Of a stretch of DNA of 64,000 nucleotides, positions 1 through 64,000 are shown in pieces. Position numbers and translations under genes: made by a program. Source of the DNA: Zopfochytrium polystomum (taxonomy: Eukaryota > Chytridiomycota > Chytridiomycetes > Chytridiales > Chytridiaceae); the NCBI GenBank assembly GCA_025765615.1, contig JAIVFJ010000253.1:24668-88667 (forward strand), given 5' to 3'. A model generated the notes under the pieces. It ran no database searches, was not told the DNA's origin, and saw only the letters and a program-made list of their open reading frames with translations. Every line of letters starts with the position of its first letter. Within the stretch, counting starts at the first letter, position 1.

Positions 1-188
1 GACTGCCGTCAGTTGAACGATGCAGCTGACGAGAAGCAGAAGAAGAGAAAGACGCAGGTGCCGGTTGGGTTGGACGGCCTTGAGACCTGCCGTTGTCTCG
101 CTTGCACGACGAGTCATCGTTCTTGTGAGCCGAGTGTATGTGAACGTGTGTGGGTGCGATGGGTTGTGACAGCGAGTGAGACAGAGAC

Positions 189-248
<60 letters not shown>

Positions 249-770
249 TCCGACCGCGCGTGACTGTTTTTTATCTTTCGCGGGTTGAGCTGAAGCCCAG
301 TGCCCCATAGCTGGCTTTTATACGCCATTCGGCAGTGCCTGCGGCCTGTCTTGCCTCTGGAAAGACCGTCACGGTGTCTCTCAAAACCACTGTCTCTCGT
401 GGGCAGAATTACTAAGTATATGGGCGGACGCCGAATGGCTCTGCCTCTTCCCCCCACTGACTGCAACCAATTATGTTCGCCAAGACGTAGACTGTGCTCT
501 TGCTGCGTCAGCTGCAATTCCTCCAGCGATCACGCATTACAAGCGAATTGCTAATCAACAAGACAACTGTATCATCTCGTCAGTATGGAAAAGGAAGACC
601 CCTCTCAATCGAACGGTCCGAGTACTCAAATAATAGATGAAGGAGTCTAAATACACAACGATTACCATCAACAATTGTCTGGCTGCTGTTTGAACAAACG
701 ACCAGCAATTAATGATATTGAGGTGTTGCTTTTGCGACGTCTGTTTTATATTCCCACCAAGGCGGACTTC
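1..770. other. Left-edge stretch without supported gene
   Basis: Short open frames exist here, but none shows a domain, signal peptide or credible composition. The only clear structure is the (GA)n microsatellite at about 171-246. Confidence 0.6.
171..246. repeat. (GA)n microsatellite
   Basis: The tract starts with three GAGACA-type units and continues as almost pure GA for about 50 bases. It creates artificial Arg/Glu and Ser/Leu open frames on the two strands. Confidence 0.95.
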
Positions 771-777
771 TCATTCA

Positions 778-1284
778 CTAACCCGGCGCTTGCAACAGCC
801 CGCTCGCATCCCACCACTTGAGAAACTCCTCGTGCCCATTAGCGCGTGCACCATCAATTGCAGCCTTTGTGTACTTGAGGCACAGCCGCAGGCTTCCGCT
901 GCTCGGTTCGCTCTGCTCCTTCCACCATCGAAGCACTTGAACATGCCCTCTCGCGCTAGCCCGATCCATCGCCCTGCAGCTCCACTTCAGCTCGAGCCCA
1001 CTGCGTACGCACCAGCTCAACACCGTGACGTGTCCCGGAAAGGCGGCCGCCGACGAGACGGCCCCGCCGCCGACGCTAGCGTCGCCATTCTCCAGCAGCC
1101 AGAACGCGAGCATCGCGGCGTGCCCGCGCATAGTCGCCGTCATTACCGCATCCCTCCGCACTGTCATCTTGGTCCCCTAGCCCAGCACCTCGCGCCACCA
1201 CTGCACCACATCAACGTGTCCGCTCCTCGTCCCCAGGTCCCACGCGCGCGGCGTGAACCACAACGGCCCTCCGCGCGGCCCGAA
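778..1284 (-). pseudogene. Ankyrin-like repeat protein fragment
   Basis: Read on the minus strand, the frame gives at least four units of the degenerate pattern GH(V/A).(V/M)L.(W/F)W, for example SGHVDVVQWW, RGHAAMLAFW, RGHVQVLRWW and NGHEEFLKWW, with spacers resembling LKYTKAAIDGA. Large families of such ankyrin-like proteins are known from chytrid genomes. The frame is broken by an in-frame TAG after the first unit, has a TAA just upstream, and ends after the last unit, so no normal start or full-length protein is visible. I read it as a decayed gene fragment. An unrecognised splice could in principle remove the TAG, but I see no good donor/acceptor pair. Confidence 0.7.
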
Positions 1285-1904
1285 AGCACTTTAGATGGAC
1301 TCATTCGCCACAACCCCACCACCGTCAGCGGATGGCCAAGCTGTCCACCAGAAGGTGCTCGCCGACTCTTTTAAGCATCGAGGCCATTAGTCGAAAACGC
1401 CAGAGAGTTTGTCTCCACACCGCTTTTTCTTTTGCTTTTTCTTTCTTTTTTTTTTTCCCCAGTTTTTCCTTTGATGGATGTTCTTCTTTTCTTGGAAATG
1501 AGAATGCAAAAAAAAGGGGTTTGTTTCTTTTGATCAATTTCAGCGCAAAGTTCAAAAGAAAAAAAAGAAAAAAAAACGAAGCAAAGAGCGCAATAAATAA
1601 AGCAGTAAAATGATGCGACACCCACACCCCCCACCCGGAGGAGGCACTGGCAGACAGACGGGGTAGGTTAGAGACGCGTGCCGCACTATACACTATACTA
1701 TACGAAGTAGAGAAGGCCAGAAGACAGGCAAGCGACCTTTTTTTTTTGGCAGACAGACAGGCAGACAGCAGGAGAAAGCAAGAAGAGACATCTCCTCAGC
1801 ATTTTCGCTCGAGGCTGGGCGAGCGAGAGGTGGATCTCGCTCGGGATGTTCGAGCCGCGTGTCTGTCTGTCTCTGCCTCTCCCTCTCAGTCGTCTCCCTC
1901 TGTC

Positions 1905-1969
<65 letters not shown>
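1905..1969. repeat. (TC)n microsatellite
   Basis: About 60 bases of pure TC repeat lie upstream of the BRI3-like gene. A variant GTCTGTCT tract flanks both sides. Confidence 0.95.
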
Positions 1970-1970
<1 letters not shown>

Positions 1971-2347
1971 TCCTCTGTCTGTCTCTCTTCCTGTCTCACT
2001 TCCAATAAGACTATTTCTCCTGCACCGCGCGACGGCGACCCGACGGCGACGACCGATCGAGAGCGGACTCTGCACGAACGCCACGACGACCACCACCCCC
2101 TTCCACCCTTCCCACATCCTCCTACCATCCAGCAACTCCTCTTCTCTTCGTCTTCTTCTTTTTCGCTGGCCAGCTGCTGTGCTTCAGCCTCGTCTGGTTG
2201 ATTCCGTCAGCTTCATCATCCGCCATCACACATCCGCATCCGCATCCGCATCCACATCCACATCCACATCCAATCCGGGGATCCGCCCAGCCAACCCACC
2301 ATCACCACACTCTGCACAGTTGACCAAACCCTCCCCCACCCCACCGC

Positions 2348-2929
2348 ATGCCTGAATCGTCGTCGTCGTCGTTGTCGTCGACATCGATTCCAGCCATGGC
2401 CGAGCCCGCTCGGCCGCCTCCCGCCGCCGCCATTGTCCCGCCATCGCCGCCGCCAACCCCGACCCCGCCATCGTCCACCACTTTGTCTCCGTCGTTATCC
2501 CCACACCTGCCACCAACAACAACAACAGCAACCACAACAACAGCAGAAGCAGCATCGGCGGCGGCGGCGGCGTACCCAGCGCAGCCGCCACCGTCGCCGC
2601 ACCTGCTGGCCGCCCCGTCGCCCTTAGACGACCACCGCCACATCCAAGACCTCGGCCGTCCGCGCTCCGTCGCCACCACTCACTCGCACAAGTCGGCCGC
2701 GTCCTCCTCCGCCACGTCCACCTTCAAGGCACACCACGCGGGCGCGACCGCCCTCGACGACCCGCTCATCGGCCGCCACGACCGCTGCCCCGCCGGCGGC
2801 ATCCACCTCTCCCAGTCCGAGTTCACCTGCTGCGGCATCTGCTTCGCCGTCGCCTGCTTCCCGATCGGCATCCTCTGCTGCTTTGTCATGCAGAAGAAGC
2901 GCTGCGCGAAGTGCGGCGGCAAGGTGTGA
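2348..2929 (+). CDS. BRI3-like small membrane protein
   Basis: Single-exon gene of 193 codons. The first 140 or so residues are low complexity (Ser, Pro, Thr, Ala rich) and probably disordered. The last 48 residues form a compact domain: a Cys-containing start, a hydrophobic segment with CCGICFAVACFPIGILCCF, then basic KKR and a final CAKCG pair. This layout (Cys motif, hydrophobic hairpin-like segment, CxxC at the C-terminus) matches the BRI3 (brain protein I3) family and is related in logic to LITAF-type monotopic membrane zinc domains of endosome/lysosome membranes. The ATG at 2348 is the first in frame and the frame ends four residues after the CxxC. The function in fungi is unknown. Family assignment is fairly sure; the N-terminal start is less sure. 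Confidence 0.75.
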   Translation: MPESSSSSLSSTSIPAMAEPARPPPAAAIVPPSPPPTPTPPSSTTLSPSLSPHLPPTTTTATTTTAEAASAAAAAYPAQPPPSPHLLAAPSPLDDHRHIQDLGRPRSVATTHSHKSAASSSATSTFKAHHAGATALDDPLIGRHDRCPAGGIHLSQSEFTCCGICFAVACFPIGILCCFVMQKKRCAKCGGKV

Positions 2930-4307
2930 TTTGAAGGATGGTTTGATCTCGTTCCACACACACACAACGTCCCCCCACCACAACACAAGTCACTGCCACT
3001 GCCACAACAACCCCGTTGCTTTCAGGACTTCTTTGGTCTACTGTGTCGGCCCCCCATTCTCACACACACACACACTCTCTCTCTCCTCGTCTTTGGTCGG
3101 CCCGATCTGCGGCGCATGATGGTGAATTTCGTCGGTTGGTTACCATTTGTTCTACCAGTCTCTCCCTCTGTCTCTCTCTCCTTCCCTCCCTTGCTTTTCT
3201 CCTTTGTCCAGCAACTTTCGCAAGTTGACTGAATACCGCGTTGATTCTTTTTCGTCTTTGCCCCGACCCCACCTAGTTACTCTCCTTATCCATGGAACTC
3301 TGTTTCTCTCTTTTACTTCTTCCGAGCTTTCCCTTCCCTCTCTCTCTCTTCCATAGTGTTGGATAGAGTTGCTTGGTTCTACTCTTTTACATCCTCCTCC
3401 CCCTCCTCCTCTAAACCTTGTCCTCTCGACTTAGTCGTCATACCTTACGAGGGACGACCGGCCTTCAGCGTCCTCGCAACGGGCGATATCTGGTTTCTTC
3501 TGTTGTTCTGTTTTTTTCTACATTTCATAGTGCCAATGGAGAAGAAGAACCACAAAAAAAAAAAAAAAAAAAAAGAAAAAAGAAACAAATATATAAACAA
3601 ACTGAACGGGAACCCGACTTCGCTCTCTTTGTCACCTTCCCCTCGCCCGACGCTTTTCCCAGAAAACTCTTCCAGGGTCCCAGCGACACGTCTCTTCTCC
3701 CACCAACCACCAAGCTCAAACAAACACAAAAAAAAAAAAGAAAGAAAAAAAAGGACAGAATATTATGTCCCGTCGATCCATACTGGAAGCGAAAAAAATG
3801 AATTGACCTTCTCCCTCGCTGGTTCGATCTAGACAGAGAGTGTTCCTGGCCCGCAGTCGTGCGCGTCAACGTTCTTTGAACTTGCGCGACTTTTTCTTTT
3901 TTTTTTTTTTTTTTTTTTTTTTTTGTTCTTGTGTTTCTCCAAGTCCCGCTCACATGGTCAAACAAAAAGAACGCGCTGAGCGACGCCTTCTGAATTAAGG
4001 GGCCGCTCCAAGAACCTTTGAGTGAAAGGAGAATCGAACGGGAGAAGACATTCTGTATTGCACGCACACACACTCTCCTTTTAAAATTTTTTTTTTCTTG
4101 TTTGGTGACTCCGAGCGCGTTTTTTCCTTTTTTTTTCTTTCTTCGCGGTTGGGCGACGCGAAAAAAACTGCCAGAGAGAGAGAGCGAGAGAGAGAGACAG
4201 AAAAAAGAAGAGGGGCGAGCAAACACGCCCTTAACACTTACACACGAAGCCCCGTTCTACCCCACCGACGCGCGACGCCCCGTCCCCCGCCTCCTCCCGC
4301 CCCACCA
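2930..4307. other. Intergenic: microsatellites and poly-A/T
   Basis: No gene is supported. The stretch holds CA and TC tracts (3060-3190), poly-A at about 3554-3574 and 3729-3739, a poly-T of about 25 at 3898-3924, and a short GA tract at 4171-4198 just upstream of the G-alpha gene. Long open frames here are products of these low-complexity tracts. Confidence 0.6.
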
Positions 4308-5903
4308 ATGTTCATCTGCGGTGGCGGCGGCGGCGAGACGACCGCCGCCGCAGCCGAGGCCGCCCAGATCAGTAAAAAGATCGACAAGGAGCTCGTCGAT
4401 GACCTCAAGAAGCGCGAGCGGTCCCTCCGGATCCTGATCCTCGGTGAGGCGCGCGGACGGGGGGTTCTCGACAATCGTCTTATCAAACTGAACGTAACAC
4501 ACAACAACCCAACAACCGACAACCAACAACCAACACAACAAGGCACCGGCGACGCCGGCAAATCCACCGTCCTCAAACAGCTCAAGCTCCTCTACGGCGC
4601 CGACTTCTCGCCGCTCGAGCGCCGCGACTTTGCAACCACCCTCGTCGCCAACGTCGTCGCCACCGCCAAGCTGCTCGTCGCCCAGATGGCCGCGCTCGGC
4701 ATCGCGTACGGAGACGACGGTGACGACGCTGGCGGCGGCGGCGGCGGCGGCGGTGGGGGTGGTCCGGGGGCCAGGGAAGGGGTGGAGGCCGCCGCGGCGC
4801 GCGTCGCCGAGTTTGAGCACGCGCCGGGCGCCGCGGCGCCCGAAGCCCTCGGCGAGGCCGTGGAGGTGTTGTGGAGGGACCCCGGCGTGCAAAAGTGCGC
4901 AAAGAGGGGGAACGAGTTTCAGCTGCTCGACTCTTGTGAGTTGTAAGTTTTTCGTGTGTTGTTGCGTGCGCGGGGAGGAGTGTGTCGCGCGTTTCGCTCA
5001 ATTCCCCTCGCCCCCACCTACCCCTTTTTGATGCGTCGTCACCCTCCGAACGGCCTCTCCCCCCGCTCCCAATCAAAAGCTTGATGACCCACGCGCGTGA
5101 AATCCTCGCGCCCGGATACACGCCCACCAACGACCACATCCTGCGCGCGCGCTCGGTGACGACCGCTGTGTCCGAGACCAAGCTCCGCATCAAGGGCTCC
5201 GCCGTCTCGTTCTTCGACGTCGGCGGCCAGAAGCGCTTCCGCGCAAAGTGGGCGCCGTTCTTTGACGACGTCAGCGCCATCATCTTTGTTAGCTCGCTCG
5301 CGTGCTACGATCAGGCGCTGGAGGAGGACGCGAACGTGAATCGGAGTTGAGTTTTTTTTTCCCCCTTGGATAAGACACACACACCACCCACACGCTTAAA
5401 AAAAAAAAAAAAAAAAACAAAATAAAACACAGTGGTCGACTCGGTCAAAGCCTTCAGCTGCATCTGCAACCACACGGTCCTCACAAAGATCCCCATCATC
5501 CTCTTCCTCAACAAGTCCGACATCTTCTCGCGCAAAGTCAAGGAATCCCCCATACAAAACTACTTTCCCGAGTACAACGGTGCGATTTGTGCGGCGGGGG
5601 CAGGCGTGTGTGCTGGGTGTGCGCCGCTGCAGTGTGTAGTGCGTCGCCCCATAGGCTTAACTCCCCCTTTTCAACCCGTGGGAAACAAAAAAAAAAAAAC
5701 AAAAAAAAACAGATGGCCCCTCCACCGCCGCCGGCTCCAGCTTCTTCCTCAAGCAGTTCCTCAAAGCCAACCGCAACGCCGAGAAGCAGATCACAAGCCA
5801 CTTCACGTGGGCCACCGACTCGGCCCAGGTCCAAAAGATCCTCGCCGAGGTCGCGGATCTGATTTTGGCGGGAAACTTGGAGAACGCCGGGTTGACGTTT
5901 TGA
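4308..5903 (+). CDS. Heterotrimeric G-protein alpha subunit
   Basis: Five exons: 4308-4443, 4543-4942, 5080-5345, 5433-5579, 5713-5903. All introns are GT-AG (87-137 nt), and the phases join to a 379-residue protein. Seen: P-loop GTGDAGKST (46-54), switch I region LRARSVTT with Arg203 (site of the catalytic Arg), switch II DVGGQ with Gln229, NKSD (294-297), and FTWATD in place of the usual TCAT (about 347-352). The protein is a membrane-associated GTPase that relays GPCR signals. Odd points: the N-terminus is MFICGGGGG, so there is no Gly2 for myristoylation (only Cys4 as a possible acyl site); the helical domain carries a Gly/Asp/Ala-rich insert (about 102-150); and the C-terminus AGLTF lacks the pertussis-toxin Cys. 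Intron 3 uses GTTGAG as donor. Expanded divergent G-alpha families are typical of chytrids. Confidence 0.92.
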
Positions 5904-6450
5904 ACTTTTTGGGGGGTGCTTTTTTTTTTGGGGGGGAGGGAGATGGAGGAGAAGAAAGGAGCGGGTCGGGCTTTGGCGCGGGAAGACGGGGAGGCGTCGA
6001 GAAAAAAAAATGTATTCATGAGTGCGCGAATTTCGTTTCTCCTTTTTTTTTTTTTTTTTAAAAAAAAATAATGCCAAACGAATATACAACCTTTTTTTTA
6101 ATTTAATTTAATTTAATTTTTTTTTTCTTTTTTTTTTTTTTTTCTTTTTGGGATAAGGGGACGGTTTTTGTTGAGATCTGGACTCTGGAGTGTCGAGAGT
6201 GATTGCAAAACAGCAAAACAAAAGAAGGGAAAATCTAGCTGGTGCCCCAACCTGGGGCCAAACCCAATACTTTACCCTTTCGCTCTATTTGCGCCCTCCA
6301 TGCCGCACTGTGCACTGCATTCTTCTCCTTGTCCTTGGTCTTTCTGAAGAAAGTGATCTTCACGGTGTTTCCTCCTAATTGCTCATACTTGCTCAATCAA
6401 CTTGTTATGTTCGGCTAGTCCCTTGCTTGAGTCAACAATTCTAATTAGCA
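5904..6450. other. G-alpha 3' flank, A/T-rich
   Basis: Contains poly-T/poly-A runs (6042-6070, 6092-6145) and a repeated TTTAA motif at about 6098-6118. No coding feature is visible. Confidence 0.6.
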
Positions 6451-6615
6451 TTTGGCCTTCGAAAACACATCATGTCCATGTGGCTTGGTGCGGAAGTTGG
6501 CGAGCTGATCAAAGGAGAGGATGCGATCAACCTGCACAAGTCCTTCCTCAACGAGCGACTGGATGTGGTAGCAAAGTTGAATGTGCTTGGTGTAAACAGT
6601 CTACTCTGAAGTGAG

Positions 6616-6973
6616 ATGTGTGTTTGTGGGTGGTCCTTCTCCCCAACTTGGAGAGAAAGAGAAAAAACTCTGTTATGAAGAATTGATACATAATGATGAT
6701 ATGCATGCTGTAATAGTTGCTGGGCAAGTGTGACTGGCACAGGGTAAAAACCTCTCCTATATTATCTGCTTGAGCAGAGGAGGAGGAAAACTGTTAACAC
6801 CAGGTTTCTGTTCCACTTAATACTCAGAGTATTTGTCATCAGCGCAAGCCAGCACCCAGGTCTGCATTGGTGGTGGCTTGCTCTCCCATGGGCATTGTGA
6901 GAACGATAACTGACAGTCACAATAGGTTCGGGTCTGTCTTGTGCCTCTTGCTGCTAACCATTGAGTTCTGCCT
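6616..6973. repeat. Dispersed repeat, copy 1 (copia-derived)
   Basis: About 355 bp closely matching 22296-22650, sharing for example CTCCTATATTATCTGCTTGA and CACTTAATACTCAGAGTATT. It sits between the RT and RNase H parts of the copia remnant, so it is either the decayed RT/RNase H linker or an insertion in it. On the minus strand, a run beginning TGTTAACAGTTTTCC and ending CCACCCACAAACACACA could be a solo LTR, but the flanks are also shared between copies. Confidence 0.75.
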
Positions 6974-7821
6974 AACAAGGTGCAGGTACCAAGTCTGACC
7001 TGATTGCTTTAGCCTGTGCAATCCCTTCCATAGCAACCAAACCATTCCAGGGGCGATTGGTAAAACCAGATTGCGGCGCCATGAAGATGGTGACGTCAAG
7101 GATTCTGTACAGGTAGGCTTAGGAGATGTCAATCATCTCCATGTCCCAGCCATACAGGGTGCTGAGAGCAATCATCCATTGGAGAGTGTTACCTCAAATT
7201 ACTGGCGAGTATGTCAGAGTGAAGTCAATGCCAGGCTCCTGTGTGAAACCACGCGCAACAAGTCTCACACGAAATCGTTTGATGGTGCCGTTGGGTTTGA
7301 ACTTCAGCTTGTATACCTCCTTAAAACTCCCAATGTTTGTGTTGGGTGGAGCTATGGCTTTGATGAATACACCCATGCTGCGGAGCATGCTCAGCTCATG
7401 CTCTTCAGCCTCTCCACTCTTTGCGAAGGGTGGAGCCATGGCCTCCTCATGCGTCAGTGGATCCTTGTATGTGTCAGGCGATACTCGAACTGTGTTGGAG
7501 TTGACATTGAAAGCAAAGAGCGACCTGTCTTCGTCGACTGAGTCTGACATGTAGACAGATTGAACATTGATGTTGTCAGAATCCTCATATGGTCCGCACG
7601 CAAATAACGCATCTGGCATGCCAGGAGCACTCTCAGCAGCAGGTGGGTCACTTGGCATGGCTGGTTCTGCCGCATCACTAGGCCTTCTGACCCTAGTGAT
7701 GTGAGTGTCCCAGGATTGTGTGGACGCAGAGTCCCACTCCACAGGGCTCTCACCATCCACAGCCACCAGAACCTCTGCGCTGGACTGAGATGCCATGCCT
7801 ACAAAGCCGCAGGCCTACGGC

Positions 7822-9495
7822 CCCTAGTGCCGATTGGAAAAAAACTTGTCAACTGACACTCGAGACCTTTTGCTGCCACCCTCCACCGCCGCCCTTCACC
7901 ACCTTGCCACCGCTCCCCACCGCCTTGCCGCCACCAGATTGACACTAGATTGACGCCAGATCACCAGATCGTCGCCAGATCGCCGTCAGATCGTCAGATT
8001 GCCGCCAGATTGACTTCAGATTGCCGCCAGATCGTCAAAGCGCCTCCTCAATATCGCACTGCACCCCAACACACACGAACCCCTCAGCGATCCTCAGCAG
8101 AAAGTCTCTCTCCATGCACCGCACCTTTGCCACTGCCGCCGCCGCCCCCCTGGCCATCCACGCCACCACTCGAGGCATCGCTCGACACAGCCTTGCTCCA
8201 CCACCTTCACCCTGCGACCTCCCTTGACTTGCCGCTCAGCGCTGCAGCTCCCTCACATTTGACACCAGATCGTCGCCAGATCGCCGCCAGCGTGAGGTGG
8301 AAGGTCGCCCTCCACCACCACCTTCCACCAATCTTCGTGCTGAATTGGGATTGTACCCAAAATCTCTTGCCTCAAACAAAGCCCCTGGTCCCACAGTTGA
8401 GGGGAGACACCGTTAAGGCTGGCTCCACCAGCCCCAACAGCGTCCTCCTCATCTTTGTCTCGCCGCATTACTCCCCAACTGACACTCAAGACCTTTTGCC
8501 ACTGCCCTCCGTCGACTAGCCACCACCAGGGTCAGGTTCACCACTGCCGACAGATTCCATCAGTCGCTTTCCCGCTGTGGTCTCGATCCAGATCTGCCAC
8601 AACTCCACACCCACGCGCGATTGCTACACACTCGTGTCCCTCCTACGCATCCCCAGAATCCAAACCACCTGATGAAGATCAGTGGCCTCTGCTATTTCCT
8701 CTATCGTTTGGCCTATCGCGTTCCCCACCTTCGTCCTCGCCTGCCATATTGTTCCTGTCTCACCCATCTGGCTTCCATCTGAATTCTCATCGTTGAGCTC
8801 TTGTGTCTCATGGACACCTCCACTGCCACTTCTCGCTTCAATTAAACTTCTTCCAATCGATCTCCTTGCTGTCTGCATCTAGGACATGATCTACTGTCAG
8901 CTCTTGCCCTTCTAACTGTCATCCTCAGATCTCCTCCACCTCATTGCCTCCATGCCATCCCTCCCAGCAGCCTCGCGGCTCCCATCACCATCCATCTTTC
9001 CACTTCAGAAGACCTGTCGCCATTTGTGTTGCCACTTTCCTCCATTGCAACCTCCCTTCATCATCGTTCCTCATCAACAGAATGGTTGCTTGTCCTGTTA
9101 TCCTTCACTTTTGGTTCCAACCCTACCGCCCTCTTTTTTTTACCTGGCTTTTGCCCCTCTGACCATAAACCTTGATGCTGCCTTCTCTAACCTTCCCTTT
9201 TGGGAACTCTGACTCAGGCTTTGCCTACTTTGACTACTATCGCAACGAAAATTACTCATTCTTTATCTCTTCAACTCTCCCTTTGAGAACATTGCCCCTT
9301 CACCTCTCCAGTTACATACAACTTCTACTTCTCTTCAACCACCAAATCTCCCAGTCATCTTCCCATTTCCCTCTTCCGTGGGTTTGCTGAGGTGATACCT
9401 TGACTAAGTCAACTATGGTTCACTGCTGATGGCACTTTCTCTTTCCACCTGGCCCTCTGGGGCTGGAACAATAATAAATATACCCTAGTGCCGAT
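7822..9495 (+). mobile_element. Nested retroposon with 13-bp direct repeats
   Basis: The sequence CCCTAGTGCCGAT occurs at 7822-7834 and again at 9483-9495. It brackets about 1.65 kb that interrupts the copia frame. The right inner edge is A-rich (AATAATAAATATA), as expected for the 3' end of a target-primed insertion, so I infer plus orientation. The body has no convincing ORF. It contains a degenerate array of CAGATCGCCGC-like units (about 7937-8040, with two more units at 8262-8292) and an internal direct repeat of about 40 bp (7849-7885 versus 8473-8510, sharing AACTGACACTC and AAGACCTTTTGC-like text). It may be a non-autonomous composite retroposon; alternatively it is a fragment of a larger element with a coincidental flank. 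Confidence 0.55.
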
Positions 9496-12099
9496 CGAAG
9501 GAAGTCCCCAACCACACCAGTGGTGCCCTGTGTGTGTGATGGTTTTGGTGGAATGGGGTTGTGTTAATTGTTTTGATGTGTTTTGAAGAGGTAAAGGATA
9601 TAGAGAACTGTTTGTTAGTGTGGTGAATCTCAGAGTTACTCACCAGTTGGTTGTTGGTTGGGTTCTTTCTCAGTCGTCCACGTTTCTTCTTTGGTGGTGG
9701 TAGGTCAGGTTCAATGCTGGGGACCACTGCTGTTTCTGGTGACGTGGTATGTGGTGGTTGGTCAGGCAGCTTGGAACCAAAAATACGAAAGTGGCTAACT
9801 TGTGGAAGTATGTGGTGCTGGTCCTCATGCAGTGAGAAGATGCCTTGCTGTACATTTGGGAGGCAGTTCTTGATCTGTGAGGCTTGCCGATACGCATAGC
9901 TCCAAAAGGTGAGGGGACCATTGGGAGCTGATGGGCTGTCAGGTGAAGGAAAGGTCTCCTGATGAACCATTGCAATGGTAGCTGCAGCTGAGTGACTGAG
10001 TTGATGAAGCTTTGAATTCTTGGTGACGGGAAGTAAAGTCCTGAGTGTTTGAACAGCAGCCAATGGGGGGCTTGTCACTAGTTTTCAAGATAACACCAGG
10101 GCGGCCTTTAAACTTAGAAAAGAAAGACTTCCCAACTTCTTGAAAGTCGTTGGTGGCAAGGAGACTGTAAAGTGTGCTTGGGGCGAAGCAGGCATCCTTG
10201 ATAACAATCTCCATGCTGTTTGGAAGAGGGATTCTTGCTGGTCCAACACCTTTGACTTTGAGCGGGGTGGAGTCTTTGTCAATGATTCCGACAGACGAGG
10301 TGCATTTGGTGTAGGATGCGAAAAGGTGAGCGTCTTTGAGAATGGTCTTGACACAGCCAGAGTTGACAATGATGGGTGATTCCTTGAACATGGTGGATGA
10401 CGATGATGAGAGGGCAAGGTGTTTGGGGACATGAGGAAGTAAGAGGTCTGCTTTTGACATGCCTGAGGTGGGTGCCTCAGGCCAACTAAAAATCTGACAA
10501 ATACTCCCCAGGTCACTACTGCCAGTCTTGCTATCGTCAACAGACGGCACATCGCCTGTGGCGATAAGTGCGACTGGCTCGTCCTGTTTCCTCATGATGC
10601 AGTGTTTTGCAAAGTGGTTCTCCTTCCCACAAGGGTGACACAGCACTGACTTCCCCAGTGGCACAACTCCTTGTCGCTGGTCCTGAGCTGTAGCGCCTGG
10701 GGTGTTGTCCTTGGGTGCTGCACCATGTGCAGCCTGATTTTCTACTCGTCTCTGAGTTTGGGAGGTGTGGTGTCCACATTGCTCAGATCACCATTCTCCA
10801 TGCTGTTCCCTACCCTATTGCCCAGTGCGACTGCCCCAACCATGGCAGCGCCCACCACAGATTTCTCTGTCATGGTGGTGTCGCTCAGCCTGGTGGGAAC
10901 GCCTTTGCTCTTGGCGGTCGTGGAAGTTGCTAAGTAGTGCAGCCTCATTGACTAGCTCTGCTGGTGGTGCGACAGTTGGCTTATGTGATTGTAGATGTGC
11001 AGGATCGTGGCCCAATTCTGGTTGTACGTTCCTGGGAAGATGTTTACGTCATCACCAAACGTCCAGTAGCCAACGTATTCTGGGTGGACGTACTCTTGGG
11101 TAATATGCATGACTTCCCATTCCTCATATCCTGGCGGGGGATTTGCTGACCAGAACTTGAAATGCTCAGGGATGGCAGGAACCGCGGCAGTTGTGTCCGT
11201 AGTGGGGACTGCTGGGATGGCAGCAACTTTGTGTGCGAGCTGGACATGGACAGCAGCACCTGCTTGCTTACTGGCAAAATGCCCCTCCATGTAGTCCATC
11301 CATCTTGTGAAGTCAACAGGGTTGACTAGCTGGCGGTGCAAGAGCTTCACGCTTGACTCGCTCATTGCATTGAGAGAGAATGAAGGTTACAGCCGGGAAT
11401 GAGAGAAGTTAGCGTTCCACAGTGCTCTCAACTGAAGCTGGTGGGTTGGTCACTCAGGGTTCGACGGGATATGATCACTAGGTGGGTAAAAGTTGGTGGT
11501 GATTGTGAATGCTGACAGTAGCTGTATAGCTGACCGGTGAAGACAATTGCTTTCTTGACACAGTGGATGGTGTCGGTTCAACTTGCTCTTGTAGCAGCGG
11601 GATGGATCGCACCACAATTGTGTGGGCACTGCCTTCTTTTCTTGATCGCTTCAGGGTGGAGAACTCTCCCTGGTAAGGGGTTGAGATCTGGACTTGGGAG
11701 GGGAGACAAGTGAAGGTTTTTCGTCGAATTGATTTTTGTATTTTCTTGCGAGGGCATATTCCAACACGGTTCAAGTGCGTCGCCCCTTTCTTCGAATTTT
11801 TGAATTTTTAGTTTCTCCGCACCAATCAAAGAATGTATTTGTCGCCCCTCCTCATTTTTTTGATGTTGCATCCTCGCCAAACCAAAAAATGAAAAAAAAT
11901 ATTTTATTTTGACGTCCTCTAATACCTTGGTAACGGGATTCGCCTTTGGCTCATCGTTGGCCGAGTAATTGCCGCCTGTTACTGGGGCCAAACCTAAAAA
12001 GGGAACTCTCCTAAAACCGTTTTGCACATTTTGTGCAAATGTGGGGTCCGAATTGAACGCATCGAAGCCCTGTTATTTTTTTTTTTATTTTTTTTTTCT

Positions 12100-12278
12100 C
12101 TTACTCGACAGAGTCGTGAAAGACGTTTGGTGTGGCGTCCTTGGAATGGAACCTTCACTTCGCCATACTGGCCTAGAGCAAACGGTACGGCTGAAAGGTT
12201 CATTAAAACACTTAAAACTGTAAACTGCGCCTATGTCAATGAGTACACTCACGAGGGCTGGCCTAAGATCTTACCCTA

Positions 12279-12312
<34 letters not shown>

Positions 12313-12415
12313 TTTTTTCGGCGTTGGTCAAGTCATTGCCAAGAAACGAACCGGAACCACTTCCCACACAGATTGGATGGCGCGCGCACCAACCCGCTGA
12401 AGCCTTGAAGGGTTT
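12100..12415 (+). pseudogene. Ty3/gypsy integrase fragment
   Basis: One frame gives TSPYWPRANGTAERFIKTLK followed by a Trp-Pro stretch. This is the end of the retroviral-type integrase core, where the catalytic Glu of the DDE triad lies in NGxxER. The frame runs for about 55 residues (12120-12284) and is then broken by a poly-T of about 30 bases. After the poly-T, a short TGTTSHTDWMARAP-like run may continue the same protein in another frame. No LTRs or other pol domains are adjacent, so this is an isolated scrap. Confidence 0.7.
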
Positions 12416-13057
12416 ATATCTGTCTTCTCACACATTGTATTTCAAAGAACTCTTGCGATATTACGAAACAGGGGGTAGGGAAAGGGTGGGAAGGGAGGAC
12501 GGGGGGAACGATGGAAAGCGCGTGACCCGCAGGGCATTCCCCGATCTTCCCTGCACGGTTTTCGTCCCCCCTTTGCACTCTACCGTTGTGAAGAGCCAAA
12601 AAAAAAAAAAAAAAAAAAAAAAAAGGAAATAATCAAAAGAGAGAAGAGCACCAAAACGAAGGGGAAGAAATGAAGCAGGCAGCTAAAAAAAGAAGAACGC
12701 ATCGACGGGAAGAAACGCTTCAAAAATAACACTTGTAGAGGGAGTCCACGGCGGACAAAAGGGGGTTTTTTGGTGATGAGAAACTGTGGCGGGTGTGTGT
12801 CTCGCAAGAGGAGGTCATTCTATCTCCCAGCGGGGACTCTTGGCAAAAGAAAGGGTAAACGAAACGGAAAAAAAAATGGAAAAAAAAACGCGGACGCAAG
12901 CGGTTGCGGGATAACCCAACGATAGTATAACAACATAGACATCTTCTAGAGCAACCGCAGGACCAAGAAGATAGACGAATCAATAGGAGTGGAGGGAGTA
13001 AAAACGGAAATCAGAAATCGAGAAGCAGCCGAGAGTTCGCAGCAATCCTCATCAATC
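12416..13057. other. Intergenic between gypsy scrap and GH26 gene
   Basis: Contains a poly-A of about 27 at 12598-12624 and other A-rich runs. It probably includes the 3' UTR of the minus-strand GH26 gene. No coding feature is supported. Confidence 0.6.
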
Positions 13058-14713
13058 TCAAGCGAGGACAATCGCCGCAGCGGCCGCAAGCCATACGAAC
13101 CCGAAGGCGGCCGCTGAAGCGCGCGTCGCTGCGCTCTTGCTGCTGGTGGCAGACGGCATGACTGTCGCCGATGTGGATGACGCCGTCGAGCCTCCGTTGC
13201 CGCCGCCGCTGACCGCGCCAGACTTTGCAAACACCAGGTTCACGTCGTATCCGCCGCTCAGGTCCGCCTTGAACGCATTCAGCACCGGAACCGTGGGGTC
13301 GTCCGCAAAGGGCGCCTTGCCGAGGTTCGTAAAGTCCCGTTGTGTCTCCTCTTCCGGCTTCACAAACTCAAAGAGGCCTATCGCTTTGAGCCGCGGATGC
13401 CGCTTCAGAAAGTCGGCGTCGAGGAACTGCCGCCACCACCCCTGCTTGACGCCGACCCTGTCGACCGTCGTGTCGATTTGCCGCGCGCAGTCGGCCAAGA
13501 TCGCTGGAGTGTCGTCCGCCGGCGGTTCTGGGCTCAAGCCTAGGTGGTAAGCCGCTCCAGTCTCTGAAACGAAAAAGGGCTTGTCGGCCTTTGTCAGGGA
13601 GGTGGCTTTCGAGCCCGAAAACATATCGTAGAAGGAGTAGTTTCCCGGTTGCTTCCCCGAGGTGCCGTTGAGGATAGCTTCGAATTTGCCTGGTGCAGGG
13701 ACCACGTTCTGGCACCACCGCCACTCCTCTCCGTAGTGGTACACGCTGAAGCCGACCCAGTCAACAAAGTCATCTCCGGGGTAGTAAGGAGAGTACGGGT
13801 TATCATTCATAGTGAGATTTCCGTCGTTGTCCGTGTCCAGCAGCTTGACCCGGCTCGCATCTGTCGAATTCAGGGGATACTGAGGAGACGAGACGCCTCC
13901 CGGCCAGGGGTAGCCGTCCGCAGAGTTTGGCGACCAGAGGAAAGCAATCTTGTCAATGTCTGATCCCAGGCGGGAGGTGACGTAGCTGTACACGCGCTTC
14001 CACGATGTGACGAATCCCTCTGGGTTCTGCCCGTAATAGAACCAACTTCCGTTCATTTCGGGGGCGTAGCGGAGGAAAAGGGATCGGCCGGAAGCGATGA
14101 TTTTCTTGATCCGGGTGACCAAGTCATCGAGCTGTGCATCTGTTCAATCCACACAACGCCAAGAAAGCTTCAGCGAGAGAGAGGCGGAAGCAAAAACGGA
14201 AGCACCCACCGGTAACAGCGTCGAATCCGTAGAAAGGGTACACTGTCAAGTACGCGATGGCATCAGTGTTCGTCTGGTCGAGGTGCTGAATGAACTGATC
14301 CGTAATGTTTGGGGCGGTCTCGGGCTTCGAAGTTCCCGTGAGATCGATATCGGTCTGGAAGAAGGACAGGTTGCGGCCAAGGCGGTTGTTGATGTCCAGA
14401 GGGGTGTCCCCATGAGGGCGATCGTACCAAGCGCCGCTAGAGCCGAGCGAAGCAGAGATTAGTAAAGTTGGGTCAGGGTAGGCAGCATACTGTCGCAAGG
14501 GTTTCTAGCTCACAAGAGGACGCCATCGTTCGGGGCGACGGGCAAAGGAGATCGCGAGGCAGCAGCGGGTGCGATGGCTGATTGCGCTAGGAGGCACGCG
14601 ATAGAGGTCGCAGCAGCGGCGGCGGCAGCAGCAGCGAGGACATTGTTTGATCGCCTCGCGCGAGTCTGGGATATCTCGACCGACATCAACGACAGGCCAG
14701 CAGGAAGAGACAT
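13058..14713 (-). CDS. GH26 glycoside hydrolase, GPI-anchored
   Basis: Three exons on the minus strand (14713-14514, 14436-14210, 14139-13058) join to 502 residues. Intron 1 (77 nt) has a TACTAAT branch-point sequence and intron 2 is 70 nt. Seen: an N-terminal hydrophobic Ala-rich segment (about 25-48, signal peptide or anchor), the GH26 acid/base motif RYAPEMNG with Glu170, the nucleophile motif FFVSETG with Glu335, and a Ca-loop-like DTDNDG insert (about 245-250) also found in fungal GH26 enzymes. The C-terminus is a Gly/Ser/Thr-rich spacer and a hydrophobic tail without a following basic end, fitting GPI attachment to the cell wall or membrane. GH26 members are mostly endo-beta-1,4-mannanases; the exact substrate cannot be read from sequence. 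The likely role is degradation of plant or algal mannan outside the cell. Confidence 0.92.
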
Positions 14714-15217
14714 TGAAGGAACCGAGGAGGGGGAAAGGAGGGGATGAACAGCAAGGGGTAAAGGGGGACGGGAGAAGGGGAGGGGACTGCCGCGCCCAAG
14801 AACGATGAGCGAGTGATGATGAGTGAGGGCTCTATCCTCTATCCCTCTCTCTCTCTCCGTGTTTTGGTTTTTTGTTTTTTTTTTTTTTTTTCTCCTTCCT
14901 TTTTGCAAAAAAACCTTTAATTTTTTTTTCTTTTTTGTCTTCTTTCTTGTCCGACACACACACACACACACACACATCGTCGCACAGCCATCAGTCAAAC
15001 AACCAATGATGGATGAGCCATTCAATCCTTCTTTGGCATACATGACGGGGATTGATCGAAAACAACATCAAAGACAGCTGGAAGGTCGGGCGGGCGTGCA
15101 CATGTCTGTCTGTCTGCTTGTCTGTCTGTAAATGGCAGTCTGTCTGGCAGTCTGTCTCTCGGTTAACGAATATCCGAGACAGACATTCATCGTTTTTCTC
15201 TCTTTTCTCTCTCTCTC

Positions 15218-15248
<31 letters not shown>

Positions 15249-15495
15249 CCTCTCTCTCGCTATCTATCTCTATTATTTTTTTTCCTCATTTTTTTTGTTT
15301 TTGTTTCTGTTTCGGGTGCATGCGTGGAAAGCAAAAAGTCAGGTGGTGGCTGTGCGCGCCATTCGAGCACAGAACAGAAAGCTGGACAGACAAGTGTGCC
15401 CCAAAAAAAGAAATATACGAAGTCATCCAAATGCGGAAAAGCCCTGTTCGGCCAGGGCCATCACAGCTTGGCCCTTAATTGCACACACATTGATT
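14714..15495. other. Divergent/convergent spacer with microsatellites
   Basis: Upstream region of the GH26 gene and downstream region of the SLOG-like gene. It holds poly-T (14878-14891), a CA repeat (about 14954-14976), GTCT repeats (15102-15160) and a TC tract (15203-15260). No gene is supported. Confidence 0.6.
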
Positions 15496-16356
15496 CTATT
15501 GCAGTCCCCTTGTTAACCTCGTTTCTTCCTCTTGTTGTTGCATCCGCACCCGCATCCGCCGCAGCTCGTTCTTCTCCGTGCCCGACACCCGCCCCGCCCG
15601 GTACTTTGCGCCGTACAGCGCCTTGCACTCGGCCGCCGTCCGGTACCGCAGAATGTCGTAGTCCGACGACGCCGTGCAGTGCGCGTCCCGCTCCTCCAGC
15701 TGCGCCGTGGTCGTCGTCGTCATTGTTGTTCCACCGGCCGCCGCGCCGCTGCCGCCGCCGCTGTTCTTGGCGTTGTTGTTGTTGCGGTTGCTGTTGCTGG
15801 GGTTGCTGTTGTTGTTGCTGTTGTTGTTGTTGTTATTGCCGCGGTTCTTCTTTTGCGACTGCGACTGCGGTCGCTGCTGCATGTCGTTTGGTAGTGGCGG
15901 CCCCCTCGCAGACACAGACACCGGCGTCGGCGTCGGCGCCGCCGCCGCAAACACGCGCACCGCAATCTCGGGATCGTCCCGCACCAGCCCGCGGATCGCC
16001 GCCACCGCGTCCGCCCGCACCGTCACCACCGTGACCGTCGGCGCCGGCGTCTCGTCCTCGTGGTCTGCCTTCCGTTGCTCCTGCTGCTGCTGCTGCTGCT
16101 GCGACGCTCGCTGATGATGCCTCTGCCGCCTCCGCGCCTGCACCAGCTGGCACAGCAGGAGCAGAGCCTGTCGGTCCACGCCGCGCGAGTCGCCCACCAC
16201 GAACCGGTGGCCCTCCGCGAACGCCGCCGCGATCCGCCCCGCGTAGTGTGTCTGGAAGTACGCCGCGTCAGAGTCCAGCGGGCCCGACACGAACGCCGTA
16301 AGCGGGCGTTCCTGCTGTTGCTGCTGCTCGAGCGTCTGGGCAGCCTGATCGTTCAT
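15496..16356 (-). CDS. SLOG-like protein with Gln/Asn-rich inserts
   Basis: Single-exon gene of 286 codons, starting with MNDQAAQTLEQ. The N-terminal half contains LTAFVSGPLDSDAAYFQTHY and then FVVGDSRGVDRQALLLL. The C-terminal part contains CTASSDYDILRYR and SGTEKNELRR. These match in order a small cytosolic family known from bacteria and fungi (TAFISG.LD...F..HY, FVVGDA.G.D..A, TA.SDYDI, SGT..N..RR) that I place in the SLOG/Rossmannoid nucleotide-binding group. The substrate is unknown. Compared with that family the protein is long, because polyQ (about residues 90-100) and Asn/Ser/Gly-rich tracts (about 175-215) interrupt the fold. The ATG at 16356 is preceded by a T-rich stretch and is the first one upstream of the conserved domain. 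Confidence 0.65.
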   Translation of the reverse strand: MNDQAAQTLEQQQQQERPLTAFVSGPLDSDAAYFQTHYAGRIAAAFAEGHRFVVGDSRGVDRQALLLLCQLVQARRRQRHHQRASQQQQQQQEQRKADHEDETPAPTVTVVTVRADAVAAIRGLVRDDPEIAVRVFAAAAPTPTPVSVSARGPPLPNDMQQRPQSQSQKKNRGNNNNNNSNNNSNPSNSNRNNNNAKNSGGGSGAAAGGTTMTTTTTAQLEERDAHCTASSDYDILRYRTAAECKALYGAKYRAGRVSGTEKNELRRMRVRMQQQEEETRLTRGLQ

Positions 16357-16835
16357 TTCCCTCGGTCTGTTTAGCTGTCTTTTTTTTTTTTTTAAATTTT
16401 TTTTTAACACTTTGTTGAGGCGCAGTCAAGGGAGATTAGTTTAATTAGTGCCTGAACCATACAGGAAAAAGAAAGGAAGAAAGAGAGGGGCAGTCCATCG
16501 GGCGTTGCTTTGACAGCAAATCATCCCCCGCAGAGATGATTCGACCAACTTTTCTGACTTTGGTTGGTTGGTTGGTTGGTGGTTGGTGGTTGGTTGGGCT
16601 TATCGACTTGGCGAGACCGACAAACCGACCAGCAGCAGTGGTAGGGTGTGCTTTGTTTTGGTTTTCGCGGGTTTGCAGGTTTCTCCTGCAACGCAGTCGG
16701 TACGACCGCACACCCCTAAAAAGGAAAAAAAATTCTCCCGCAAGCCAGCTCGAGTCACGTCGCATTGCAAGTGTCTCGCTCCAAACAGCAAAATATAAAT
16801 AATCAAACCTGTCCAGCACAACACACACACACACA

Positions 16836-16837
<2 letters not shown>

Positions 16838-16912
<75 letters not shown>
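16838..16912. repeat. (TC)n microsatellite, 75 bp
   Basis: Pure TC repeat immediately upstream of the LITAF-type pseudogene, following a short (CA)n run at about 16820-16837. Confidence 0.97.
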
Positions 16913-16915
<3 letters not shown>

Positions 16916-16936
16916 TACCCAATCCACCCACCCACC

Positions 16937-17425
16937 ATGACCTGAAGCAGCACCAGCACCAGCGCCAGCACCAGCCCGTCGCCCTCGTCGCCCCTGCCCC
17001 AGCCTACTACCCGCACCCGCACCCGCACGCGCCGGGGATGGCCGCGGCTGGCTCGCTCGCCGGGCAACCGTACCCGGCAGTACCCGCCGCCGGGGCGTCC
17101 AGCCGCAGATGGTCGTGATTGCCGCGCCCGCTGTGGCCTTTGGCGAGCAACCCGCGCTCTGACGGTGCGGGTGCCCGACGTGCGGTGCGCAGGGGCCGAC
17201 GAATCTCGTCTTGGGTAAGGCCAACGCGTTTTGCCTGCGTGTGCGAGAACGGCATCGTTCTGAGAAACAACAGAAAAACAAAAAAAAAAACAAAAAAACA
17301 CAAAAATAACAACATCACAGTCGCCGGCCGGAAAACGGGGCTCAAAATTCACTCTTGGGAAGACCTGCGTAGCGCGCCACCTTTTGCGCGGCACTTGGCG
17401 TACCTGTACTTCCCCTCGTCGCAAA
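16937..17425 (+). pseudogene. Decayed LITAF-domain paralogue
   Basis: This stretch parallels the intact LITAF gene at 20245-21161. ATGACC is followed at once by TGA. One frame then reads APAPAYYP, as in the intact gene. After a frameshift comes QPQMVVIAAPAVAFGEQPAL, a TGA, and GCPTCGAQGPTNLVLG ending at GGTAAG, the position of the intact gene's first donor site. About 150 nt later, ATTTTGCGCGGCACTT-like sequence (about 17375-17420) resembles its second exon; I cannot recognise a third. Two stops and at least one frameshift show it is dead. The zinc CPTCG pair is still preserved, so decay may be recent. It is a tandem, same-strand duplicate separated by the membrane-protein gene. Confidence 0.8.
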
Positions 17426-17944
17426 GGCTCGCAGCGGGCCCTAAGTGGGCCGATTGTCTACGGCTTCTGCACCAACCCGCGGCTCCGCTCGGCGGCGGCC
17501 GGGTGGGTATCGTCGGGGTCGGTAGTTCGTCATTGTCGTTGTTCGCTGCCGCCGTCGTTCAGTCCCATCTTCCTCATGGCCTCGTCGTCGCCAGATGCGG
17601 GCGAGCAGGTGGGGATGCAGTAGGATTTCGAGCGGTGGGAGCCTGTTTTTTTTTTTTTGTAGCCGGCGATGCCGCCATGACTATGCGAGCGTGTGTTTGT
17701 CGTCAAATATCTTGTTGTTATAGTTATCGATCGGACTTGTCAAAGAAACGACAGCAAGTCCACCCTTCCTCCGGTGCATGCTCACCGCGCGCTTGGAGAC
17801 CTCCTGCCTTTTTTGGAAAATTAAAAATAAACTTTAAAACAGAATTTTTCAAAAGAATTTTTCGACGTCTGCATTTTTTTTCTTTGTCATTTCCCAAACA
17901 CGCGCGCAATAAACGTCGGCCCTTGCCAGACTGCGCAACAGACG

Positions 17945-19628
17945 ATGCAAACAAAGCCGGCTCAAGACGGCCGCCTCCGCGACCGTCGCGACCGCGACGA
18001 CAACGACGACGAGGCCTCAGGGACGGCAGCAGCAACGCACCAACAGCCACCGCCGGCGACGACAACAACAACCACGACGGCGGGCGGCAGCCAAACCATC
18101 CAATCGTGGCTCCACGGCCGCTTCGACCGGCTTGACGACAAGAAGCCTCGCGCCGCTGCCGCCGCAAGCGAGCTGATGTTCCCTCCGCCGTCGGCCGGCG
18201 GCGCCACCGGTCACCCCACAGGTCAATACGAGGAGGACGAACTGACGTTCCCGCCCGCCGGAGACGGCGGAGTCGCCTCGGCGACGACGGCGGCGACGTC
18301 GGCGGCAGCAGGAGCAAAGTACCAACAGCCACCGCCGACGACGACAACAACCACAACGACAGGCGGTAGCCAATACATAGAGTCGTGGCTCCACAGCCGC
18401 TTCGACCGGCTCGACGACAAGAAGCTTCGCGGCGGAGCCGGCGGCGAGTTTAGCTTCCCTCCGCCGTCAGCCGTCGGCGCCCCCGGTCACCGCCCAGAAG
18501 GATACGAGGATGTCGAACTGACGTTCCCACCAGCCGGAGACGGAGACGAGACCGACGGCCTTCGGCCGCAGCCAGCTGGTAAGTCTTGTTAGGCCAGATC
18601 AAACTAGGGACGTCACGTCTGTCATTGACTTTGCCTTACTGCCAACCACTCCAGCCACTCCAGCCACCCGACCCAGCCGCCGCGTCGCGGCGTGCCTCCT
18701 CGTCGCCCTCATAGCCGCTGCTGCCGTCGCCCTGCCCGTCGCCCTGCTGCAAAAGTCCCGCACCGGCACCTCCGATATGATGACGAACCCAACCCAAAAC
18801 GCATCCGCCGGCGTCCCACTGACGTCCTCGCCGTCTCCGTCGTCGTCGCCGCAGGCCGCCGCAGCCTCCTCCGCCGCAACAGCATCCTCCGCCGCAGCCG
18901 CCGCAACCACCGCACCCACCGCAACCAGCGTCTCGCCCCAGGCTTCGTCACCGTCGTCGTCGCCCGCAGCGACCGACACTGCCACGCCATCTCCGTCTAC
19001 CGACGCGGGCTCGACGGCGACCTCTGAGACGACCTCGGCGCCTTCGACGCCGACGACGGCGTCCTCGTCTTCGTCGACCACCACGGCCACGGCAGGCAAC
19101 CGGCAAATGGGAGGCGACGGCGTGCTCCCCTCGTTCTTTGCGGTCAAGAGCGTGGACGCATCCACCTGCATGGACAGCTTTGATAACAGGACCATCACCA
19201 TCGTGATGTGTGCCGACGACGCGGCCCTGTCCCTCACGACGGCCAGCAGCAAGGTCTTTCGCCCGCAGGACGGCGCGTGGGTGCACAACCTGTCGGATCT
19301 GTGCTTGAGGTTGAACGAACGCGTTGAGTGCCAACATAGTCGTGGTGTTTTTTTATTTATTTTTATTTCTATTTTTTATTTCTAACACACCCCACAAAAA
19401 AAAAAAAAAAAAAAAAAAACCAAATTGAATAAGCTGACCCCCATCTTGTTCAACTGCTCGGACGATCCCGCGCTTCAGCTCACGTTGTTTAGCGCAAACA
19501 TTGTCGACGGCACGGGCAACTGCTTTCGCCCCATCATGATAGGCCCGCCGACGCTCGTGGCCAAATGCGGGAACTTTACGCTTCTGCCAGTTCCCGCCAC
19601 AGGCACAGGCAGCTCAACGGTTTCGTAG
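17945..19628 (+). CDS. Single-pass membrane protein, Ser/Thr-rich
   Basis: Three exons (17945-18578, 18655-19322, 19434-19628) join to about 498 residues. Exon 1 encodes a hydrophilic region with two copies of a roughly 75-residue unit (about 34-109 and 126-200), each with poly-Thr, GGSQ.I.SWLH.RFDRLDDKK and ELTFPPAGDG. Exon 2 opens with a basic RPSRR stretch and a hydrophobic helix (VAACLLVALIAAAAVALPVALL, about 222-244). A long Ser/Thr/Ala-rich stalk follows, suitable for O-glycosylation, and then a C-terminal domain of about 130 residues with paired Cys and hydrophobic repeats (CMDS..., VMC; LCLRL..., LFNC). The spacing faintly recalls a ricin-type beta-trefoil, but this is weak. Topology is probably N-in, C-out. 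The acceptor at 18655 could instead be 18664 (same frame). I do not recognise the family. Confidence 0.7.
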
Positions 19629-20244
19629 GGGGGGGCAGCCACAGGCTCGCTACCGCCTCTTTCAGATAAAATTTCGTTTGGCACTGTAACTTTGAAACGA
19701 GACCCTCAGCGCTCTCACTCTGGGCGGGAAGACTTGCACAAAAATAAATTGGAGGCCATGATATCAAAAAAATTGTGCTCTGCATTTGCACCTTTGGGCG
19801 ATGAATTGATCAATCCAGCGCGTCAGGACAGGCGACCGTGACAGAGGCTCGGGATAGTGAATAATGACAGCGGAATTTGCATGGAACTCTGCCATCCTTC
19901 CCTTCTCACGAGATACGAGATGCCAGAGGCCAACGCTTATGTTTTTTTTTTTTTTTTTTTTTTTTTTTGTTTTGGACGCACCACCCGCTTTGATCCACTG
20001 GCTTGCTCGCAGCTTTTCACGTCATCGGGCTTGGCGCAATCCGTAAGAAGAAAAACATTTCCGAATGCGTGCGCCTGGAGGGTGTCTCTCTCTGTCTGTC
20101 GGTCTGTCTCCGTTGGTTGCAACTGTTTCTCACCTTGTCACAGGGTGTCTCGCTTCACAGCAAATAAATTACCTTTGTTCTCGGCAGGCCCGCCGAACAC
20201 CCCCTCACAGTTCGCACACACACGTACACACATCGCATCCAGCC
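19629..20244. other. Spacer upstream of LITAF gene
   Basis: Contains a poly-T of about 28 (19940-19968) and GTCTGTCT-type repeats near 20090-20110. No gene is supported. Confidence 0.55.
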
Positions 20245-21161
<917 letters not shown>

Positions 21162-21173
21162 TTTCTTTTCTTT

Positions 21174-21176
<3 letters not shown>

Positions 21177-21211
<35 letters not shown>
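21177..21211. repeat. Poly-T tract
   Basis: About 34 T residues directly after the LITAF stop codon. The same feature recurs near several genes of this window. Confidence 0.9.
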
Positions 21212-21212
<1 letters not shown>

Positions 21213-22240
21213 GCGGGGTTTCATCCAAGAGGGCTTTCCGACACGCAACCATTCCCAAACGTGCCCACTTCTTTCTTCCCCACCAAAACAAAAAGGGCCT
21301 CATTTTCTTTTTCTGTCGCACCTTTTTGTTTTTACACTCTTCTCGGGGGTTAACAGCAGGGTGCGCTTCTTCATCGCTGTTTGAACTCTTAAGACTTTTC
21401 CCTCGTTCCCCCTTTCTACGTAGTATTAGTAACTAAGAATATCAGAACACAAGGGAGAGGGTAGTTGTTTTTCGTTTCGTTCTGCTTTGTGCATTTTAGC
21501 ACCTGTTTCTTTGATGGATTCATCAGGAAGAAAGGTAAAAAACGATGAGAGAAAGAAGGAAGTGAAACCCGCTGGCGAGTGCGTCATCTTGGACGTCCTT
21601 CCCAGCCTCGTGGTACGGTGAAGGTGAGAACAACTACGTCCCGGGGGGATCTCCGGCGTCACGGCTGGTCCTGGGGGGATGGGGGGAAGGGTCCGAGGTT
21701 GGGTTGCGCGAACAGCCTTCAACCCGACCCCATAGGACGCCCCATTCAATAGACTCAACAAGTTTCCATAAATGACTCTCCCCGCAATCGGGATGACATA
21801 CCCAAGGAGATCGCCACAAGACTGGGCCAATCAGCACAATGACGCTCCGATGCGCAACACCCACTACCACACTGGCCCTCCTCCATCTTGCAAACGCACT
21901 TAGACGTGTGCACACAGGCGGCGAGGCTGACTCTTCATTCTTTGTGTAAGCCTGCTATTTGCCCTCCTTCACTCTTCGCCCAGATATGCGCAATACAACT
22001 GCAGAATAAGAGAGAGAAGTGGGATATGAGTGTTATCTCAGGAGTCTAATATCAAATGCAATGGAAGCGGTTCAACGCCATTGGACAGACAGATTGTGAC
22101 CCTATGTCGCTCGGCATGCTGCAGAAGCCCTTGTTGCCAGCCAGCAGGTTTCACAAAGGTGTAATTTGCCCCAACCAATGGGACGCATTAGCATGTAAAC
22201 GTAACAGTTTGCATCGCAAAGGATGTCCCTGCAGCAGGAT
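21212..22240. other. Intergenic, no supported gene
   Basis: Open frames in 21426-21915 have no recognisable motif. Around 22060-22200 on the minus strand a run resembling a copia RNase H segment (LLAGNKGFCSMPSDIGSQS) hints that the copia-derived repeat extends leftward to about 22060. Confidence 0.4.
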
Positions 22241-22650
22241 CAAAAGTGTAAACAGTCTACTCTCAGTGAGTGAGTGGAAGGAGTGAATGAAGTGGAGATG
22301 TGTTTGTGGGTGGTCCTTCTCCCCAAGTTGGAGAGAAAGAGAAAAAACTCTGTTACAAATTTTGATACATAATGATGATATGCACACTGTGATAGTTGCT
22401 AGGCAAGCGTGACTGGCACAGCGTAAAAACCTCTCCTATATTATCTGCTTGAGCAGAGGAGGAGGAAAACTGTTGACACCAGGTTTCTGTTCCACTTAAT
22501 ACTCAGAGTATTTGTCATCAGCGCAAGCCAGCACCCAGATCTGCATTGGCAGTGGCTTGCTCTCCCATGGGCATCGTGAGAATGATAACTGACAGTCACA
22601 ATAGGTTCAGGTCCGTCTTGTGCCTCTTGTTGCTAACCAGTCAGTTCCGC
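22240..22650. repeat. Dispersed repeat, copy 2 (copia-derived)
   Basis: Second copy of the repeat at 6616-6973, in the same orientation. Similarity is strong from about 22296 (TGTGTTTGTGGGTGGTCC) to about 22650, and a shorter shared stretch (GTGTAAACAGTCTACTCT) lies at 22246-22263. Here there is no neighbouring intact pol frame, so it is a more heavily deleted relic. Confidence 0.75.
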
Positions 22651-22740
22651 CAAACCAAAAGCATGTTTTGGAGTGGAAAGCTGCGTTCACAAACTATAGG
22701 GTAATCATGGCTGAGTAACATCAACTTTATTTTCTAACCC

Positions 22741-23165
22741 AACCGTTCCTTCTGGAACCTTTGGAACGAATAAACAGCAAAACAATAATTACCGTTCTGA
22801 TGGGAGCGGTTAACTTGGATACAAAAAGAATCAAGCAACAAACTAACCTTTCCCACGGGAACGGTTAAACATAAAAAACACCCGAGGGGCGCGAAATGCC
22901 GCGGGAACGGTTGAGAAGCAAACAAAAAACCAACCTTTCCAGACAGAACGGTTAAAGATAAAAAAACTATGAGGGGCGCGAATTGCGATGGGAACTAATT
23001 TGGATGCAAAAAAGAATCAACAGCAACAAATTGACCGTTCCCAGGGGAACGGTTAAACAAGAAAAATTAAGTGCGCGGAATGCCGTGCAACGGTTGAGAA
23101 GTAAACACGAAAAAAACTGCTCCCACGGGAACAGTTGAAATTAAAAAATGATGAGGGGCGCGAAG
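22741..23165. repeat. Array of imperfect palindromes
   Basis: A core reading AACCGTTCCCNNGGGAACGGTT, or degraded forms of it, recurs at about 22741, 22790-22812, 22845-22866, 22899-22912, 22932-22953, 23034-23054, 23083-23095 and 23116-23136. Copies are followed by AAAC/GAGAAG and A-rich spacers. A second conserved block, GAGGGGCGCGAA(A/T)TGC, lies between them at about 22884, 22971 and 23152. The unit is therefore composite, roughly 85-100 bp, diverged. No ORF crosses it. Confidence 0.75.
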
Positions 23166-24207
23166 TGCGCCAAGGGCAAAACAACACCAGAAACACAAAC
23201 CTTTCAAACTGCCAAGTGCAGCCGTCCTGACCAAAATTTCACGCAAAGTTAGAAACGTCCAGTTCCTTTATTCAAGTGACTTTTCCAATTGTCCGAAAGG
23301 TGAAATAAACTAAAACTGGAGAGCTTCAGCTGGGAAAAAATCAAGTAGAAGCAGGAGCGTACCGCTGCTCTGGATACACTGCAAAAGCTTGACTGGCGCT
23401 GGAATAGCAACGCACTGTTTCTGACTCCTGCACCACCCCTCTGCACAGTTGATCTTGCTTCTCTTGCGCCCAGCCACCCCGGCCTTCACTGCCGCCCCCC
23501 TGCCATCCACATCTCTTCTTCCCAGCTCCCGCAACAGGTTGTCCCAGCACTTCTGAAAAAAGGCAGCTAGGAGCTTTCTGCCGCCGCGGGGGTACGGTGC
23601 ACGCTGGTGCTCGGAAAGTGAACGGCGTGGCTGCAGGCGTGAGGGCTGTGATGACAGGCGCGGAGGGCGTCGGCAACGGTGTTGCTGGCGCAGGGGAAGG
23701 TGGGACGAAGTCTTTGAGGAGAGGGGATCTATTTGGGAGGTGCGTTACACGGGTATTTGGAAGAGATTTGAGAAGCGCCCGGTAAGTGGACTTTTGAGGT
23801 TGCTGTCGCTTCTCCTTGCAGGAACAGCGAGAGCGCCTCGCTCGCCGCGCCGTTGCAATTGCATCTTCCCCATTCTCCTGCCCTCACCGACAATCTTCCT
23901 GCTTCAGCCTCCCTCACGACTGCCACAACCATCACACACTCAGTCCGCTCCCCCTACTCTCTCTTCCCCAACCTCTACCCGCCCCAGCACTTACTAAGCA
24001 ACCCAACACGCCTAACAAGGTGGTCAGCGGCGTGGTCAGCGGCGTGGCCGATGGGGCCATGCTGCTACTGGTTGTGAATAAAGTTTCTAATCGACATGCG
24101 ATAACCGATAAATGTCGCAACTGAGCCCAATACGACAACGTTGGACTCTCCAGCATCTTTTTCCGCAATATTGCCGTACGTTATCGCGATAATTACGATT
24201 AATTTGT
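23166..24207. other. Intergenic, no supported gene
   Basis: Moderately GC-rich sequence with short open frames on both strands and no domain signal. A small tandem repeat of GGTCAGCGGCGT lies at about 24023-24046. Confidence 0.5.
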
Positions 24208-24277
24208 GTGTCGCTGGAATTCGAACCCAGACCGCGATTCCGGTGCGCGGAAATTGTACAGCGCAGCTAAGCGACAC
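24208..24277 (-). tRNA. tRNA-like sequence, probably tRNA pseudogene
   Basis: On the minus strand, 70 nt open and close with a perfect 7-bp acceptor stem (GTGTCGC/GCGACAC). They contain an A-box-like TTAGCTGCGCTG and a T-arm CTGGG-TTCGAAT-TCCAG with a box-B-like GGTTCGAA. The anticodon arm can form four pairs around a 7-nt loop, GCGCACC, whose central triplet would be GCA, but the residue before it is C instead of U. The D-arm does not fold well and G53 faces U61. I therefore favour a degenerate tRNA or tRNA-derived retroposon head over a working tRNA-Cys. Confidence 0.35.
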
Positions 24278-25359
24278 AATACCGTAAAACGTGTCGATTT
24301 GAAACTTTAGTTGTGGACCGCTGCTTGAGCGAGGAGAGATAGTGAGCCGCGGCGTCTGTTGCGACAGCTTGTGCACGCTTCTTGGCAGCGGCTTGTGTGA
24401 GGCAGGCAGTGGCACATCAGCTGTCAGTGCGTCCAGGTCAGCAGCGGTGTCAGGGAGAGTTGCTTGGTTGCTGCACCTCTCAATCTTTGTCTCACGCTCT
24501 CTCACTCACTCACACACACTCTCTCTGTCTTCCTCTTTTGAGCCACTAAGCAGGAACAGCCCGTTGGGGCATCATACGCTCGTGGCCCACAGTGGGCTGC
24601 ATCCTCCATCACTTTACCAAACGGCTCTTCGCGATTACAATTTGAAAAGCGACCTCTTCCGACTCCGTGCGATCGTAATCCAGTCTTTAAACGAAGGAAG
24701 CGAACCGAGGAGAAGACCAAGCTGAAACTGAGGACAATTAGGAGAAAACTGAGCCCGACGCTTCCTCCCCCCAAATTACCGGTATTGTCAAAAACAGTAG
24801 TACGAGCGCCAAGCTCCGTGGCGTTTGGGACCGAGACTGCGTTGGGATTTTGTTTCGCGCAGCAATTGAGTTGGTCCCCAAAAAAACGGATAAATACAGT
24901 GAAAGTAAAAATTTGCATCGTTTGTGCGGCTTCTCGGCGGAAGCGGGGCAAACAAGCCGGACGGCGGCGAACAGCCGTTGCTCATCCATTTTTGTCTGCG
25001 GCCGCTGTGACATCATCGAGGGATCAGTGGTGTCTGAGAGGCTGTGTCCGTTTTTGGCGTGGCGCATTGAAGGTCGGGAGAGATTGAGAGGCAGACAGGT
25101 ATTTACAAGCAAGACAACATTGGTGCGCTTCCGGCAATAACAGTCAATTGGCCATCACGTCCAATAGGATTTATAATGCATTTTCCGTCTTTCTGCTTCC
25201 GGATCAAGCGGGCCGATTTTTATGTGTGTCCGCTGGCCGCATCTCCGACTTCCTCCCGCAGCAGAGGGAAGAGACCGAACGAGACCGAGCGAGACCGAGC
25301 GGCTGGCGGAAAAAGAAAGACAAACTTGGAACCTAGCATAACAAGACCTTCCCGCAGCA
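24278..25359. other. Upstream region of metalloprotease gene
   Basis: No gene is supported. It contains short CA/CT tracts at about 24505-24535 and a CGAGACCGAG tandem repeat at about 25280-25300. Confidence 0.5.
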
Positions 25360-25369
25360 TTTATAAATA
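25360..25369 (+). promoter_or_regulatory. TATA-like element
   Basis: TTTATAAATA lies 110 nt upstream of the chosen metalloprotease start. If used, transcription would begin after the ATGs at 25372 and 25384, which supports starting translation at 25422 or 25479. Confidence 0.4.
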
Positions 25370-25478
25370 CCATGCCATCATGCCATGCAAGGAAGCAAAC
25401 AAAGCTTACCAGAGTCCACCGATGCGCATCAACGCCTCACCCTCCTCTCCCTCCGCCTCCGTCAGCACCCGCGCACCA

Positions 25479-27728
25479 ATGGCGACGTTCCCCCTTCCTC
25501 GTTTCGTCGTCGGTGCCTTCATGTTCCTCGCCGCCCTTTACCCGCTCCGGTCGCACGCAGGCCACACCGACCTAGCGCCCGTTTCTGACCTGTTTATCAA
25601 CACCACCCCCTTTTCCATCTACGCCGCAAACGCGACCCTCTCCTCTGCCATCATGCAAGGCAACTACCTCAATGTGTCCTTCACCGTCGATGGCACCGCC
25701 TTCTCCGCATCCTCGCTCACCTCGATCCCCGTCACCGCGGTATGGGACCACTCTGCGACATCGACCGTCACCGTCGAACAGGCGGACGGAACAAAGGCCG
25801 AGGCTTCCCTGCCGGACGTGCACTACTCCGGGCTTCTCGACGATGGGTCCGCCTCGGTGCGCGCGACGCTGTACGACGACGGCATCCACCTGGTCGTGTT
25901 CAATACGTCGACGGGAAGCCTCTTCCAAGTCGACCCCGTCGCGCACATTGCCACTTCTTTTACCGCGGAAGAGCTGGCCGCGATCGGCGGAGCGACCCAC
26001 GTCTCCCTGGTGCCGTCGACCCGCGGCGCCGGCGGACCGCTCGTGTTCCACCAGGACCCGGTGACGGGGGAGTACACTTCGACGGTGATCAACACTACCG
26101 CCACAGCCGGAGCCGTGCAGCGGCGGGCGACCGTCGATGTGGCAATCCCGTCGGTGGGCTACGCCCCGCTGTGGACCGATTGCTATCCGAATATCTCGAA
26201 GAACCACACGGCGAGGTTGGCGTTCTATGTCACGTACGGGACGTTTTTGCAGCTGGACGGGACGGGCGCGACGTCGCCGATAAAGACTCTGGCGAAACTG
26301 GGACAGTTGGTGACCGATATGAACATCATTTACGAGCACCAGCTCGGCATCACCATTCAGGTGAGACTTTGTTTTGTACCCTCCGTGATGGTGGTAGGAA
26401 CGATTTGTAATTTCCGTCACATCCAAACCTTCCAGGTCCACACAAACAACACCCGCGTGATGACGGCGCCGCACACGGCAGCGACTGCCAACTACACGTG
26501 GAACTACGGGCCTGGTTACTGCTCAACGTGGAACAACGAGGGCGGGACGGCACTGCGCAACTACCTTGCCACGCAACCGCACGACTCCACCGTCACGACC
26601 AACTTTCTACTGACGGTCTGCAGCAGCGCTGGCGGGGAAGTCGGAAACGCAGCGCAGCCGGGCGCCTGCACGGCGGACAACATTGGCGCAGTGGTACTGT
26701 CGAGCGGGCTGTGGCTAACGGTAGCGCACGAGCTCGGCCATAACCTGAATGCGTCACACGCCTTTGAGGAAGGACAGGGCAAGACTGGCGGCGTGATGGA
26801 CTACTCTGACGGTCGGTACCCAATCGGCACCGGCTACTACGGCTTCCACCCGGTGTACAACAAGCCAGAGGTGTGCCCGTACCTGACCAAGTACCAAGGC
26901 ACGGCCTGTCTGCCGCTGTCGTCGACGGTCGTGGCGTCCACGTGCGGGAACGGAATTATCGAGGGCGCGGAGGACTGCGACCCCGGCCCAGGGCGCACGT
27001 CGCCGTGCTGCACATCGGCCTGCAAGTTTGTGAAGCAGTGCGACTACATGGCGGCCGACTCGGGCGCCGCGGCGTGCTGCTCGACGGACTGCACATTTAA
27101 GTCGCCGAGCACGGCGTGCGGGAAACAGAGCATGTGCCGCGACGGCGCTTGCGTCGGCGTCATCTGCAACAGCTACTCGAACCTGAACGCGTGCGGGACG
27201 GGCGAGTGCACCTTCGGATGCTCGTACGACGGCGCCACGCAGACCTGCTACCCGGGCTCGCAGTTTGGCTGGAGCGCGCTCACCGCGCCGACCGGGGTGC
27301 ATTGCGGGTCCGGCGGCACGGGCCAGTGCACCTCGGCCGGGGTGTGCGCGCCGGCAGCGGGGTCGACGGCCAAGGCCGTCTGCGGCAACGGGATCGTGGA
27401 GCCCGGCGAGGCGTGCGACCCGCCGTCGGCGTGCTGCAGCGCCACGTGCACGTTTGCGACGCCGGCGACACCCTGCGGTGGCGTGCAGTCGTACTGCAGC
27501 AACGGCAAGTGCGTGTCGTCTTCGTGCGCCCAGTACAACAACCTGCGCATTTGCCAGAACGGTAAGACGGAGAACGCGGGGTGCACGTACGGTTGCGATT
27601 TTGGCAGTGGGGCTTGCTACAACACTGCGTCGATCAGCGGGTTTACTGCGGCCAGCGGGTACGCAGCGGACGGGTCGTTTTGCGCGAGTGGCAAGGTTTG
27701 CAAATCGGGCTCCTGTGTCGCTGCTTGA
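25479..27728 (+). CDS. Secreted reprolysin-type zinc metalloprotease
   Basis: Two exons (25479-26360, 26436-27728) give 724 residues. The 75-nt intron (GTGAGA...CCAG) is a multiple of three and has no stop, so it is easily mistaken for coding sequence. The start at 25479 places a signal peptide right at the N-terminus (FVVGAFMFLAALYPLRSHA); 25422 is an alternative. Next come a pro-region of about 200 residues and an M12B/adamalysin-like catalytic domain with HELGHNLNASH (His392, His396, His402 for zinc, Glu393 catalytic) and Met-turn GGVMDY (Met415). Two Cys-rich disintegrin-like modules start at CGNGIIEGAEDCDPG and CGNGIVEPGEACDPP, each followed by an ADAM-type Cys-rich segment. There is no C-terminal membrane anchor, so the enzyme is secreted, with a probable role in extracellular proteolysis. 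Confidence 0.9.
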   Translation: MATFPLPRFVVGAFMFLAALYPLRSHAGHTDLAPVSDLFINTTPFSIYAANATLSSAIMQGNYLNVSFTVDGTAFSASSLTSIPVTAVWDHSATSTVTVEQADGTKAEASLPDVHYSGLLDDGSASVRATLYDDGIHLVVFNTSTGSLFQVDPVAHIATSFTAEELAAIGGATHVSLVPSTRGAGGPLVFHQDPVTGEYTSTVINTTATAGAVQRRATVDVAIPSVGYAPLWTDCYPNISKNHTARLAFYVTYGTFLQLDGTGATSPIKTLAKLGQLVTDMNIIYEHQLGITIQVRLCFVPSVMVVGTICNFRHIQTFQVHTNNTRVMTAPHTAATANYTWNYGPGYCSTWNNEGGTALRNYLATQPHDSTVTTNFLLTVCSSAGGEVGNAAQPGACTADNIGAVVLSSGLWLTVAHELGHNLNASHAFEEGQGKTGGVMDYSDGRYPIGTGYYGFHPVYNKPEVCPYLTKYQGTACLPLSSTVVASTCGNGIIEGAEDCDPGPGRTSPCCTSACKFVKQCDYMAADSGAAACCSTDCTFKSPSTACGKQSMCRDGACVGVICNSYSNLNACGTGECTFGCSYDGATQTCYPGSQFGWSALTAPTGVHCGSGGTGQCTSAGVCAPAAGSTAKAVCGNGIVEPGEACDPPSACCSATCTFATPATPCGGVQSYCSNGKCVSSSCAQYNNLRICQNGKTENAGCTYGCDFGSGACYNTASISGFTAASGYAADGSFCASGKVCKSGSCVAA

Positions 27729-28130
27729 CCGACACCGGATCTTCCTCTCCGTTTCTATCTCCTTTGTGCTGTTATCCTTTCTTTCTCGTTTTCAAACTTT
27801 AAACTTCGCGCGATTAGATTGCTTACTCTTGTGCGTCCAAGACGTTTCCTTTCTTCTTCCTTCATCCTTAATCATCGAGTGGGAATTAGCCAACGCTAAA
27901 GTGGAGTGGTCTCGACAAGCCGCTGGCTACAACAAAGTCGATGGTTGGGAGGGATGAAGGGGTTTCGAATTATAGAGAGTCGAGCTGCTAGTATGGCATC
28001 GGAGAATGTACAGAAACGCCGTGATCGCTCGTCGCAGCAGCAGCTCCACACGACTCCAGCTCCACACAGCTCGCTTTCGAAAAGTAGCAGGTTCTCGTGA
28101 GTCAGCCAGAGCTTAGGCGAAAACCACAGT
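27729..28130. other. 3' flank of metalloprotease gene
   Basis: T-rich sequence, then unassigned sequence. No coding feature is supported. Confidence 0.5.
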
Positions 28131-28733
28131 TTATTTTTTTGCATTCTCACCTCCTTGAAAGTAGAAACTGACCTCACGCACCATCATATTGCAATAGAAA
28201 GGAGACATATCAGTGAAACAAGAAGCTTCAACATTTGGGTAACAAGTTTGTGGCGTCGTCTTAAGACAAATGCCGTGCTTGGAGACCCTGGCGATCTCTC
28301 CGCTGTTCGTTGCTGTAGCGGTAAAATCGTCCTGCTGCAGCTCCGGCGGGGCGGGGGAAACGGAAGCGAACTGGGCGACGACGGCGGGACCCATGGTGAG
28401 GGCGAGCTAGGCGGCGACGGCGTCGAAGGGTTTCTTGTAGTCGACCTTGACTTTGGCAAAGTCAAAGGATTCGGCCTCGTTGCGCGGCAGGATGCCGAGG
28501 ATGCCGTACAGGAGGTCTACGGGGAAGCGGCAGTCGCGCATGCTCGCGAGGAGGAGCGCCATGCGCACGGACGGCTTGGGCACGGACAGAGCGAGGAGTT
28601 GGAGGCCGGTTTTGAGGGATTCGCCCGCGGTGATGGAGGTGCACGTGTTTATCTCCAGCATCGAGGCCATCCAGACGTGCGCGATGTCGTGCTTGCGCGT
28701 CGAAACAACCACCGCTATTTTGGGATGCTTCAT
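28131..28733 (-). pseudogene. HET-like fragment
   Basis: On the minus strand, 28733-28407 gives a 108-residue frame ending in FPVDLLYGILGILP and then VDYKKPFDAVAA and a stop. Fungal HET (heterokaryon incompatibility) domain proteins carry D.(V/L)YG(I/L)LG(L/I)LP followed within about 20 residues by (V/P)DY.K. After the stop another minus-strand frame continues with EIARVSKHGICL, which could be the next part of the same protein. The N-terminal HET motifs are not visible, and the fragment overlaps the signal-peptide end of the opposite-strand pseudogene. It is partial and broken. The assignment rests on one motif block. Confidence 0.4.
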
Positions 28734-29683
28734 AATCGCGCCTTGGCCCTCACGGCCGTTGTCGCCTTCTCAGCCATGTTTCAAGCGGTCGCGGCCATCA
28801 AGCGCGGTGAATTGCTGGGACGGCGCAGCTACCCAAAACTACATCATGTCCTGGGACTCGTCGTCGACCGGGTGCATGTCCACGTACTGCGGCCCAAAAT
28901 ATGTCACCCAAGTTGGAACGAATTGGTTTTGGGAGCAGCAGTCCCAAATCAGCTACTACGACGATACCGGCAACCACTTAATAATCAAGATCAATTCCAA
29001 CTCGAACACCGGGCAGATCAGCCCGGCCGGGTATGTCATCGGAGGAAGCCGGCCGGACCTGCATGGGTCCGCGTGGTGGGGCGGCGACAACGAGCGGCTC
29101 TACAGCTACAAAGGTTACACGTGCAGGCTAGTGTACTGGCGGGCTGTTGTTCGTGGGGAACCGATGCAACCATCACTGCACAGTACAACATCTTAGGAGG
29201 CGCTATCAAGGACAGGGAAAAGCATTGATACAGCAGCTTGGCGCAATTGGGAACTCCAGAGCAAAGTACGGCACGCTGTCATCCACTTGCAAGGACACAG
29301 GCGACAACGGAGGACCCACAAACTGTGCGAGCACGGGCATGCTCGTGGACAAGGTCATGACAGTCTACGGAGTCCCCGGTCCATTCAGGGCGACAGACAG
29401 CATTCTCACTCTTCAGCAAGGCTTCGATTTGGGCTATCCATACGCCAGCCTGGGCCTTGCCGCCACATACGTCGGTTCGCAGTGTGGCGCGGGGGCTGCC
29501 ACAGCCGGTGTGACGGCGGACACATTTAGCTGGCTCTTGTCGGCCATGGACTGGAAGGGCCTGCGCTCTTGGTCAGTGGTGCATCTGTCATCGCTTCCGC
29601 GATTGGACAGCTGTGCGTTTGACAGAAAGGTGTTGGCAGCCTTTCGCGGTCGTGAGATTGTGGTGCAGAGGTTGGACTGCTGA
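28725..29683 (+). pseudogene. Frameshifted secreted-protein gene
   Basis: ATG at 28725 starts a clear signal peptide (MLHNRALALTAVVAFSAMF, QAVA). The frame then shifts by one base near 28800 into VNCWDGAATQNYIMSWDSSS and a Cys-, Gly- and Ser-rich stretch with CMSTYCGPKYV. Around 29110-29200 it shifts again through GTDATITAQYNILGG into a third frame. That frame runs to 29683 with RAKYGTLSSTCKDTGDNGG, YPYASLGLAATYVG and WLLSAMDW. The pieces in all three frames look like one extracellular protein of about 300 residues. No GT-AG pair of normal length explains the shifts, so I call it a pseudogene. Sequencing errors are the alternative. I do not recognise the family. Confidence 0.6.
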
Positions 29684-30794
29684 AAAAAAAACCTCACTCC
29701 ACTGCCTCAGTTTCCCTCTTGATTCTTTCTTTTAATCCCTGGCCTCGTACTTTTGTGCGGCCCTTACCAATGTTTTGAAATGTTTCCACGAATAATACAG
29801 AACCCACGAAAGGAATGATCTCCTCAACGACCCAAACCGATCTCCCTTCCTTGCCTCCACCACAAATAATGGAGCAATGACTCTATCGGAATTAGCGAAA
29901 AGTATCCAAGACAAATGCGTGATGTCCGGTTGAAGTCCAAACCACCACCTTCTACCGGTCACGGCGAGCAGTGGGGCATCTGCGCAGATTATACTCAGTC
30001 TCCGCCAGTTTACCCGGAGGCGAATTCGGTGGTGTGGTGAGTCGCTGAACCTCCTTCGAGTGAGCGGTCATTTTGACTGAATTGAGTTTCTTCAAGCTGC
30101 TCGGCTCCTGCTTCGGCACCAAGAAATTTCGGAAAGGGTTCAAGTTCGAGGGCAACTTGACTGCAAGTCTCGCCTGTGGTGATAGTCTTGTCTCTGTTGA
30201 TTTTCCCGGCATCGCTTGGTGAAGGTCGTGATTGAGCTGGTGTTGGAGCAGATCCGCCGTCCAAACTTTGCCACGACGACTTCGGGCACACGTCGCAGGC
30301 AGACGGGCAGTGTCACTGTTGGGACCGGCGAGGAAGATGTCAGGTAAGGAGAACACGATTGTGCGGGAAGTTGGATTGATTTTCCCAGAGTTTAGGTCAA
30401 TGGCGGCAGCCGTGGTGGGTTCAGTCGAGCAAGGAAATAGTTAGACTTACTGGCAGTTTTCCCTGCTGTTCCGGCAAAGGCGACGAAAGTGTGTCCGTGA
30501 CCTTCTCTCTCATTGTCAGTCTGGTGGAGATCCCGTGTTGTCGGAAACTTCGCACTGTGTATCCGAGAGTTGGGCTTTTTGGTGATATCGTTTCAGGCGA
30601 ACTGAAGGAAAGCTCAGTTTGGAAATCTCACTGTCAGTCCCTCTCTCTCTCTCTCTCTCTCTCTCCCTTCTGTCTTGCAGGTACAAAAGGGGGGCATGAA
30701 ATAATCATCTGTTAATTATTGTTTCCAACTGCAACTGCAAAAACCACAGAACCGCTTAACAATCAATCCTCCAACTACACTCATCAAGCCACCT
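29684..30794. other. Intergenic, no supported gene
   Basis: Only a TC tract at about 30641-30664 stands out. Open frames are short and without motifs. The 5' end of the Helitron may lie within this stretch, but no TC-terminus can be assigned. Confidence 0.5.
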
Positions 30795-32993
30795 ATGTCA
30801 AAACGCTGTTGCCCTTCATGTGGAGGTTTGGATCACCAACAAAGGACCAGCAAAAAGTGCCGAGCAAACACAGGCTGCTCATCCTGCGGAAGTAATTCAC
30901 ATTACCGAAATCAATCTGTCGACTGCCCTTTTTTTGCGAGCTGCTCTGCATGTGGACAGTTGAACCATGCAAACCAGGCCTCAATTTATTGTCCCTATTT
31001 TCCTGGCTGCTCTGCGTGTGGGCAGTTGAACCATGCAAACCAAGACTCACTTCTTTGTCCCCGCTCTGCTGGCTGTTCGGCGTGTGGGCAGTTGAATCAC
31101 CCAAATCAGGGTTCACTGCTCTGCCCCGATTTCCTGGCCGCCCTGCATGCAGACTCACCAATCACATTGACAAAACTTCCTGCCTCTGCCTTAACTTTGC
31201 TGGCTGCATGCCCTGTGGAAACTGCAGTCACTGTGGCCCAAACTCCCTTCAATGCCCAAACTGTCAGCCATGCCCACAATGCGGCCTTTGGGATCACCTG
31301 CATGAGCGCTCGAAGCTTTGCCCTTGACCTTGCCTCACTTGCCTCAACAATGGCAAGCCTGCCGACATTGCAGATTTCCATGAGTTCCTCAATTCTCTCG
31401 ACTGTCCCCACCACCTTCCGTGTGACGCCTGTGGCAGCATGGATCACCTTGACTACCAGAGCAATGACTGTTCTGGCCACATCCCCTGCCCTGCCTGTGG
31501 CCAAAAAACCAGGTGGGATCGTTCATGCCCAAAGACTATCGTTCAGCTTGGGATAGCAGTGGCTCAGGAGCTTTGTGCTGATCAGGTGAGGTCCATTTTT
31601 CTTTTAGCCTTACAGTGTTGGTATGCCCTCCTGACCACGCACCCCCAATTTTTTTGCATTTTGCCCTTCAGATTTGGGGCAAAGATGGTGAAAAGGACCG
31701 TTGCTGCCACTTCCTCGGCCCGATGCAGACAGCCTGTCCACTCTGCAACCCGATCATGTTCATTCAAGAGCGGACCAGCAGATCATCGAAAAAAAGCCCA
31801 AAGTTTTCACTCTGCTGCAGTTGTGGTCAAGTCTCCCTGCTGCCGTTGGCTGGCCCAACTCCCTTCATCAGTGAGCTTCTCCTGGGCAATCACTGCCTGT
31901 CCAACGAGTTCCTGTCCAACGCACGCAACTACAACAGTCTCATGGCGTTTGCATCTGTTGGTGCAAACATCAAGAGCCACGGCCAAGGTGTTCCAGTCTT
32001 CACCATCAGCAGACAGCTCCAAGGTGGCTTTGAAGTGGAAAACTGGTGGGTGGTTGCATTCAACCGGTATCTGTCCAGAAAGTACCAGTCGCACTTCAAT
32101 GTGGAGATTGCGCCACCATGAGGGCCATCAAATACCTCATGAAATACTTGCACAAGGGCCATGACAGAGCAAGGGTGGCAGTTGGCTCTGGAGAAGCCAC
32201 TGTCTGCGTGGATGAGATTGACGACTTCCTCGATGCCTGCTAAGTGTCTGCTCAGGAGGCCTGCTGGAGGGTCTTCCAGTTCCACATGCAAGGCTGGATA
32301 CCGTCAGTCACAAGGTCAGCTGTGCATCTCCCTGACCAGCAGTCAGTTTACTTTGATGAGGATGCTGATCTTGGGGAAGTTGCCGCCCTTCAAAAAGACT
32401 CCAAGCTTCTTGCTTTCTTCAGCCTGAACGACCCGCAGCTGGAAGAGTTCCAACCTGAGCCTGTGCTGGCTCTGGAGGGCCGACTCCAGCTGATTTTTCA
32501 AAGGCTAAACTCAGAATACAATCAGCAGCAACTGGAGTCCGTTGTGGCAAACGCTGAAAGGAGCTTCAACCAAGAGCAGGCCTTTGTGTACAGGGCTGTG
32601 GTGTGATGCAGTTGAGCAATGTGGACAGCCTGGAGTGGTGCCTCCTCCACAAGGCCGAGTCTTCTTCCTACAGGGAGTGAGTCTATGATGACTTTGGTGC
32701 AGTAACTCAGCAGTCAGGAGAGGAATTTGCATCCTACTCAGCAGACAGGTGTATTTTGGCTGCAAAGAATGACGTGGTTCATCTGTTCAATGAGTATACA
32801 GTTCATCAGCTTCCAGGGGATGCCCAAGAGCTGCTTTCAGCAGACACCCCAGTTGGAAATGATGGAGGCGACAGACTTATCCTCAGCCCTGAGTTCCTAA
32901 ACACCCTCAGCCCTCCCAGCCTGCCTCCCCACAGGCTAACTGTCAAAGTGGGAATGCCTCTGATCCTGCTTTGCTTTGCAACCTCGTTCCAGG
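30795..32993 (+). mobile_element. Internally deleted, truncated Helitron
   Basis: Segments follow the order of a Helitron RepHel protein. First come repeated zinc-knuckle-like units CSACGQLNHANQ..CP (30795-31140, then in a second frame to about 31540), as at the N-terminus of fungal Helitrons. Next is the Helitron N domain (PKFSLCCSCGQVSLL, RNYNSLMAFASVG; 31680-32000), then NRYLSRKYQSHFNVE and IKYLMKYLHKGHDRA, and EACWRVFQFH with VHLPDQQSVYF. Then come the helicase entry NQEQAF and FFLQG, and the helicase end LSPEFLNTLSPPSLPPHRLTVKVGMPL. The Rep HUH core and the helicase middle after Walker A are deleted, and there are several frameshifts and stops. It stops at 32993, exactly at TTAGGG repeats, before the usual NL.P..GL.NG block ends. 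Non-functional. Confidence 0.85.
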
Positions 32994-33006
32994 GTTAGGG
33001 TTAGGG
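32992..33006 (+). repeat. Interstitial telomeric tract (first of eight)
   Basis: Reads GGGTTAGGGTTAGGG. The same GTTAGGGTTAGGG junction recurs between array members at 35143-35155, 37048-37060, 40845-40857, 46895-46907, 52035-52047 and 63210-63222; at 58075-58086 it is one G shorter (GTTAGGGTTAGG). Each is only two telomeric repeats long. Confidence 0.97.
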
Positions 33007-35142
33007 AGGGGGGTTTTTTTGACTTTCGAACATGAGTGGCAAGGGGAAGGCGCCGTCGAGGCCGTCCTCAGCGGCGTCGACCTCGTCACCGTCTGCGTCC
33101 TCACGACCGATCACCGCTTTTTTCGCACCTTCGCCTTTCGCCGTTCTCGCCGACGCCGAATCCTCACCGCTACCCCCATCCACTCCGAATAGCCGTTCTT
33201 CAGCAAAACGGAAAACGGTTGACCACCCCTCGCCCGATCAGCTCAATTGGAACCCGGCCTCTGCCACGGACTTCGAGGCCCTTGAGCTAGCTCTCTTCTA
33301 CGCCACGCGATCCACCCTCCGATCAACCTGTTGCAAAGCTGAAGTTACCAGTCCTGAGAAGGCTGGCCGTCGCACTAAGTCAACAGGTGTCCGTAGTCTC
33401 AGTGTGACCTGCTCCGCTTGCAAGGCTAAGACGAGATTCCATCTCGTCTTGGGCACAAGCAATCGTGTTCTCCTCGACCGCTTACGGGCCTCACTGGAGG
33501 CCCTTTTTCGCCGATCACGGGAGGCTATTTCTGGCGAAACAGCCTTTCCCGTGGAACGCAAACGACATGCAGCAGATCGCCCATCCCCGCCGCCTGCACC
33601 CCCAGCGCCTGCAACGCCGGGGGTGGAGGGGTCGCGAGACGCGACCCCTCTCCCCCCGGATCCTGCGATGCCAACACCAGCCGCTCCGCTGCGGCTGGAC
33701 CCTCCGAATCCGGCCCAGCCACCGCCAGTGGCGGTGGCTGAGCCCTCCCCAAACGCAGATCCGCAGCGGGCCCCCCGGTCTGGCATGGCTAGACTGGATG
33801 CCCTGCTGCGCACGGCCCCACGAAATCTCGTGCAAAGCGATCGACCCCCGCCACGCAGTTTCCTCGATCAGATCGTTCGACTCAACCTCGACTCAAACGA
33901 AGACGGCTACACCCGCAGCTTGCTCGACAGCGTCGCTACAGCAGCACGCACAACCCTCGCCCCGATCTTCCTGACCATGGAGCGCATTATCACCGACCAG
34001 GATCAGCTGGTTGCCTCCCTCCGCCGCCAATTGGTCGAGGCGGAGGCGGCGGCTTCTGCTGCCGCCGCCGCTCCACTGCCTGTTCTCCGCCCACCCGTAT
34101 CCGATGCCGCTGTTAACACCGATCCTCCGACTCCAATGACCAACCTCGCCAGCCCCGGGGGCGGACCACCTGCTGATGGTGCGAAGGAACACAGGAAGGG
34201 CCCCGTGGGCTCCCGCAAGGGGGACCGGATGGCTCAACCCAAGTTTCTATCGCGCCGCGCGAAGCAGACAGCCGTGCTCAAGGCGGCGCTGCCTGACTCC
34301 ATCCCCGCACTTGTCCTCCGACCCGTCCGCCGCCCCTCGCCCACCCCACGGGATCCCGTTCGCTACGCTCCTGTATACTTCCGAGTCTCGATAGCACACC
34401 CAGACGCGCGGAAGCACCCCCTCCATTGGCTGCGGGCTTCGCTCGCCGCCATGAAAGCCCCCTACGCTCCTGAGCTCTCCCCGATTGGTCGCGGCCTACG
34501 CACGTGGGAAGCGTGGGTCGCCGAGGAGCGGGTGGCGGCTTTCACCCAATTCCTCTCTGACCATAGCGATCTCTTCGAACACCTCCCTGACTTCGATGTG
34601 CTATCTTTGCCGATCTCAGCAGATGCAGACGAGGACGCACGCCGCAAAGCCCACAATCGTGCCGCTGACGCCTTTCTCCGAAGACGGTCTCGACTTGCCC
34701 GGAATGCATTCCCAATGGATCTCCGTCGCTGCATTGTTGAGGCCTTCCCCGCCTGTTTCCACGATCGGTTGGAGCCTGGCCTGGCCAGGCTCTTGCCAAA
34801 TCCCGCTGATAATCCAAAGTGATGGAGACTTGATTTTGTTTCCTTGTTCCCCGTTGCGTTATTTGTTCCCATATCTCAGTTATGCTTCTTTCTCCGTACC
34901 ATTCTCCTATCTCTCCGCTCAATGTGGCCTACCTCCGTCTTGCCTCCATTGGCTTGCAATTACTAGGCATTGCTTTTGCATCTCATATTTAGTCCTTTCA
35001 ATCTGTCCCTTGTTGTCATATCCTTAGTTGCTTGGGTCTCTACTCTTCTGTCCACCTGTATGAGTCCTTTAACTTTCAAAGTTGCAGATTCCTCACCCTC
35101 TCCCTCACCTTCGGGTTGGAGCGAATAATACACTTTTGAAAA
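33007..35142 (+). mobile_element. Array member 1: ORF1-only element
   Basis: Begins AGGGGGGTTTTTTTGACTTTCGA right after a telomeric tract, similar to the type A 5' end (AGGGGACTTTTTCTTTCGA). It encodes one ORF1-like protein, then about 320 nt of T-rich 3' UTR. It ends with the tail shared by all array members (CTTTCAAAGTTGCAGATTCC, GGTTGGAGCGAATAA, TTGAAAA) followed by GTTAGGGTTAGGG. There is no endonuclease or RT. Both ends are intact, so it looks like a complete non-autonomous element rather than a truncated one. Confidence 0.8.
33032..34822 (+). CDS. ORF1-like protein of member 1
   Basis: Intact 596-codon ORF starting ATGAGTGGCAAG, 26 nt from the element's 5' end. Layout: Ser/Pro-rich basic N-terminus; FEALELALFY and two Cys pairs (about residues 85-115, CC... 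and CSAC), aligned in position with the CNRC and CSHC pairs of the type A ORF1; a Pro/Ala-rich middle; a predicted helical segment TMERIITDQDQLVASLRRQL (about 314-333) that may be a coiled coil; and a C-terminal domain with YAPVYFRVSIAHPDARKHPL and ELSPIGRGLRTWEAWV, matching FVPVYIRPNLSDVGRANPRH and EISVIGQYAALMECWV of type A. By analogy with LINE ORF1 proteins it should bind element RNA and may guide it to telomeres. Being open, it may still be expressed. Confidence 0.75.
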   Translation: MSGKGKAPSRPSSAASTSSPSASSRPITAFFAPSPFAVLADAESSPLPPSTPNSRSSAKRKTVDHPSPDQLNWNPASATDFEALELALFYATRSTLRSTCCKAEVTSPEKAGRRTKSTGVRSLSVTCSACKAKTRFHLVLGTSNRVLLDRLRASLEALFRRSREAISGETAFPVERKRHAADRPSPPPAPPAPATPGVEGSRDATPLPPDPAMPTPAAPLRLDPPNPAQPPPVAVAEPSPNADPQRAPRSGMARLDALLRTAPRNLVQSDRPPPRSFLDQIVRLNLDSNEDGYTRSLLDSVATAARTTLAPIFLTMERIITDQDQLVASLRRQLVEAEAAASAAAAAPLPVLRPPVSDAAVNTDPPTPMTNLASPGGGPPADGAKEHRKGPVGSRKGDRMAQPKFLSRRAKQTAVLKAALPDSIPALVLRPVRRPSPTPRDPVRYAPVYFRVSIAHPDARKHPLHWLRASLAAMKAPYAPELSPIGRGLRTWEAWVAEERVAAFTQFLSDHSDLFEHLPDFDVLSLPISADADEDARRKAHNRAADAFLRRRSRLARNAFPMDLRRCIVEAFPACFHDRLEPGLARLLPNPADNPK

Positions 35143-35155
35143 GTTAGGGTTAGGG

Positions 35156-36747
35156 GTGGATTGAAGATCAACTCTCTGCTGTTTGCTGATGACTCTGCAG
35201 TGTTTGGAAGGAACAAGGCTGTCCTTCAGAAGATGCTTGATGAAGTCCACAACTGGTCCCAGAGGCGGGGCATGACTTTTGCAGCACAGAAATGTGTTGT
35301 TGTTTCCAAGACAAGGAACCTGAGATTGCAGATGAATGGGGTGGTGCTCCCCCAGGAGAGGTCTACACTGCAGTTGGGACTTGTGCGTGACTGCAACGGA
35401 ATTGACTTTGAGACGTCTCTGCAGATGAGGGTGAAGAAGACTGAGAAGATGCTTCAGTTTCTGAAATCTCGCGGGTTCAATGGCTGGGGATTCCGGCCTG
35501 TGAATGCGTACAGGGTGTACATGTGTTTCCTGCGACCCATGCTGGAGTATGGGTTTGCGTTGAGGCCAAATTCAGAGGCCTTCTTGGCGCCTGCCCAGAA
35601 GGTCCAGGACATGTGTTTGCGCCAAGCTCTGTCTTTTGGGAAAACATCCAGCACTGTGGCAATGCATCTGATTTTTGGAGTGGTGCCGATGGTTGCCCGC
35701 AACAAGATGTTGAACGCGAGATATTTCTACAGACTGCACCACATTCAGGACCAGAGAAACACCACTGCACACATGTACAGGCACATGGCTGAGCGGGGGA
35801 GGCGGGCTCCTGCAGGATCCCTCACCAGGCTCACTCTGTTCACACCAGATGTAGATCTATATTTTGGGTCAGTGCCACGGAAGGCCTTGGCACAGATTCC
35901 GTTCGTCAGACACAGGACTTATCCATACGACCTTGAAGTTACCAGATCTGAGCCCAAGAACATTGATGCTGTCGCTATGCAGAAGATGCACACTGTGTCA
36001 CTTGAGAAGTATAAGGAAAAGGCCAACTTGACTGGAGTGGTGGCACCCCTGGTGGTCCCCCCTCACCGGGGGCCCTGCCAGGTGGTTCGTTCTGGTGCAA
36101 TGTTTAATAGGAGGTGGTTGAGATGCCTTGTGGCTTGGATGGGTGGCCGTGTTGCCTATCACCAGAAGTGCACGAAGTGTGATGCTGAGCTGGACAGGAA
36201 CCATGCCTTGGAGTGTTCAGGTGTGCGCCGCCTCCTGGAGGCGGACCACCCTGAGTGCGTCCCAAGCGTGGAGCAGGCGAGGAGGAACATCACAGTGCTG
36301 GATCTGCTGCTGCAGACTCTGACTTTCTGGGCGCCCTACACAGCCAATGATGCAGATAAGATCCCTCAGGAGACGAGGGTTGCTTCAAAGAAACTGGGGA
36401 TGAAGCTTGCTCGGCTGATTGCAAAGATTCGAGTGGAATGCGCTGGAATGAGGGACTTTGTGGATGCTTCAGAGACCACAGCAGAACAGGAGGCAGATTA
36501 TTTGATGGAAGCAGGGACAGTGGATGATAGGAGGGCGGATCTGAGGACTCGCATGCAGATGGCGCAGGTGCGGAGGCAAGCTAGGGAAGCCCTGCGTGCG
36601 CACTGGGATCCAGTGCGCAACAAGGGGTTTAGGGAATCGAGGAACAGGTGGCTGAATAAGGAGACTCAGGGAGTGACGGGGAAGCCGGACGGATCCGGAT
36701 GGGTTGACTCTGACACAGAGAGTGGTGCTTCATTGGGAGGTGGATGA
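35156..36747 (+). CDS. ORF2 type B, C-terminal part only
   Basis: Open frame from the truncation point to TGA at 36747, about 530 residues. It holds the RT motif C (LLFADDSAVFGRN), the downstream thumb region (KKTEKMLQFLKSRGFNGWGF), and the C-terminal Cys/His cluster CTKCDAELDRNHALEC. About 725 N-terminal residues (endonuclease and most RT motifs) are missing, so it cannot act alone. It has no start codon of its own. It differs from the other B copies by scattered substitutions (for example FADDSAVFGRN versus FADDSAVFARN). Confidence 0.9.
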
Positions 36748-37047
36748 GTGTCTGTTTCTCTTGCCTCATCATTTGTTTTCCATTTGTTTTTTGTTGTGTT
36801 GTCTTTCTATTTTCAAGCTGTTGTCTGGTTTAAGTTTGTTTCTACTGTTCTTTCTGCTGTCTTCTCTTCACCTTGGCCTCTTTGTTTTTCTTCATCGTTG
36901 GCTTTTTCTCTCTCTCACATGTGCCCCCTCTGACCTCTTGGACTTTCTGTCTTCTCCTTCACACGCATGTACTTTTTTAACTTTCAAGTTGCAGATTCCT
37001 CACCCCTTCCCTCGGGGGGGGTTGGAGCGAATAAATCCCGTTGAAAA
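35156..37047 (+). mobile_element. Array member 2: 5'-truncated type B copy
   Basis: Starts at GTGGATTGAAGATCAACTCT, inside the RT domain just before FADD, and runs to the shared 3' tail (ATCCCGTTGAAAA). Strong 5' truncation with an intact 3' end is the normal outcome of incomplete target-primed reverse transcription. The 3' UTR tail reads ATCCCG as in type A, not ATTCCA as in the other type B copies. Confidence 0.9.
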
Positions 37048-37060
37048 GTTAGGGTTAGGG

Positions 37061-40000
37061 CAGACTCTGGAGAAGGACACAAAGGGGGAGTGGGTCATTG
37101 CCAGGATGTCAGAGATTATCATGGCAGTGGTGTACTTTGCACCCTCGACGGATTTGGAGGTGCTTCAGTCATTCTCAGCAACAGCAGACAGGATTGCTGG
37201 GGCTAACCCCCAGGCACCCTTTCTGATCATTGGAGATTTCAACACTTCACTGCAGGAGTACGGCTGTGCTCACTCGCAGCCCAGGCTGAGGGTGGACTGG
37301 TGGCGCGCTTGGATTGATGGTTCAGGATGGAGCAGGGTTGAGCCAGTTCAGGGACAGTGGACCACTTTCTCACCTAGAATCGCTGGCCCAGTAGGCAGGG
37401 GAGTCACTGACTTGCTCCTTGTGAATCGTGCTGGACTTGGAGCTGTGCATAACTTGGTTGTCCATGACGCACCTGAGGAACACTTGGCCTTCACAGATCA
37501 CAGGATGCTCACCTTTGAGCTTCGAACACACTTGACCATGAAGCCACCCTTTGAGAGACTGAATGTGCGCAGGCTGATGCTGAGACAAGTCCAGTATGAG
37601 AAGAAACTTGCAGAGACCAGGAAGCCCTTGAGACAAGAGATTCACTCAGCATGGAAGTCTTTGAATGCCGCTGCTGTAGCTCAGGAGGAGTGGCCTTTTG
37701 AGCGCAGACGTGCCTGTGCAGACTCTGTATCTCAGTTGGTGGTGAAGTGGCTTGTGGACACTGGAGTCCAAGTGGCTGGGAAGACCAAGTTTAGGGGTGG
37801 TGCAGGCGGCCCTGATGTCGAGGAGAAGCATTTGGAGGAGCTGAAGCGCCGGCGGGACCTGTCCCGCATGGAGGCTGAAGCCCACCCTGATGATGATCCT
37901 GTCGGGCAGAAGGACGCCTGGGCAAAGTTCAGGCAGTGGAACAGGCTGACAAAGGTGGCCATCAAACGCTACAGGAAGAGGGTGTACTCTGCTGTGCAGG
38001 ACTTAGCTGTCAAGGACTTTGCTGCTGAAGCCAAGAGAATTAAGTGTCAGAAATCCAGAGTGGAGCGCACTCACTGTGCCCTTGACCCTCAGAAACTTCC
38101 AGACTATGCTGATCACTTTAGGGGAACCATTGGCCATGAGCCAACTGGTACTGATGCCGTCAACCAGAATGTCTTAGCTGCCTGCAGTGCTGAACGGCCC
38201 ATGGTGCCTCTGAAGCAATCTGAAGTTGCCTGGATCAAGAAGAATGCCGTGGAAGAGGCTTGCAAGATTGCACCCCGGGGCAAGGCCCCAGGGGAGGATG
38301 CCCTGTTTGGCGAACTGGTGTGCATTGCCCCACATGTGGTGGCTCCTGTGTTGCAGAGATTCTTCCAGTTGCTTGCAGCCCTCCAGGTGGTTCCCACACT
38401 CTGGGGGATCGCGAATGTTGCCCTTGTGTACAAGAACAAGGGGGTGAACACTGATGTGGCAAACTACAGGCCAATTTCTCTGTGCTCAAGGTTGAGGCTG
38501 GTGTATGAGCGGGTGTTGGCCCCGCAGGTGGAAAGAGTGGTTGAAGGAATGATCCACCCCTCACAGGGTGGTTTCAGGCGCCACAGGTCCACCATGGACC
38601 AGGCATTCACTCTTCATGAGCTTCAGCAACAGTACCCTGATCTGACTGTGGTGTACTTGGACATCAAGGCTGCCTATGATTGCACAAGCAGGAACTACGT
38701 GTGGGAATCCATCTGGAATGCCAAGAATGACAAGAGTCCTGAGTTCACCAGGAACCAGTTGCTGCCGATTCTCAGATCCTTGTTTGACTTTAATGCGTGC
38801 CAGCTTCTGGTCATGGGACAGAAGTCTGATCAGATTCCAGTGACGCGGGGATTTCTACAGGGAACTGTGCTGTCCCCAATGCTGTTCAATGTTGCCATCA
38901 ACTCGCTGCCTGAGGCGCTCTCTAGGGTGCCCCACAGCCAGTTGGAATGTGGTGGATTGAAGATCAACTCTCTGCTGTTTGCTGATGACTCTGCAGTGTT
39001 TGCAAGGAACAAGGCTGTCCTTCAGAATCTGCTTGATGAAGTCCACAACTGGTCCCAGAGGCGGGGCATGACCTTTGCAGCACAAAAATGTGTTGTTGTT
39101 TCCAAGACACGAAACTTGAGATTGCAGATGAATGGGGTGGTGCTCCCCCAGGAGAAGACCACACTGCAGCTGGGACTTGTGCGTGATTGCAACGGCATCG
39201 ACTTTGAGACGTCTCTGCAGATGAGGGTGAAGAAGACTGAGAAGATGCTTCAGTTTCTGAAATCTCGAGGGTTCAATGGCTGGGGATTCCGGCCTGTGAA
39301 TGCGTACAGGGTGTACATGTGCTTTCTGCGGCCCATGCTGGAGTATGGGTTTGCACTGAGGCCAAATTCAGAGGCCTTCTTGGCCCCGGCCCAGAAGGTC
39401 CAGGACATGTGTTTGCGCCAGGCTTTGTCTTTTGGGAAAACATCCAGCACTGTGGCAATGCATCTGATTCTTGGAGTGGTGCCTATGGTTGCACGCAACA
39501 AAATGTTGAACGCGAGATATTTCTACAGACTGCACCACACTCAGGACCAGAGAAACACCACCGCACACATGTACAGGCACATGGCGGAGCGGGGGCGGCG
39601 GGCTCCTGCAGGATCCCTCACCAGGCTCACTCTGTTCACACCGGATGTGGATCTATATTTTGGGTCAGTGCCACGGAAGGCCTTGGCACAGATTCCGTTT
39701 GTCAGACACAGGACTTATCCGTATGACCTTGAAGTCACCAGATCTGAGCCCAAGAACATTGATGCTGTCGCTATGCAGAAGATGCACACTGTGTCACTTG
39801 AGAAGTATAAGGAAAAGGCCAACTTGACTGGAGTGGCAGCACCCCTGGTGGTCCCCCCTCACCGGGGGCCCTGCCAGGTGGTTCGTTCTGGTGCAATGTT
39901 TAACAGGAGGTGGTTGAGATGCCTTGTGGCTTGGATGGGTGGCCGTGTTGCCTATCACCAGAAGTGCAAGAAGTGTGATGCTGAGCTGGACAGGAACCAT

Positions 40001-40543
40001 GCCTTGGAGTGTTCAGGTGTGCGCCGCCTCCTGGAGGCGGACCACCCTGAGTCCATCCCAAGCATGGAGCAGGCGAGGAGGAACATCACAGTGCTGGATC
40101 TGCTGCTGCAGACGCTGACTTTCTGGGCGCCCTACACAGCCAATGATGCGGATAAGATCCCTCAGGAGACGAGGGTTGCTTCAAAGAAGCTGGGGATGAA
40201 GCTTGCTAGGCTGATTGCAAAGATTCGAGTGGAATGCGCTGGAATGAGGGACTTTGTGGATGCTTCAGAGACCACAGCAGAACAGGAGGCAGATTATTTG
40301 ATGGAAGCAGGGACAGTGGATGATAGGAGGGCGGATTTGAGGACTCGCATGCAGATGGCGCTGGTGCGGCGGCAAGCTAGGGAAGCCCTGCGTGCACACT
40401 GGGATCCAGTGCGCAACAAGGGGTTTAGGGAATCGAGGAACAGGTGGCTGACTAAGGAGACTCAAGGAGTGACGGGGAAGCCGGACGGATCCGGATGGGT
40501 GGACTCTGATACAGAGAGCGGTGCTTCAGTGGGAGGTGGATGA
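37061..40543 (+). CDS. ORF2 type B lacking the first ~92 residues
   Basis: Open throughout: 1160 residues from QTLEKDTKGEW to TGA at 40543. It retains the endonuclease core (LIIGDFN, GVTDLLLVN, FTDHRM), all RT motifs (DIKAAYD, GFLQGTVLSP, LLFADD), and the C-terminal cluster CKKCDAELDRNHALEC. The missing part contains the first endonuclease strand and the start codon, so endonuclease activity is doubtful. By chance the frame stays open leftward through the upstream element's 3' UTR and the telomeric junction. Confidence 0.92.
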   Translation, partial: QTLEKDTKGEWVIARMSEIIMAVVYFAPSTDLEVLQSFSATADRIAGANPQAPFLIIGDFNTSLQEYGCAHSQPRLRVDWWRAWIDGSGWSRVEPVQGQWTTFSPRIAGPVGRGVTDLLLVNRAGLGAVHNLVVHDAPEEHLAFTDHRMLTFELRTHLTMKPPFERLNVRRLMLRQVQYEKKLAETRKPLRQEIHSAWKSLNAAAVAQEEWPFERRRACADSVSQLVVKWLVDTGVQVAGKTKFRGGAGGPDVEEKHLEELKRRRDLSRMEAEAHPDDDPVGQKDAWAKFRQWNRLTKVAIKRYRKRVYSAVQDLAVKDFAAEAKRIKCQKSRVERTHCALDPQKLPDYADHFRGTIGHEPTGTDAVNQNVLAACSAERPMVPLKQSEVAWIKKNAVEEACKIAPRGKAPGEDALFGELVCIAPHVVAPVLQRFFQLLAALQVVPTLWGIANVALVYKNKGVNTDVANYRPISLCSRLRLVYERVLAPQVERVVEGMIHPSQGGFRRHRSTMDQAFTLHELQQQYPDLTVVYLDIKAAYDCTSRNYVWESIWNAKNDKSPEFTRNQLLPILRSLFDFNACQLLVMGQKSDQIPVTRGFLQGTVLSPMLFNVAINSLPEALSRVPHSQLECGGLKINSLLFADDSAVFARNKAVLQNLLDEVHNWSQRRGMTFAAQKCVVVSKTRNLRLQMNGVVLPQEKTTLQLGLVRDCNGIDFETSLQMRVKKTEKMLQFLKSRGFNGWGFRPVNAYRVYMCFLRPMLEYGFALRPNSEAFLAPAQKVQDMCLRQALSFGKTSSTVAMHLILGVVPMVARNKMLNARYFYRLHHTQDQRNTTAHMYRHMAERGRRAPAGSLTRLTLFTPDVDLYFGSVPRKALAQIPFVRHRTYPYDLEVTRSEPKNIDAVAMQKMHTVSLEKYKEKANLTGVAAPLVVPPHRGPCQVVRSGAMFNRRWLRCLVAWMGGRVAYHQKCKKCDAELDRNHALECSGVRRLLEADHPESIPSMEQARRNITVLDLLLQTLTFWAPYTANDADKIPQETRVASKKLGMKLARLIAKIRVECAGMRDFVDASETTAEQEADYLMEAGTVDDRRADLRTRMQMALVRRQAREALRAHWDPVRNKGFRESRNRWLTKETQGVTGKPDGSGWVDSDTESGASVGGG

Positions 40544-40844
40544 GTGTCTGTTTCTGTTGCCTCATCATTTGTTTTCTATTTGTTTTTTGTTGTGTTGTCT
40601 TTATGTCTTTAAGCTGTTGTCTGGTTTAAGTTTATTTCTACTGTTTTTTCAGATTTCTTCTCTTCACCTTGGCCTCTTTGTTTTTCTTCTTCTTTGGCTT
40701 TCTCTCTCTCTCACATGTTCCTCCTCTGACCTCTTGGACTCTCTTTCTTCTCCTTTATATGCATGTACTTTTTTAACTTTCAAGTTGCAGATTCCTCACC
40801 TCTTCTCTTGGGGGGGGGTTGGAGCGAATAAATTCCATTGAAAA
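37061..40844 (+). mobile_element. Array member 3: 5'-truncated type B copy
   Basis: Starts within the endonuclease domain (CAGACTCTGGAGAAGGACAC) directly after a telomeric tract and ends with the type B 3' tail ATTCCATTGAAAA. From 37061 to about 38045 it differs from members 5 and 7 at scattered positions. From about 38046 to the end I see no differences from member 5, and this identity continues into member 4. Confidence 0.9.
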
Positions 40845-40857
40845 GTTAGGGTTAGGG

Positions 40858-42768
40858 AGGGGACTTTTTCTTTCGATACGTTCCCGACTTTGTTGGAAGA
40901 CAAGGTCGAGGGCGCCTTCGCAAGCGGAAGTCGAGGTCGAAGACACCATCAGCGTGTCACAGCCCCCTAAGAAACAAACAACCCTTACTTTTGCGCCAGC
41001 CCCCGCCGCATCCTCGTCATCTCAGTCTTCAACAGCACCTGCGACTCCCCTTGCCTCGACGCGCGAGTTCCCGCGCCGTCTATTTGAGGTTCATACGTCG
41101 CACGAATTCCACGCTCTCGAGCGATCGCTCTTCAAATTTTATCAGAAACGCATCACCTGCAACCGCTGTCACCGCCCCCTCATCTCCAAGGGCCTCGCGG
41201 GACGAGCAAACTCAGTCTCGAGCATCCAGCGCCTATCCATCCAGTGCTCTCACTGCCCCCACCCAGTTTCCCGACGATTCCACGTCGATCTCGCTCACCT
41301 CAGCCCCGACGACTACTCCCTGCTGGACAGCGCCCTTCGACGAGTTCACGCTGAAGCAACCGCTTCAGCGATCCGATCCTACACCCACTTCACCCCCATT
41401 CGGCCCATCCCGTCCAACCGGAAGAAACGTACACCTCCTGTGGCGGAGGCGAACCCACCAAAACGAGGCCGAGCGGACGACGCAGACGACCAATCTGTGT
41501 CTCCCCGATCCTTTTCCCGCTCCCCATCGCTAAGCCACTCCCCCGCCCGATCTGCTCCCGCTAGCCCGTCCCCCGATCAAACGGTTATGTCCCAAGGCAG
41601 CCAGCCCACCTTCTCACAGGCCATGTTCCCAGACCCCCGACCCCGGCGCCCCCCTCCGTCGATGGAGGAAGTCTCAGATTTTATGGAACGAACGAATGCA
41701 ATGCTCCGGCTCCATGGCGAGAAGCATGATTACAGCCTGGCGGTGATCGACGATCTCAAGGGCGAGATCGGTCGCCTTAAAGATACAATCAAACAAAAAG
41801 ACAAGCGTATCCGTGAGCTCGAGGCGGAAATCCTGCTGCTGCAGGTCAATCGGGAACGTGACGGTGGCGGTGGTGGAGGTGGAGGTGACACTGACGCTGG
41901 CGGCGGGGGCCGACGCAGGCCCCCAACCGGCGGCGACGACGATACTGACAACGGAGAGTGGGATGAGGAGGCAAACGAGCGTTCACGGCGCGGGGAGGGG
42001 GGGCGACGCCCCCCGTCTCGTGTTTCGGAACGACCACGGACACCAGGAGGATGGCCAAGTCTACCGCGATCGAAGCAGAATGTGCACCCGCTAAGTTTCG
42101 CTGCAACTGTTGCGCTCAACGGTCCTAAGCCCATTCATCCCAGCCCGTTTGTGAAAGGCATTTTTATCGCTGCCGACCCCAATGCCTCTGTTGACGACAA
42201 GATTGCTCAGGTTCTGAGGCCCCGTCCCTCAGCCGTCGCGGCTCGGCGCTCAGCGCCGGGCTACGTCCGGCCTGAGTCGTCGCTGCCCGAGGCTAAGTTT
42301 GTTCCAGTATACATTCGACCTAACCTTTCAGATGTGGGTCGGGCTAACCCCCGCCACAGCATGAGACTTGTGTTCAGACCTGAGAAGGGCTTCCCTAGAG
42401 TTCCAGAAATTTCAGTCATTGGCCAATATGCTGCTCTGATGGAATGCTGGGTGTATGAGGGGGACAAGGAGAAGTTCATCAAGGCTTGTGCTGATGCTGA
42501 GATTGCTGTGGACACTGATTGTGAGCCCTGGATGCCCTCGAAGTTGAAGGATTCTCCTGAAGCTAGGGAATCAGCTGTGCAGGCGTATATCCGCCGCGTT
42601 GCTGGGATCCTGAACCATCCATTCTTCAGACCACCACCAAATGTTGCCAAGTCTATCTATGCATCTGTGCCAAAGAAATTGGAGACACTCTTGAGGGGGA
42701 AGTTGAAGGATCTCTCTCTGTACCCATCTGCACCTTCTGGTGCGAAGGGGAAGGGGAAGGGAAACTGA
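40858..42768 (+). CDS. ORF1 type A, C-terminally frameshifted
   Basis: Same protein as the member 6 ORF1 (described there) until an extra G in an A/G run near 42762 ends it early at GKGKGN. The last 17 or so residues and the ATGA overlap with ORF2 are lost. No in-frame ATG exists near the 5' end. Confidence 0.8.
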   Translation, partial: RGLFLSIRSRLCWKTRSRAPSQAEVEVEDTISVSQPPKKQTTLTFAPAPAASSSSQSSTAPATPLASTREFPRRLFEVHTSHEFHALERSLFKFYQKRITCNRCHRPLISKGLAGRANSVSSIQRLSIQCSHCPHPVSRRFHVDLAHLSPDDYSLLDSALRRVHAEATASAIRSYTHFTPIRPIPSNRKKRTPPVAEANPPKRGRADDADDQSVSPRSFSRSPSLSHSPARSAPASPSPDQTVMSQGSQPTFSQAMFPDPRPRRPPPSMEEVSDFMERTNAMLRLHGEKHDYSLAVIDDLKGEIGRLKDTIKQKDKRIRELEAEILLLQVNRERDGGGGGGGGDTDAGGGGRRRPPTGGDDDTDNGEWDEEANERSRRGEGGRRPPSRVSERPRTPGGWPSLPRSKQNVHPLSFAATVALNGPKPIHPSPFVKGIFIAADPNASVDDKIAQVLRPRPSAVAARRSAPGYVRPESSLPEAKFVPVYIRPNLSDVGRANPRHSMRLVFRPEKGFPRVPEISVIGQYAALMECWVYEGDKEKFIKACADAEIAVDTDCEPWMPSKLKDSPEARESAVQAYIRRVAGILNHPFFRPPPNVAKSIYASVPKKLETLLRGKLKDLSLYPSAPSGAKGKGKGN

Positions 42769-42816
42769 GACTGAACCCACTGCTGTGCGTGCAGGCGATG
42801 CCAATGCCATGGAAAC

Positions 42817-45800
42817 ATGAGCAAGTCATTGAGATTTGGATTTTTGAATGCCCATGGATCCTTAGCTGGACATTCAGATCAAGTTCAAGGAAATTTTTTC
42901 AGATTTTCAAGTAGACTATATGTTGTTTTCAGATATTGGAATGTGGAGTTCTGACAGTATGAGTGCAGTTCAGGGGTGTTGTTGCTGAGGCAAGGGGGGT
43001 TCCCCCTCCTTATCAACCTGGGCGGAATGTTGGAACAAGGGCAAAGAAGGGAGTGGCTGTTGTGGTGAGCGGGGATCTGGACAGTGATGCCCACCTGGTG
43101 GTGCAGACCCTGCACAGGTCCCCCAAGGGAGAATGGATAATTGTGAAGATGTCGGAGCTGATTGTTGGATTGACATACTTTGCGCCAAGCGCACCTCTGG
43201 AGTCATTGCAGGAATTCCAAGATCAAGTTAGTCAAGTTAGCACTCTTATGCCTGCAGCACCCTTTCTGATCATTGGAGACTTCAACATTTGGATGCGTGA
43301 ATATGGATGCCGCACCTCTGCTCCTGCTGAACGTGTTTGCTGGCTGCAGGACTGGCTGCGACCCTCCTTCCCAGTGGAGGAGGGTTGCGCCGGTTCGTGG
43401 CCAGTGGACCACAATGACAGAGGGACGGGCTGGTGGACCTGGTGGACGGGGGGTCACTGATCTTCTGTTTGTCAACCAGCATGCTCTCCCCTTTGTTCAG
43501 AACCTGGTTGTCCATGATGACCCTTCAGAGTATGTTGGATTCTCAGATCACAGGCTGTTGACCTTTCACCTTCAATGGGGATCTGACCACCAAGCCCCCG
43601 TTTGAGCGCCTGAATGTTCGTCGGCTCATGATGAGACAGACCAAGTATGCTAGCTGCCTTGAGAAGACCAGGAAACCCATCAGAGCCCAGATTCATTCAG
43701 TTTGGAAAGAAGTTGAAGCTGCCGCTGAGGCCGGAGAGCTCTGGACTTTATGAGAGGCGCTTGGCTTGTGTGGATGCTGTTTCAGACTTGGTCAGTGCAG
43801 TGGCTCATGGACAATGCTGTTAAGGTGGCTGGGAAAGTTCGCTTTAGGGGTGGATCTGGAGGACCAGAGGTCCGGGAGAAGCATCTGGAGGAGCTAAAGC
43901 ACCGTCGCGTGGAGGCGCGAAGGGCTGCTGAGGCTCACCCAGATGATGATCCTGTGGGGCAGAAGATGGCCTGGACTCAGTTTCGTCAGTGGAATAAGAT
44001 TGTGAAGATTGCCATCAAGCGGTACAGGAAGCGTGTATATTCAGCTGTTCCAGGACTCTGCTGTGCGTGACTTTGCTGGTGAGGCTAAGCGCATCAAGTG
44101 TCAGAAGGCTCGTTCAGATAGGAGCCAGTGTGCCCTTGACCCCCAGAAGATGGGCCATTACGAAGATCATTTCCGCACAACCATAGGGCATGATCCAACT
44201 GGAACTGATGTCCCTGACGCCGTGGCTCTGGAAGAATCAGCGGTTACTGTGAACAAAGTCCCTCTGAAGCAGTCTGAAGTCTCCTGGATTAAGAAGGTTC
44301 ATGTTGAAGAAGCCTGCAAGAATGCCCCCAGGGGCAAAGCCCCTGGAGAAGACATGCTTTTTGGGGAGTTGGTCTCAATTGCTCCGCACTTGGTTGCTGC
44401 AGTCCTGCACAGATTCTTTCAGCTTGTGGCCTCTCTTCATGTGGTTCCTTCTCTGTGGTCTGTGGCCAATGTGGCCTTGGTCTACAAGAACAAGGGGCTC
44501 AACAGCGATGTTGCAAACTACAGACCCATCTCCTTGTGCTCTAGGATGCGACTGGTGTTTGAGCGAGTGATTGCACCCCAGGTTGAGCGCGTGGTTGAAG
44601 GCATGATCCACAGGGCGCAGGGAGGTTTCAGAAGAAAGCGGTCCACCATGGACCAGGCCTACACTTTGCATGAGCTTCAGCAGCTGAACCCCCAGATGCA
44701 TGTGGTGTATTTGGACATTAAGGCTGCGTATGACTGCACAAACAGGAGTCTGGTGTGGGACTCCATCTGGTTTGCCAAGAATGACAAGAGTCGTGACTTT
44801 ACAAGGACTCAACTGCTGCCGATCCTCAGATCTTTGTTTGATTTCAATGCATGCCAGCTGCTGGTACTTGGGAACAAGTCTGCTCAGATCCAAGTGACAA
44901 GAGGATTTCTCCAAGGCACAGTCCTGTCACCCATGCTGTTCAATGTTGCCATCAACTCCTTGCCTCAGACATTGGCCATGTCTTTCAGGGACCACATGCT
45001 GACATTTAATGCAACCTCGCTCAACTCGCTGCTCTTTGCAGACGACTCCTCAGTTTTTGCCAAGGATGCGACAGTACTTCAGAGAATGCTAGACAAGGTG
45101 CATGAGTGGTCCCTTAAGCGGGGGATGACATTTGCTGCCAAGAAGTGTGTTGCAGTTTCAGCCAAGAAGAATTTGAAGTTGAAGATGAATGGAGTGGAGA
45201 TTCCCCAGGAGGAGTCTACTACCCAGTTGGGTCTTGTGCGCACCTGCAGGGGTATTGACTTTGAGGCCTCGCTGGCCATGAGACTGAGGAAAACAGAAAA
45301 GATGCTGGCCTTTTTGGCTGCTCGGGGTTTCAATGGCTGGGGCTTCAGGCCCGTGAGCTCTTACAGGGTTTACATGTGTTTCCTGAGACCAATGATGGAG
45401 TATGGGTTTGCACTGCGCCCCCTGACTCACACACAGCTGAAGGATGCGCAGAAGTTGCAGGACAAGTGCCTGCGGCAGGCGCTGTCACTGGGGAAGACCT
45501 CCTCAGGGGCGGCCCTGCATCTGATGTTTGGAGTGGTCCCTGTGGCAGCCAGGAACAAGATGCTGAACGCCAGATACTTTTTCAGACTGCACCACATTCA
45601 GGATGCTCGCAACACAACGGCTCAGATGTACAGGCACATGGTGGAAAAGATTGCTTCAGGGGCCTCTGTGGGACAGTCCTTGACAAAGTTTTCGCTTGAC
45701 TATACGGATATTCAGGATTTCTTGAACTCTGTGAGGCGGCCCTCCTTTGTGGAGTTGCCACTTGTGGTTCCCACAACCAAGGCCTATGACATTGAGTTGC

Positions 45801-46606
45801 CAGTGGTGAGAACAAAGAACATTGAGGCTGCAGACATGCTGGCAATGCACAAGCGGGCTCTGGTGAGGTGCCAGCAGAAATCCTCCCCCACAGGGGTGGC
45901 TCAGGCTTTGGAGGTGCCTTCACACATGGGGCCATGCCAAGTTATTCGATCTGGTGCGGCATTTAACAGGAAGTGGCTCAGACACCTGCTGATGTGGATG
46001 GCTGGGATGGTAGCATTTCACCAACAGTGTGCAAGGGCTGGCTGTGCAGAGAAGTGCACTAGGAGGCATGTTTTGGAGTGTTCAGGTGTTAAGGACAGGC
46101 TGGAGAGGCTGCATCCTGAGTTGATTCCCACTGCAGAGCAACAGGATTTGAACATTTCAGCAGTGGATTTGGGCCTAAGGTCGCTGGTCTTTTGGGCCCC
46201 CTACAGTGCCAAAGCTGAGGACAAGATCTCTAAGGAGACTCGCATTACATCAAAGAAGATGGGAATGAAGCTGGCCAGAATGATCATGCAGATGCGCATT
46301 GAGTGTGGAGGACTTGCGAATTTCACTGATGCTTCAGAGACAACAGCAGCAGAGGAGGCAGAGGTCGTGGTGGAGGCAGGTCGTGTGGACCGACAGGATA
46401 TGAGCATTCAGGAACGGATGGCAGCAGCCAGGGTGCGCAAGCTTGCAAGGTCGGTCATCATCACCACCTACGATCCAGTACGGAACAAACAGTGGCGGGA
46501 GTCAAGGGAGAAGTGGAAGAAGAAGGAAACTGAGGGTGTTGAGGGGACAGTGGACGGCAATGGGCATGTGGACTCTGATTCAGAGGAGGAGGCTGGAACT
46601 GGGTGA
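42817..46606 (+). pseudogene. ORF2 type A with several +1 insertions
   Basis: The start ATGAGCAAGTC is present at 42817. Compared with member 6, extra bases occur near 42893, 42974, 43369, 43566, 43748, 43796 and 44047, mostly by lengthening a homopolymer. All fall in the first 1.25 kb (endonuclease and linker). From about 44048 to TGA at 46606 the frame is open and covers the whole RT and the C-terminal cluster. In this copy the protein cannot be made in one piece. Confidence 0.9.
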
Positions 46607-46907
46607 CAGTTTGTGCAGTGTTTCAGGTGCAGTCCTTCGAACCTCATTTGTTTTCTATTTGTTTTCTTGTTGTTAAATTTCACCTCACCTCTGTGGATCC
46701 TCTCCTCTTTTTCTTGTTGACCTAGTTGCTGTCCTTTGTTTTCTCTTTGCCTTTTGATTCTCTACCTGGCACCTCTTTCTTGCCTCTGGACATGTCTCTC
46801 CTATTTCATATGTATGCACTTTTTAACTTTCAAAGTTGCAGATCCCTCACCCTCTCCCTCGGGGGGGGTTGGAGCGAATAAATCCCGTTGAAAAGTTAGG
46901 GTTAGGG

Positions 46908-47309
46908 AGCAGTAGCTCAGTTGGTTAACACCTCTGAGTTTGCTGGTGAGGGGCGCCGGTTCGATCCCGGCAAAGGTCAGAGGGGAAGAGCGTCTAAAAA
47001 CCATCCGATAAGGACACCCCGACCCTCCTCTGGTAGCCCCTGGTGGTTAGTACGGTGAAAGCCGTGCGAGGTAGCTCAAATAACGGGAAGGTACCTGGCA
47101 CGCTACCCAGGTACTGGGCCGTCGCGGTTAAGTTGAGTGATGTCCTCCAATGACGGCTCCCCATAAGGACAGCTAAGGAGACTATACTGACCGGCGCGAC
47201 TGATGAGAGCGGCTACCGGTGTGCTAAGCATGCTCAAGGTTTCACGGTGCCTAGTGAATAAAGTTGAGCCCCAGTTGGGGGGCCTGAGGGTTCAACTCCC
47301 TCCTAGGTA
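46908..47309 (+). other. tRNA-like leader of type B (copy 1)
   Basis: The first bases give a good box A (TAGCTCAGTTGG, 46913-46924) and box B (GGTTCGATCC, about 46958-46967) with a perfect T-arm GCCGG-TTCGATC-CCGGC, the layout of an internal RNA polymerase III promoter. The same stretch can fold into a long hairpin, CCTCTGA/TCAGAGG (46931-46937 with 46977-46983) plus TTTGCTGG/CCGGCAAA. The last 62 nt (47248-47309) form a second tRNA-like fold: a 7-bp end stem TGCCTAG/CTAGGTA directly abutting T-arm GAGGG-TTCAACT-CCCTC, an anticodon-like stem GCCCC/GGGGC, and no D-arm. Homology to ORF1 of type A begins immediately after it. Confidence 0.65.
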
Positions 47310-47981
47310 CGGATTACCGACCCCAAGGTTGATGCAGAGACCAAGCTCAAGCAGATTTTCAGACCCAGATCCTCCGTGGTTGAGGCCCGCCGTGCGGCGC
47401 CGGACTATGTCCCACCTGCGTGGTCCCTCGCCGGAGCGAAGTATGTCCCAGTATATATCCGGCCGAACCTAGCAGATGTTGGCAGGGCTGCCCCTCGCCA
47501 CAGTCTCAGACTCTTGTTCACTGCTGCAAATGGATTCCCCCGAGTACCTGAAATCTCTGTGATTGGAAGACATGCCTCCTTGATGGAGTGTTGGGTATTG
47601 GAATCTGAGAGAGCCAAGTTTGTTGCCGCCTGTAAAAAGGCTGAGGTTGTGGTGGACGAGGAGTGTGAGCCATGGAAACCCTCGCGCCTTCCGATCAGGG
47701 GCCGAGGCTGAAGCTGCTGCTGCCGAGCATTTGTGAGCCGCATTGCTGGAATTCTGAACCACCCGACATTCCGTCCCTCTGTGCTGCTGGCGAAGTCTAT
47801 CTGTGAATTTGTGCCCCGCCAGTTTGTGGCTGACCTGAAGGTGAAGCTTCGCGACCCGTCACACTTTCCTGCCAAGGGGAAGGAGCCGGAGACGGAGGCA
47901 GAACCTTTAGAGACACCCAAGCCCCGTGGGGCTGAAGACACAGGAGCTTCCAGTGGTGCCGACGAGATGCTTGATGATTGA
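47310..47981 (+). pseudogene. ORF1 type B, truncated and frameshifted
   Basis: Corresponds to the C-terminal third of the type A ORF1 (YVPVYIRPNLADVGRAAPRH and EISVIGRHASLMECWV). An extra T near 47692 leads to a TGA, and a missing C near 47727 restores the frame to the end (DEMLDD). Confidence 0.85.
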
Positions 47982-50900
47982 TGGACTTAGATTTGGATTT
48001 GTGAACTTGAACTGCTCGCTCTCAGGACATGTCAAGAACATCGATCAAGCATTCTCAGATTTCCATTCAGATTATATTTTGTTGGCGGACACTGGGCTTA
48101 CTGTGGTGGAGAATAACCCGTTGAGGGGATTGGTGGCTGATTCACGGGGTCCGCCCCTGGAGTATGTGGTACGCCAGGCGATCGGGCATAAGGGCAAGAA
48201 GGGGGTGTCCATTCATAAGGGCAAGAGGATGGAGGAGGACCTGGTGGTCCAGACTCTGGAGAAGGACACAAAGGGGGAGTGGATTATTGCAAGGATGTCG
48301 GAGATTATCATGGCAGTGGTGTACTTTGCACCCTCGACGGATTTGGAGGTGCTTCAGTCATTCTCAGCCACAGCAGACAGGATTGCAGGGGCTAATCCCC
48401 AGGCACCCTTTCTGATCATTGGAGATTTCAACACTTCACTGCAGGAGTACGGATGTGCTCACTCACAACCCAGGAACAGGGTGGACTGGTGGCGCACTTG
48501 GACTGATGGTTCAGGATGGAGCAGGGTTGAGCCCGTTCGGGGCCAGTGGACCACCTTCTCACCCAGACTTGCTGGCCCTGCAGGCAGGGGAGTCACTGAC
48601 TTGCTCCTTGTGAATCGAGCTGGACTTGGAGCTGTGCATAACTTGGTTGTCCATGACGCACCTGAGGAACACTTGCCTTTCACAGACCACAGGATGCTCA
48701 CTTTTGAGATTCGAACACACCTGACCATGAAACCACCCTTTGAGAGACTGAATGTGCGCAGGCTGATGCTGAGACAAGTCCAGTATGAGAAGAAACTTGC
48801 AGAGACCAGGAAGCCCTTGAGACAAGAGATTCACTCAGCAGTGGAAGACTTTGAATGCTGCTGCTGTAGCTCAGGAGGAGTGGTCTTTTGAGCGCAGACG
48901 TGCCTGTGCAGACTCTGTATCTCAGTTGGTGGTGAAGTGGCTTGTGGACACTGGAGTCCAAGTGGCTGGGAAGACCAAGTTTAGGGGCGGTGCAGGCGGC
49001 CCTGATGTCGAGGAGAAGCATTTGGAGGAGCTGAAGCGCCGGCGGGACTTGTCGCGCATGGAGGCTGAAGCCCACCCTGATGATGATCCTGTCGGGCAGA
49101 AGGACGCCTGGGCAAAGTTCAGGCAGTGGAACCGGCTGACAAAGGTGGCCATCAAACGCTACAGGAAGAGGGTGTACTCTGCTGTGCAGGATTTAGCTGT
49201 CAAGGACTTTGCTGCTGAAGCCAAGAGAATCAAGTGTCAGAAATCCAGAGTGGAGCGCACTCACTGTGCCCTTGACCCTCAGAAACTTCCAGACTATGCT
49301 GATCACTTTAGGGGAACCATTGGCCATGAGCCAACTGGTACTGATGCCGTCAACCAGAATGTCTTAGCTGCCTGCAGTGCTGAACGGCCCATGGTGCCTC
49401 TGAAGCAATCTGAAGTTGCCTGGATCAAGAAGAATGCCGTGGAAGAGGCTTGCAAGATTGCACCCCGGGGCAAGGCCCCAGGGGAGGATGCCCTGTTTGG
49501 CGAACTGGTGTGCATTGCCCCACATGTGGTGGCTCCTGTGTTGCAGAGATTCTTCCAGTTGCTTGCAGCCCTCCAGGTGGTTCCCACACTCTGGGGGATC
49601 GCGAATGTTGCCCTTGTGTACAAGAACAAGGGGGTGAACACTGATGTGGCAAACTACAGGCCAATTTCTCTGTGCTCAAGGTTGAGGCTGGTGTATGAGC
49701 GGGTGTTGGCCCCGCAGGTGGAAAGAGTGGTTGAAGGAATGATCCACCCCTCACAGGGTGGTTTCAGGCGCCACAGGTCCACCATGGACCAGGCATTCAC
49801 TCTTCATGAGCTTCAGCAACAGTACCCTGATCTGACTGTGGTGTACTTGGACATCAAGGCTGCCTATGATTGCACAAGCAGGAACTACGTGTGGGAATCC
49901 ATCTGGAATGCCAAGAATGACAAGAGTCCTGAGTTCACCAGGAACCAGTTGCTGCCGATTCTCAGATCCTTGTTTGACTTTAATGCGTGCCAGCTTCTGG
50001 TCATGGGACAGAAGTCTGATCAGATTCCAGTGACGCGGGGATTTCTACAGGGAACTGTGCTGTCCCCAATGCTGTTCAATGTTGCCATCAACTCGCTGCC
50101 TGAGGCGCTCTCTAGGGTGCCCCACAGCCAGTTGGAATGTGGTGGATTGAAGATCAACTCTCTGCTGTTTGCTGATGACTCTGCAGTGTTTGCAAGGAAC
50201 AAGGCTGTCCTTCAGAATCTGCTTGATGAAGTCCACAACTGGTCCCAGAGGCGGGGCATGACCTTTGCAGCACAAAAATGTGTTGTTGTTTCCAAGACAC
50301 GAAACTTGAGATTGCAGATGAATGGGGTGGTGCTCCCCCAGGAGAAGACCACACTGCAGCTGGGACTTGTGCGTGATTGCAACGGCATCGACTTTGAGAC
50401 GTCTCTGCAGATGAGGGTGAAGAAGACTGAGAAGATGCTTCAGTTTCTGAAATCTCGAGGGTTCAATGGCTGGGGATTCCGGCCTGTGAATGCGTACAGG
50501 GTGTACATGTGCTTTCTGCGGCCCATGCTGGAGTATGGGTTTGCACTGAGGCCAAATTCAGAGGCCTTCTTGGCCCCGGCCCAGAAGGTCCAGGACATGT
50601 GTTTGCGCCAGGCTTTGTCTTTTGGGAAAACATCCAGCACTGTGGCAATGCATCTGATTCTTGGAGTGGTGCCTATGGTTGCACGCAACAAAATGTTGAA
50701 CGCGAGATATTTCTACAGACTGCACCACACTCAGGACCAGAGAAACACCACCGCACACATGTACAGGCACATGGCGGAGCGGGGGCGGCGGGCTCCTGCA
50801 GGATCCCTCACCAGGCTCACTCTGTTCACACCGGATGTGGATCTATATTTTGGGTCAGTGCCACGGAAGGCCTTGGCACAGATTCCGTTTGTCAGACACA

Positions 50901-51733
50901 GGACTTATCCGTATGACCTTGAAGTCACCAGATCTGAGCCCAAGAACATTGATGCTGTCGCTATGCAGAAGATGCACACTGTGTCACTTGAGAAGTATAA
51001 GGAAAAGGCCAACTTGACTGGAGTGGCAGCACCCCTGGTGGTCCCCCCTCACCGGGGGCCCTGCCAGGTGGTTCGTTCTGGTGCAATGTTTAACAGGAGG
51101 TGGTTGAGATGCCTTGTGGCTTGGATGGGTGGCCGTGTTGCCTATCACCAGAAGTGCAAGAAGTGTGATGCTGAGCTGGACAGGAACCATGCCTTGGAGT
51201 GTTCAGGTGTGCGCCGCCTCCTGGAGGCGGACCACCCTGAGTCCATCCCAAGCATGGAGCAGGCGAGGAGGAACATCACAGTGCTGGATCTGCTGCTGCA
51301 GACGCTGACTTTCTGGGCGCCCTACACAGCCAATGATGCGGATAAGATCCCTCAGGAGACGAGGGTTGCTTCAAAGAAGCTGGGGATGAAGCTTGCTAGG
51401 CTGATTGCAAAGATTCGAGTGGAATGCGCTGGAATGAGGGACTTTGTGGATGCTTCAGAGACCACAGCAGAACAGGAGGCAGATTATTTGATGGAAGCAG
51501 GGACAGTGGATGATAGGAGGGCGGATTTGAGGACTCGCATGCAGATGGCGCTGGTGCGGCGGCAAGCTAGGGAAGCCCTGCGTGCACACTGGGATCCAGT
51601 GCGCAACAAGGGGTTTAGGGAATCGAGGAACAGGTGGCTGACTAAGGAGACTCAAGGAGTGACGGGGAAGCCGGACGGATCCGGATGGGTGGACTCTGAT
51701 ACAGAGAGCGGTGCTTCAGTGGGAGGTGGATGA
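47974..51733 (+). pseudogene. ORF2 type B with one frameshift
   Basis: Matches the member 7 ORF2 from its ATG. One inserted A near 48841 (CAGCAGTGG instead of CAGCGTGG) shifts the frame after residue about 290, between the endonuclease and RT. From there to 51733 the frame is open with all RT motifs. A single base decides whether this copy is functional. Confidence 0.9.
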
Positions 51734-52047
51734 GTGTCTGTTTCTGTTGCCTCATCATTTGTTTTCTATTTGTTTTTTGTTGTGTTGTCTTTATGTCTTT
51801 AAGCTGTTGTCTGGTTTAAGTTTATTTCTACTGTTTTTTCAGATTTCTTCTCTTCACCTTGGCCTCTTTGTTTTTCTTCTTCTTTGGCTTTCTCTCTCTC
51901 TCACATGTTCCTCCTCTGACCTCTTGGACTCTCTTTCTTCTCCTTTATATGCATGTACTTTTTTAACTTTCAAGTTGCAGATTCCTCACCTCTTCTCTTG
52001 GGGGGGGGTTGGAGCGAATAAATTCCATTGAAAAGTTAGGGTTAGGG

Positions 52048-54009
52048 AGGGGACTTTTTCTTTCGATACGTTCCCGACTTTGTTGGAAGACAAGGTCGAG
52101 GGCGCCTTCGCAAGCGGAAGTCGAGGTCGAAGACACCATCAGCGTGTCACAGCCCCCTAAGAAACAAACAACCCTTACTTTTGCGCCAGCCCCCGCCGCA
52201 TCCTCGTCATCTCAGTCTTCAACAGCACCTGCGACTCCCCTTGCCTCGACGCGCGAGTTCCCGCGCCGTCTATTTGAGGTTCATACGTCGCACGAATTCC
52301 ACGCTCTCGAGCGATCGCTCTTCAAATTTTATCAGAAACGCATCACCTGCAACCGCTGTCACCGCCCCCTCATCTCCAAGGGCCTCGCGGGACGAGCAAA
52401 CTCAGTCTCGAGCATCCAGCGCCTATCCATCCAGTGCTCTCACTGCCCCCACCCAGTTTCCCGACGATTCCACGTCGATCTCGCTCACCTCAGCCCCGAC
52501 GACTACTCCCTGCTGGACAGCGCCCTTCGACGAGTTCACGCTGAAGCAACCGCTTCAGCGATCCGATCCTACACCCACTTCACCCCCATTCGGCCCATCC
52601 CGTCCAACCGGAAGAAACGTACACCTCCTGTGGCGGAGGCGAACCCACCAAAACGAGGCCGAGCGGACGACGCAGACGACCAATCTGTGTCTCCCCGATC
52701 CTTTTCCCGCTCCCCATCGCTAAGCCACTCCCCCGCCCGATCTGCTCCCGCTAGCCCGTCCCCCGATCAAACGGTTATGTCCCAAGGCAGCCAGCCCACC
52801 TTCTCACAGGCCATGTTCCCAGACCCCCGACCCCGGCGCCCCCCTCCGTCGATGGAGGAAGTCTCAGATTTTATGGAACGAACGAATGCAATGCTCCGGC
52901 TCCATGGCGAGAAGCATGATTACAGCCTGGCGGTGATCGACGATCTCAAGGGCGAGATCGGTCGCCTTAAAGATACAATCAAACAAAAAGACAAGCGTAT
53001 CCGTGAGCTCGAGGCGGAAATCCTGCTGCTGCAGGTCAATCGGGAACGTGACGGTGGCGGTGGTGGAGGTGGAGGTGACACTGACGCTGGCGGCGGGGGC
53101 CGACGCAGGCCCCCAACCGGCGGCGACGACGATACTGACAACGGAGAGTGGGATGAGGAGGCAAACGAGCGTTCACGGCGCGGGGAGGGGGGGCGACGCC
53201 CCCCGTCTCGTGTTTCGGAACGACCACGGACACCAGGAGGATGGCCAAGTCTACCGCGATCGAAGCAGAATGTGCACCCGCTAAGTTTCGCTGCAACTGT
53301 TGCGCTCAACGGTCCTAAGCCCATTCATCCCAGCCCGTTTGTGAAAGGCATTTTTATCGCTGCCGACCCCAATGCCTCTGTTGACGACAAGATTGCTCAG
53401 GTTCTGAGGCCCCGTCCCTCAGCCGTCGCGGCTCGGCGCTCAGCGCCGGGCTACGTCCGGCCTGAGTCGTCGCTGCCCGAGGCTAAGTTTGTTCCAGTAT
53501 ACATTCGACCTAACCTTTCAGATGTGGGTCGGGCTAACCCCCGCCACAGCATGAGACTTGTGTTCAGACCTGAGAAGGGCTTCCCTAGAGTTCCAGAAAT
53601 TTCAGTCATTGGCCAATATGCTGCTCTGATGGAATGCTGGGTGTATGAGGGGGACAAGGAGAAGTTCATCAAGGCTTGTGCTGATGCTGAGATTGCTGTG
53701 GACACTGATTGTGAGCCCTGGATGCCCTCGAAGTTGAAGGATTCTCCTGAAGCTAGGGAATCAGCTGTGCAGGCGTATATCCGCCGCGTTGCTGGGATCC
53801 TGAACCATCCATTCTTCAGACCGCCACCAAATGTTGCCAAGTCTATCTATGCATCTGTGCCAAAGAAATTGGAGACACTCTTGAGGGGGAAGTTGAAGGA
53901 TCTCTCTCTGTACCCATCTGCACCTTCTGGTGCGAAGGGGAAGGGGAAGGAAACTGAGACTGAACCCACTGCTGTGCGTGCAGGCGATGCCAATGCCATG
54001 GAAACATGA
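52048..54009 (+). CDS. ORF1 type A (start unresolved)
   Basis: Open for about 653 codons to TGA at 54009. Layout: basic Ser/Pro-rich N-terminus; FHALERSLFKFYQKR with Cys pairs CNRC and CSHC (a possible zinc site); a Ser/Pro/Arg linker; a coiled coil (VIDDLKGEIGRLKDTIKQKD, followed by KRIRELEAEILLLQ); a Gly/Asp/Arg-rich linker; and a C-terminal domain with FVPVYIRPNLSDVGRANPRH and EISVIGQYAALMECWV. By analogy to LINE ORF1 proteins it should coat the RNA and form multimers. There is no in-frame ATG before about residue 246. The frame is open leftward through the telomeric junction (read as KLGLG) and the previous element's 3' tail. Initiation must be non-AUG, need splicing, or be lost. Member 1 has ATG at the equivalent place. 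Confidence 0.8.
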   Translation, partial: RGLFLSIRSRLCWKTRSRAPSQAEVEVEDTISVSQPPKKQTTLTFAPAPAASSSSQSSTAPATPLASTREFPRRLFEVHTSHEFHALERSLFKFYQKRITCNRCHRPLISKGLAGRANSVSSIQRLSIQCSHCPHPVSRRFHVDLAHLSPDDYSLLDSALRRVHAEATASAIRSYTHFTPIRPIPSNRKKRTPPVAEANPPKRGRADDADDQSVSPRSFSRSPSLSHSPARSAPASPSPDQTVMSQGSQPTFSQAMFPDPRPRRPPPSMEEVSDFMERTNAMLRLHGEKHDYSLAVIDDLKGEIGRLKDTIKQKDKRIRELEAEILLLQVNRERDGGGGGGGGDTDAGGGGRRRPPTGGDDDTDNGEWDEEANERSRRGEGGRRPPSRVSERPRTPGGWPSLPRSKQNVHPLSFAATVALNGPKPIHPSPFVKGIFIAADPNASVDDKIAQVLRPRPSAVAARRSAPGYVRPESSLPEAKFVPVYIRPNLSDVGRANPRHSMRLVFRPEKGFPRVPEISVIGQYAALMECWVYEGDKEKFIKACADAEIAVDTDCEPWMPSKLKDSPEARESAVQAYIRRVAGILNHPFFRPPPNVAKSIYASVPKKLETLLRGKLKDLSLYPSAPSGAKGKGKETETEPTAVRAGDANAMET

Positions 54010-57000
54010 GCAAGTCATTGAGATTTGGATTTTTGAATGCCCATGGATCCTTAGCTGGACATTCAGATCAAGTTCAAGGAATTTTTTCAGATTTTCAAGT
54101 AGACTATATGTTGTTTTCAGATATTGGAATGTGGAGTTCTGACAGTATGAGTGCAGTTCAGGGTGTTGTTGCTGAGGCAAGGGGGGTTCCCCCTCCTTAT
54201 CAACCTGGGCGGAATGTTGGAACAAGGGCAAAGAAGGGAGTGGCTGTTGTGGTGAGCGGGGATCTGGACAGTGATGCCCACCTGGTGGTGCAGACCCTGC
54301 ACAGGTCCCCCAAGGGAGAATGGATAATTGTGAAGATGTCGGAGCTGATTGTTGGATTGACATACTTTGCGCCAAGCGCACCTCTGGAGTCATTGCAGGA
54401 ATTCCAAGATCAAGTTAGTCAAGTTAGCACTCTTATGCCTGCAGCACCCTTTCTGATCATTGGAGACTTCAACATTTGGATGCGTGAATATGGATGCCGC
54501 ACCTCTGCTCCTGCTGAACGCGTTTGCTGGCTGCAGGACTGGCTGCGACCCCCTTCCCAGTGGAGGAGGGTAGCGCCGGTTCGTGGCCAGTGGACCACAA
54601 TGACAGAGGGACGGGCCGGTGGACCTGGTGGACGGGGGGTCACTGATCTTCTGTTTGTCAACCAGCATGCTCTCCCCTTTGTTCAGAACCTAGTTGTCCA
54701 TGATGACCCTTCAGAGTATGTTGGATTCTCAGACCACAGGCTGTTGACCTTCACCTTCAATGGGGATCTGACCACCAAGCCCCCGTTTGAGCGCCTGAAT
54801 GTTCGTCGGCTCATGATGAGACAGACCAAGTATGCTAGCTGCCTTGAGAAGACCAGGAAACCCATCAGAGCCCAGATTCATTCAGTTTGGAAAGAAGTTG
54901 AAGCTGCCGCTGAGGCCGGAGAGCTCTGGACTTATGAGAGGCGCTTGGCTTGTGTGGATGCTGTTTCAGACTTGGTCATGCAGTGGCTCATGGACAATGC
55001 TGTTAAGGTGGCTGGGAAAGTTCGCTTTAGGGGTGGATCTGGAGGACCAGAGGTCCGGGAGAAGCATCTGGAGGAGCTAAAGCACCGTCGAGTGGAGGCG
55101 CGAAGGGCTGCTGAGGCTCACCCAGAGGATGATCCTGTGGGGCAGAAGATGGCCTGGACTCAGTTTCGTCAGTGGAATAAGATCGTGAAGATTGCCATCA
55201 AGCGGTACAGGAAGCGTGTATATTCAGCTGTCCAGGACTCTGCTGTGCGTGACTTTGCTGGTGAGGCTAAGCGCATCAAGTGTCAGAAGGCTCGTTCAGA
55301 TAGGAGCCAGTGTGCCCTTGACCCCCAGAAGATGGGCCATTACGAAGATCATTTCCGCACAACCATAGGGCATGATCCAACTGGAACTGATGTCCCTGAC
55401 GCCGTGGCTCTGGAAGAATCAGCGGTTACTGTGAACAAAGTCCCTCTGAAGCAGTCTGAAGTCTCCTGGATTAAGAAGGTTCATGTTGAAGAAGCCTGCA
55501 AGAATGCCCCCAGGGGCAAAGCCCCTGGAGAAGACATGCTTTTTGGGGAGTTGGTCTCAATTGCTCCGCACTTGGTTGCTGCAGTCCTGCACAGATTCTT
55601 TCAGCTTGTGGCCTCTCTTCATGTGGTTCCTTCTCTGTGGTCTGTGGCCAATGTGGCCTTGGTCTACAAGAACAAGGGGCTCAACAGCGATGTTGCAAAC
55701 TACAGACCCATCTCCTTGTGCTCAAGGATGCAACTGGTGTTTGAACGAGTGATTGCACCCCAGGTTGAGCGCGTGGTTGAAGGCATGATCCATAGGGCGC
55801 AGGGAGGTTTCAGAAGAAAGCGTTCCACCATGGACCAGGCTTACACTTTGCATGAGCTTCAGCAGCTCAACCCCCAGATGCATGTGGTGTATTTGGACAT
55901 TAAGGCTGCGTATGACTGCACAAACAGGAGTCTGGTGTGGGACTCCCTCTGGTTTGCCAGGAATGACAAGAGTTGTGACTTTACAAGGACTCAACTGCTG
56001 CCGATCCTCAGATCTTTGTTTGATTTCAATGCATGCCAGCTGCTGGTACTTGGGAACAAGTCTGCTCAGATCCAAGTGACAAGAGGATTTCTCCAAGGCA
56101 CAGTCCTGTCACCCATGCTGTTCAATGTTGCCATCAACTCCTTGCCTCAGACATTGGCCATGTCTTTCAGGGACCACATGCTGACATTTAATGCAACCTC
56201 GCTCAACTCGCTGCTCTTTGCAGACGACTCCTCAGTTTTTGCCAAGGATGCGACAGTACTTCAGAGAATGCTAGACAAGGTGCATGAGTGGTCCCTTAAG
56301 CGGGGGATGACATTTGCTGCCAAGAAGTGTGTTGCAGTTTCAGCCAAGAAGAATTTGAAGTTGAAGATGAATGGAGTGGAGATTCCCCAGGAGGAGTCTA
56401 CTACCCAGTTGGGTCTTGTGCGCACCTGCAGGGGTATTGACTTTGAGGCATCGCTGGCCATGAGACTGAGGAAAACAGAAAAGATGCTGGCCTTTTTGGC
56501 TGCTCGGGGTTTCAATGGCTGGGGCTTCAGGCCCGTGAGCTCTTACAGGGTTTACATGTGTTTCTTGAGACCAATGATGGAGTATGGGTTTGCACTGCGC
56601 CCCCTGACTCACACACAGCTGAAGGATGCACAGAAGTTGCAGGACAAGTGCCTGCGGCAGGCGTTGTCACTGGGGAAGACCTCCTCAGGGGCGGCCCTGC
56701 ATCTGATGTTTGGAGTGGTCCCTGTGGCAGCCAGGAACAAGATGCTGAATGCCAGATACTTTTTCAGACTGCACCACATTCAGGATGCTCGCAACACAAC
56801 GGCTCAGATGTACAGGCACATGGTGGAAAAGATTGCTTCAGGGGCCTCTGTGGGACAGTCCTTGACAAAGTTTTCGCTTGACTATACGGATATTCAGGAT
56901 TTCTTGAACTCGGTGAGGCGGCCCTCCTTTGTGGAGTTGCCACTTGTGCTCCCCACAACCAAGGCCTATGACATTGAGTTGCCTGTGATGAGAACAAAGA

Positions 57001-57788
57001 ACATTGAGGCTGCAGACATGCTGGCCATGCACAAGAGGGCCCTGGTGAGGTGCCAGAAGAAATCCTCCCCCACAGGGGTGGCTCAGGCTTTGGAGGTGCC
57101 TTCACACATGGGGCCATGCCAAGTTATTCGATCTGGTGCGGCATTCAACAGGAAGTGGCTCAGACACCTGCTGATGTGGATGGCTGGGATGGTAGCATTT
57201 CACCAACAGTGTGCAAGGGCTGGCTGTGCAGAGAAGTGCACTAGGAGGCATGTTTTGGAGTGTTCAGGTGTTAAGGACAGGCTGGAGAGGCTGCATCCTG
57301 AGTTGATTCCCACTGCAGAGCAACAGGATTTGAACATTTCAGCAGTGGATTTGGGCCTAAGGTCGCTGGTCTTTTGGGCCCCCTACAGTGCCAAAGCTGA
57401 GGACAAGATCTCTAAGGAGACTCGCATTGCCTCCAAGAAGATGGGAATGAAGTTGGCCAGAATGATCATGCAGATGCGCGTTGAGTGTGGAGGACTTGCG
57501 AATTTCACTGATGCTTCAGAGACAACAGCAGCAGAGGAGGCAGAGGTTGTGGTGGAGGCAGGTCGTGTGGACCGACAGGATATGAGTATTCAGGAACGGA
57601 TGGCAGCAGCCAGGGTGCGCAAGCTTGCAAGGTCGGTCATCATCACCACCTACGATCCAGTACGGAACAAACAGTGGCGGGAGTCAAGGGAGAAGTGGAA
57701 GAAGAAGGAAACGGAGGGGGTTGAGGGGACAGTGGACGGCAATGGGCATGTGGACTCTGATTCAGAGGAGGAGGCTGGAACTGGGTGA
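54006..57788 (+). CDS. ORF2 type A: endonuclease-reverse transcriptase
   Basis: Intact, 1260 residues. Its ATG overlaps the ORF1 stop as ATGA, suited to termination-reinitiation. Domains: APE-type endonuclease (1-250) with LIIGDFN (Asp154 and Asn156 of GDFN at 153-156), GVTDLLFVN (211-219) and FSDHR (241-245); a basic linker; RT (about 480-830) with YRPISLCSR (566-574), QGGFRRKRSTMDQ (599-611), DIKAAYD (631-637), GFLQGTVLSPMLF (694-706), FADD (738-741, catalytic Asp pair) and QLGLV (801-805); a long C-terminal region with FNGWGF; and a Cys/His cluster (Cys1069, 1074, 1078, His1082, Cys1086). It nicks the target and copies the element RNA there. FADD replaces the more usual YADD. The protein is clearly homologous to type B ORF2 over its length. 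Confidence 0.95.
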   Translation: MSKSLRFGFLNAHGSLAGHSDQVQGIFSDFQVDYMLFSDIGMWSSDSMSAVQGVVAEARGVPPPYQPGRNVGTRAKKGVAVVVSGDLDSDAHLVVQTLHRSPKGEWIIVKMSELIVGLTYFAPSAPLESLQEFQDQVSQVSTLMPAAPFLIIGDFNIWMREYGCRTSAPAERVCWLQDWLRPPSQWRRVAPVRGQWTTMTEGRAGGPGGRGVTDLLFVNQHALPFVQNLVVHDDPSEYVGFSDHRLLTFTFNGDLTTKPPFERLNVRRLMMRQTKYASCLEKTRKPIRAQIHSVWKEVEAAAEAGELWTYERRLACVDAVSDLVMQWLMDNAVKVAGKVRFRGGSGGPEVREKHLEELKHRRVEARRAAEAHPEDDPVGQKMAWTQFRQWNKIVKIAIKRYRKRVYSAVQDSAVRDFAGEAKRIKCQKARSDRSQCALDPQKMGHYEDHFRTTIGHDPTGTDVPDAVALEESAVTVNKVPLKQSEVSWIKKVHVEEACKNAPRGKAPGEDMLFGELVSIAPHLVAAVLHRFFQLVASLHVVPSLWSVANVALVYKNKGLNSDVANYRPISLCSRMQLVFERVIAPQVERVVEGMIHRAQGGFRRKRSTMDQAYTLHELQQLNPQMHVVYLDIKAAYDCTNRSLVWDSLWFARNDKSCDFTRTQLLPILRSLFDFNACQLLVLGNKSAQIQVTRGFLQGTVLSPMLFNVAINSLPQTLAMSFRDHMLTFNATSLNSLLFADDSSVFAKDATVLQRMLDKVHEWSLKRGMTFAAKKCVAVSAKKNLKLKMNGVEIPQEESTTQLGLVRTCRGIDFEASLAMRLRKTEKMLAFLAARGFNGWGFRPVSSYRVYMCFLRPMMEYGFALRPLTHTQLKDAQKLQDKCLRQALSLGKTSSGAALHLMFGVVPVAARNKMLNARYFFRLHHIQDARNTTAQMYRHMVEKIASGASVGQSLTKFSLDYTDIQDFLNSVRRPSFVELPLVLPTTKAYDIELPVMRTKNIEAADMLAMHKRALVRCQKKSSPTGVAQALEVPSHMGPCQVIRSGAAFNRKWLRHLLMWMAGMVAFHQQCARAGCAEKCTRRHVLECSGVKDRLERLHPELIPTAEQQDLNISAVDLGLRSLVFWAPYSAKAEDKISKETRIASKKMGMKLARMIMQMRVECGGLANFTDASETTAAEEAEVVVEAGRVDRQDMSIQERMAAARVRKLARSVIITTYDPVRNKQWRESREKWKKKETEGVEGTVDGNGHVDSDSEEEAGTG

Positions 57789-58086
57789 CAGTTTGTGCAG
57801 TGTTTCAGGTGCAGTCCTTCGAACCTCATTTGTTTTCTATTTGTTTTCTTGTTGTTAAATTTCACCTCACCTCTGTGGATCCTCTCCTCTTTTTCTTGTT
57901 GACCTAGTTGCTGTCCTTTGTTTTTCTGCCTTTTGATTCTCTACCTGGCACCTCTTTCTTGCCTCTGGACATGTCTCTCCTATTTCATATGTATGCACTT
58001 TTTAACTTTCAAAGTTGCAGATCCCTCACCCTCTCCCTCGGGGGGGGGTTGGAGCGAATAAATCCCGTTGAAAAGTTAGGGTTAGG

Positions 58087-58485
58087 AGTAGCTCAGTTGG
58101 TTAACACCTCTGAGTTTGCTGGTGAGGGGCGCCGGTTCGATCCCGGCAAAGGTCAGAGGGGAAGAGCGTCTAAAAACCATCCGATAAGGACACCCCGACC
58201 CTCCTCTGGTAGCCCCTGGTGGTTAGTACGGTGAAAGCCGTGCGAGGTAGCTCAAATAACGGGAAGGTACCTGGCACGCTACCCAGGTACTGGGCCGTCG
58301 CGGTTAAGTTGAGTGATGTCCTCCAATGACGGCTCCCCATAAGGACAGCTAAGGAGACTATACTGACCGGCGCGACTGATGAGAGCGGCTACCGGTGTGC
58401 TAAGCATGCTCAAGGTTTCACGGTGCCTAGTGAATAAAGTTGAGCCCCAGTTGGGGGGCCTGAGGGTTCAACTCCCTCCTAGGTA
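58087..58485 (+). other. tRNA-like leader of type B (copy 2)
   Basis: Apart from the first few bases I see no difference from the leader of member 5, including both tRNA-like folds and the long hairpin. A TAG (58480-58482) lies just before the ORF1 homology, so the leader cannot supply an upstream in-frame start. Confidence 0.65.
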
Positions 58486-59157
58486 CGGATTACCGACCCC
58501 AAGGTTGATGCAGAGACCAAGCTCAAGCAGATTTTCAGACCCAGATCCTCCGTGGTTGAGGCCCGCCGTGCGGCGCCGGACTATGTCCCACCTGCGTGGT
58601 CCCTCGCCGGAGCGAAGTATGTCCCAGTATATATCCGGCCGAACCTAGCAGATGTTGGCAGGGCTGCCCCTCGCCACAGTCTCAGACTCTTGTTCACTGC
58701 TGCAAATGGATTCCCCCGAGTACCTGAAATCTCTGTGATTGGAAGACATGCCTCCTTGATGGAGTGTTGGGTATTGGAATCTGAGAGAGCCAAGTTTGTT
58801 GCCGCCTGTAAAAAGGCTGAGGTTGTGGTTGACGAGGAGTGTGAGCCATGGAAACCCTCGCGCCTCCGATCAGGGGCCGAGGCTGAAGCTGCTGCTGCCC
58901 GAGCATTTGTGAGCCGCATTGCTGGAATTCTGAACCACCCGACATTCCGTCCCTCTGTGCTGCTGGCGAAGTCTATCTGTGAATTTGTGCCCCGCCAGTT
59001 TGTGGCTGACCTGAAGGTGAAGCTTCGCGACCCGTCACACTTTCCTGCCAAGGGGAAGGAGCCGGAGACGGAGGCAGAACCTTTAGAGACACCCAAGCCC
59101 CGTGGGGCTGAAGACACAGGAGCTTCCAGTGGTGCCGACGAGATGCTTGATGATTGA
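58483..59157 (+). CDS. ORF1 type B, N-terminally truncated remnant
   Basis: Open for about 224 codons from the leader boundary to TGA at 59157. It begins at ITDPKVDAETKLKQIFRPRS, which aligns with the last third of the type A ORF1; the N-terminal Cys pairs and coiled coil are absent. It ends in an acidic tail (ETEAEPLETP, GADEMLDD). No in-frame ATG precedes SLMECW, so normal translation is doubtful. It contains the conserved C-terminal domain only. Being followed by an overlapping ORF2, it may serve mainly to bring ribosomes to the ORF2 start, or it may be a non-coding relic. Confidence 0.7.
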   Translation, partial: VRITDPKVDAETKLKQIFRPRSSVVEARRAAPDYVPPAWSLAGAKYVPVYIRPNLADVGRAAPRHSLRLLFTAANGFPRVPEISVIGRHASLMECWVLESERAKFVAACKKAEVVVDEECEPWKPSRLRSGAEAEAAAARAFVSRIAGILNHPTFRPSVLLAKSICEFVPRQFVADLKVKLRDPSHFPAKGKEPETEAEPLETPKPRGAEDTGASSGADEMLDD

Positions 59158-62100
59158 TGGACTTAGATTTGGATTTGTGAACTTGAACTGCTCGCTCTCA
59201 GGACATGTCAAGAACATCGATCAAGCATTCTCAGATTTCCATTCAGATTATATTTTGTTGGCGGACACTGGGCTTACTGTGGTGGAGAATAACCCGTTGA
59301 GGGGATTGGTGGCTGATTCACGGGGTCCGCCCCTGGAGTATGTGGTACGCCAGGCGATCGGGCATAAGGGCAAGAAGGGGGTGTCCATTCATAAGGGCAA
59401 GAGGATGGAGGAGGACCTGGTGGTCCAGACTCTGGAGAAGGACACAAAGGGGGAGTGGATTATTGCAAGGATGTCGGAGATTATCATGGCAGTGGTGTAC
59501 TTTGCACCCTCGACGGATTTGGAGGTGCTTCAGTCATTCTCAGCCACAGCAGACAGGATTGCAGGGGCTAATCCCCAGGCACCCTTTCTGATCATTGGAG
59601 ATTTCAACACTTCACTGCAGGAGTACGGATGTGCTCACTCACAACCCAGGAACAGGGTGGACTGGTGGCGCACTTGGACTGATGGTTCAGGATGGAGCAG
59701 GGTTGAGCCCGTTCGGGGCCAGTGGACCACCTTCTCACCCAGACTTGCTGGCCCTGCAGGCAGGGGAGTCACTGACTTGCTCCTTGTGAATCGAGCTGGA
59801 CTTGGAGCTGTGCATAACTTGGTTGTCCATGACGCACCTGAGGAACACTTGCCTTTCACAGACCACAGGATGCTCACTTTTGAGATTCGAACACACCTGA
59901 CCATGAAACCACCCTTTGAGAGACTGAATGTGCGCAGGCTGATGCTGAGACAAGTCCAGTATGAGAAGAAACTTGCAGAGACCAGGAAGCCCTTGAGACA
60001 AGAGATTCACTCAGCGTGGAAGACTTTGAATGCTGCTGCTGTAGCTCAGGAGGAGTGGTCTTTTGAGCGCCGACGTGCCTGTGCAGACTCTGTATCTCAG
60101 TTGGTGGTGAAGTGGCTTGTGGACACTGGAGTCCAAGTGGCTGGGAAGACCAAGTTTAGGGGCGGTGCAGGCGGCCCTGATGTCGAGGAGAAGCATTTGG
60201 AGGAGCTGAAGCGCCGGCGGGACTTGTCGCGCATGGAGGCTGAAGCCCACCCTGATGATGATCCTGTCGGGCAGAAGGACGCCTGGGCAAAGTTCAGGCA
60301 GTGGAACCGGCTGACAAAGGTGGCCATCAAACGCTACAGGAAGAGGGTGTACTCTGCTGTGCAGGATTTAGCTGTCAAGGACTTTGCTGCGGAAGCCAAG
60401 AGAATCAAGTGTCAGAAATCCAGAGTGGAGCGCACTCACTGTGCCCTTGACCCTCAGAAACTTCCAGACTATGCTGATCACTTTAGGGGAACCATTGGCC
60501 ATGAGCCAACTGGTACTGATGCCGTCAACCAGAATGTCTTAGCTGCCTGCAGTGCTGAACGGCCCATGGTGCCTCTGAAGCAATCTGAAGTTGCCTGGAT
60601 CAAGAAGAATGCCGTGGAAGAGGCTTGCAAGATTGCACCCCGGGGCAAGGCCCCAGGGGAGGATGCCCTGTTTGGCGAACTGGTGTGCATTGCCCCACAT
60701 GTGGTGGCTCCTGTGTTGCAGAGATTCTTCCAGTTGCTTGCAGCCCTCCAGGTGGTTCCCACACTCTGGGGGATCGCGAATGTTGCCCTTGTGTACAAGA
60801 ACAAGGGGGTGAACACTGATGTGGCAAACTACAGGCCAATTTCTCTGTGCTCAAGGTTGAGGCTGGTGTATGAGCGGGTGTTGGCCCCGCAGGTGGAAAG
60901 AGTGGTTGAAGGAATGATCCACCCCTCACAGGGTGGTTTCAGGCGCCACAGGTCCACCATGGACCAGGCATTCACTCTTCATGAGCTTCAGCAACAGTAC
61001 CCTGATCTGACTGTGGTGTACTTGGACATCAAGGCTGCCTATGATTGCACAAGCAGGAACTACGTGTGGGAATCCATCTGGAATGCCAAGAATGACAAGA
61101 GTCCTGAGTTCACCAGGAACCAGTTGCTGCCGATTCTCAGATCCTTGTTTGACTTTAATGCGTGCCAGCTTCTGGTCATGGGACAGAAGTCTGATCAGAT
61201 TCCAGTGACGCGGGGATTTCTACAGGGAACTGTGCTGTCCCCAATGCTGTTCAATGTTGCCATCAACTCGCTGCCTGAGGCGCTCTCTAGGGTGCCCCAC
61301 AGCCAGTTGGAATGTGGTGGATTGAAGATCAACTCTCTGCTGTTTGCTGATGACTCTGCAGTGTTTGCAAGGAACAAGGCTGTCCTTCAGAATCTGCTTG
61401 ATGAAGTCCACAACTGGTCCCAGAGGCGGGGCATGACCTTTGCAGCACAAAAATGTGTTGTTGTTTCCAAGACACGAAACTTGAGATTGCAGATGAATGG
61501 GGTGGTGCTCCCCCAGGAGAAGACCACACTGCAGCTGGGACTTGTGCGTGATTGCAACGGCATCGACTTTGAGACGTCTCTGCAGATGAGGGTGAAGAAG
61601 ACTGAGAAGATGCTTCAGTTTCTGAAATCTCGAGGGTTCAATGGCTGGGGATTCCGGCCTGTGAATGCGTACAGGGTGTACATGTGCTTTCTGCGGCCCA
61701 TGCTGGAGTATGGGTTTGCACTGAGGCCAAATTCAGAGGCCTTCTTGGCCCCGGCCCAGAAGGTCCAGGACATGTGTTTGCGCCAGGCTTTGTCTTTTGG
61801 GAAAACATCCAGCACTGTGGCAATGCATCTGATTCTTGGAGTGGTGCCTATGGTTGCACGCAACAAAATGTTGAACGCGAGATATTTCTACAGACTGCAC
61901 CACACTCAGGACCAGAGAAACACCACCGCACACATGTACAGGCACATGGCGGAGCGGGGGCGGCGGGCTCCTGCAGGATCCCTCACCAGGCTCACTCTGT
62001 TCACACCGGATGTGGATCTATATTTTGGGTCAGTGCCACGGAAGGCCTTGGCACAGATTCCGTTTGTCAGACACAGGACTTATCCGTATGACCTTGAAGT

Positions 62101-62908
62101 CACCAGATCTGAGCCCAAGAACATTGATGCTGTCGCTATGCAGAAGATGCACACTGTGTCACTTGAGAAGTATAAGGAAAAGGCCAACTTGACTGGAGTG
62201 GCAGCACCCCTGGTGGTCCCCCCTCACCGGGGGCCCTGCCAGGTGGTTCGTTCTGGTGCAATGTTTAACAGGAGGTGGTTGAGATGCCTTGTGGCTTGGA
62301 TGGGTGGCCGTGTTGCCTATCACCAGAAGTGCAAGAAGTGTGATGCTGAGCTGGACAGGAACCATGCCTTGGAGTGTTCAGGTGTGCGCCGCCTCCTGGA
62401 GGCGGACCACCCTGAGTCCATCCCAAGCATGGAGCAGGCGAGGAGGAACATCACAGTGCTGGATCTGCTGCTGCAGACGCTGACTTTCTGGGCGCCCTAC
62501 ACAGCCAATGATGCGGATAAGATCCCTCAGGAGACGAGGGTTGCTTCAAAGAAGCTGGGGATGAAGCTTGCTAGGCTGATTGCAAAGATTCGAGTGGAAT
62601 GCGCTGGAATGAGGGACTTTGTGGATGCTTCAGAGACCACAGCAGAACAGGAGGCAGATTATTTGATGGAAGCAGGGACAGTGGATGATAGGAGGGCGGA
62701 TTTGAGGACTCGCATGCAGATGGCGCTGGTGCGGCGGCAAGCTAGGGAAGCCCTGCGTGCACACTGGGATCCAGTGCGCAACAAGGGGTTTAGGGAATCG
62801 AGGAACAGGTGGCTGACTAAGGAGACTCAAGGAGTGACGGGGAAGCCGGACGGATCCGGATGGGTGGACTCTGATACAGAGAGCGGTGCTTCAGTGGGAG
62901 GTGGATGA
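59150..62908 (+). CDS. ORF2 type B: endonuclease-reverse transcriptase
   Basis: Intact, 1252 residues from ATG at 59150, overlapping the end of ORF1 by 8 nt. The start is chosen because MIDGLRFGFVNLN aligns with the type A start MSKSLRFGFLNAH. Domains: APE-type endonuclease with LIIGDFN (GDFN at 150-153), GRGVTDLLLVN and FTDHRML; RT with YRPISLCSR, QGGFRRHRSTMDQ, DIKAAYD, GFLQGTVLSPMLF, LLFADDSAVFA (about 735) and LGLV; and a C-terminal cluster CX2CX7HX3C (CKKCDAELDRNHALEC). The C-terminus is acidic (DSDTESGASVGGG), like the DSDSEEEAGTG end of type A. It is the likely source of activity for type B and possibly for the ORF1-only element. Many copies share the exact 3' half. Confidence 0.95.
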   Translation: MIDGLRFGFVNLNCSLSGHVKNIDQAFSDFHSDYILLADTGLTVVENNPLRGLVADSRGPPLEYVVRQAIGHKGKKGVSIHKGKRMEEDLVVQTLEKDTKGEWIIARMSEIIMAVVYFAPSTDLEVLQSFSATADRIAGANPQAPFLIIGDFNTSLQEYGCAHSQPRNRVDWWRTWTDGSGWSRVEPVRGQWTTFSPRLAGPAGRGVTDLLLVNRAGLGAVHNLVVHDAPEEHLPFTDHRMLTFEIRTHLTMKPPFERLNVRRLMLRQVQYEKKLAETRKPLRQEIHSAWKTLNAAAVAQEEWSFERRRACADSVSQLVVKWLVDTGVQVAGKTKFRGGAGGPDVEEKHLEELKRRRDLSRMEAEAHPDDDPVGQKDAWAKFRQWNRLTKVAIKRYRKRVYSAVQDLAVKDFAAEAKRIKCQKSRVERTHCALDPQKLPDYADHFRGTIGHEPTGTDAVNQNVLAACSAERPMVPLKQSEVAWIKKNAVEEACKIAPRGKAPGEDALFGELVCIAPHVVAPVLQRFFQLLAALQVVPTLWGIANVALVYKNKGVNTDVANYRPISLCSRLRLVYERVLAPQVERVVEGMIHPSQGGFRRHRSTMDQAFTLHELQQQYPDLTVVYLDIKAAYDCTSRNYVWESIWNAKNDKSPEFTRNQLLPILRSLFDFNACQLLVMGQKSDQIPVTRGFLQGTVLSPMLFNVAINSLPEALSRVPHSQLECGGLKINSLLFADDSAVFARNKAVLQNLLDEVHNWSQRRGMTFAAQKCVVVSKTRNLRLQMNGVVLPQEKTTLQLGLVRDCNGIDFETSLQMRVKKTEKMLQFLKSRGFNGWGFRPVNAYRVYMCFLRPMLEYGFALRPNSEAFLAPAQKVQDMCLRQALSFGKTSSTVAMHLILGVVPMVARNKMLNARYFYRLHHTQDQRNTTAHMYRHMAERGRRAPAGSLTRLTLFTPDVDLYFGSVPRKALAQIPFVRHRTYPYDLEVTRSEPKNIDAVAMQKMHTVSLEKYKEKANLTGVAAPLVVPPHRGPCQVVRSGAMFNRRWLRCLVAWMGGRVAYHQKCKKCDAELDRNHALECSGVRRLLEADHPESIPSMEQARRNITVLDLLLQTLTFWAPYTANDADKIPQETRVASKKLGMKLARLIAKIRVECAGMRDFVDASETTAEQEADYLMEAGTVDDRRADLRTRMQMALVRRQAREALRAHWDPVRNKGFRESRNRWLTKETQGVTGKPDGSGWVDSDTESGASVGGG

Positions 62909-63222
62909 GTGTCTGTTTCTGTTGCCTCATCATTTGTTTTCTATTTGTTTTTTGTTGTGTTGTCTTTATGTCTTTAAGCTGTTGTCTGGTTTAAGTTTAT
63001 TTCTACTGTTTTTTCAGATTTCTTCTCTTCACCTTGGCCTCTTTGTTTTTCTTCTTCTTTGGCTTTCTCTCTCTCTCACATGTTCCTCCTCTGACCTCTT
63101 GGACTCTCTTTCTTCTCCTTTATATGCATGTACTTTTTTAACTTTCAAGTTGCAGATTCCTCACCTCTTCTCTTGGGGGGGGGTTGGAGCGAATAAATTC
63201 CATTGAAAAGTTAGGGTTAGGG

Positions 63223-63830
63223 AGGGGACTTTTTCTTTCGATACGTTCCCGACTTTGTTGGAAGACAAGGTCGAGGGCGCCTTCGCAAGCGGAAGTCGAG
63301 GTCGAAGACACCATCAGCGTGTCACAGCCCCCTAAGAAACAAACAACCCTTACTTTTGCGCCAGCCCCCGCCGCATCCTCGTCATCTCAGTCTTCAACAG
63401 CACCTGCGACTCCCCTTGCCTCGACGCGCGAGTTCCCGCGCCGTCTATTTGAGGTTCATACGTCGCACGAATTCCACGCTCTCGAGCGATCGCTCTTCAA
63501 ATTTTATCAGAAACGCATCACCTGCAACCGCTGTCACCGCCCCCTCATCTCCAAGGGCCTCGCGGGACGAGCAAACTCAGTCTCGAGCATCCAGCGCCTA
63601 TCCATCCAGTGCTCTCACTGCCCCCACCCAGTTTCCCGACGATTCCACGTCGATCTCGCTCACCTCAGCCCCGACGACTACTCCCTGCTGGACAGCGCCC
63701 TTCGACGAGTTCACGCTGAAGCAACCGCTTCAGCGATCCGATCCTACACCCACTTCACCCCCATTCGGCCCATCCCGTCCAACCGGAAGAAACGTACACC
63801 TCCTGTGGCGGAGGCGAACCCACCAAAACG
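63223..63830 (+). mobile_element. Array member 8: type A cut by the telomere
   Basis: Same as the first 608 nt of type A (5' end and ORF1 to EANPPKR), then breaks at CCAAAACG and passes directly into telomeric repeats. The 5' end is kept and the 3' end lost, the reverse of a retrotransposition truncation, so this is a terminal deletion capped by telomere addition. Confidence 0.95.
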
Positions 63831-64000
63831 GGTTAGGGTTAGGGTTAGGGGTTAGGGTTAGGGTTAGGGTTAGGATTAGGGTTAGGGGTTTAGGGTAGGG
63901 TTAGGGTTAGGGTTAGGGTTAGGGTTAGGGTTAGGGTTAGGGTAGGGTTAGGGTTAGGGTTAGGGTTAGGGTTAGGGTTAGGGTTAGGGTTAGCGGGGTT
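63831..64000 (+). repeat. Terminal telomere, (TTAGGG)n
   Basis: About 170 bases of TTAGGG with the G-rich strand running 5' to 3' toward the window end, as at a right chromosome end. Variants: TTAGGGG, one TTAGGA, TTTAGGG, two shortened TAGGG units and a final TTAGCGGGG. Confidence 0.97.

What the first reader, a model, noticed from the sequence alone, without database searches (positions are those of the whole stretch)
33007..63830. Head-to-tail array of telomere-targeting LINEs with constant two-repeat junctions
Seen: eight same-strand non-LTR elements, each separated by GTTAGGGTTAGGG (one junction is a base shorter), 3' ends facing the telomere, no poly-A. Known: Bombyx SART/TRAS and fungal MoTeR elements target telomeres, but usually with variable repeat lengths or other junctions. 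Inference: an endonuclease nick in the CCCTAA strand with priming there gives exactly this orientation, and the fixed 13 nt suggests the two repeats are carried at the RNA 3' end or define the cut position. I know of no described chytrid element with this layout.
Basis: partly seen in the sequence, partly recalled or inferred. Interest (0 to 1): 0.93.

Follow-up and report, generated by a model that had tools for sequence, protein, structure and literature searches.

The report
Self-stacking retrotransposons at a telomere-like site
In a fungal (probably chytrid) genome, LINE-type jumping genes insert into a 12-letter site made of two telomere repeats and copy that site each time they land, so new copies keep stacking head-to-tail, often near chromosome ends.

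Summary
The array is real: eight same-strand non-LTR units at 33006-63829, capped by TTAGGG repeats from 63830. Unit E1 has no detectable reverse transcriptase, E2 and E3 are 5'-truncated, E8 has lost its 3' end, and E4-E5/E6-E7 is largely a duplication. The core spacer is 12 bp (GTTAGGGTTAGG).

I read 105 distinct junctions of the same 3' tail across the genome. The spacer behaves as a target-site duplication, not as RNA-carried repeats. Its sequence variants are private to single arrays yet shared by structurally different elements there (22 of 25 arrays uniform, 8.7 expected, 0 of 20,000 shuffles). GTTATGGTTAGG occurs four times in 80 Mb, all on one contig, three directly after tails. Of 28 truncated elements, 26 begin right after base 12.

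Best reading: APE-type LINEs nick the CCCTAA strand at a two-repeat site with a 12-bp stagger. Each insertion regenerates the site, giving head-to-tail arrays, as known for R1 in 28S rDNA. Tails cluster at contig ends facing outward, but 38 of 81 on large contigs lie over 30 kb inside, and no recognised tail before a true telomere tract was found. New variant of a known kind.

The parts
32994..33005 (+). First target dodecamer GTTAGGGTTAGG, preceded by GG and then by sequence with no match to the window's elements
33006..35142 (+). E1, 2.1-kb unit with no reverse transcriptase found; shares 61 bp near its 3' end (88.5% to E6) with the others
33023..34822 (+). E1 ORF (599 aa, stop to stop), no Pfam hit; weak similarity to family A and B ORF1 (E 1e-5 to 4e-6)
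35143..35154 (+). 12-bp spacer (target-site duplication)
35155..37047 (+). E2, 5'-truncated family B copy (95.4% to E3, E5 and E7)
37048..37059 (+). 12-bp spacer, followed by one G (37060) that the full-length B copies do not have
37061..40844 (+). E3, 5'-truncated family B copy (98.9% to E5)
40845..40856 (+). 12-bp spacer
40857..46894 (+). E4, full-length-type family A element; its ORF2 region is split over more than one frame
46895..46906 (+). 12-bp spacer
46907..52034 (+). E5, full-length-type family B element; ORF2 in two overlapping frames
52035..52046 (+). 12-bp spacer
52047..58074 (+). E6, family A element with a long ORF1 frame and an uninterrupted ORF2
53964..57788 (+). Family A ORF2 (1274 aa): Exo_endo_phos (5.2e-6) and RVT_1 (3.1e-25)
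58075..58086 (+).
58087..63209 (+). E7, family B element with an uninterrupted ORF2
59087..62908 (+). Family B ORF2 (1273 aa): RVT_1 (4e-26) and Exo_endo_phos (9.9e-5, below the curated cut-off)
63210..63221 (+). 12-bp spacer
63222..63829 (+). E8, family A element cut off after about 608 bp (3' end lost); 607 bp identical to the start of E4 and E6
63830..63993 (+). Terminal TTAGGG tract starting on the broken E8; the contig (88,667 bases) ends with the window

Best explanation
The array consists of APE-type non-LTR retrotransposons (two related autonomous families plus passengers) that are specific for a 12-bp site made of two telomere repeats in fixed phase, GTTAGGGTTAGG. The endonuclease nicks the C-rich strand just 5' of the site (CCTAACCCTAAC^). 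Reverse transcription starts there at the element's TTGAAAA 3' end. The G-rich strand is cut 12 bp further on, so the whole site is duplicated. Because the duplicate is again a complete target on both sides, later insertions go into the same spot. This gives same-orientation head-to-tail arrays with constant 12-bp spacers, often 5'-truncated units, and 3' ends towards the telomere wherever the site is telomeric. Shown from sequence: spacer length, fixed phase, private variants, truncation points, two-sided duplications. Inferred: strand order of the nicks, the endonuclease as the source of specificity, and telomerase healing of broken end units. Some units also spread by ordinary duplication.
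For: Spacer: 81 of 105 distinct junctions begin GTTAGGGTTAG and 61 of 105 are GTTAGGGTTAGG. Uniformity: 22 of 25 multi-junction arrays carry one 12-mer only, 16 of them the common one and 6 a variant (shuffle mean 8.7; 0 of 20,000 shuffles reach 22). Private variants: GTTATGGTTAGG occurs 4 times in 80 Mb, all on C98, three directly after tails; the fourth, with one of these, brackets a 3,104-bp stretch that ends in a tail. GTTAGGGATAGG: 8 of 10 on C151 and C321. GTTAGGGTTAGT: 7 in the C102 array, 5 on C383 and 3 on C38, of 26. GATAGGGTTAGG brackets a 1,581-bp stretch on C21. GTTAGGGTTAGC lies on both sides of the first C55 element. A family with an unrelated tail (TTTCTTGAGGA, 7 rows) has the same spacers, including the C102 form. 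Of 28 truncated downstream elements with 28 different truncation points, 26 start at the base after the 12-mer and 1 at the next base. Spacer and missing element base agree no more than by chance at position 12 (6 of 29), and 23 of 29 have no microhomology. Domains.
Against: The variant spacers at C75, C112 and C246 have no twin on the same contig; mutation after insertion would explain this but was not tested. On C98, C151 and C383 the private 12-mer occurs on both strands, which needs inversions or assembly errors. C321, C55 and C81 spacers are not uniform. Three distinct junction sequences on C44 and C190 run 16-18 bases into an unidentified sequence Y, not an element head that I could assign. 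One of 28 truncated units starts 12 bases late, and E3 has one extra G. Position 11 of the spacer agrees with the missing element base in 14 of 29, above a quarter. Part of the arrays are duplications (C253, C44), which inflates uniformity. The endonuclease was not assayed.
Confidence: 0.86

Rival explanations
1. The two repeats are part of the RNA 3' end (read-through of telomere repeats or an encoded tail) and are written in with each insertion.
For: Most tails (81 of 105 distinct junctions) are followed by the same 11 bases whatever comes next.
Against: Spacer variants go with the array, not with the element family: different families, tail subtypes and truncations on one contig share a private 12-mer. 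A second family with another tail shares them too. On C81 the three junctions read all lack the first G. The same 12-mer stands in front of first units at array bases.
Confidence: 0.06
2. Arrays grew by recombination (unequal exchange, break-induced or rolling-circle replication) from one ancestral junction, so spacers are identical by descent, as argued for one MoTeR array (PMC7367193).
For: E4/E6 and E5/E7 are 99.1% and 99.9% alike, and E4/E6 are identical over their first 1,775 aligned columns. C44 tails repeat with a period of about 21 kb.
Against: Many spacers join different elements: 28 truncated units have 28 different truncation points, 27 of them starting within one base of the 12-mer, which repeated copying of one junction cannot give.
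Confidence: 0.07
3. Elements insert at random into long telomere tracts (SART/TRAS-like), and the tracts later shrink to two repeats for stability.
For: Outward orientation near contig ends (26 of 29 within 10 kb). In Magnaporthe, interstitial tracts of at most two repeats are the stable ones (PMC7367193, passages).
Against: No recognised tail followed by three perfect repeats was found. Non-telomeric variant sites show the same 12 bp. The phase is fixed at GTTAGG. Shrinkage would not stop at 12 bp in step with private variants.
Confidence: 0.06

Closest known systems
R1 tandem arrays in Drosophila 28S rRNA genes (PMC2718515, passages read)
   Same: LINE (APE-type: recalled); fixed-length TSD (14 bp in ancestral-type R1); further copies insert into the TSD, giving tandem arrays whose spacer is the TSD; also 5'-truncated copies and copies outside the 28S site
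   Different: Target is two telomere repeats, TSD 12 bp; at least one further family with an unrelated tail shares the site; tails are enriched near contig ends
TRAS1/SART1 of Bombyx mori (PMC7265360, outline and passages read; PMC10088271, passages read)
   Same: Specific for telomere repeats; TRAS is described as inserting into the CCTAA strand, the strand inferred here; R1 families according to PMC10088271
   Different: SART1 needs at least three repeats and inserts at many positions of a long tract; a long poly(A) tail matters for it. Here two repeats suffice, the tail is GAAAA, and no insertion into a long tract was seen. Clade not established here
MoTeR1/2 (Magnaporthe) and FoTeR (Fusarium) (PMC7367193, PMC12857005, passages read)
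   Same: Fungal non-LTR elements at TTAGGG ends with telomere-like repeats at their borders; truncated MoTeRs get new telomeres
   Different: Restriction-like endonuclease; 5' end faces the chromosome end (opposite to here); repeat tracts at the borders vary in length; the FoTeR authors could not identify definitive TSDs
Zepp, GilM/GilT, HeT-A/TART (named in PMC10088271, passages read)
   Same: Retrotransposons at chromosome ends
   Different: Drosophila HTT arrays have the poly-A end towards the centromere, opposite to here; for Zepp and GilM/GilT I saw only names and summary lines

Membership tests
APE-type non-LTR retrotransposon (LINE) | Reverse transcriptase of the non-LTR type | tested here: met
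   RVT_1 up to 2.5e-26; best solved relatives are LINE-1 ORF2p 3.7e-20 and R2 3.4e-10
APE-type non-LTR retrotransposon (LINE) | N-terminal APE-like endonuclease | tested here: met
   PF03372 at 5.2e-6 in E6 (family A) and 1.6e-5 in E5 (family B), above the curated cut-off; E3 and E7 fall just below it. GDFN and (S/T)DH motifs conserved (their meaning is recalled)
APE-type non-LTR retrotransposon (LINE) | 5' truncation and target-site duplication | tested here: met
   28 truncation points; two-sided duplications
R1 clade (R1, TRAS, SART) | Phylogenetic placement of the RT in the R1 clade | not tested
   No reference set at hand; the family B endonuclease alone had no PDB hit up to E 10, so the solved R1 and TRAS1 endonucleases (recalled as deposited) were not matched
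TRAS/SART-like telomere element | Insertion inside long telomere tracts | tested here: not met
   No recognised tail followed by three perfect repeats (6 matches with up to 2 mismatches; the only one with three perfect repeats, C590:20697, follows GTTAAAA and is not among the listed tails). Unassembled ends could hide such cases
MoTeR/FoTeR | Restriction-like endonuclease and 5' end facing the chromosome end | tested here: not met
   APE-type domain; 3' end faces the end in the window and in 26 of 29 tails within 10 kb of ends of known-length contigs of at least 150 kb
Site-specific LINE with TSD-iterated arrays (works like R1) | Constant-length TSD as the spacer of head-to-tail copies | tested here: met
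   exceptions are told in the report

The most novel reading that the evidence does not exclude
A guild of LINEs and non-autonomous passengers with unrelated 3' tails shares one self-renewing 12-bp landing pad. At chromosome ends they enter only the innermost two repeats at the telomere/subtelomere border and leave the telomere tract alone. They thereby build renewable subtelomeric buffers whose broken ends are recapped by telomerase. Support: of six array bases held near contig ends, four have a flank ending GG+GTTAGGGTTAGG (14 nt of repeat) before the first element, and one has one repeat more (20 nt, C4). The same GGGTTAGGG opens four TTAGGG tracts. The sixth (C68) has 23 nt of imperfect repeat without the GG.
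Probability: 0.28. Interest if true: 0.78.

Novelty: new variant of a known kind. Interest (0 to 1): 0.57.

Why it matters
Target-site duplications of telomere-specific LINEs are hard to read because the target is itself a repeat; the FoTeR authors say so (PMC12857005). Here degenerate single sites let the duplication be read: 12 bp, two repeats. That explains the fixed spacer, the head-to-tail order and the orientation without a special RNA end, and it carries the R1 tandem mechanism from rDNA to chromosome ends in what is probably a chytrid. It also makes testable how such elements spare the telomere tract and how subtelomeres grow.

Tried and rejected
RNA-borne repeats: rejected on private spacer variants. 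Array growth by copying alone: true for part of the window, rejected as the main cause. tRNA-like heads: the 5' ends of family B (46907, 58087) and of a short family (TGTGTAGGACAGTGG...) look to me like tRNA A and B boxes, but ARAGORN, Rfam and a permissive Rfam scan of the E7 head (only a chance CRISPR match at E 0.76) gave no tRNA, so I do not claim it. Family B endonuclease against PDB: no hit up to E 10; with the five-sequence profile, only an exodeoxyribonuclease at 0.095 besides reverse transcriptases. Sequence Y after telomere-like repeats on C14, C16, C44 and C190: no Rfam match in the loci scanned, only simple-repeat reading frames in L051. Rows dropped: 3 of 108 junction rows (reverse-strand reads of a fold-back), leaving 105; identical junctions counted once. 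In one search an array means the junctions of one contig, with C16, C19, C88 and C173 split by me. In one search, 6 of 175 tails have a negative distance because unknown contig lengths were interpolated; I use only known-length contigs. While checking this report I found that the 13th base is element-derived at E2 but not at E3, that the late truncated unit starts 12 and not 13 bases late, and that a sixth array base (C68) does not fit the border pattern; the text and the odds of the novel case were changed for it.
Full report
What is there. The window is the right end of contig C253 (88,667 bases) of an 80.2-Mb, 761-contig assembly. From 33006 to 63829 eight same-strand units follow each other, separated by GTTAGGGTTAGG, and the contig ends in about 165 bases of TTAGGG repeats that begin at 63830 on a broken unit. 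By DNA comparison E4, E6 and E8 form family A (about 6.03 kb when complete), and E5 and E7 form family B (about 5.13 kb). E3 and E2 are family B copies truncated at the 5' end, and E1 is a 2.1-kb unit that shares only 61 bases near its 3' end with the others. ORF2 of both families has an APE-type endonuclease match (PF03372; above the curated cut-off in E5 and E6, just below it in E3 and E7) and a reverse transcriptase (RVT_1); it is uninterrupted in E6 and E7. A and B ORF2 are 61% identical. The best solved relatives are LINE-1 ORF2p (3.7e-20) and R2 (3.4e-10).

Organism. The closest named protein is 87% identical over 17% of the query and is from Zopfochytrium polystomum (Chytridiales), on an 88,773-base contig. 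C253 is 88,667 bases and C249-C252 are 87,500-89,364. This fits, but the check that would place that protein in this genome did not complete.

Independent events in the window. E4/E6 differ at 56 of 6,038 aligned columns, none of them in the first 1,775; E5/E7 differ at 9 of 5,128. So the A-B pair was at least partly copied as a block, and I count about four independent junctions among seven. The evidence therefore has to come from the rest of the genome.

Genome-wide junctions. The pattern TTGGAGCGAATAA...GAAAA occurs 164 times, with 0 in the reversed control. With its two 3' forms and up to two mismatches I listed 175 places on 74 contigs, 42 of them with two or more; one further match was counted but not listed. 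Under the rule (tail plus at least 40 following bases held, identical junctions counted once) 108 rows were found. I dropped 3 fold-back rows and kept 105. Of these, 81 of 105 begin GTTAGGGTTAG and 61 of 105 are GTTAGGGTTAGG. The rest are mainly variants of it, with a few further off (for example GTCAAGGCTTAG and GTTAGGACTTGG).

The spacer is a target-site duplication. First, variants belong to the site. Of 25 arrays with two or more junctions, 22 show a single 12-mer (16 the common one, 6 a variant); shuffling gives 8.7 on average and never 22 (0 of 20,000). In C102, C38, C22, C98, C151 and the C19 pair at 285-287 kb the shared variant is followed by different sequences. Second, these variants concentrate at such sites. 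GTTATGGTTAGG occurs four times in the genome, all on C98: three right after tails, and the fourth bounding a 3,104-bp stretch that ends in one of those tails. GTTAGGGATAGG occurs ten times, four on C151 and four on C321. GTTAGGGTTAGT occurs 26 times, of which 7 in the C102 array, 5 on C383 and 3 on C38. Matches against reversed-pattern controls were 14 against 30 (GTTAYRGTTAGG), 10 against 8, 26 against 15, and 23 against 16 (GATAGGGTTAGR), so it is the clustering at element borders, not the count, that matters. Third, a family with an unrelated tail (ends TTTCTTGAGGA, 7 rows) is followed by the same spacers and, in C102, by the C102 variant. Fourth, the same 12-mer bounds both sides of single stretches on C98, C21 and C55; on C98 and C21 I did not hold the whole stretch.

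Length. Where a 5'-truncated element follows, its match starts at the base after the 12-mer in 26 of 28 cases, one base later in one, and 12 bases late in one, at 28 different truncation points. The search began after the 12-mer, so overlap was checked apart: 23 of 29 have no microhomology, and spacer position 12 agrees with the missing element base in 6 of 29, position 11 in 14 of 29. So the stagger is 12 bp, two repeat periods. In the window the 13th base G is the element's own at E2, but not at E3, where the full-length copies have C.

Mechanism. A 12-bp duplication of the whole site leaves a full target on each side of the new copy. Repeated insertion then gives what is seen: same orientation, constant spacer, mixed families and truncations. 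Stage and Eickbush describe this for R1: tandem copies separated by the 14-bp 28S TSD, ascribed to insertion into the TSD (PMC2718515, passages). What is inferred here is that the element's own endonuclease reads the 12-mer, that the first nick is at CCTAACCCTAAC^, and that the broken end units were capped by telomerase.

Relation to telomeres. On contigs of at least 150 kb with known length, 29 of 81 tails lie within 10 kb of an end (that zone holds about 6.3% of the bases, computed with partly interpolated lengths), and 26 of those 29 point outwards. But 38 of 81 lie more than 30 kb inside, 14 of them outward. Contig ends are not all chromosome ends. A search for TTGAAAA plus three repeats, up to two mismatches, gave six matches. 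Five follow recognised tails and none of these has three perfect repeats (longest GTTAGGGTTAGGGTTAGGA, C190). The sixth, C590:20697, has three perfect repeats after GTTAAAA and is not a listed tail; I did not read around it. Of six array bases held near contig ends, four have a flank without match to the window's elements and then GG+GTTAGGGTTAGG before the first element (C16, C17, C39, window), one has one repeat more (C4), and one, C68, has 23 nt of imperfect repeat without GG. The same GGGTTAGGG opens TTAGGG tracts on C14, C15, C16 and the broken E8. This hints that the innermost dodecamer of the telomere is the entry point; so few cases do not prove it.

Comparison. SART1 needs at least three repeats and inserts at many positions of a long tract (PMC7265360). 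MoTeR and FoTeR use a restriction-like endonuclease, face the other way and have border repeats of varying length; the FoTeR authors report that definitive TSDs could not be identified because the target is repetitive (PMC7367193; PMC12857005). The membership table therefore files this as an APE-type LINE that works like R1. It is not filed as R1, TRAS/SART or MoTeR. Paper searches showed no chytrid element of this kind, nor did the passages read of two chytrid genome papers (PMC11797018; PMC9926174). Most subscription papers are not in that library.

Against my reading. Variant spacers at C75, C112 and C246 have no same-contig twin. Private 12-mers occur on both strands of C98, C151 and C383. 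C81 spacers differ in register, and C321 and C55 spacers are not uniform. Duplication inflates uniformity in some arrays. No function was tested.

Noticed in passing
G000 C16:466-495 kb (L016-L024, L019): Two arrays face each other tail to tail around a short TTAGGG tract and sequence Y, as in an end-to-end chromosome fusion or a misjoined contig.
   Followed up: partly
L001 (C14), L019 (C16), L051 and L092 (C44), L128 (C190): A sequence beginning GGGGGGCGACAGGACGAAGAAC follows telomere-like repeats in the same orientation in every copy held; no Rfam match in the four loci scanned (L001, L019, L051, L092), and L051 is rich in short tandem repeats.
   Followed up: partly
G000 C44:326-376 kb: Tails repeat with a period of about 21 kb, suggesting a large tandem duplication of an array plus sequence Y.
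   Followed up: no
G000 C98, C151, C383: The same private spacer 12-mer occurs on both strands of one contig, the nearest opposite-strand copies about 25-66 kb apart, which suggests inverted copies.
   Followed up: no
Whole assembly: (TTAGGG)3 is found 336 times on the + strand and 2 times on the - strand of the contigs; probably an assembly effect.
   Followed up: no
L010 (C4), L016 and L021 (C16): Directly after a spacer stands an inverted copy of a tail end (CCCTAGCTTTTCAATAG...), a fold-back next to the normal tail.
   Followed up: no
window 53964-57788 and 59087-62908, N-terminal part: At the place where I recall a catalytic glutamate in APE endonucleases, families A and B have aspartate (SDIG/ADTG), while the homologue P0001 has glutamate.
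   Followed up: no
window 46907 and 58087; L016, L060 and L136 junctions: Element heads that look like tRNA A/B boxes, and a roughly 640-bp unit with such a head and the common tail that may be a SINE; not confirmed by ARAGORN or Rfam.
   Followed up: partly
window 22827-22986 and 30940-31146: Two tandem repeats (87-bp and 66-bp units) on the side of the array away from the telomere.
   Followed up: no
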